From a bacterium (GTDB lineage: Bacteria; Chloroflexota; Dormibacteria; Aeolococcales; Bog-877): 32,315 nt of DNA. The translations under genes were made by a program, and so were the position numbers. Shown here piece after piece: positions 1-32,315 of the stretch. The stretch spans positions 1 to 32,315 of the forward strand of contig JAJZJU010000020.1 in the NCBI GenBank assembly GCA_021809895.1. The letters are read 5' to 3'. Every line of letters begins with the position of its first letter. Position 1 is the stretch's first letter. The notes beneath the pieces are model-generated. The model did not search any database and was not told where the DNA came from. It was given only the letters and a program-made list of their open reading frames with translations.

Positions 1-131
1 GTCACCAGCTTTAGCAGCACCAGGATCAGCAGGATCCCCGCCGCCAGCCCGGTCACGCGCCAGTTGGCGCCACGCCGGGGTGGGCTGAGCATCGGAGTGG
101 CCTGCTGGTCGACCGCCTGATCCTGGCTCAA
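1..131 (-). CDS. N-terminal fragment of a membrane-anchored protein truncated by the window edge (TTG start; MSQDQAVDQQATPMLSPPRRGANWRVTGLAAGILLILVLLKLV...)
   Basis: Reverse complement of 1-131 is open for 43 codons. A strong SD (AGGAGGTG, + strand 136-143 as cacctcct) precedes the TTG. Basic patch followed by one hydrophobic segment. Confidence 0.55.
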   Translation of the reverse strand, partial: MSQDQAVDQQATPMLSPPRRGANWRVTGLAAGILLILVLLKLV

Positions 132-379
132 CCGTCACCTCCTAGCCCACCTAAGTCAGCTGGCCCGGCGGCGGCGCACCATGGCCGCGCTCGATTGTCC
201 ATCAACGGGAAGGCCCATCTGCGTCTCAGACCGCCGTTCCCCGAGGAAAGGATCGAAACCAAACCGCCCCATGCCGCGTTGGTAGGGTTGGGCACGGCGC
301 GAGTAGTGCGCCTCCCCCGCCTGGCCGGGCCCTGGGCAACCAGTGGCCGCTGGCCCCGCGCCGTGCCCAATCGACAATC

Positions 380-2533
380 ATGCGAGACATAAACCTGCAG
401 AGCAGCACTAGAGCGAGTGTTCGGCGCCGCCGCGGGGGCACAGCCCCCAGCGGGTTGAGTTGGCGCCGTTGGGCAGCCATCTTGGCCCTGGGTGGGCTCG
501 CCTGCCTGGTGGTTCTGAGCATTCCCCTGACAGCGCTCGCTCGGGCGTACAGTGCCCTCCCGGCGGGCGTAGCCCTGCCCACGGACACCGTCATCTACGG
601 GCAGGGAAACCAAGTGATAGCGGACCTGCACCCCCCAGGCTCCAGTCGCATCCCGGTGGCGCTCAACCAGATCGCGCCAGTGATGCGGACCGCGATCGTG
701 GCCATCGAGGATCACAGCTTCTGGACCGCCCCCAGCTTCGATGTAACCAGGATCGTCGAGGCGGGGATCTTCGACGTCATCCACCACAGCGCGGCCCAGG
801 GGGCCAGCACCATCCCCGAGCAGGTCGCCAAGATCCTGTACCTGCACGACAACAAGTCGATCGCCTACAAGGTTAGGGAGATCCTCTACGGCAACGAGCT
901 CACATCCCGAATGAGCAAGCCCCAGATCCTCGACGCCTACCTCAACGATGTCTATTTCGGCCAGGGAGCCACCGGCATCCAGGCCGCCAGCGAGACCTAT
1001 TTCGGAGTCAGCGCCAGCCAGCTGACCCCAGAGCAGGCAACCCTGCTGGCGGGGTTGCTGCCGGCTCCGTCCTACCTGGACCCGATCACCAACCTCGCCG
1101 GCGCCCGGATTCGACAGCAGGCGGTCGTAGCCGCCATGGTCAAGTACACCGGACTCAGTCAGTCCGCAGCGCGAGCGATCCTGGCCAAGCCACCGGCGCT
1201 CACCTCCGGCAGCGAGGCGCCCATCGACAACGCCCCCTACTTCGTGGACCAGGTCCAGTCCTGGCTGCTCTCCCACTACGGTTCCCGGTATTCGACCATG
1301 GGGCTCAGGGTGTACACCACCCTCAACCTGCACCTGAACCAGGTGGCCCAGCAGATGGTGACGGCTGACATCGCCCGCCACCAGGCCATGCACATGACCG
1401 ACGGCGCCCTGGTGGCCGAGAACCCCAGCAACGGCCAGATCGAGGTCTGGGTGGGAGGGGCCGGGGCGAAGGTCCCGGGGGGCCAGATCAACATGGCGGC
1501 AGTCCCCCGCCAGCCCGGGTCAACCTTCAAGCTCTACACCTACTCAGCCGCCCTCTCAGCTCACAAGATCACCATGACGACCCCGGTTTTGGACAGCCCG
1601 TTCTCCCTGCCCACGGGGGGTCCCGGCGGTGGGCCCTTCGTCGTTCACGACTATGAGGGCACCTACGCTGGGGTGGTCCCGATCCAGGTCGCCCTGGGCA
1701 ACTCTCTGAACGTGCCGGCGGTGCGGGTGGAGCTCGCGGTCGGCATCCCCAGGGTGCTGGCGATGGCCCGGGCCATGGGCGTCACCACCCTGCCCGGACC
1801 CGCGTCGAAGTACGGTCCCAGCATGACGCTCGGCGCCTACCCCATCCCGCTTTGGGAGACGGCCCAGGCCGGCTCGGTCCTGGCGGCTCAGGGAGTCCTC
1901 CACCCCGCCTACTTCGTCACCAGGGTGGTGGACCAGAATGGGCGTGTCATCTACAGCGCCCACCCCCAGGCCCAGCAGGCGATGTCGCCCCAGGTTGCCT
2001 ACATCATGAACACGATTCTGTCCCGCAACAGCAACCGCCTGTTGGCATTTGGACCGAACACCCCCCTGATCCTTCCCGGCCACACGGCTGCGATCAAGAC
2101 GGGAACCTCCAACAGCTATCGGGACAACCTGGCGGTGGGATGGACCCCGACCCTGGTGGGAGCCGACTGGGTGGGCAACGCCAACGACCAGCCCATGTAC
2201 GGCGGCGGAATCAACGGCATAAGCGGTGCCGCCAGTCTCTGGAACCAATTCATGGCGTACGCTCTGGCCAAGACCCCCAACAGCTGGTACAAGGCTCCGG
2301 CCGGGCTGATCTCACAATACAGTTCGGGACAGACCAACTACTACCTGCCGGGCACCGGCCCCACTTACTCCGTCTTGGGAGGAGGGGTGCAGAGCCCCAC
2401 GCCAACCCCGACCCCCACTCCCCAGACGACGCCAACACCCGCGGCCACGCCTACCCCGCAGGCGACGCCCAGCCCGACTCCATCCCCTCCTGGGTCTGGA
2501 GTAACCCCCACCCCGACTCCGACCTCCGGCTGA
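380..2533 (+). CDS. Class A penicillin-binding protein (GT51 transglycosylase + transpeptidase) with Pro/Thr-rich C-terminal tail
   Basis: N-terminal TM; GT51-like EDHSFW, QGASTIPEQ, KVREILYGNELTSRMSKPQILDAYLNDVYFG; transpeptidase SxxK (GSTFK), SxN (NSLN), KTGTS. Confidence 0.93.
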   Translation: MRDINLQSSTRASVRRRRGGTAPSGLSWRRWAAILALGGLACLVVLSIPLTALARAYSALPAGVALPTDTVIYGQGNQVIADLHPPGSSRIPVALNQIAPVMRTAIVAIEDHSFWTAPSFDVTRIVEAGIFDVIHHSAAQGASTIPEQVAKILYLHDNKSIAYKVREILYGNELTSRMSKPQILDAYLNDVYFGQGATGIQAASETYFGVSASQLTPEQATLLAGLLPAPSYLDPITNLAGARIRQQAVVAAMVKYTGLSQSAARAILAKPPALTSGSEAPIDNAPYFVDQVQSWLLSHYGSRYSTMGLRVYTTLNLHLNQVAQQMVTADIARHQAMHMTDGALVAENPSNGQIEVWVGGAGAKVPGGQINMAAVPRQPGSTFKLYTYSAALSAHKITMTTPVLDSPFSLPTGGPGGGPFVVHDYEGTYAGVVPIQVALGNSLNVPAVRVELAVGIPRVLAMARAMGVTTLPGPASKYGPSMTLGAYPIPLWETAQAGSVLAAQGVLHPAYFVTRVVDQNGRVIYSAHPQAQQAMSPQVAYIMNTILSRNSNRLLAFGPNTPLILPGHTAAIKTGTSNSYRDNLAVGWTPTLVGADWVGNANDQPMYGGGINGISGAASLWNQFMAYALAKTPNSWYKAPAGLISQYSSGQTNYYLPGTGPTYSVLGGGVQSPTPTPTPTPQTTPTPAATPTPQATPSPTPSPPGSGVTPTPTPTSG
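2393..2530 (+). repeat. Low-complexity TP/TPTP-encoding repeat in the PBP C-terminus
   Basis: Translation TPTPTPTPQTTPTPAATPTPQATPSPTPSPPGSGVTPTPTPTSG. Confidence 0.8.
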
Positions 2534-2536
2534 TCG

Positions 2537-3022
2537 TCAGCGACCGACCGCTTCCTCCGCCTTCAGGAGGGCGAGATCCCGGTCGGGGCGCACGGCCTCC
2601 AGCTCTCCGGCCATTGCCAGGGCATCTCCGAGGCAAGCCAGCAGCTGATCGGCGCGGAAGGGCTTGGCCAAGTGGTCGAAGCCGCCGGCGAGCATCTCCA
2701 TGCGGACGTCCACCTGCGGCTGACGGGCACTTGTGAAGATGACCGGGGTCCAGTCCCAGCCCGCCCGTCCCAGCAGCCTGCGGCAGAGGTCGAAGGAGCC
2801 ACCATCCATCAGGTTCAGATCGAGGACCACACAGGAGTAGGGACCGCGCCGAGCCTGTTGGACCGCAGACCGGGATGAGTCCGCCTCGACCACTGCGAAA
2901 TTGAGCCGCCTCAAAATGGCTGCGGTCGCGGTCCTCGACAGCCCATCACGGTCCGCCACCAGGATGGTCCGCTCGGCGGCCTGACGCCGCAGGGAGCGCT
3001 GGGAGAGAGCTTGCGCGGCCAT
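2537..3022 (-). CDS. Receiver-only response regulator (ORF track starts at 3103; ATG at 3022 preferred)
   Basis: Receiver motifs: VADRD acidic patch, VVLDLNLMDGG phospho-acceptor, FTSA, AKPF lysine. No output domain. Leaderless-type -10 TAGACT 7 nt before the ATG at 3022. Confidence 0.8.
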   Translation of the reverse strand: MAAQALSQRSLRRQAAERTILVADRDGLSRTATAAILRRLNFAVVEADSSRSAVQQARRGPYSCVVLDLNLMDGGSFDLCRRLLGRAGWDWTPVIFTSARQPQVDVRMEMLAGGFDHLAKPFRADQLLACLGDALAMAGELEAVRPDRDLALLKAEEAVGR

Positions 3023-3167
3023 TGAACCCAGTCTAGATTTGGCGGCGGCTGCTGAGTACAAGTTCCTGCACCGGTCCGGCGATGGGCTGTAACGCCGGGG
3101 CAACCACCCTGTTCAGCCCTGTCGCGACCTACGTGAGCCACGAGCGACCGGTGAGCGGACCCCATCT

Positions 3168-4841
3168 GTGACGATGGCAAAATCGAGTGCTGCGGGCTGG
3201 CGACAGGGGATCGGAGGCCCGTGGGCGATGCTGGGTCTGGGATTGTTTCTCCTGCTGGTCAGGGTTTTCGAAAGGAGTGGCGGGAAAGGACCGACCTGGG
3301 CCAAGGGATCTGGCCTGGGGGATCCCAGGGCCTGGTCCCAGCTTGAGGTCGCCGCCACCGCCCTGGCCGCCGTCGGACTGCTCGTTGTGGTGGCCCAGAT
3401 GGAGCGATCGAAGCTGCTCAGACCCGGAGCCCTGGGCGGCGCCCGTCGTGCGGGACGAAGAGACCTGCGGCCTTTCCGCGGCGGTCGCGCCCACGCAGGT
3501 GCCACGGTCCGCCTTGGTACCCACCGGCTGGCCCCGGTCCATCTCCCCGCCGAGGATCACCTGCTGGTGCTGGGCCCAACCGGATCGGGCAAGTCGAGCG
3601 GCCTGGCCATACCAGCAATCCTGGAATGGCGGGGGGCCGTGGTCGTCACCGATCCCAAGGGAGAGCTGGTCCGGGCGACGCTGGCAGCGCGCCGCCAGCT
3701 CGGTCAGGCCGCGGTCTTCGCGCCGTTGATGGAGCCCTCTGACTGTTGGAATCCGGTCGGCTCGATCGTCAGCGCTGAGGATGCCCTCCGCACGGCGGGC
3801 CTGCTGATGGGCCGGCCACCGGAGAAAGAGCCCTTCTGGCATGACCTGGCTCTGCAGCTGCTGCAGGGACTTCTCGTGGAGGCGGCCGTGACTGGGATGG
3901 GCGTCGGAGACCTGCTGGCGATTTTGCAGGCCGTCCCGGCTGAGGACATCCCGGCTGAGCTCAGCCATCCGGTCGCACAGCGCCTGACCCAGGGGGCCAC
4001 GAGCGGCGGCGACCGGACCGCAATGGGTGTTGTTGCCACCCTGGTGGCGAAGCTCGCTCCCTACGCCACTGAACGGGTGGCCCAGACCACCTCGCGGAGC
4101 ACCTTCGATGCCGCCGACCTCGTGCGGGGCAATCTCAAGTCGATCTACTGCGTGGTCACGCCCCACGACGCACCGCTGCTTCGAGGCCTAGTCAGCGCCC
4201 TGCTGGCTTCCTGCTGGCGGGCCATCTACGCCTCCCCACCAGCGGTCCCGGTGCTGTTCGTGCTCGACGAATTCGCCCAGCTCACCCTCCTACCGGAACT
4301 CCCCGCCCTGGTCCAGCTGGGCCGATCGCAGGGGGTGCGGATGATACTGATGGGCCAGGACCTCAGCTCGATCAGCGGAATGTACGGCGCCGACACGGCG
4401 TCCGCGCTCTGGGCCAACTGCCGGACCAAGCTGCTGCTGGCCGGAATCTCCGAGATCGACCTGCTGGAACGGACCAGCCGCCTGGCGGGCATGACCACCC
4501 TGCACCGACGCCAGCCGGACCACCTCGACGAGCCGGTCAGCGCCCATCCGCTGCTGGCTCCAGACGACATCCGGCGTCTCCCCGACGACCGGGCCCTGAT
4601 CCTGCGTGGCAGCGGTCACCCGGCGGTGATCCGGCAGCGCCGGTGGTACCGCGACAGGGCCCTGCGACAGCTGGTGAACCTGCCCCTGGAAGCGGGACTG
4701 GTCCCGTCGCTTGCCACGGGCCGCCCCTTGACGGCATGGCGTGGCCGGAAGGACCGGTGTGGGGACGGGACCCGCGAGCAGGTCTGGGAGGACAGAGGTA
4801 GCGAGCCCGGCAAAAGTCAACAGGAGACCACCGCTTGTTGA
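3168..4841 (+). CDS. VirD4/TraG-family T4SS coupling ATPase
   Basis: Two N-terminal TMs; Walker A LGPTGSGKSSG, VVTDPKGELV, Walker B VLFVLDEFAQL, GMYGADTASALWANCRTKLLLAG. Confidence 0.92.
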   Translation: MTMAKSSAAGWRQGIGGPWAMLGLGLFLLLVRVFERSGGKGPTWAKGSGLGDPRAWSQLEVAATALAAVGLLVVVAQMERSKLLRPGALGGARRAGRRDLRPFRGGRAHAGATVRLGTHRLAPVHLPAEDHLLVLGPTGSGKSSGLAIPAILEWRGAVVVTDPKGELVRATLAARRQLGQAAVFAPLMEPSDCWNPVGSIVSAEDALRTAGLLMGRPPEKEPFWHDLALQLLQGLLVEAAVTGMGVGDLLAILQAVPAEDIPAELSHPVAQRLTQGATSGGDRTAMGVVATLVAKLAPYATERVAQTTSRSTFDAADLVRGNLKSIYCVVTPHDAPLLRGLVSALLASCWRAIYASPPAVPVLFVLDEFAQLTLLPELPALVQLGRSQGVRMILMGQDLSSISGMYGADTASALWANCRTKLLLAGISEIDLLERTSRLAGMTTLHRRQPDHLDEPVSAHPLLAPDDIRRLPDDRALILRGSGHPAVIRQRRWYRDRALRQLVNLPLEAGLVPSLATGRPLTAWRGRKDRCGDGTREQVWEDRGSEPGKSQQETTAC

Positions 4842-5122
4842 TCCTCACATCGTTCACGACCGGTCTGGACAACGTCATCCACACGGTCACGACCCTGGCC
4901 CTGGGCGCGGTGGCAGTCCTCTGCCTCAGCTACGCGGCCATTCGATACATGACCTCCCTGGACAACAGTCAACGGCGAGCCGCCGCCATTCAGGGCGTGG
5001 TCACAGTGCTGCTGGGAGTGCTGCTGCTGGTCAATGAGGGGGCGATCCTCAGCTTCGTCGAGGGACTCTCGGGAAGCAACACCGCCTGCGCCACCAGCAG
5101 CTGTTCCGCAACCACCCCCTGA
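4835..5122 (+). CDS. Small two-TM protein, candidate VirB2/pilin-like subunit
   Basis: 95 aa, TTG start overlapping the virD4 stop; two hydrophobic helices separated by a short polar loop (SLDNSQRRAA); position before virB6. Confidence 0.6.
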   Translation: MLILTSFTTGLDNVIHTVTTLALGAVAVLCLSYAAIRYMTSLDNSQRRAAAIQGVVTVLLGVLLLVNEGAILSFVEGLSGSNTACATSSCSATTP

Positions 5123-5166
5123 CCGCCCGAGCCTGGCTCGTACCCGCCACCGTCGGCGCCTGCATC

Positions 5167-7314
5167 TTGCTAGCAGTGGCCCTGGCGGTGGGACACGGGT
5201 CGGGCCGGGCTGTTGGCGGAGCCGGTCTGGAGTTGACCGCGGAGCCGAGCCCAGCCGCCCCGTCGCCCAGCCCAACGCCACCGTCGACGGGCACGGTCCA
5301 GACCAACACCACGAGCCAGCAGTGCCCGGGCATCACCGACCCTTTCTGCTACGTGATGGACGCGTTCGTGTCCGGCCCCGTGGCCATCATGGGTAGCCTG
5401 GACGGCAGCCCGGACCCGGCTCACATCGACCCTGCGACGGGCAGTGTCACCTCCGGCCCCTGGAGCCTGATCACCACCCTGGTCGGTTCCAACCCCGCAG
5501 TCGACAACTACGACGGCAGCCTCGGCGAGCCCGCTCACGAGTGCGGTCCCAGCGGTTGCATTCCCTGGGTGCAGAAGTTGAACTCCATCCTGACCCCTCT
5601 GGCCCTGGGGCTGCTCGTGGTCGCCTTTGCCCTCCAGGTCTCCCTCTTCATGGTGGGCCAGGAGCTGAACCTGCGGGCCGGCATCGTCCCCTGCCTCATC
5701 GCCGCCGGGGTGATCGGCGCCGGTCTGCCCCTGCACCTGGCCGGCAGAGCCATAGACGCCGGGAGCTGGGTGTCACAGGGCCTCCTGCAGGCGACGTTCC
5801 AGGGGATGGGAGCTCACACGGTCCAACCGCTGGACATGATGACGGTCCTTGACATGACGGCCTACTGCCCCGAGGACAGCCCGATCACCCACCCGGACAT
5901 ACACATCTCCTCACCGGGCAATTCCCCGCAGCAGCAGGTGTTGGTGAAGCCCTGGATGGACCCCCGCTTCACCCAGTCGCACTGTATCGCGACCGACAGT
6001 CCGGACTTCACCAAGGAGGTCCTGGACCGGTCTCAGAATTTCTTCGGCCCCCCTCTCCACGACGCCAACTGCGACCGCGGCGACGCCAGCCCCAGCCAGC
6101 CCCTCTGCACCAACACCGACAACCAGGTCAACGACAACCAAAACCAGAGCTGCCTGGAGGGAAGTGGCAACCCTACGCTGGGGTCCCAGCAGCTGAACCT
6201 GCTGCCCCTGCCGGGCGAACCCATCGCCGGAAACGGGCAGAGCCCCTCCGACTGCAGGTACGCGGACATCTACTGGGGCACCGTGCCCACCTTCACCGAC
6301 GTCTGGGCCGGCGTCGGTCCCCACGGACGCAACGGCTATGACGTTCCCGACGGGATCCAGGGCATGCTGGCCTACACCGTCCTGACCCTGCTCGGACTGT
6401 GGCTGGCCATGACCTACCTGGCGCGCTACCTGGTGCTGGCGATCCTCGCCGGTTGCTCCAGCCTGGCCTTTGTGCTGCTGGGCCTGCCGGGTGGGCGGGG
6501 GCTCTTCAACCGGTACTGGCGCACCATGGCCGAGCTGTCTGCGGTGGTGGTGATCCAGACCCTCATCTTCATCGTCTTCGTGGCCGTCATCTCAACCGTC
6601 TCCGGGCTGGCACCTGTCGCCTCCACCACCTCCTGTCCTCTCATCTCCGCCGGCTCGGCGGGGGGCTGCGCCGCCGGCTCCCACGGGCTGCTGGCCGCTG
6701 TGGGCAGCGGCAACCCAGGCAACCAGTTCGCCAAGTGCCTGCTCGCCATCGTGACCGTCTGGTTGATGCTGGAGGTGCCCAAGAGGATCAGCCACGGGGA
6801 GATGTCTACCTACCGCAGCCTCCGCGGGCTGGCTTCAGCGTCCTCAGGGGTTGTGATAGGCGGTGCTCTGATGGCGCGCTCGGAGGCCGGGCCCCGCGCC
6901 GCTCGCTTCGGCGCCAACGTGGGCGCTTCCCTGCGAGAGGCGACTGGACAGCCGAGCCAGTCGGACCATGAGCGGGCCCACCAGCTCGAGGCGGGTGAGC
7001 TCGCCGGACAGCCACGCTGGCCGCAGGTGCGGGGCTACGAGTCACGTGAGCAGTTCATCGGGAGATACCTGGTCGGACGGCCCGAGGCCACCCCTGAGTT
7101 GGTCAGAGTCGTCAAGGTCCAGCCTCAAGAGTTGGAGGAGATGCGAGCCGATGTCTGGTCCTCCCCCGGCCAGAAGCGGCTAGAACAGCTGGGAACCGAC
7201 TATGTGAACGCCCAGGGGGCCCTGGTCCACGACCTCGACGCCGTCTATCTCAACTCCGTTCGGCGCGGCAAGCTGGCACCCATGGCAGGGGACTGGACGG
7301 ACAGAGCCAGTTAG
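5167..7314 (+). CDS. VirB6/TrbL-like polytopic T4SS membrane protein with large Cys-rich loop (true start may be slightly upstream)
   Basis: Several hydrophobic segments; RYLVLAILAGCSSLAFVLLGLPGGRGLFNRYWRTM core; ~180-aa polar loop; position between pilin-like gene and PrgI/VirB4. Confidence 0.7.
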   Translation: MLAVALAVGHGSGRAVGGAGLELTAEPSPAAPSPSPTPPSTGTVQTNTTSQQCPGITDPFCYVMDAFVSGPVAIMGSLDGSPDPAHIDPATGSVTSGPWSLITTLVGSNPAVDNYDGSLGEPAHECGPSGCIPWVQKLNSILTPLALGLLVVAFALQVSLFMVGQELNLRAGIVPCLIAAGVIGAGLPLHLAGRAIDAGSWVSQGLLQATFQGMGAHTVQPLDMMTVLDMTAYCPEDSPITHPDIHISSPGNSPQQQVLVKPWMDPRFTQSHCIATDSPDFTKEVLDRSQNFFGPPLHDANCDRGDASPSQPLCTNTDNQVNDNQNQSCLEGSGNPTLGSQQLNLLPLPGEPIAGNGQSPSDCRYADIYWGTVPTFTDVWAGVGPHGRNGYDVPDGIQGMLAYTVLTLLGLWLAMTYLARYLVLAILAGCSSLAFVLLGLPGGRGLFNRYWRTMAELSAVVVIQTLIFIVFVAVISTVSGLAPVASTTSCPLISAGSAGGCAAGSHGLLAAVGSGNPGNQFAKCLLAIVTVWLMLEVPKRISHGEMSTYRSLRGLASASSGVVIGGALMARSEAGPRAARFGANVGASLREATGQPSQSDHERAHQLEAGELAGQPRWPQVRGYESREQFIGRYLVGRPEATPELVRVVKVQPQELEEMRADVWSSPGQKRLEQLGTDYVNAQGALVHDLDAVYLNSVRRGKLAPMAGDWTDRAS

Positions 7315-7316
7315 CC

Positions 7317-7676
7317 ATGGCCCCCACAGAGATCCCGATGCCGATCTCGGCGATGCCGACTCGCTGGGGAATGTTCACCGGCCATCAGCTCACCTGGATG
7401 GGAGCTGGCGGGCTGCCCCTCTATGTGTTGCTGCGAGCGCACGTGCCGTTGGGCGAAGCGCTGCCCGGCTGCGTGCCGTGGATGGTGACCGCGACTGCCC
7501 TGGCGTTTGGCAGATGCCAGGGCAGGGCACTGGACGCGTTCCTGGGCGACTGGGCAATGTTCCGAGCCCAACCAAAGACGCTGTTGCACCCGGAGCTGAG
7601 ACCGACGCCCCGCACGCCTCAGTTCGTCCAGGTCGACGGCCACGACCGGACCGTGCTGCCCTGGAGCCCGCCGTGA
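7317..7676 (+). CDS. PrgI/VirB3-like small T4SS membrane protein
   Basis: 119 aa with two hydrophobic segments, directly upstream of and overlapping (GTGA) virB4. Confidence 0.65.
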   Translation: MAPTEIPMPISAMPTRWGMFTGHQLTWMGAGGLPLYVLLRAHVPLGEALPGCVPWMVTATALAFGRCQGRALDAFLGDWAMFRAQPKTLLHPELRPTPRTPQFVQVDGHDRTVLPWSPP

Positions 7677-9943
7677 ACCCGCCTTCTTCGTCTCGGCGCG
7701 GCCTGACCACCGCCCTCATCGACCTTCTTTGCGTGGAGGGACGCACCGCGACCCTGACGTCGGGAGCCCGCCGTGCGGCTCTGGAGGTCGAACCGGCGAA
7801 CTTTGTGCTCCAGGACGAGGCCGACCGCGACCTGCTCTGGCGCCGTTACCGCCAGCTCCTCACCGCCGTCGGGGCTCCGGTCTCCCTCTATGTCGTATCG
7901 AGGCCTCTGGATGGACCGGCAGCGGTGCCCGTGATCACCCGGTCTACGATGGCGGCCCTCTCGGCCCATGACCGCGGGTTCGTGGACGGCCTGGTCACCA
8001 GCCACCAGGTGCAACGCCAGCGGCATCTGGTAGTGGTCTGGCAGCGCCAGACCTGGCCACCGCGGCCGGGGCCTGCCGCCTGGCGGCGCAGGGTCCCCGC
8101 TGCAACTCCCACTGCCGAGCTCGACCAGCGCTGTGACGCCCTCCTTGAGGGCTTGGGCCGACTCGGCCTGCGGGCGAGGACCCTCGACCAGGGGGCGTGG
8201 TTCGCGCTGTTGCAGGAATGCTGTGGGGGCAGGAGCGGCCGCCAGCCGGCCGACTTCCAGAGCTGGCTGGCGCCGACGCGAGTGACGGTGGCGCCAGATC
8301 AGCTCCGGATCGACCAGCGCCTATGCCGGAGCCTGCAGATCTCCGGCTTTCCGCGCCGGGTGCGCATGGGGTGGCTGGCCCCTCTGCTACTGAGCCCGCC
8401 GTGCACCCTGAGGCTTGCCGAACACATCTATCCGATGCCAAAGCTGGCAACCCTGAGCCATCTGCGCCGGCGCATCAGGAGCTTCGAGACCAGCCTCCAG
8501 GTGGATCAGATGCGAGGACGCCGTCCCGACCAGGGCACTCGATCCGCTCTGGGCGACGCACTCGAACTTGAGGAGAGGGTCTTGCTGGAGGAGGAGCGCC
8601 TCTTCGGGCTTGGGGTCACCTTGACCCTGGAGGCGGGATCTGAGGACCAGCTGAGCTCTGCCTGGAATTGGGTGGTATCGACCCTGGCAGAGATCGGCTG
8701 CACTACCACGCCGGCCACCCACCGTCAGGTGGACGGCTGGCGCGCCACCATCCCTCTTGGGGCCGACCCCCTGGAGTGGAAGCGCGACATGACCGGGGGC
8801 GCGCTGGCCACGGCGATCCCCTTCGTGAGAGCTGGCCTCTCCCAAACCGGCGGAGCCTTGCTGGGCCCGAGCCTGGTCTCCAGGGAGCTGGTGTTCGCAG
8901 ATCCATTCGCGCGGCGGAATCCCAACTTCAACCTGCTGGTGCTGGGCACCTCGGGCGCTGGCAAGTCCTTCACCGCCAAGCTGCTCGCCGCCCGACTGCT
9001 TCTCCAGGGAGTGCGGATCAGGTGTGTGGACCCGTCCGGCGAGTACCAGGGGCTGGCCGCCCTGGTCGGCGGCGCCTTCCTACAACTGGGTGGGTCCTCG
9101 GGTGGCGGCCTGAATCCGCTGGGACCGGTCCCCAAAGAAATGACCCCGGATGCGGCGGAGCAACGCGCCTTCCGCGCCCTGCCGATCCTGGAACGGCTGG
9201 GCGCCGCCAGGACCACCGCCTCATCGCTCGACGAGCGCAACCTGGAGCAGTTGGAAGTCGCTCTCCTGCAGGTGCTGCGCCAGGATCCGCACGGGGCCCG
9301 CCTGCAGGACCTGGTGGAAGCCCTCAACGAGGCTGGCGCCACCGCCCTGGGGGCTCGGCTCGACCGCCTCACCAACGGCTTGGAGCGAGGCTTCTTCGAC
9401 GGCACCGCCCAATTCACCGGCCCGAATTTCTCCGCCATCTCCCTCAGGGAGCTGCGTCACGACCGCGAACAGCTGCTGACGGCCCTGATCCATCTGGTCC
9501 TGGTGCACCTGGAGGCCGAGCTGGACGAGGGCTCAGGAACGGCCCATCTGCTGCTGGTGGACGAGGCTGAGGTTCTGCTGGACTCGGAGCGATCGGCCAA
9601 GGCGCTGGAGCGGCTCACCCGCCGTCTGCGCAAATCCGGAGCCGGCCTGATGGTGCTTTCACAGGTGGTGGAGGACTTCCTCGGATCCCCGGTGGGAAAC
9701 GTGGTCATCCGCAACTGCCACACCAAGGTGCTGCTGCGCCAGGAGGAGGTTGCCGTACCGGCCCTGAGGGAGGCCTTCGGGCTCTCCACCATGGAGTGCG
9801 ACCTTCTCCTGTCGTGCGACCCCGGCTGCGGATTGATCCTGGTTGGAGGTGAGCACGCGGCTTTTCGCGGCGCGGCTCCCCCGCAGTGGCTGGCCGCCCT
9901 CACCACCGACGCCCTGGTCCGAGCCCCAGGAGCCGGCGCTTGA
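7673..9943 (+). CDS. VirB4-family T4SS ATPase, module 1 (ORF-track start 7478 probably too far upstream; GTG at 7673)
   Basis: Walker A VLGTSGAGKSFTAKL, RCVDPSGEYQGL, Walker B HLLLVDEAEVLLD, LSQVVEDFLGS. GTG 7673 gives a GTGA overlap with the upstream stop. Confidence 0.9.
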   Translation: MNPPSSSRRGLTTALIDLLCVEGRTATLTSGARRAALEVEPANFVLQDEADRDLLWRRYRQLLTAVGAPVSLYVVSRPLDGPAAVPVITRSTMAALSAHDRGFVDGLVTSHQVQRQRHLVVVWQRQTWPPRPGPAAWRRRVPAATPTAELDQRCDALLEGLGRLGLRARTLDQGAWFALLQECCGGRSGRQPADFQSWLAPTRVTVAPDQLRIDQRLCRSLQISGFPRRVRMGWLAPLLLSPPCTLRLAEHIYPMPKLATLSHLRRRIRSFETSLQVDQMRGRRPDQGTRSALGDALELEERVLLEEERLFGLGVTLTLEAGSEDQLSSAWNWVVSTLAEIGCTTTPATHRQVDGWRATIPLGADPLEWKRDMTGGALATAIPFVRAGLSQTGGALLGPSLVSRELVFADPFARRNPNFNLLVLGTSGAGKSFTAKLLAARLLLQGVRIRCVDPSGEYQGLAALVGGAFLQLGGSSGGGLNPLGPVPKEMTPDAAEQRAFRALPILERLGAARTTASSLDERNLEQLEVALLQVLRQDPHGARLQDLVEALNEAGATALGARLDRLTNGLERGFFDGTAQFTGPNFSAISLRELRHDREQLLTALIHLVLVHLEAELDEGSGTAHLLLVDEAEVLLDSERSAKALERLTRRLRKSGAGLMVLSQVVEDFLGSPVGNVVIRNCHTKVLLRQEEVAVPALREAFGLSTMECDLLLSCDPGCGLILVGGEHAAFRGAAPPQWLAALTTDALVRAPGAGA

Positions 9944-10611
9944 GAGCGTTCAGATGGTTTTCAGCGCTGGCCCTCGGCGGCTGTGCCGTCCCTCTGGTCA
10001 TCACCCTGTCCCTGCTGGGAGTCCTTGGAGTGGGCGCATCGGCGGCCGGCTGGCCAGCGATCTCGGGGCTGCTTCCCAGCCCCGGGGGATTCATGCTCCC
10101 CGCCGGGCGCGTTGTCCTGGCTGGCAGCCAGGGCTTCCCCGATTGGGCCCTGCCCTGCGGACCTGAGCCAGGAGCGCTGGCCGTGGACCCGTCGGCCTGC
10201 ACAGGCCACCCCGCCCCCTACCCCTACTCCTACCAGGGATTCGCCACCGGCCAGTGCACCTGGTACGTGGCCACCCGCCGCCAGGTCACCTGGCACACTC
10301 CCGGCGGATTGCTGGGAGGCAACGCCGGCCAGTGGCTCGGCCTGGCCGCCCAGGCGGGGTTCGCGGTAGGCGCCACACCCTCGGTGGGAGCCATCGTGGT
10401 CTACACCGACCAGGGGGACGGTCACGTCGCCTTCGTGGTCGGAGTGGACGACCGCGGAGACTACACCGTGGCCGAGGCCAACTGGGCGCTGAACGGCCCG
10501 GTCGCCCCATTTGTCGACCTGCGAGGAGTCGCCGCCGGCACCACCGGCAGCTCGTTCGAGCAATTGGCCGGCTTCATCTATGGACCCGCCGCAAGGCCGT
10601 ACGCGACCTGA
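9940..10611 (+). CDS. CHAP-domain peptidoglycan hydrolase with N-terminal signal/TM segment
   Basis: GQCTWYVATRRQV (Cys), GDGHVAFVV (His), VAEANW. TTG start overlaps the virB4 stop. Confidence 0.82.
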   Translation: MRAFRWFSALALGGCAVPLVITLSLLGVLGVGASAAGWPAISGLLPSPGGFMLPAGRVVLAGSQGFPDWALPCGPEPGALAVDPSACTGHPAPYPYSYQGFATGQCTWYVATRRQVTWHTPGGLLGGNAGQWLGLAAQAGFAVGATPSVGAIVVYTDQGDGHVAFVVGVDDRGDYTVAEANWALNGPVAPFVDLRGVAAGTTGSSFEQLAGFIYGPAARPYAT

Positions 10612-10631
10612 CCCTCCCTATCCTGTTCTCG

Positions 10632-11867
10632 ATGGCTGCCGAATCAGGTGTGGTTGTGCGCCCGCTTCAGCGCCGGAGAGCACTCGGCCTGGTGGCCGCC
10701 TCCCATGCCGGCCAGCACATGTACTCCGGGTTGTTGCCCCTCACCTATCCGGCGATTCTCCTTGCCTTCCATCTCAACTACGCCACCCTGGGTCTGGCGG
10801 TGGGGCTCATCGGAGTGGTCGGAGGCCTTACCCAGGCCAGCGCCGGTTACGTGGGCCGGCGAGTCGCCGCGCGCTGGGTCCTGGGGTCCCAGAACATAGT
10901 GGTCGCCATCTGCGCGATAGTCCAATCCCTGGCGCCGACCTACCCGCTGTTCGCCACCGGGCAGGGACTGGCCACCGTGGGCAGCAGTCAACAGCACCCG
11001 GTGGGCAGCTCGGTCGCCGCGCGGACCTATCCCGAGCGACGAGGGACGGCCCTCAGCCTGACCACGATCGGGGGCAGCGTCGGCTCCCTGGTGATCCCCA
11101 TCCCAGGGGCGATCATGATCGCCGACCTGGGCTGGCGGCCGGCCCTGCTCATCCTCTCAATACCACTGTTCGTGATGGGGATCATCCTGCTGCTCACCTT
11201 TCCTCCGGTCCCGGGCGAGGATGGGCCCCGCCAGCACTTTCTGCAGCGGCCCCACCTTCACCTCCCGAAGTTGGAGCGCAGCCAGTTCGTCAACCCCCGA
11301 GCAGCCCTGTTCGCCATCCTGGCGGCTACGGTGGCTGCGGGTGGCCGTGGCTTGGGCACCCTCAACGCCTACATCCCGGTCTACCTGAGGAACGGGATGC
11401 ACCTTCCCGAGGTGGAGGTCGGTGCCATCTTCAACCTGGTGCTGTTGGGGGCGGTGCTGGGGCCGCTGTTGGGAGGCTACCTGTCCGACCGCCTCGGCCG
11501 GATCCCGGTCCTGTGGAGCGCGTACCTCCTCTCCGCGGTGGCCGTGATCGCCTTCGGGATGGCAGCACACTTTCCGGTGGGGGTGGTGGTGGTCCTGGCT
11601 CTGGTGGTGGGACTGGTGGCCTACGTTGAGAACCCGTTGCTTCAGGCCCTGGTCAGCGACAGCGTCACCGCCTCAGCCCAGTCCAGCGTGTTCGGAATCT
11701 ACTTCGCGGTCTCCTACGGGGTCGGCTCACTGTGGATCATCGGTCTGGGCCAGGCCATCCAGCATCTCGGATTCGCCGCCGGCTTCGCGATCATGGCGGC
11801 CTCCTACCTGGGTGCTGCGCTGTTGCTGATCCCCTGTTATCGATCGCTGCGGGCTCAGCGTGGCTGA
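10632..11867 (+). CDS. MFS transporter (ORF-track start 10254 is too far upstream; ATG at 10632)
   Basis: ~12 hydrophobic segments; GGYLSDRLGRIPVL MFS signature. TATCCT -10-like box 7 nt before ATG 10632. Confidence 0.88.
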   Translation: MAAESGVVVRPLQRRRALGLVAASHAGQHMYSGLLPLTYPAILLAFHLNYATLGLAVGLIGVVGGLTQASAGYVGRRVAARWVLGSQNIVVAICAIVQSLAPTYPLFATGQGLATVGSSQQHPVGSSVAARTYPERRGTALSLTTIGGSVGSLVIPIPGAIMIADLGWRPALLILSIPLFVMGIILLLTFPPVPGEDGPRQHFLQRPHLHLPKLERSQFVNPRAALFAILAATVAAGGRGLGTLNAYIPVYLRNGMHLPEVEVGAIFNLVLLGAVLGPLLGGYLSDRLGRIPVLWSAYLLSAVAVIAFGMAAHFPVGVVVVLALVVGLVAYVENPLLQALVSDSVTASAQSSVFGIYFAVSYGVGSLWIIGLGQAIQHLGFAAGFAIMAASYLGAALLLIPCYRSLRAQRG

Positions 11868-12117
11868 GCTGGACGACGGCGTGCTCGACGCCCGTCGTCA
11901 CCGGCTCGACAGCGCCGCCTCGGAGGCTCGCGCGGCGCTGAGGAGGCTCCAGCGCCTTGGGGATAGAGTTGCGGAACTGGAGCAGGCCCATCTGGCAGGC
12001 CCGGCAAAGGAAGCGGAGGAGGCCGTGCAGCGCCTCCTGGAGCTTTTGGAGCAGGCTCGGGTGGAGCAGCGTCAGCTCTTGAAAAGGCAGCTGCGAGGAG
12101 AGGATGGTGAGCAGTGA
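11860..12117 (+). CDS. Small coiled-coil protein
   Basis: 85 aa, charged heptad-like pattern, GTG start overlapping the MFS stop. Confidence 0.5.
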   Translation: MAELDDGVLDARRHRLDSAASEARAALRRLQRLGDRVAELEQAHLAGPAKEAEEAVQRLLELLEQARVEQRQLLKRQLRGEDGEQ

Positions 12118-12141
12118 GAGCAGCTCACGGCCCGGGCGGGA

Positions 12142-12765
12142 TCAGGGACCGGGGGCGTGATCTCCGGGAGCCGGGGCGCTCCGGCCGGGCAGATGGCTCG
12201 CCTCGGCCCAGCCCTCCAACCCCGGCAGCTCCGGCCGCCGCCTGGCGACCTCCGCCACCAGCTGGTCAGCGCTGGCGCGGTCCAACCTCATCTCCAATCC
12301 CTCCGGCATGTGCCTGATCATCGCCTTGGCGGCACGGGAACGTCCCCGGTTCAGCTGGCGGATCTCGAGCCGCGAGGCCTGAAGGCGAAACACCACTATG
12401 CGGTTGCCAGGGATCGACACCTGAAGACCTGTCAACTCTGGCCACGGGGCGACCACGGCGCATCCGCGGGAGATCCGCCGGACCCCCACCTCCCCCACAA
12501 AAACGGCGTTGTGGGCCTGGCCGAAGTAGGAGGTGAGCCCCGCCACCACCGCCCAGGCCTCGACCACGACGATCCAGATCCACGAGCCCGTCAGCAGGGC
12601 CAGGATCAGACCGACGACCAGGCTGATCAGGGCCAGGGCGCGAGCCGCCATCACAGCTGCTAGGGCCCGCTCGCGCTCCGAGGGCCGGATGCGGAGCTCC
12701 GGGCCCTCCCCGCCATAGTCCTGGGGAACCTCCGTCGGTCCACCCAAGCGTGCTCTCGCCGCCAC
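12142..12765 (-). CDS. Two-TM membrane protein, PH-domain-like C-terminal region
   Basis: GTG start; hydrophobic pair ALALISLVVGLILALL...IVVVEAWAVVAGL followed by a beta-rich segment (VGVRRISRGCAVVAPWPELTGLQV...). Confidence 0.6.
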   Translation of the reverse strand: MAARARLGGPTEVPQDYGGEGPELRIRPSERERALAAVMAARALALISLVVGLILALLTGSWIWIVVVEAWAVVAGLTSYFGQAHNAVFVGEVGVRRISRGCAVVAPWPELTGLQVSIPGNRIVVFRLQASRLEIRQLNRGRSRAAKAMIRHMPEGLEMRLDRASADQLVAEVARRRPELPGLEGWAEASHLPGRSAPAPGDHAPGP

Positions 12766-12781
12766 GCCCCCATGCTATGCC

Positions 12782-13672
12782 TCATTGGGCAGACGTGGTC
12801 GACTCGCCGCCGGCCGCCCCCAGCCAACCCGCCGCCAGCACTCCCGCCGCCAACACCGGCAGCACGAAGGGGTGCTTGCCCGGTGCCCGGTGGGTGCGGT
12901 CCTGGCGACGGTCCATCGCCAGGAGGCCCAGGCATGCCGACGCGCCCAGCAGAGGCACCCCTCGATGGCCATGTGGCGACGAGCGGATCACCAGCAGGGA
13001 GGCGGCGGTCAGAATCAGGTGGGTGAGATCAGAAGAGCGGTCCGGGCCCAGCAGAGCAGGAAGGCTGCGTCGACCCGCCTGGCGGTCGCGGGCCGCGTCG
13101 GGACCACCGTTGGCCAGATGCAGACCCAGCCCCAGCAGGCCGGCGACCGCCGTCATCAGGACCGGCCGCCGGTACCTGACCCCCACCGCCGCGGTCCCGA
13201 CCCAGGGGACTGTGATGATGCCGCCTATGAAGGGGACCAGGGATAGCGGTGTGCGGCTGAGCCGGACGTCATACGCCCACCCGCAAGCCAATCCGAGGGT
13301 CATCAACCAGCCCGCCGAGGCTCCGGCGCAGGCCGCCGCGACCACCGAGAGGACACCCGTCCCAAGCGCGAATCCGAGGGCCAGGGGAGGGCCCACCAGT
13401 CCCCGGGCAATCGGCTTGTAGGTCTGGAACCTGCGGTCGGCCGCGCGGTCGCAGTAGTCGTTGAGACTGCCGGTGCTGATCTGGGCCAGAAACATGGCCG
13501 CCGCCGCCACCGCCAGGCGCCGCCAACGGGCTGAATCGGCAACTCCAGAGTGGCGGAGGGCACTTCGGCCGGCCATTACGGTGAACGCGGTGCAGGCGGC
13601 TGCGGGGCCAGGATGCGCCAGCGCCAGCAGCCCCCGCGCTGACGGCCCGTGCCGGCGATTTGTCATGCTCAT
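12782..13672 (-). CDS. UbiA-family prenyltransferase
   Basis: GSLNDYCDRAADRRFQTYKPIARGLV matches the NDxxDxxxD motif; polytopic; GWAYDVRLSRTPLS second-motif region. Confidence 0.82.
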   Translation of the reverse strand: MSMTNRRHGPSARGLLALAHPGPAAACTAFTVMAGRSALRHSGVADSARWRRLAVAAAAMFLAQISTGSLNDYCDRAADRRFQTYKPIARGLVGPPLALGFALGTGVLSVVAAACAGASAGWLMTLGLACGWAYDVRLSRTPLSLVPFIGGIITVPWVGTAAVGVRYRRPVLMTAVAGLLGLGLHLANGGPDAARDRQAGRRSLPALLGPDRSSDLTHLILTAASLLVIRSSPHGHRGVPLLGASACLGLLAMDRRQDRTHRAPGKHPFVLPVLAAGVLAAGWLGAAGGESTTSAQ

Positions 13673-13728
13673 GGGATGATCCCCATCTGCAGGTCGTGGC
13701 CCCCTTGTTGAGACAGTCGGCTCAGCGA

Positions 13729-14739
13729 ATGCTCGAGGCGGTGGCGATGCGGCGAGCCGACGCCACCCCGGTCTGGTTCATGCGTCAGGCGGGGCGCTCG
13801 CTGCCTGACTACCGAGCTCTTCGCCAACGGCTGTCCCTCCTGGAGATGGTCAAGGATCCGGCGGTGTGCAGCCAGGTCACCCTGATGCCGGTGGACCTGC
13901 TGGGAGTGGACGCCGCCGTCCTGTTCGCCGACATCATGCTGCCCCTGGAAGGGATGGGAGTCCAGTTCCAGATCCTCGAGGGGATCGGCCCGGTGATCCC
14001 GGACCCCATCCGCAGCAGGCGGCAGGTTGAGGCGATCCGGACCGTGGCCGCGCTGGAGGCAACCCCCTACCTGTTTCGCGCGATCGCCGAGAGCCGGCGC
14101 CAGCTCGGGGAGCGGGCCGCCCTGATCGGATTCGGGCCATCGCCCTTCACCCTTGCCTGTTACCTGGTGGAGGGGCGCGGCTCCAGGGACTATCCCCATG
14201 TGCGAGCCCTGATGCGGTCCGAGCCCGGCCTTTGGATGCGGCTGATGGAGAAGCTCACAACCATCCTCACCGATTACCTTGTGGCTCAGGCCGCGGCCGG
14301 GGCCCAAGTGGTCCAGGTCTTTGACAGCTGGGCAGGGGTGCTGGACGCTATCACCTACCGTGAGCTGGTCGGGCCTCACCTGCAGAGGATGTTCGCCAGC
14401 CTGGCAGGAGTGGTCCCAGCCATCTACTTTTCGACCGGTTCCAGCCACCTGCTGGAGGAGATCCGCGGGTTGGGGTCTCCGGGCGTGTCGGTGGACTGGC
14501 GAATCCCACTTGGTGAGGCGTGGGCTCGGATAGGGCACGACCGGTTCATTCAAGGCAATCTCGATCCTGCTGCGCTGCTCACTTCCGAGCCGGCGCTGGA
14601 GGCCGCCGCCCGCTCGGTTCTGGAGCAGGCACAGGGGCGGGCAGGACACATCTTCAACCTCGGCCACGGCGTCCTGCCGGACACCGACTGGGGCCGGCTC
14701 CGCGATCTGGTGGCCCTGGTGCACCAGATCACCGCGTAA
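13729..14739 (+). CDS. hemE: Uroporphyrinogen decarboxylase (start uncertain: TTG 13660, GTG 13696 or ATG 13729)
   Basis: TPVWFMRQAGRSLPDYRALR, FADIMLPLEGMG, GFGPSPFTLACYLVEG, DSWAGVL, HIFNLGHGVLPDT. Confidence 0.95.
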   Translation: MLEAVAMRRADATPVWFMRQAGRSLPDYRALRQRLSLLEMVKDPAVCSQVTLMPVDLLGVDAAVLFADIMLPLEGMGVQFQILEGIGPVIPDPIRSRRQVEAIRTVAALEATPYLFRAIAESRRQLGERAALIGFGPSPFTLACYLVEGRGSRDYPHVRALMRSEPGLWMRLMEKLTTILTDYLVAQAAAGAQVVQVFDSWAGVLDAITYRELVGPHLQRMFASLAGVVPAIYFSTGSSHLLEEIRGLGSPGVSVDWRIPLGEAWARIGHDRFIQGNLDPAALLTSEPALEAAARSVLEQAQGRAGHIFNLGHGVLPDTDWGRLRDLVALVHQITA

Positions 14740-14771
14740 AGCCCACGGGCCAGCGGGGGCCGAAGCCCAGG

Positions 14772-14801
14772 TTGACCCGGGCCCCCCCAATCGGTTACCG
14801 T
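14772..14801 (+). promoter_or_regulatory. Candidate sigma70-type promoter TTGACC-N18-TACCGT upstream of the CHAP gene
   Basis: TTGACC 14772-14777, TACCGT 14796-14801, SD-like GGGAGG before ATG 14838. Confidence 0.45.
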
Positions 14802-14837
14802 CGGCCCTCGTAACGGTCGCGCTATGTGGGAGGACGT

Positions 14838-15809
14838 ATGCGCGGAGCCCAACTTATTGGGCGTGTCTGTCTTGCGGTCGCCATGGCTGGCGTGGTCTGG
14901 GGTTCGGCTCTTGCTGGTCCTGGTCCCACCACTTCGGCGAAGCAGGGGCTCGCCCTCGACAAGGCTCAGCTGAGTTCACTGCTGAAACAGCTCGAGGCCC
15001 AGGGCGCACTGGCAGCCAAGAGCAGGGTCATGGGATTGCTGGTCAAGATCGAGACCGAGCAGAATTACCTGACCCAGTTGAACAAGCAGCTGGCCGGGGA
15101 CATCGCTACCACCGCCCTCCTGAGCAGGCAGATGGCGGGCGACCAAACCGTTCTGATGAGCCTGGTCAGCACCGCCTATGTGGACGGGAACGGCAGCCTG
15201 GCGGTGGCGGAGGCTCTGGCGGCTCCTAACATCTCTCAATTCCTGAGCAGTACCACCCTGCCCGCCGCGATCGCCTCGCAGGTGACCACTCTGGTGGGCA
15301 CAATTCGGCATGACCGCCAGGTGGTTGCCAGTGACACGGCCCAGCTGCGGCAGGACGAGGCCCAGGCCATGGTCTCCCAGCAGCAGCTGGGAGCGCAGTC
15401 GCTGCAGCTGCTCTCGCAGATGTCGACATCAGCCCCCCTGGTGGGGATCGGACCGGGCGGATCGAATGGCTGGTCGTTCGCCTTCGGCGAGTGCACCTGG
15501 TATGTCGCCACCCAGCGCCAGGTCGCCTGGGGCGGCAACGCTGACCAGTGGTGGGCCAATGCGGCTGCGGCCGGCTTCCTCGAGGGACAGACCCCAAGGG
15601 TCGGGTCAATTGTGGTGTGGGGAGCGAACGTCCCAGGGGAGAGCTTCGGCTACGGCCATGTGGCCTACGTGGAGGCGGTCCAGGGCAACCAGTTCGAGGT
15701 CTCCGAGATGAACTTCAGTGGCGTCCCGGGGGGCGGGTGGGACAGGGTCGATTACAGATGGGTTCCAGATGGCGCAGGATACCTGGGCTTCATATACGGC
15801 CGCGGTTGA
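14838..15809 (+). CDS. Secreted coiled-coil + CHAP-domain peptidoglycan hydrolase
   Basis: Signal peptide; helical N-terminal region (LDKAQLSSLLKQLEAQ...); CHAP GECTWYVATQRQVAWGGNADQWW...YGHVAYVEAVQ...SEMNF. Confidence 0.85.
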   Translation: MRGAQLIGRVCLAVAMAGVVWGSALAGPGPTTSAKQGLALDKAQLSSLLKQLEAQGALAAKSRVMGLLVKIETEQNYLTQLNKQLAGDIATTALLSRQMAGDQTVLMSLVSTAYVDGNGSLAVAEALAAPNISQFLSSTTLPAAIASQVTTLVGTIRHDRQVVASDTAQLRQDEAQAMVSQQQLGAQSLQLLSQMSTSAPLVGIGPGGSNGWSFAFGECTWYVATQRQVAWGGNADQWWANAAAAGFLEGQTPRVGSIVVWGANVPGESFGYGHVAYVEAVQGNQFEVSEMNFSGVPGGGWDRVDYRWVPDGAGYLGFIYGRG

Positions 15810-15810
15810 G

Positions 15811-16437
15811 TTGAGGCTGCGGCCTGAAGAGGCCGTGGCTCCGCTCCCCGCGCTGCCGCTGCTGGCGAGCCGCTTAAGGTGGCTGCTGGCTGCGGCAGTG
15901 GTGCTCTTCGTCGCGCCTGTGGCCAGCGTGCTCTCGGCGCAGGGGGCGCCCCGGCCCACCGCCGCAGACCCGGCCGCGATCAGCCAGATCGCGGGCCAGG
16001 CGCGCAACATCCTCTCCCCCACCAGCTATGCGGTCACCATGCCCCTTCAGGAGGCGCGGGTCACACCGCCCCCCACCCCGGTGCCGGTGGTCGCGGCAGG
16101 CCCGGCGGCGTCGTTGAGCGTTGCCTCCTCCCCCTACGGGAGCTCCTTTTGGCAGCCGGTGGCGGAGCCACCGGTGGGCACCATCAAGCAGATCATCTGG
16201 GCAGCGGGGCAGAAGTACAACGTCTCCTACAGCTGGCTTTTGTCGGTGGCGGAATGCGAGTCGGGACTGGATCCCACCGCCGTCAACCGCTCCTCGGGCG
16301 CCAGCGGCTTGTTCCAGTTCATGCCGGCCACCTTCTACGGCCACGGTGGCACCGACATCTGGAATCCGACCCAGCAGGCTGACATCGCGGCCAAGATGTT
16401 CTCGATCGGGGAATCGTCGGAGTGGGTCTGCAAGTAG
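15811..16437 (+). CDS. Lytic transglycosylase-like (SLT/goose-lysozyme fold) membrane-anchored protein
   Basis: TM segment, Pro-rich linker, IIWAAGQKYNVSYSWLLSVAECESGLDPTAVNRSSGASGLFQFMPATF. Confidence 0.82.
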   Translation: MRLRPEEAVAPLPALPLLASRLRWLLAAAVVLFVAPVASVLSAQGAPRPTAADPAAISQIAGQARNILSPTSYAVTMPLQEARVTPPPTPVPVVAAGPAASLSVASSPYGSSFWQPVAEPPVGTIKQIIWAAGQKYNVSYSWLLSVAECESGLDPTAVNRSSGASGLFQFMPATFYGHGGTDIWNPTQQADIAAKMFSIGESSEWVCK

Positions 16438-16448
16438 ACTGAGCTGGC

Positions 16449-16646
16449 ATGGGACCGCTCGCCCGCCTGTTGCTCAGTCGGCGCTGGCAGGAGTCCAAAC
16501 TGCGTGAGGATATGCAGGGTGTGGTTCTGCTGCTGGGTTCTTTCTTCGGCCACCAGCCTCCTCACATCGACCCCTTGCCGACCGTGATAGGCACTCCGCT
16601 GGAGAGCGACCAAGAGGCGGACCAGCTGCCGGTCCGACCGCCGTGA
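16449..16646 (+). CDS. Small uncharacterised ORF (65 aa)
   Basis: ATG with TAGACT box 8 nt upstream; no recognisable domain. Confidence 0.3.
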   Translation: MGPLARLLLSRRWQESKLREDMQGVVLLLGSFFGHQPPHIDPLPTVIGTPLESDQEADQLPVRPP

Positions 16647-16661
16647 GATTCACAGAATCTC
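16645..16661. promoter_or_regulatory. Perfect 7-bp inverted repeat GAGATTC-ACA-GAATCTC, candidate operator
   Basis: Read directly; lies immediately upstream of TAGAAT (16665-16670) and ATG 16677. Confidence 0.5.
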
Positions 16662-16676
16662 CTTTAGAATCAGGCG

Positions 16677-17840
16677 ATGACTTCTCTGGAGCGGGCGGCC
16701 CCGGCCCGGCTCACGTGGCTCTCGGAGCGCAGACCGGCCTTTGAGAGTCTGCTCGAGGAGCTGGTGCGGCAGCAGTCTCCCAGCGAAGATCAGGCGCGCC
16801 TGGAGGCGATATCCGAACTGGTCGGGGCCCGTCTGCACGAGCTGGTGCACCCTGACAGGCTGGAGCTTGTCCCCGGCTTGGGCAGACCCGCCCTCAGGTT
16901 GAGCTTGGGCCGGGGTGGCGAGCCCAAAGTCCTGCTTCTGGCGCACCTGGACACCGTCTGGGACGTCGACTCCTTCGACCCGCTGTACACAGTCAGGGAC
17001 GGGATTGCCTACGGGCCGGGGGTGTTCGACATGAAGGGTGGCCTGGTGGTCGGAGCGGCCGCGCTGGCGGCCCTGCAGGAGGAGGGATGGACTGGCCCCG
17101 AAGTCACCCTCCTCTGCACCACGGATGAGGAGGTTGGCAGCGCCGCGTCCCGAGCCCTGATCGAATCGGAGGCGCGCCGACACCGGGCGGTGCTGGTGCT
17201 GGAGCCGCCGGTGGCTGGGGCCGTCAAGACGGCGCGCAAGGGTGTGGGCACATATCACATTGAGGTCGAAGGCCGAGCGGCCCACGCAGGGTTGGAGCCC
17301 GAGAAGGGGGTCAACGCGGTGGTCGAGCTGGCAGCCCTGGTGGGGCAGATCGCCGCGTTGGGCCGACCCGAGGTGGGCACCACTGTGAATCCGACCGTGT
17401 TTCGTGGTGGCGGGCGAGTAAACGTGGTGCCCGCCCATGCGGAGCTGAGCTGCGACGTCCGGTTCGCTACCGCTGCAGAGGCCGATCGGCTCGAGCAGGA
17501 GATGCGCGAGCTCCGCGCCCACGACCCCCAGGCGACGGTGACGGTCAGGGGAGGCGCCAACCGTCCCCCCCTGGAGCCAGCGGCCTCAAGGGAGCTCTTC
17601 GCGTTGGCCAGGGATGTCGCCACCGACCTCGGCCTCCCCCAGCTTCAGAGCGCAATGGTGGGCGGTGGCAGCGATGGCAACTTCACCGCCGCCGTGGGAG
17701 TGCCAACCCTCGACGGGCTTGGCATTGTTGGCGGTAACGCCCATGCCCCCGGGGAGTGGGCCGAGCTTGCCAGCATCGCGCCCCGCGCGGCGCTGCTGGC
17801 TGGAGTGATCGAGGCGGTCTGTTTGGGGGCACTGCAATGA
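16677..17840 (+). CDS. M20-family metallopeptidase (CPG2/ArgE-like carboxypeptidase or N-acyl-amino-acid deacylase)
   Basis: LLAHLDTVWDVD, GPGVFDMKGGL, CTTDEEVGS, HAGLEPEKGVNAV, GGGSDGNFTAAVGVPTLDGLG. Confidence 0.9.
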   Translation: MTSLERAAPARLTWLSERRPAFESLLEELVRQQSPSEDQARLEAISELVGARLHELVHPDRLELVPGLGRPALRLSLGRGGEPKVLLLAHLDTVWDVDSFDPLYTVRDGIAYGPGVFDMKGGLVVGAAALAALQEEGWTGPEVTLLCTTDEEVGSAASRALIESEARRHRAVLVLEPPVAGAVKTARKGVGTYHIEVEGRAAHAGLEPEKGVNAVVELAALVGQIAALGRPEVGTTVNPTVFRGGGRVNVVPAHAELSCDVRFATAAEADRLEQEMRELRAHDPQATVTVRGGANRPPLEPAASRELFALARDVATDLGLPQLQSAMVGGGSDGNFTAAVGVPTLDGLGIVGGNAHAPGEWAELASIAPRAALLAGVIEAVCLGALQ

Positions 17841-18991
17841 AGGTCGACCAACTCCTACCCCTTTCGGTAGAGCGAGCCCGTTTGAGGGTGGTCTCGCTGC
17901 CCCTGGTGTCCCCGTTTACCACCAGCTTCGGCACCCAGGTGGAGCGTCGAGCCCTTCTGGTGGAGCTTTACTCCCAGGGGTTGGTCGGCCTCGGCGAGTG
18001 CGCCGCCGGCATCGATCCCGGCTACTCTTCGGAGACCTACCGCACCGCCATTGAAGCGTTGAGGCGCCACATACTGCCTTCCATCCTCGGCCGTGAGGCG
18101 GCTTCAGTGGCAGCCCAGGCTGAGCGTTGGGGATGGGTTCGCGGCCACCTGATGGCCAAGGCCGCTGTCGAGATGGCGCTGCTGGACCTGGCCGGACAGA
18201 TGGCCGGGCTCAGTCTCAAGGAGATCCTGGGAGGCGTCAAAGAACGGATCCCCAGCGGGGTCAGCATCGGCATTCAAACGTCTTTGGACGCTACCCTGAG
18301 CGCCATCGAGGGCTACCTGGGTCAGGGATATCAGCGCATCAAGCTGAAGTGCAAGCCCGGATACGACATCCAGCTGGCGGGAGCGGTCCGAGCACGGTTC
18401 CCGGACACCCCGGTGATGCTGGACGCCAACAGCGCCTACACGCTGGCGGATGCCCCCCGGCTGCGGGAGCTGGACCAGTTTCACCTGATGATGATCGAGC
18501 AGCCGCTGGCTCACGACGACCTCATCGACCATGCGGAGCTGCAGTCTCAGATCGAGACCCCGATCTGCCTGGACGAGAGCGTGGAGTCCCTGGCCGACCT
18601 CAGGGCAGCCCTGCACCTGGGCTCGGGACGGATCCTCAACATAAAACTCGGCCGGGTGGGCGGGATGCTGCCGTCGAGAGCGATCCACGACAGCTGCCTG
18701 GCCGCGGGCTGGCCGGTATGGTGCGGCGGCATGCTCGAGACCGGAATCGGCCGGGCGGCCAACCTGGCGCTGGCGTCGCTGCCCGGATTCACGCTCCCCG
18801 GGGACACCTCCGCCAGCGACCGGTATTTCCAAGAGGACCTGCTTGCCGAGCCGTTCACACTGGCTGGAGATGGGACCCTGCCGGTCCCCAGCGGCCCCGG
18901 GCTCGGAGTGCAGGTCGATCCGCGGCGTCTCGACCGGGCCACGGTCCTGATGGAGGAGGTGGCCGCGACCGTCCCCATGGCGGGAGCTTGA
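17837..18991 (+). CDS. N-succinylamino-acid racemase / o-succinylbenzoate synthase family enolase-superfamily enzyme
   Basis: QRIKLKCKPGYDI, MLDANSAYTLADAP, MMIEQPLAHDDLIDHAELQ, ICLDESV, WCGGMLETGIGRAANLALASLPGFTLPGDTSASDRYF. ATGA overlap with the M20 gene. Confidence 0.9.
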   Translation: MKVDQLLPLSVERARLRVVSLPLVSPFTTSFGTQVERRALLVELYSQGLVGLGECAAGIDPGYSSETYRTAIEALRRHILPSILGREAASVAAQAERWGWVRGHLMAKAAVEMALLDLAGQMAGLSLKEILGGVKERIPSGVSIGIQTSLDATLSAIEGYLGQGYQRIKLKCKPGYDIQLAGAVRARFPDTPVMLDANSAYTLADAPRLRELDQFHLMMIEQPLAHDDLIDHAELQSQIETPICLDESVESLADLRAALHLGSGRILNIKLGRVGGMLPSRAIHDSCLAAGWPVWCGGMLETGIGRAANLALASLPGFTLPGDTSASDRYFQEDLLAEPFTLAGDGTLPVPSGPGLGVQVDPRRLDRATVLMEEVAATVPMAGA

Positions 18992-19043
18992 GCAGTGTCC
19001 CGGAACTGTCGGACCGGGCCGTGAGCGCGCCAGGGGGCGGCCC

Positions 19044-19679
19044 ATGAACGAGGTGGTCGTCGTGGGAGACGCCGAGTTGCAACGGCGCACCCACCAGCTC
19101 CTGCCAAATTTTCAGGTGATCGGCATAGCCGAGGATCCCGACTTCGGGGACCCCATCACCAGCGTGGCCCCGCTGCGTTCACTGATCGAGAGCTCAGATC
19201 CCCCCGATGCTGTGGTGTGCTCTGCCAGCCCAGGATTCACGGTGCTGAGCCAGCTGGCACACTTCCCCCCGAACCGCTGCTTCATCCACCCCAGCAGCCC
19301 GGTCGGGTGGCCGATGGAGACGATGCGCTGGATGGCCGAGGCCACCGGGATGGCGCTGCTGCCCAATCTTGAGGCGCTGCCGGCCGCAATCCTCGCCCGC
19401 GGGCTGCAGCCCGCTCCCAAGCCCCAGGAGGGGCCCGCTGCTCTGCCCGCCAAACGAAACCAGCAGCCAACCCCGCCAGGCGAGGATGAGAGTGACCCTC
19501 GGGACCGAGATTTCGCTTGGGCCGACGCCACCCCGGTCCAGGTCCCCCCACCTCCGGTCTCCCTCGACCCCGAGCCGGTCCCGCGCGCGCCGCAGGTGAT
19601 CGACGCTGGTCCTCAGTCGCCGCGCAGCGCCTACCTGCCGACCGATCTGCTGCGGCCCCTGCGGCCACGGACGGGCTGA
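19044..19679 (+). CDS. Hypothetical protein: N-terminal Rossmann/receiver-like part plus Pro-rich C-terminal tail
   Basis: 211 aa; MNEVVVVGDAELQRRTHQLLPNFQVIGIAED...; disordered proline-rich C-terminus. Confidence 0.6.
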   Translation: MNEVVVVGDAELQRRTHQLLPNFQVIGIAEDPDFGDPITSVAPLRSLIESSDPPDAVVCSASPGFTVLSQLAHFPPNRCFIHPSSPVGWPMETMRWMAEATGMALLPNLEALPAAILARGLQPAPKPQEGPAALPAKRNQQPTPPGEDESDPRDRDFAWADATPVQVPPPPVSLDPEPVPRAPQVIDAGPQSPRSAYLPTDLLRPLRPRTG

Positions 19680-19685
19680 GCTTCG

Positions 19686-20093
19686 ATGCCAAGCATGCCC
19701 ATGCGGCGGCGTGCCCCCAGCTCGGATCAGCTGGACCGCGGCAGATCGGAGCTGCAACGCGCCATGGCGGTCGTTGACGACGTGGCTCGGACCGGCAACC
19801 TGGCGCGGCTTGGGCAGGCCTTCGCCGGCGATGCGCTGAGCGAGGTGAGGTCGAGATTCCACGCCTACCAGATGGCGGGAATCCAGGTCAGCCCGTTCAG
19901 AGAGTCCCTTCACGTGGAGCTGGCACCGGCGCGACCGGGCGGCGGACTCCAGTTGAGGGTGAGGTATCGCGACCGCACCAGCTTCCTCTGCTCCGGTGAC
20001 CAGCCGGTGACCGCCAACGACCCCGTCCAGCTGTCCCTGGTGATGGACACCACCCTCGACCCCTGGAAGGTGGTATTCATAGCGGAAGAGTGA
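19686..20093 (+). CDS. Hypothetical protein (135 aa, possible NTF2-like alpha+beta fold)
   Basis: Helical N-terminus then amphipathic strands LQLRVRYRDRTSFLCSGD...VQLSLVMDTTLDPWKVVFIAEE. Fold guess only. Confidence 0.55.
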   Translation: MPSMPMRRRAPSSDQLDRGRSELQRAMAVVDDVARTGNLARLGQAFAGDALSEVRSRFHAYQMAGIQVSPFRESLHVELAPARPGGGLQLRVRYRDRTSFLCSGDQPVTANDPVQLSLVMDTTLDPWKVVFIAEE

Positions 20094-20135
20094 GCCGCGC
20101 CGGGGACCGCTCCGGTGCATGCTACGCTGAGGGGG

Positions 20136-20639
20136 ATGCGAGCCCGCATGCTCAGGGCTCCAACAGTTGATCGGGAAGCAAGTGTGACCAAAGCCAAGAA
20201 CCACGAGGTCCCGTCGTCTCCGCGAGCGGCGGAGACGGAGGCCTCCGCGCCCGCGGACGACGACGAGGTTACCCTCGACCCTGAGGACGAGCTCGAGGAA
20301 GAGGACCTGGTTGAACCTGAGGCGGCGGTGGTCCCTCGACCCCAGCCCCGGCCCTCCCCTCCCCGTCCATGGGGTGGAAATCGTGGCAACATCTCCCCTG
20401 AGGACCTGTCTCCGGAGGAGCTAACCCCCGAGATGAGATGGCCGCCGGGCACCTGGGTGAGGGTCACCGACGTGGTCCGGCACAGCACCGGCGAGCCGGT
20501 TGGAACCATTGCGGTCGGCGACATCGGGCAGGTGACCGCAGCACTCTCCCAGACCCTGGTGGTCCTATTCCCCACCAGGGACAACCGCCGGGAGGTGCTC
20601 CACATCGACTCCATCGAGGCGGTAGAAGCTCCCGAGTGA
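20136..20639 (+). CDS. Hypothetical protein: acidic low-complexity N-terminus + SH3/KOW-like C-terminal domain (ORF track start 20115)
   Basis: GTWVRVTDVVRHSTGEPVGTIAVGDIGQVTAALSQTLVVLFPTRDNRREVLHIDSIEAVEA; TACGCT box 7 nt before ATG 20136. Confidence 0.6.
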   Translation: MRARMLRAPTVDREASVTKAKNHEVPSSPRAAETEASAPADDDEVTLDPEDELEEEDLVEPEAAVVPRPQPRPSPPRPWGGNRGNISPEDLSPEELTPEMRWPPGTWVRVTDVVRHSTGEPVGTIAVGDIGQVTAALSQTLVVLFPTRDNRREVLHIDSIEAVEAPE

Positions 20640-20695
20640 CCCCCGCCCGCGCCTTCGATGCGGAATTAGTTGGGGAGTCGCCGCCGGGTTCCCAC

Positions 20696-21058
20696 ATGCC
20701 GGGAACCCTGATTCTCCATGGGCTGAGGTTCTTCGGGCACCACGGCCAGAGCGACGCGGAGCGCGGGCTGGGCTCCCACTTTGTGGTGGACCTCGATCTC
20801 AGCACCGACTTCGCGCGTGCCGCGGAATCGGATCAGCTCGCGGACACGATCAGCTATCCCGAGGTCTACGAATTGGCGCGGCGGCTCACCGAGGAGACCG
20901 AATTCCATCTCCTGGAGGCGCTTGCGGCGCGCCTGGCCGGTGCCGTCATGGCCATGCCAGGCGTGCTGTCCGTCCGAGTCCGAGTCACCAAACAGCCGCG
21001 GCTCCCACTCCAGGAGCAGGGATTCGCGGTGGAGTTGGTGCTGCCCAGCCCTCAGTAG
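20696..21058 (+). CDS. folB: Dihydroneopterin aldolase (alternative GTG start 20636 overlaps upstream stop)
   Basis: LILHGLRFFGHHGQSDAERGLGSHFVVDLDLSTDF...DTISYPEVYELARRLTEETEFHLLEALAARLAGAV...VRVTKQ. Confidence 0.88.
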   Translation: MPGTLILHGLRFFGHHGQSDAERGLGSHFVVDLDLSTDFARAAESDQLADTISYPEVYELARRLTEETEFHLLEALAARLAGAVMAMPGVLSVRVRVTKQPRLPLQEQGFAVELVLPSPQ

Positions 21059-21194
21059 GCGGACCTGAGCAGCGCCTCCACCAGACCGGCCGGTGGACCC
21101 GCCGGAAGACGTTCCAGCAGTGGTAGCTGGATCGCCTCCTGAAGGCCACGGCCGGTAGGAGTCCAGAACCAGGCGAGACCGGACATAGGCGTTT

Positions 21195-21569
21195 GTGAGG
21201 ACGCCTGCCTCTCAAACGAGCATCCGACGGGACCGGGTAGGCGGCACCGTCCACTTCACCGCCCCCGCCCCCCACGAGGAGATCATCGCCTGGGGGCTGC
21301 CGGCCGGTCGCTTGGGGTTGGTCGCTGCCGGGGCTGTGGCAGCGGCCACATGCCTCAACCTCCCTGAGCCGGACTGGCTGCGAGGGTTAGAGGCTACGTC
21401 TACCATGGCCGGTGCGGCTGCTCTGGCATGGGCTCGGTTGGGCGGGCTCCCGGCATGGCACTGGGCCCTCCTTCTCCTGCGCATGGTCTGGCGCAACCGT
21501 GCAGGAATCCTCCATCGACGGACCGGTTGGGCGCCGGTGGAGCTGGCTGGGCCCGATCCCACCAGGTGA
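21195..21569 (+). CDS. PrgI/VirB3-like T4SS membrane protein, module 2
   Basis: HFTAPAPHEEIIAWGLPAGRLGLVAAGAVAAATCL with hydrophobic segments; directly upstream of virB4-2 with GTGA overlap. Confidence 0.65.
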   Translation: MRTPASQTSIRRDRVGGTVHFTAPAPHEEIIAWGLPAGRLGLVAAGAVAAATCLNLPEPDWLRGLEATSTMAGAAALAWARLGGLPAWHWALLLLRMVWRNRAGILHRRTGWAPVELAGPDPTR

Positions 21570-23560
21570 CACAGGCCGTGTGGCGGACGGTGGGTCCCGA
21601 CCTCCTCGACCTGGCCAGCGGCGAACGGGATCGTCTGGCGCGAGAGTTCGGAGCCTGGTTGAGCCTTCTCCAAGATCCGTGCACGCTGGTGATCTGCAGC
21701 CGGCTTTGGGCCGAGTGCAAAGCGCCGCCGGAAGGCTCCGCGCTCGACCGCGCGCGAGTGGAAGGGATGGCCCTCGACCGTGCCGACCGGGGCGCCTACC
21801 GTCGGACCACCCACCTGGTCACGGACGGGGTGGACGAGTCCCTGGACCAGGCCCTGCTGATGTCGATGAGGCGCCACTGCCTGGTCGAAAGCGAGCGCAC
21901 GGACCAGATTCCGCCTCTGGCCGTCGGGCCGCTTCAGGAGCAGGCGCGACAGCTTCTGATCGGGGGCCGTCACCTCCACTCACTCCGGCTCTGCCGCCTG
22001 CCGACCGTGGAGGTCGGCCCGGGATGGCTGTGGAGCCTGTTGTGCGGCGCCGGAGAGTTCGACCTGGGGATCACCATAGCTCCCCGCGACCCCGCCCTCG
22101 CGGATCGCGATCTGCGGCTTCGACTGCGCGGCCTGCGGGCGCGAGAGCTGGCCGGCTCCCGCGACTCCCCGGACCCCAGGATCTCGGTGTTGGCGCGAGC
22201 CGCGGAGGGCCTGAGATTCGTGCTGGCAGAGGGCGAGGAGCGCCTGTTCGAGGTCGCGATGACGATCACCCTCGCGGCCAACTCCTGGACCGAGTTGGAA
22301 GCTGTGACGCGAGACTTCTGGGCCCGCTCAGCCGGCCTGCGGTCGGGGTGGACATCTGCCCGCTTCGACGAGTTCCCCGCTCGGCTGGAGTCGCTGGGAA
22401 GACCGCAACCCGGGCTCAGGCCGAAGATGCTCGTCAGCACGGGTGAGGTCTCCACCCTTTGGCCATGGTTCGGGCAACCTCACCTGCAAGCGGTTGACCG
22501 AAGTCTCGTCGGGACCCACAAGCGCACCGGCCAATGGCTGGGACTCGATCTGCATCGCGACCCCGGCCTGACCAATGCGAATCTGGCTGTGGTGGCATCG
22601 TCGGGAGCCGGCAAGTCTTACCTGGCGGGTCTGCTGGCAATGGAGGCGGTCCGGCGCGGCCAGGCGGTGGTGGTGGTGGACCCCGAGAACGAGCACGCCG
22701 TCTGGTGCGAGCATGCGGGCGGCACCTACATGGACGTTCTCAGTCCCGGGGCCGCCCGCTTCAATGTCTTGGAGATGGGTCCGTCGGTCGAGGCCCTGGC
22801 TGCCACAGCTGATCTGGTCGGCCTTCTCTGCGGGCCACTTGCGACCGCGGAGCGCTCAGCCCTGCTGGAGGTTGCGGGTGCGCTCATCGAGGAGATCCCA
22901 AAAAGGCGGCTTCCCGTTTTGGCGGACTGCCTGCCCCTACTCCAAGCTCACCCCAACGGGCGGGACCTGGCGACCCGATTGCGACCATGGGTGAATGGAG
23001 AGTCCGGCCAATTCTTCAGCAGCCCGGGCCGCGGACCGGAGGTCAGAGGGGTGCTGGCCCTGGGCATCCGCGGTCTCCCAGAGCCGTGGATCCGCCCGGC
23101 CACTCTGCTCATCTCATCCTGGCTGTGGCAGTGGGTCAAGGACCACCCGGGCGAAAAGCAGGTCATAGTTGATGAGGCGGGCCTGTTGGCCGATAGCCCC
23201 GCGCTTCAGCAGCTCATGGAACGCCTGGCCCGACGGGTGCGCAAGTACCAGGGATCTCTCATGCTGCTGACCCAGACCGGGGCGGACCTGACCGCCACCC
23301 GCTTCGGAGAGGTGATGGTGGTGAACTCAGCGACCCAGCTGCTCGGCAGCCAGAGCGAGGCCGGCGCCCGTCGCCTGCAGGACTCCCTGGCCTTGGACGA
23401 ACCAGACAGGCTCTTCCTCCAGCAGGCTGCTCGGGGTGAGTTCCTGCTGGTCTGTGGGTTGCAGCGGATCCCGTTGACCGTGGCCGCCCCTCCCATTTAC
23501 CACAGCTGGCTCACCAGAGCAACGTCGCAGCCGGCGGGGAGGCGGACCGGGGCAGCTTAG
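21566..23560 (+). CDS. VirB4-family T4SS ATPase, module 2 (GTG start; ORF-track start 21428 too far upstream)
   Basis: Walker A VVASSGAGKSYLAGL, AVVVVDPENEHAVW, Walker B KQVIVDEAGLLADS, RVRKYQGSLMLLTQTGADL. Confidence 0.88.
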   Translation: MTQAVWRTVGPDLLDLASGERDRLAREFGAWLSLLQDPCTLVICSRLWAECKAPPEGSALDRARVEGMALDRADRGAYRRTTHLVTDGVDESLDQALLMSMRRHCLVESERTDQIPPLAVGPLQEQARQLLIGGRHLHSLRLCRLPTVEVGPGWLWSLLCGAGEFDLGITIAPRDPALADRDLRLRLRGLRARELAGSRDSPDPRISVLARAAEGLRFVLAEGEERLFEVAMTITLAANSWTELEAVTRDFWARSAGLRSGWTSARFDEFPARLESLGRPQPGLRPKMLVSTGEVSTLWPWFGQPHLQAVDRSLVGTHKRTGQWLGLDLHRDPGLTNANLAVVASSGAGKSYLAGLLAMEAVRRGQAVVVVDPENEHAVWCEHAGGTYMDVLSPGAARFNVLEMGPSVEALAATADLVGLLCGPLATAERSALLEVAGALIEEIPKRRLPVLADCLPLLQAHPNGRDLATRLRPWVNGESGQFFSSPGRGPEVRGVLALGIRGLPEPWIRPATLLISSWLWQWVKDHPGEKQVIVDEAGLLADSPALQQLMERLARRVRKYQGSLMLLTQTGADLTATRFGEVMVVNSATQLLGSQSEAGARRLQDSLALDEPDRLFLQQAARGEFLLVCGLQRIPLTVAAPPIYHSWLTRATSQPAGRRTGAA

Positions 23561-23569
23561 AATCAGGCG

Positions 23570-24166
23570 ATGGCCCGCGTCGTCTACTACCGCCTGCTCA
23601 ACGCCGGCCGTGCCAGCGAGAGTGACTGGGCGGTCGCGGTGTCCAAGCTGGCCTCGGCACGGTCATGGCGCTCGGACCCGGTCTGGCTTGCCACCGACCA
23701 CAGTCGCAGCCTATTCGAGTCCGAGTACCTGCGCCACCTGCGCCTGGACAGCGCGGAGCCGATCGTGGGGGCGGGCTTTGTGAAGCTGGCAGGTGATGAG
23801 ACAGACGCACTGGCCGTGTCCTTTGGGATGCTTCAGCTCACCCAAGAGCTCGGCGGCAGGGTGGTCGTGGAAGACCCGGATAATCCCATTCGCAAGCAGA
23901 GGCAGCTGGAGCTCATCGAGGGCCAGGTGGTCGGCCCTCGAACCATCGACGAGGTGATGGTCTCCGGGCCAATCTTCAAGCGGTTGCCACACGCGACCAT
24001 CACCTTCTACCCGCCCCGGTATAGGGGTCGCACCATGCCGGGGCCGTCCAGCCCGCCAGGCCTGTGGAGCTTTTCCCTCCAGGGCATGCGTGCCCATGCC
24101 TCGGGCTTCCTGGAGGCGGAAGCGGAGGCGATGCGGATCTATCGCGGGCTGCAGGCGATCGGCTGA
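23570..24166 (+). CDS. Hypothetical protein (198 aa) directly after virB4-2
   Basis: Continuous ORF; TAGAAT box overlaps the virB4-2 stop; no recognisable family. Confidence 0.65.
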   Translation: MARVVYYRLLNAGRASESDWAVAVSKLASARSWRSDPVWLATDHSRSLFESEYLRHLRLDSAEPIVGAGFVKLAGDETDALAVSFGMLQLTQELGGRVVVEDPDNPIRKQRQLELIEGQVVGPRTIDEVMVSGPIFKRLPHATITFYPPRYRGRTMPGPSSPPGLWSFSLQGMRAHASGFLEAEAEAMRIYRGLQAIG

Positions 24167-24170
24167 GCCC

Positions 24171-24641
24171 GTGCGCGCGATCGTCCAGAGGGTCGAGCGA
24201 GCGCAGGTGCGTGTCGACCAAGAGCTGGTGGGGGCGATCGGGCGGGGACTGCTGATCTACCTCGGCGTGGGCCCGCAGGATGACGAGCAGGTGGCGCGTC
24301 ATCTGGCTGAGCGGCTGGTTGGGCTGCGCATCTTCGCGGACGCCGCCGGAAGGATGAACCGCTCCCTGCTGGAAGTGGGTGGCGGGGCCCTGCTGGTCAG
24401 CCAATTCACCCTGTTCGCCGACCTCCGACGCGGGCACAGACCGTCCTTTATAAGCGCGGGCCCTCCGGACCTGGGCCAGCGGCTGTGCCAGCAAGTCGCC
24501 GGCGCTCTGTCGGTCCTGGGAGTAGACCCGGTCGCCCAGGGCAGCTTCGGCGCCCACATGACGGTGGACTCCCGCAACGACGGCCCCGTGACGATCGTGG
24601 CGAGTGCTGGCGAGCCCCCTTGGGCCGCCGACTGCGGATGA
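24171..24641 (+). CDS. dtd: D-aminoacyl-tRNA deacylase
   Basis: RAIVQRVERAQVRVD, LVSQFTLFADLRRGHRPSF, FGAHMTVDSRNDGPVTI. Confidence 0.95.
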   Translation: MRAIVQRVERAQVRVDQELVGAIGRGLLIYLGVGPQDDEQVARHLAERLVGLRIFADAAGRMNRSLLEVGGGALLVSQFTLFADLRRGHRPSFISAGPPDLGQRLCQQVAGALSVLGVDPVAQGSFGAHMTVDSRNDGPVTIVASAGEPPWAADCG

Positions 24642-25102
24642 GCTAACGCTGCCATACCACAGGTCGGATCGCTGGCTCTTTGCCGTCAACGCTGCGGAGC
24701 CAATCGATCCTCGGGCAAGTCGGGATTGAACAAATTGCGGCCGCACGCCCCTTCTGCAAGGGAGAGGTCAGTGCCACCGGTTTGACGCCCCTCAGGGCGT
24801 GCTCTGGCGCCCGACTACCAACATAAGTGTCTAGAGACGGAACTGCCCTTACCAAGGGCTCCTGGCGGACAGATCAGGTGCGATGTCATGCCAGCTTGGG
24901 GCCCCGATCTCCACCGACATTCTCCCGGTGCACTCACGACGGCGCTCAGCGACCAGCGCGCCTTCGCCAGACGGTTCGTTCGAATGGGGAGGAAGCGCGT
25001 CGCGAGCTCTCCCAGCCAGACGTCAGGACAGGCCAGGTGAGGCGGGGGAGAGCGACCTCCGCGTCGCGTCGCCACGGCGCTTCCCATGCCCGGGCCCCCG
25101 AG

Positions 25103-25342
25103 ATGGCTGAGCTCGACTCGCTGCTCAACTCCTGGGTGTTGCTCGCCCAAGGGCTGATCGGGAGCCTGGGAACTCTGGCCTTCGCCTGCGCGTTCATCTG
25201 GCGGGTGGTTGCCCCCAGCCCGCACAGCGCCATGGAGGCGCAGCGCTGGTTGGGCCGTATCGCGATCGGAACTCTGGGTGTGGAGCTGGCGGGGCTCCTC
25301 ACCCATGTGCTCCTGTCCGCGGTACCTCACACTCTCGGCTGA
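25103..25342 (+). CDS. Small two-TM protein, candidate pilin/VirB2-like subunit of module 2
   Basis: MAELDSLLNSWVLLAQGLIGSLGTLAFACAFIWRVVAPSPHSAMEAQRWLGRIAIGTLGVELAGLLTHVLLSAVPHTLG; resembles the 4835 ORF in size and topology. Confidence 0.55.
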   Translation: MAELDSLLNSWVLLAQGLIGSLGTLAFACAFIWRVVAPSPHSAMEAQRWLGRIAIGTLGVELAGLLTHVLLSAVPHTLG

Positions 25343-25346
25343 GTCC

Positions 25347-26258
25347 TTGCTCGCGGCGCTGCTGACGCTGCCCACGTTCGCGGTCAATCCGCTGGAGCTT
25401 CTGGACCGGCTGCTGGGCTCCGCCATGGCACAGTTCGTGCAGAGCGCTCGCACGGGGCTGGACCAGGATCTCAGGTCGTACCTCTTCTCGACCCATGACG
25501 TGGCGGGCCCGTCGCCGGCCACCCCTTTCACGAGCACCCCTGGGGTGGCCTCCGTCAACCATCTGCTGGTCATCGCCAGTGCAGCTCTGCTGCTCGGCGT
25601 TCTGCTCTACAGCGGCCTGCGCACCGTCATCAGCGCCGGCGGGCCGACTCCTCACCAACTCCAGGTGGTGCTGCCTCGCTCCCTGGGAGGGCTGACGATG
25701 GGGATCTTCAGCCTGCCCATGATTCAGCAGTTGATCGATCTCAACAATGCGCTCTGCCAGGTGCTGGTTGGGAGAGCCGCAGTCAATCTCGGGGATCTGC
25801 CGTGGACCAGCCCACTGAGCGGTCCCGCCATCACCTCGGCCGGCAACAATCTTTTCCTTTTGGTGTTCGCCGCGGCGCTGGCGGTCGCGGTGGTGGTGCT
25901 GGCCCTCGCCTACGTCGTCCGCTACACGTTGCTGGCGGTGCTGTGTGCGAGCGCACCCATGGCCGCCCTCTGCTGGACGCTTCCCGAGACCCGTGGCTTC
26001 GCCCGGCAGTGGGGAAGGCTGTTCACGGTGTCCCTCTTCATGCAGGTGGGCCAGCTGCTGGTCCTGCGGGTGGCCACCACGCTGGCCTTCGCGCCCGGAA
26101 AGGGCCTGGCGGGAATGCTTTACGCGTTCGCTTCCCTGTACTTGATGCTGCGGGTGCCGGGGGCCCTCAACGTGGCGACCCACTACGGCACCAGCTTGGA
26201 ATCCAGCGGACGGCGCTGGAGCCGGGCGGTGCGCCATCTGGCGGTTGATGCGGTCTGA
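25347..26258 (+). CDS. VirB6/TrbL-like polytopic membrane protein, module 2 (TTG 25347 likely; ORF track start 25209)
   Basis: Multiple TMs; VRYTLLAVLCASAPMAALCWTLPETRGFARQWGRLF parallels the RYLVLAILAG...LPGGRGLFNRYWRTM segment of module 1. Confidence 0.65.
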   Translation: MLAALLTLPTFAVNPLELLDRLLGSAMAQFVQSARTGLDQDLRSYLFSTHDVAGPSPATPFTSTPGVASVNHLLVIASAALLLGVLLYSGLRTVISAGGPTPHQLQVVLPRSLGGLTMGIFSLPMIQQLIDLNNALCQVLVGRAAVNLGDLPWTSPLSGPAITSAGNNLFLLVFAAALAVAVVVLALAYVVRYTLLAVLCASAPMAALCWTLPETRGFARQWGRLFTVSLFMQVGQLLVLRVATTLAFAPGKGLAGMLYAFASLYLMLRVPGALNVATHYGTSLESSGRRWSRAVRHLAVDAV

Positions 26259-26302
26259 GCCTGATGGGCCAGCGCGAGGTGGCCGGTCCGCCCGGGCAAA
26301 GC

Positions 26303-27577
26303 TCAGGAGTCGAACCCGATCCCCAGCCGGTCCAGGGCGCTGAGGACGGGACCCCTCCGGCCGGTGCGATCCGCCCTGGTCATGGCCGACTGAACAAGGG
26401 CGAGGCTGGCTGCGCGCAGCGGCTCCGGTGGAAATGGGAACGGACGCTCCCGCACGAACCTCAGGCTGAGGAGCGGCGAACCAGGATCGAGCAGGCGGTC
26501 CGCCAGGGTCCGGGCGGCAAACCGGCTGGCGGCGACCCCAAGCCCGGTGTAGCCCAGCGCGTAGACCACGCGCCCCCCGAGGGCAGACCCGAAGGTGCAT
26601 GTGAACCGGGTGGTGGAGGCGATGGGGCCACCCCACCTGCTTGAGAAGGCGAGCTCCCTCAGCATCGGAAACATCTGCTGGAACTGCTCTTCCAGTCGAC
26701 GGTAGGTCTGGGGCCGGTGGTCCAGCTCCGGCCCGACCCTGCCGCCAAAGTGATAGATGGCGTCGTAGCCGCCCCAGAGGATGCGGTCATCGCGAGTGAG
26801 CCGGAAGTAATGGAAGTGGTTGCTGTGGGTGGCTGCCCCCTCGCGCCTCTCCCAGCCAATCGAGCTTCGCTGCGACCGGCTGAGAGGCTCGGAGACCAGC
26901 ACGTAGTCATAGACCGGAACGAAGCTGGCTTTGAGCCGGCGCAGCAGCTGCCCGCTGTAGGCGTTGGTGGCCAGGATCGTCCGCGCCGCCCGCACCGAGC
27001 CCTGCCTCGTGAGCAACTCGACTCCGCCGGGCCTCGGCTCGATCCGCTCAACGCGGGTCCGCTCCCAGATGGTGGCACCCATCTCGACCGCCACTCGACG
27101 CAGGCCCCGGGCCAGCCTGGCTGGGTTCAGGATCGCGGCCTCGGGGCTGAACAGCGCTCCCATGATCGCGGGCGAATGCAGCCGAGCCTGGGCTGCGTCA
27201 GCACTCAGCAGATCCGCCACGGCTCCAATCCGCGAGCGATCCTCGAACTCGGCTCTCAGGAGGTCATACTGCCAGGGAGCGGTGGCGACCTCCAAAACGC
27301 CGTTGTGCTCGAAGTCGCAGTCGATCTCGTGCTCTTCGATGAACTCGGCCAACCCCCAGAAGTTCTCCCGGCCGAGCCGCTCCAACTCATCGATCTCGTC
27401 GGGGAAATGCCGAAGGCCGTTGGCGTAGCCATGGGTCAGGCTGGGTTCGCAAAAGCCCCCGTTACGACCACTGGCGCCGTAGCCGACCACCTCCTGCTCC
27501 AGGACGGCAACCCTGAGCGTTGGATTTCGGCCACAGATCTCGATCGCGGTCCAGAGCCCCGTGAAGCCTCCGCCCAC
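26303..27577 (-). CDS. FAD-dependent oxidoreductase (DAO family, gamma-glutamylputrescine oxidase-like); coding region probably extends upstream to ~27709
   Basis: (DIAIV)GGGFTGLWTAIE FAD-binding motif; GYGASGRNGGFCEPSLTHG; FSSRWGGPIASTTRF; ALGYTGLGVAASRFAARTLADRL. Confidence 0.88.
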   Translation of the reverse strand: MGGGFTGLWTAIEICGRNPTLRVAVLEQEVVGYGASGRNGGFCEPSLTHGYANGLRHFPDEIDELERLGRENFWGLAEFIEEHEIDCDFEHNGVLEVATAPWQYDLLRAEFEDRSRIGAVADLLSADAAQARLHSPAIMGALFSPEAAILNPARLARGLRRVAVEMGATIWERTRVERIEPRPGGVELLTRQGSVRAARTILATNAYSGQLLRRLKASFVPVYDYVLVSEPLSRSQRSSIGWERREGAATHSNHFHYFRLTRDDRILWGGYDAIYHFGGRVGPELDHRPQTYRRLEEQFQQMFPMLRELAFSSRWGGPIASTTRFTCTFGSALGGRVVYALGYTGLGVAASRFAARTLADRLLDPGSPLLSLRFVRERPFPFPPEPLRAASLALVQSAMTRADRTGRRGPVLSALDRLGIGFDS

Positions 27578-27733
27578 GATGGCGATGTCGACATCGGCTG
27601 GCCCTGACAGAGGTGAGCCCGGGCGATAAGGATCCTGGCGCAGCCAGAAACTAGGGCCGGGATCGAATGGACCAGGTTGTGTCAGGTCGATCTCAGCACA
27701 CCCATTCAGCCAGCCGGCTCACCTCCTTGGTGC

Positions 27734-29179
27734 TCAGTCAAGAGCGACCATGACGTGCTTGATCCTGGTGTATTCCTCAAAGGAGTAGGAGGAGAGATCC
27801 TTGCCGTACCCACTCTGCTTGAAGCCGCCGTGGGGCATCTCGCTCACCAGCACGATGTGGGTGTTGACCCATACGGTGCCGAAGTTGAGCCGCCTGGAGA
27901 CCCTCATCGCTCGCCCCACATCCCGGGTCCAGACCGAAGCCGCCAGCCCGTAGTCGACGTCGTTGGCCCAGGCGATAGCGGTCTCCTCGTCGGAGAACCG
28001 CTGGACCGTGATCACCGGCCCGAAGACCTCGCGCTGCACGATCTCCGAACTCTGTCCCTCGGGGAGCACCACGGTCGGCTGGTACCAGTAGCCCGGCTGG
28101 CCGATGACGGCCCCCCCCGCCAGTACCTGCCCCCCGCCGGCTACCGCCCGATCGACGAACCCGCCGACACGCTCCAGCTGCTCCGAGGACACCACCGGGC
28201 CCATCTCGGTGGCCGGGTCCGAGGGATCTCCCACCCTGAGACCGTCCACGGCGGGCAGGAGCTCGGCCACGAAGTCCTCGTAACGACGATCCGAGACCAG
28301 CACCCGCGCCGCCGCGGTGCAGTCCTGCCCGGAGTTGAAGAACGCCCCGACCTTGATCCCCTCGACGGTCGCCTCCACGTCACAGTCGTCGAAGACCACC
28401 ACCGGCGCCTTTCCCCCCAGCTCCAGGTGGACCCGCTTCAGTGTTTGCGAGGCCGCCTTGGCGACCTCCTTGCCGGTGCCAACATCGCCGGTCAACGACA
28501 CCATCCCTACCCCGGGGTGGCGGACAATCCCGGCCCCCACTGGCTCCCCGTCCCCGGTGATGACGTTCAGCACCCCGGGAGGCAGCACCTCCGCCGCCAG
28601 CTCCGCCAGGCGGAGGGCTGTCAGCGGTGTCCATTCGGAGGGCTTGAGCACAACCGTGTTGCCGGCCGCGAGGGCCGGGCCGAGCTTCCAGACAGCCATC
28701 TGAAGGGGGTAGTTCCACGGTGCGATCGATCCCACCACCCCGACCGGCTCGCGGCGGATCATGCTGGTGAATCCGGCTGCGTACTCTCCGGCGGACCTGC
28801 CCTCCAAACAGCGCGCCGCCGAGGCGAAGAAGCGCAGCGCGTCGACGGTCGGGGGAATCTCCTCGGAAAGAGTGGGGGAGATCGGCTTGCCGACGTTCTG
28901 GGACTCGAGTTGGGCCAGCTCCTCGCCATGCTCCTCGACCAGCGCGGCCAGGCGCAGCAGCGCCAGGCTGCGCTCCTTCGGAGGCGCCTCGCCCCAGCCC
29001 GCGTCAAAGGCCCGGCGGGCCGCCTGCACGGCCCGGTCGACGTCTACCTCAGATCCTCTGGGAGTGTGCGCGATCACCTCGCCGGTGGCGGGGTTGAACA
29101 CCTCCTGGAGCTGGTCGCCGGCGCTCTCCACCCAGGCGCCGCCGATGAAGATCTTCCTGAGCTTCTCACTCATGGCCAT
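27734..29179 (-). CDS. Aldehyde dehydrogenase, gamma-aminobutyraldehyde/betaine-aldehyde dehydrogenase type
   Basis: [81 protein letters not shown] upstream. Confidence 0.93.
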
Positions 29180-29227
29180 CGAACCTCCTCCGCCAGGTTT
29201 GATTCGGAGCAGAGCGCACCGCCGGCC

Positions 29228-30535
29228 TCATCCGCGCACGCCATCGGTCAGGGCGAGCTGGTGCTCCATGATGTCCAGCCCGCGCATCAGAGCATCCTCT
29301 TCGATGTTGAGCGGCATCAGGGTGCGCAGCACGTTGTGCTCTGGCCCCGCCCGCAGCAGCAGCAGGCCCGCCCCCCGGCAGCCCTCCACCACCCGCTGGG
29401 CCAGGTCGCCGGCAGGTTCCTTGGTGTCTCGGTCGTGAACCAGCTCCAGCCCCGCCATCGCCCCCAGGCAGCGGACATCGCCCACCGCCCGATAGTGGCG
29501 CTTCCAGTCCGCCATCCGCTCCTCCAGGATCGATCCCAGGACGCGGGCACGCTCCAGCAGGCCGCCCTCCGCCATCAGATCCAGAACCGCGACCGCAGCT
29601 GCGCAGGCGACGGGGTTACCACCGAACGTGCCACCCAGGCTCCCAGGACCGGGGGCGTCCATGATGTCGGCTCTGCCAACGACCGCGGAGAGGGGCAAGC
29701 CCCCAGCCAGGCTTTTGGCGACCGTGATCAGGTCGGGCTCGACTCCGGAGTGCTCAATCGCGAAGGTGCGAGCGGTGCGCCCCATGCCGCTCTGGACCTC
29801 ATCCGCCACCAGGACGATCCGGTGACGGTCGCAGAGCTGGCGCAGGCCTACCAGAAAGTCCCTGGGCGCGGGGACGAAGCCGCCCTCTCCCAGCACCGGT
29901 TCGATCACCACAGCGGCCACCATCTCCGGGGACAGCTCCTCTCGGAAGAGCGTCTCCAGAGCATTCAGCGACCGCTCAGCAGTCCAACCCCGGTACTCGT
30001 AGGGAAAGGGAGCTCGATGCACCTCGCCGACAAACGGTCCGAACCCCTCCTTGTAGGGCCGGTCAGTGCCGGTCATGCTCATGGTCATCAGGGTTCTGCC
30101 GTGGAAGGCCCCGGTGAAGGCGACCACGGCAGGCCTGCCGGTGTGGAGTCGCGCGATCTTGACGGCGTTCTCGACCGCCTCGGCCCCGGAGTTGAGCAGG
30201 ATAGCCTTCTTGGGCAGAGCCCCGGGGGCCAGACTGGCGAGCCGCTCCACCACCGCCAGATAGGGCTCGTAGGCCGCCACCTGGAAGGAGGTGTGGATAA
30301 GACGGTCGAGCTGTCGGTGGGCGGCTCGCAGGACGTCTGGGTGGCCGTGACCGACGTTGAGCACCCCTATCCCACCCGCGAAGTCTATGAATTCGCGACC
30401 GTCGGCGCTCCAGAGCCGCGAGCCTTCGGCGTGGTCCACCACGATGGGATGTGCCGGCACCATCGCCCGGGGAAGGTAACGGTTGGCGCGCTCCCGCCAG
30501 GCGGACTCATCCGGCGCTCCCAGCAACTCCAACAC
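29228..30535 (-). CDS. gabT: 4-aminobutyrate aminotransferase family class III PLP enzyme
   Basis: FNSGAEAVENAVKIAR-type (LLNSGAEAVENAVKIARLHTGR), FHGRTLMTMSMTG, ADEVQSGMGRTARTFAIEH, DLITVAKSLAGGLPLSAVVGR, GTFGGNPVACAAA. Confidence 0.93.
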   Translation of the reverse strand: MLELLGAPDESAWRERANRYLPRAMVPAHPIVVDHAEGSRLWSADGREFIDFAGGIGVLNVGHGHPDVLRAAHRQLDRLIHTSFQVAAYEPYLAVVERLASLAPGALPKKAILLNSGAEAVENAVKIARLHTGRPAVVAFTGAFHGRTLMTMSMTGTDRPYKEGFGPFVGEVHRAPFPYEYRGWTAERSLNALETLFREELSPEMVAAVVIEPVLGEGGFVPAPRDFLVGLRQLCDRHRIVLVADEVQSGMGRTARTFAIEHSGVEPDLITVAKSLAGGLPLSAVVGRADIMDAPGPGSLGGTFGGNPVACAAAVAVLDLMAEGGLLERARVLGSILEERMADWKRHYRAVGDVRCLGAMAGLELVHDRDTKEPAGDLAQRVVEGCRGAGLLLLRAGPEHNVLRTLMPLNIEEDALMRGLDIMEHQLALTDGVRG

Positions 30536-30582
30536 ACCTCGAAAATACCCACTCCTCAGGGGTCATCGGTATGTGGCTGAGA

Positions 30583-30600
30583 CCAAGAAATCACTCTTGG
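30583..30600. promoter_or_regulatory. Inverted repeat CCAAGA-N6-TCTTGG between pucR-like gene and gabT, candidate operator or hairpin
   Basis: CCAAGA 30583-30588, TCTTGG 30595-30600; ~50-65 nt upstream of the gabT start on the minus strand. Confidence 0.45.
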
Positions 30601-32258
30601 GGATTGTGTCCAAGTGACATGAGGCGGGCCGCCAGCTGCAACTGAAACCGCCACTCCGGGGCTGTGAGGTCGGCCTTCAGCAGATCTGCTGCACGGTCAA
30701 GACGGTAGCGCAGGGTGTTGGGATGTACGTGCAGGCGGGTGGCCGTGTGGCGCTGGTGAAACCCGTCATCCGCCAGCGCCACCAGTGTGGTGAGCAGGAC
30801 CCCACCTCCCCGGGCCCGGCGCAGCGGTCCGAAGAGTTGATCCAGGAACGCGTCCCGGGCCTCCAGATCGCCGCCCAACACGCGCTCGATGAGCATCTCC
30901 TCGTACTGGCGGACCTCGCCCGCCGGGACCTGATCGAGGATCGACAGCGCCTCCCGGTAGCTCCGCCTTACCCCGGCCGTTCCAGGATGCTCGCGCCCCA
31001 GGGCCAGAGCGCATCCGGACAGGCTGGGAAAGGCAGACGCCCGCCCACCGGCGGCGGGTACCAGGAAGATCACCCGATTCAGACGGCTCGAGGTGACGGC
31101 CACGCCCCCTCGCGCGCTCAGCAGCTGGCGCACCCTTTCGGCCAGGCGATCCCGGCGGAGAACGTCCTCGCGGCTGAGAGGCAGTCGCGCCGGCAGGGCG
31201 GCGACGCCCACCCGGTACTTGGCGTCGATCTCGAAGCCAAGCAGTCGCGCCCGCTCATGGCTGTAGGCACCGGACTCGACCCTTCCCTCCAGCAGGGCAT
31301 CGAGAAAGCTAGCGCCCAGGCGAAGTTCCACCATCGCCACCTCGCGCTGGCCGGCGATGTGCAGGGCCGCCACGGTGGCCGCGTGCTCGGCTGCACGCAG
31401 GTGCAGCTCGCTGAGCTCGTCCCTGCCCTCCACTATCCAGACGGTCCCCAAAAACTCCCCACGCAGCCAGATGGGGCAGACCACCCTGCTGGCCAGGTCT
31501 AGCTCCGGGCTGGCCGGAATGCGCACCGGGCCGGGGCTGTTGCGGACCCGGTCCAGGTGGCCGGCGGACTGCAGGTGGCGCAGCACTGGTCCGGGTGTTC
31601 TGCCCTTGGCGAGAGTGGCCTGGCGCACGGGATCGGGTTCTGTGGTCGCGCTCCAGTGGGCCAGCAGGCGCCCGTCGGGATCCTCCAGGGTGATGTCCCG
31701 GTGGATCAGGGAGCCCAGGGTGTCGACAAGATCCTGCAGGCTGCCGGCGGTCACCGCCGCCTTGGTCAGCTCTCGGTGGATCACCGCCGATTGCTCTATC
31801 ACTCGGAGCTGCTCCAGCATGATCGCCGAGTTCACCGCTTTGGTCACGCTGTTGAATGGCACCTCCCAGGGGATCTCCACCAGGGGGAGCCCCTCCCGAT
31901 CCGCCTGCTCCTTGGCCGCGGGCGGGAAGTGCTCCAGGTAATGGGGAACAGCCAGCAGGACACCCGCCAGATTTCGACGGGCCAGCTCCCGGATCAGCTG
32001 ACGCTGCTGCTCGTCCTCCCGGGGCCAGCTGATGCCGGTGGTCAGCAGCAGCTGCCCCTGGCCAACCCAGGGCAGCGGGTCAGGGATGTCCACCACGTCC
32101 GCCCATCGGACGTCCCGGCCGACCCCAGAGGCTCCCGCCACCACGGAAGCTTCGGAGAGAGGCTCCAAGGACAGTGCCTGGGCCAGGGTCATCGCCCCCG
32201 AACCCGACGCCGATCGCGCCGAACCCAACTGCGCCGTCATCTCGACGTACCCTGACAC
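30591..32258 (-). CDS. PucR-family transcriptional regulator
   Basis: N-terminal PucR-like segment (LSEASVVAGASGVGRDVRWADVVDIPDPLPWVGQGQLLLTTG), C-terminal HTH_30-like HTATRLHVHPNTLRYRLDRAADLL. Confidence 0.9.
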   Translation of the reverse strand: MSGYVEMTAQLGSARSASGSGAMTLAQALSLEPLSEASVVAGASGVGRDVRWADVVDIPDPLPWVGQGQLLLTTGISWPREDEQQRQLIRELARRNLAGVLLAVPHYLEHFPPAAKEQADREGLPLVEIPWEVPFNSVTKAVNSAIMLEQLRVIEQSAVIHRELTKAAVTAGSLQDLVDTLGSLIHRDITLEDPDGRLLAHWSATTEPDPVRQATLAKGRTPGPVLRHLQSAGHLDRVRNSPGPVRIPASPELDLASRVVCPIWLRGEFLGTVWIVEGRDELSELHLRAAEHAATVAALHIAGQREVAMVELRLGASFLDALLEGRVESGAYSHERARLLGFEIDAKYRVGVAALPARLPLSREDVLRRDRLAERVRQLLSARGGVAVTSSRLNRVIFLVPAAGGRASAFPSLSGCALALGREHPGTAGVRRSYREALSILDQVPAGEVRQYEEMLIERVLGGDLEARDAFLDQLFGPLRRARGGGVLLTTLVALADDGFHQRHTATRLHVHPNTLRYRLDRAADLLKADLTAPEWRFQLQLAARLMSLGHNPQE

Positions 32259-32315
32259 GAGCTCTTCCCCCGAGCACCACCACCACCACTCCCAAGCGGC
32301 TCCAACCTGCCCAGC

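Follow-up and report, generated by a model that had tools for sequence, protein, structure and literature searches.

A resident, relaxase-free type IV secretion locus with two cores of unequal age in Dormibacterota

The window analysed here is a whole contig (C39, 32,315 bases) of a 2.5-Mb draft Dormibacterota genome that is 86% complete. A Pfam scan combined with conserved protein families revealed two cores of a type IV secretion system (T4SS) on this one contig (Table 1). The genes between the cores, hemE, UbiA, M20, enolase-superfamily (NSAR-like) and folB, are those already named in a preliminary description of this DNA. One VirD4-type and two VirB4-type ATPases had also been proposed there; Pfam supports all three, and their Walker motifs are intact (Walker A GPTGSGKS and Walker B VLDEFA in VirD4). 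VirB4-2 additionally matches VirB4 in the PDB (4ag5, 8e-50). For the two PrgI-like, two pilin-like and two VirB6-like proteins of the same description the support is uneven. PrgI-1 (just under the cutoff), pilin 1 (below it) and VirB6-2 (above it) have Pfam matches of their own, whereas PrgI-2, pilin 2 and VirB6-1 have none and are assigned through position, topology and conserved families, PrgI-2 also through PF12666-matching relatives.

Table 1. Features of the two T4SS cores and their neighbours in the window
Feature	Position	Strand	Evidence
Orphan response-regulator receiver gene, possible regulator	2537..3103	-	Response_reg 2.5e-15; synteny
VirD4-type coupling ATPase, core 1	3168..4841	+	PF02534 4e-49
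VirB2-like pilin 1	4835..5122	+	T4SS_pilin 1.5e-4, below cutoff
VirB6-like polytopic protein 1	5167..7314	+	Position, topology, conserved family
PrgI/VirB3-like 1	7317..7676	+	PF12666 8e-6, just under cutoff
VirB4-1 ATPase, core 1	7685..9943	+	P-loop_TraG 2e-15; family-only clade
CHAP peptidoglycan hydrolase, VirB1-like	9913..10611	+	PF05257 1e-17; synteny
CHAP/PcsB-like peptidoglycan hydrolase, possible accessory	14826..15809	+	PF05257 3e-18; PcsB 1e-18
SLT lytic transglycosylase, possible accessory	15754..16437	+	PF01464 1.6e-11
PrgI/VirB3-like 2	21195..21569	+	Family alignment; relatives match PF12666
VirB4-2 ATPase, core 2	21563..23560	+	AAA_10 2e-10 / TraG (Pfam)
198-aa class-signature orphan, T4SS role uncertain	23570..24166	+	Adjoins virB4-2; constant partner of dtd
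dtd (D-Tyr-tRNA deacylase), passenger outside the machine	24150..24641	+	PF02580 2e-48
VirB2-like pilin 2, two-TM, 79 aa	25103..25342	+	Position, topology, conserved family; no Pfam match
VirB6-like protein 2, core 2	25341..26258	+	TrbL_4 3e-6, above cutoff

VirB6-1 contains a long, cysteine-containing non-TM region that is highly conserved (75% mean column identity in the A7 alignment); searches of Pfam and the PDB gave no match, and its structure model is of low confidence (pLDDT 38). Within the family of the window the pilins share 83-97% (pilin 1) and 71-95% (pilin 2) identity, and pilin 2 forms a class-wide operon with VirB6-2. In every family member seen the response-regulator gene lies divergent from virD4. 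The inventory also grew by three co-conserved peptidoglycan hydrolases, of CHAP, CHAP/PcsB-like and SLT type.

Among the window proteins scanned with Pfam there was no relaxase, integrase, VirB11 or partition gene, in agreement with the preliminary description, and no VirB7-10 outer-membrane core was found. A VirB8-like cell-wall subunit likewise had no Pfam match among the scanned proteins, a scan that homologues recognizable at the level of structure could escape. VirB8 is usually required by the conjugation T4SSs of Gram-positive bacteria.

The 198-aa orphan was present in 36 of 38 genomes of the class and in 0 of 263 others, and is fused in frame to VirB4-2 in two of them (G051, G254). Its AF2 model has a pLDDT of 90, and a fold search yielded no PDB match and no strong viral match. 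We do not count it as a proven T4SS part, since it stays beside dtd where VirB4-2 moves away. One PADLOC match, to mad8, we attribute to the similarity among P-loop ATPases and not to membership in a defence system; no relatives of core 2 occurred on the viral contigs searched.

The distribution of the locus was followed in 18 genomes from five genera of the window's family; all genomes compared were drafts (MAGs). VirB4-1 was detected in 17 and VirB4-2 in all 18, the opposite of the sporadic presence that would have pointed to a mobile element. The arrangement of about 30 kb is syntenic in all five genera. It opens with PBP - RR - virD4 - pilin - virB6 - prgI - virB4 - CHAP - MFS, followed further on by hemE - CHAP - SLT - M20 - NSAR and later by folB - prgI - virB4 - orphan - dtd - pilin - virB6. 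An apparent dispersal of core 1 in two genera (g2, g4) was discarded because the contigs there end inside VirB6-1. An empty site was seen in none of the family genomes. The T4SS genes are under purifying selection: pairwise dN/dS was 0.13-0.23 for VirD4, 0.16-0.24 for VirB4-1, 0.20-0.25 for VirB4-2, 0.09-0.17 for the VirB6 proteins (ATPases and VirB6 proteins overall 0.09-0.25) and 0-0.07 for the pilins (pilin 1 included), values like those of housekeeping genes nearby (0.14-0.20 for hemE). For VirD4, VirB4-1, VirB4-2 and hemE the pairwise distances are closely correlated (0.97-0.99); as these genes are linked, the correlation shows the shared inheritance of the region, and the agreement with the independently assigned genera shows vertical descent. 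The locus is thus almost certainly resident and vertically inherited, as had been favoured from the sequence. It is not an ICE, and neither an ordinary nor a decaying one is compatible with the family-wide presence, the synteny, the taxonomy-following tree and the dN/dS values.

Relaxases were searched genome-wide as MOBP (PF03432) and MOBF (PF08751). MOBP gave no match in any of the 18 family genomes, nor in the genus. MOBF occurs in 6 of the 18, always away from the T4SS; neither type was found near the locus, including on contigs of relatives of 161-162 kb, so that a flanking relaxase of these types, which would have spoken for an ordinary ICE, did not appear. One MOBF element (G012:C44) has its own coupling ATPase and a ParA, and no VirB4 on its contig. 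It is a speculation that such mobile elements might make use of the resident machine's channel.

The two cores differ in age and origin, an aspect not contained in the preliminary description. In a phylum-wide draw of 301 genomes, 38 of them from the class, VirB4-2 was detected in 34 of the 38 (570-817 bits), and matches outside the class were sporadic and reached at most 411 bits. Of 101 class genomes, 90 had VirB6-2, mostly on a contig other than that of VirB4-2. By contrast, high-score matches of VirD4 (14/16; orthologues at 650-850 bits) and VirB6-1 (15/16) are limited to the window's family. In the VirB4 tree, which included no Patescibacteria sequences, VirB4-2 from four families formed one clade (support 100); within it every family is monophyletic, and the two that belong to one order join each other (support 99). 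VirB4-1 forms a family-only clade outside the VirB4-2 clade, among mobile-type and other VirB4s, and repeats the taxonomic order within the family. The comparison of both VirB4 phylogenies proposed earlier therefore gave two separate clades that each follow taxonomy, and a recent tandem duplication can be rejected because other lineages lie between them. The best PLSDB match of VirB4-1 was an Embleya plasmid with the order PrgI - VirB4 - VirD4 - replication-relaxation protein - NlpC/P60. Core 2 is ancient and class-wide, while core 1 (VirD4, pilin, VirB6, VirB3, VirB4 and CHAP) is confined to the window's family, where it resembles the sets of conjugative plasmids minus the relaxase. It was gained once by the ancestor of this family, its source was probably an actinobacterial-type conjugative element, and it is likely to be a domesticated former element of that kind. 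One genus (g9, two draft genomes) has neither VirB4-2 nor VirB6-2 nor the linked SSB, genes that sit on separate contigs in most relatives; such a joint loss would be expected if the scattered core 2 genes serve one machine.

Further partners of core 2, not noticed before, became visible in relatives. Around VirB6-2 we surveyed 16 loci from the other three families (f2-f4). A pilin gene precedes VirB6-2 in all 16, and Pfam detected an M23 peptidase after it in 15 and an SSB in 14; the SSB is missing from the remaining 2. The T4SS-linked SSBs form a clade apart from the housekeeping SSBs (support 100/99). All housekeeping SSBs with a complete C-terminus end in DDIPF or a close variant, whereas none of the T4SS-linked SSBs does. 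The f2 genomes and basal members of the window's family encode VirB3/PrgI as a fusion with a ParA/MinD ATPase domain, and some f4 genomes carry degenerate ParA remnants on PrgI. Four genomes from two families (G019, G025, G054, G058) carry a full Tad set (TadA, TadB, TadC, Flp, TadE, TadF, CpaB) between PrgI-ParA and VirB4-2; Tad genes are absent from this position in the window and in most f2 and f4 loci. In open-access PMC we found no paper joining a Tad pilus, VirB4 and PrgI, and none tying Dormibacteria to natural transformation. SSB and ParA genes occur with other systems, too, and Tad loci carry the ParA-like CpaE.

In the window's genus PrgI-2 is devoid of the ParA domain, which has been lost, as has the T4SS-linked SSB; neither an SSB nor an M23 gene lies beside VirB6-2 there. 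Only one genome of the family (G006) has a T4SS-linked SSB. The strongest evidence for DNA as a substrate hence comes from relatives, and for the window's own genus the DNA-transfer reading is weaker, because both partners have been lost there.

Our preferred explanation, whose chances we consider evenly balanced, is a resident, domesticated, relaxase-free two-core T4SS, in which core 2 would move chromosomal single-stranded DNA between kin and core 1 would add a VirD4-dependent export. We infer DNA as the substrate, the direction of transport and the cooperation between the cores. Core 2 would be a minimal T4SS of VirB2 pilin, VirB3, VirB4 and VirB6, with the ParA domain, the M23 peptidase, the dedicated SSB and, in at least part of the class, the Tad pilus as putative ancestral partners, and its most likely cargo would be single-stranded chromosomal DNA passing between kin cells. 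Cells may be drawn together by Tad pili and by the VirB2 pilus, with Tad possibly filling the role of aggregation. The peptidoglycan hydrolases would open the cell wall, VirB4 would power the VirB6 pore, and ParA and SSB would handle the DNA on the cytoplasmic side. Core 1 appears to have lost its relaxase and kept VirD4, and on account of this ATPase it probably adds a substrate-selective export route. The chromosomal fixation, the lack of a relaxase and the SSB and ParA partners fit an exchange of single-stranded DNA among kin.

The main rival, which we regard as unlikely, is that the resident T4SS exports proteins or serves contact-dependent interaction with other cells, in which case VirD4 would recruit effectors in the window's family. 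The retention of VirD4 under strong constraint and the conserved cysteine-containing region of VirB6-1 are consistent with this, and the family lacks ComEC and, save for G006, the T4SS-linked SSB. There is also a precedent in Patescibacteria, where a chromosomal relaxase-free T4SS is needed for epibiotic growth (PMC12102498). However, the locus has no linked family of candidate effectors, the SSB and ParA partners of relatives fit DNA better, and the pilins are nearly invariant, whereas surface parts involved in antagonism or host interaction typically diversify. An apparatus kept mainly to assemble pili (that of the T4SS and Tad) or adhesins on the cell surface, transferring no macromolecules, is quite improbable. 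In its favour, a Tad operon is nested in the core 2 locus of four genomes, the pilins are the most conserved parts, and a comparable role has been discussed for the Trw T4SS of Bartonella (PMC12857230). It would, however, leave the dedicated SSB and VirD4 unexplained, and the window and most f2/f4 loci have no Tad genes between PrgI and VirB4-2.

Rather improbable, too, is that core 2 serves as a DNA-uptake (competence) machine feeding ComEC like ComB of H. pylori, with core 1 unrelated to it. Like ComB, core 2 has neither VirD4 nor VirB11 (PMC12857230). ComEC was detected in 27 of 43 genomes of other families, and genus g9, where core 2 was lost, lacks ComEC as well. Yet it was undetected in all 18 genomes of the window's family and in genus g14, all of which keep core 2. 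This retention where ComEC is undetectable weakens a ComB-like role, and the VirB7-10 outer-membrane core was not found either. A decayed or split conjugative element caught during loss, named as the alternative in the preliminary description, is hardly credible as the present state. Although core 1 is composed like the Embleya plasmid set minus the relaxase and its VirB4 is placed with mobile-type and other VirB4s, apart from the core 2 clade, the locus is in place across five genera with intact reading frames and motifs, purifying selection at the values given above and no empty site in any family genome.

Compared with known systems, core 1 comes close to MPF_FATA plasmids and ICEs. The window has VirB4, VirD4/TrsD and PrgI but lacks an outer-membrane core (VirB7/9/10), and it shares the PrgI-VirB4-VirD4 set, a cell-wall hydrolase and the position of VirB6 with elements such as the plasmid of Embleya sp. 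NBC_00896 (L294). VirB4s of such plasmids are among the nearest to VirB4-1 in PLSDB. Among NCBIfam VirB4 models the CD1110 family scored best, though below equivalog cutoffs. In contrast to the Embleya plasmid, which has a gene of the replication-relaxation family beside virD4, the window has none, and its locus is fixed and vertically inherited. The VirB4 and VirD4 ATPases and VirB3/VirB6 channel parts of a conjugative element are thus present, but neither a linked relaxase (MOBP and MOBF searched) nor a sporadic distribution or mobility was found. The ComB system of H. pylori, a DNA-uptake T4SS without VirD4 and VirB11, differs in its need for VirB7-10 and ComEC (PMC12857230), the latter being detected in 0 of 18 genomes of the window's family.

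Patescibacteria encode a monoderm-type VirB4, PrgI, VirB6 and a VirB2-like pilin on the chromosome, in most genomes without a relaxase (PMC12102498), and in this respect resemble the locus described here. Their T4SS has the replication origin or competence genes close by and functions in epibiosis, whereas the system described here has a second, VirD4-containing core, the SSB, the ParA fusion and the association with Tad. Published work places Dormibacterota and Chloroflexota beside Patescibacteria (PMC12102498), and a class-wide T4SS in Dormibacteria thereby raises the question whether the T4SS of Patescibacteria is ancestral rather than horizontally acquired.

The closest functional parallel may be found in the archaeal DNA-import systems Ced and Ted of Sulfolobales and Thermoproteales. 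In Ced both the VirB4-like (CedB/CedD) and the VirB6-like (CedA/CedE) proteins come in pairs, and the system depends on aggregation pili; Ted loci carry a VirC1/ParA-like gene (PMC9905601, PMC11868833). Shared features are a chromosomal, domesticated and vertically inherited VirB2/VirB4/VirB6 machine without a relaxase and a parallel composition. The system of the window differs in being bacterial, with VirB3/PrgI, peptidoglycan hydrolases and the VirD4 of core 1, and Dormibacteria have an SSB, and Tad in place of the Ups pilus. The CedD model matched the VirB4s of the window only weakly over the ATPase (26 and 21 bits, cutoff 600). Judged by sequence, the system is not a member of the Ced/Ted clade, though it may work alike, and the likeness would be one of function by analogy (cellular DNA import). 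A conjugation apparatus domesticated to transfer cellular DNA is on record from hyperthermophilic archaea, and the authors of that work knew of no other organisms (PMC9905601). If our reading is true, the class-wide, vertically inherited, relaxase-free T4SS with SSB, ParA fusion and nested Tad would extend such domestication to bacteria and offer a candidate gene-exchange mechanism for an abundant uncultured soil lineage. Tentatively, and somewhat short of even chances, we propose a cell-owned bacterial DNA-exchange system as a counterpart of Ced/Ted, with an apparatus domesticated at the base of the class (VirB3-ParA, nested Tad, tail-less SSB) and a second core with VirD4 added in one family.

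An orphan protein of 198 amino acids, encoded between virB4-2 and dtd, is near-universal in the class in a phylum-wide comparison, being present as a single-copy gene in 36 of 38 class genomes and in none of the 263 phylum genomes outside the class. The gene dtd is its constant neighbour. Its structure was predicted with confidence (pLDDT 90), and a PDB fold search with this model gave no matches. In two genomes of another family of the class (f4), VirB4-2 and the orphan occupy one uninterrupted open frame, which suggests a fusion of both.

Features located in the window and in related genomes (G, genome; C, contig; L, locus examined in relatives)
Feature	Location	Strand	Basis or score
198-aa orphan	window 23570-24166	+	alignment A8, structure model m3109b2c3331d
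VirB4-2 and 198-aa orphan in one frame	L042:8327-11323; G254:C233		
VirB6-1	window 5167-7314		
Catabolic cluster	window 26303-32258	minus	
Complete Tad/Flp pilus operon	L036:2035-10924; also L043, L299, L300		
MOBF relaxase, own VirD4-like coupling protein, ParA	L262 (G012:C44) 4749-12966		
Four near-identical divergent SSB genes	G002 contigs C168, C101, C71, C172		44 bits
Third T4SS-like set	L202:4382-8367; L215:9933-13805; L217:8937-13229; L218:75-3876		

VirB6-1 possesses a long non-transmembrane region containing cysteines. The conservation of this region ranks among the highest of the locus, which is unusual for a domain presumed to be surface-exposed. In four genomes of two families, the core 2 locus harbours a complete nested Tad/Flp operon flanked by virB4 and a gene encoding a PrgI-ParA fusion. 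The minus-strand catabolic cluster (FAD-dependent oxidoreductase, aldehyde dehydrogenase, class-III aminotransferase and PucR-like regulator) is kept only in G002 among the family members read.

No ComEC was detected in any of the 18 genomes that make up the window's family (f1, G000-G017); most genomes of the other three families have it. A full-length, high-scoring PilB/GspE-type match was obtained in only one genome of the window's family.

The G012 contig with the MOBF relaxase holds a mobilizable element. Since the contig carries no VirB4, a channel from another T4SS would be needed, possibly that of the resident system. The four SSB genes of G002 probably sit on a repeated mobile element; the window's own genome contains a similar divergent SSB, too, in one copy (C100).

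A third T4SS-like set occurs sporadically in f2 and f4 genomes, accompanied at 2 of 4 loci by a CHAP or SLT/M23 hydrolase. It comprises a TrbL/VirB6-like protein, a short VirB4-like ATPase (about 420 aa) and a protein of about 495 aa carrying an EccE-like domain, as in type VII secretion of the ESX type.
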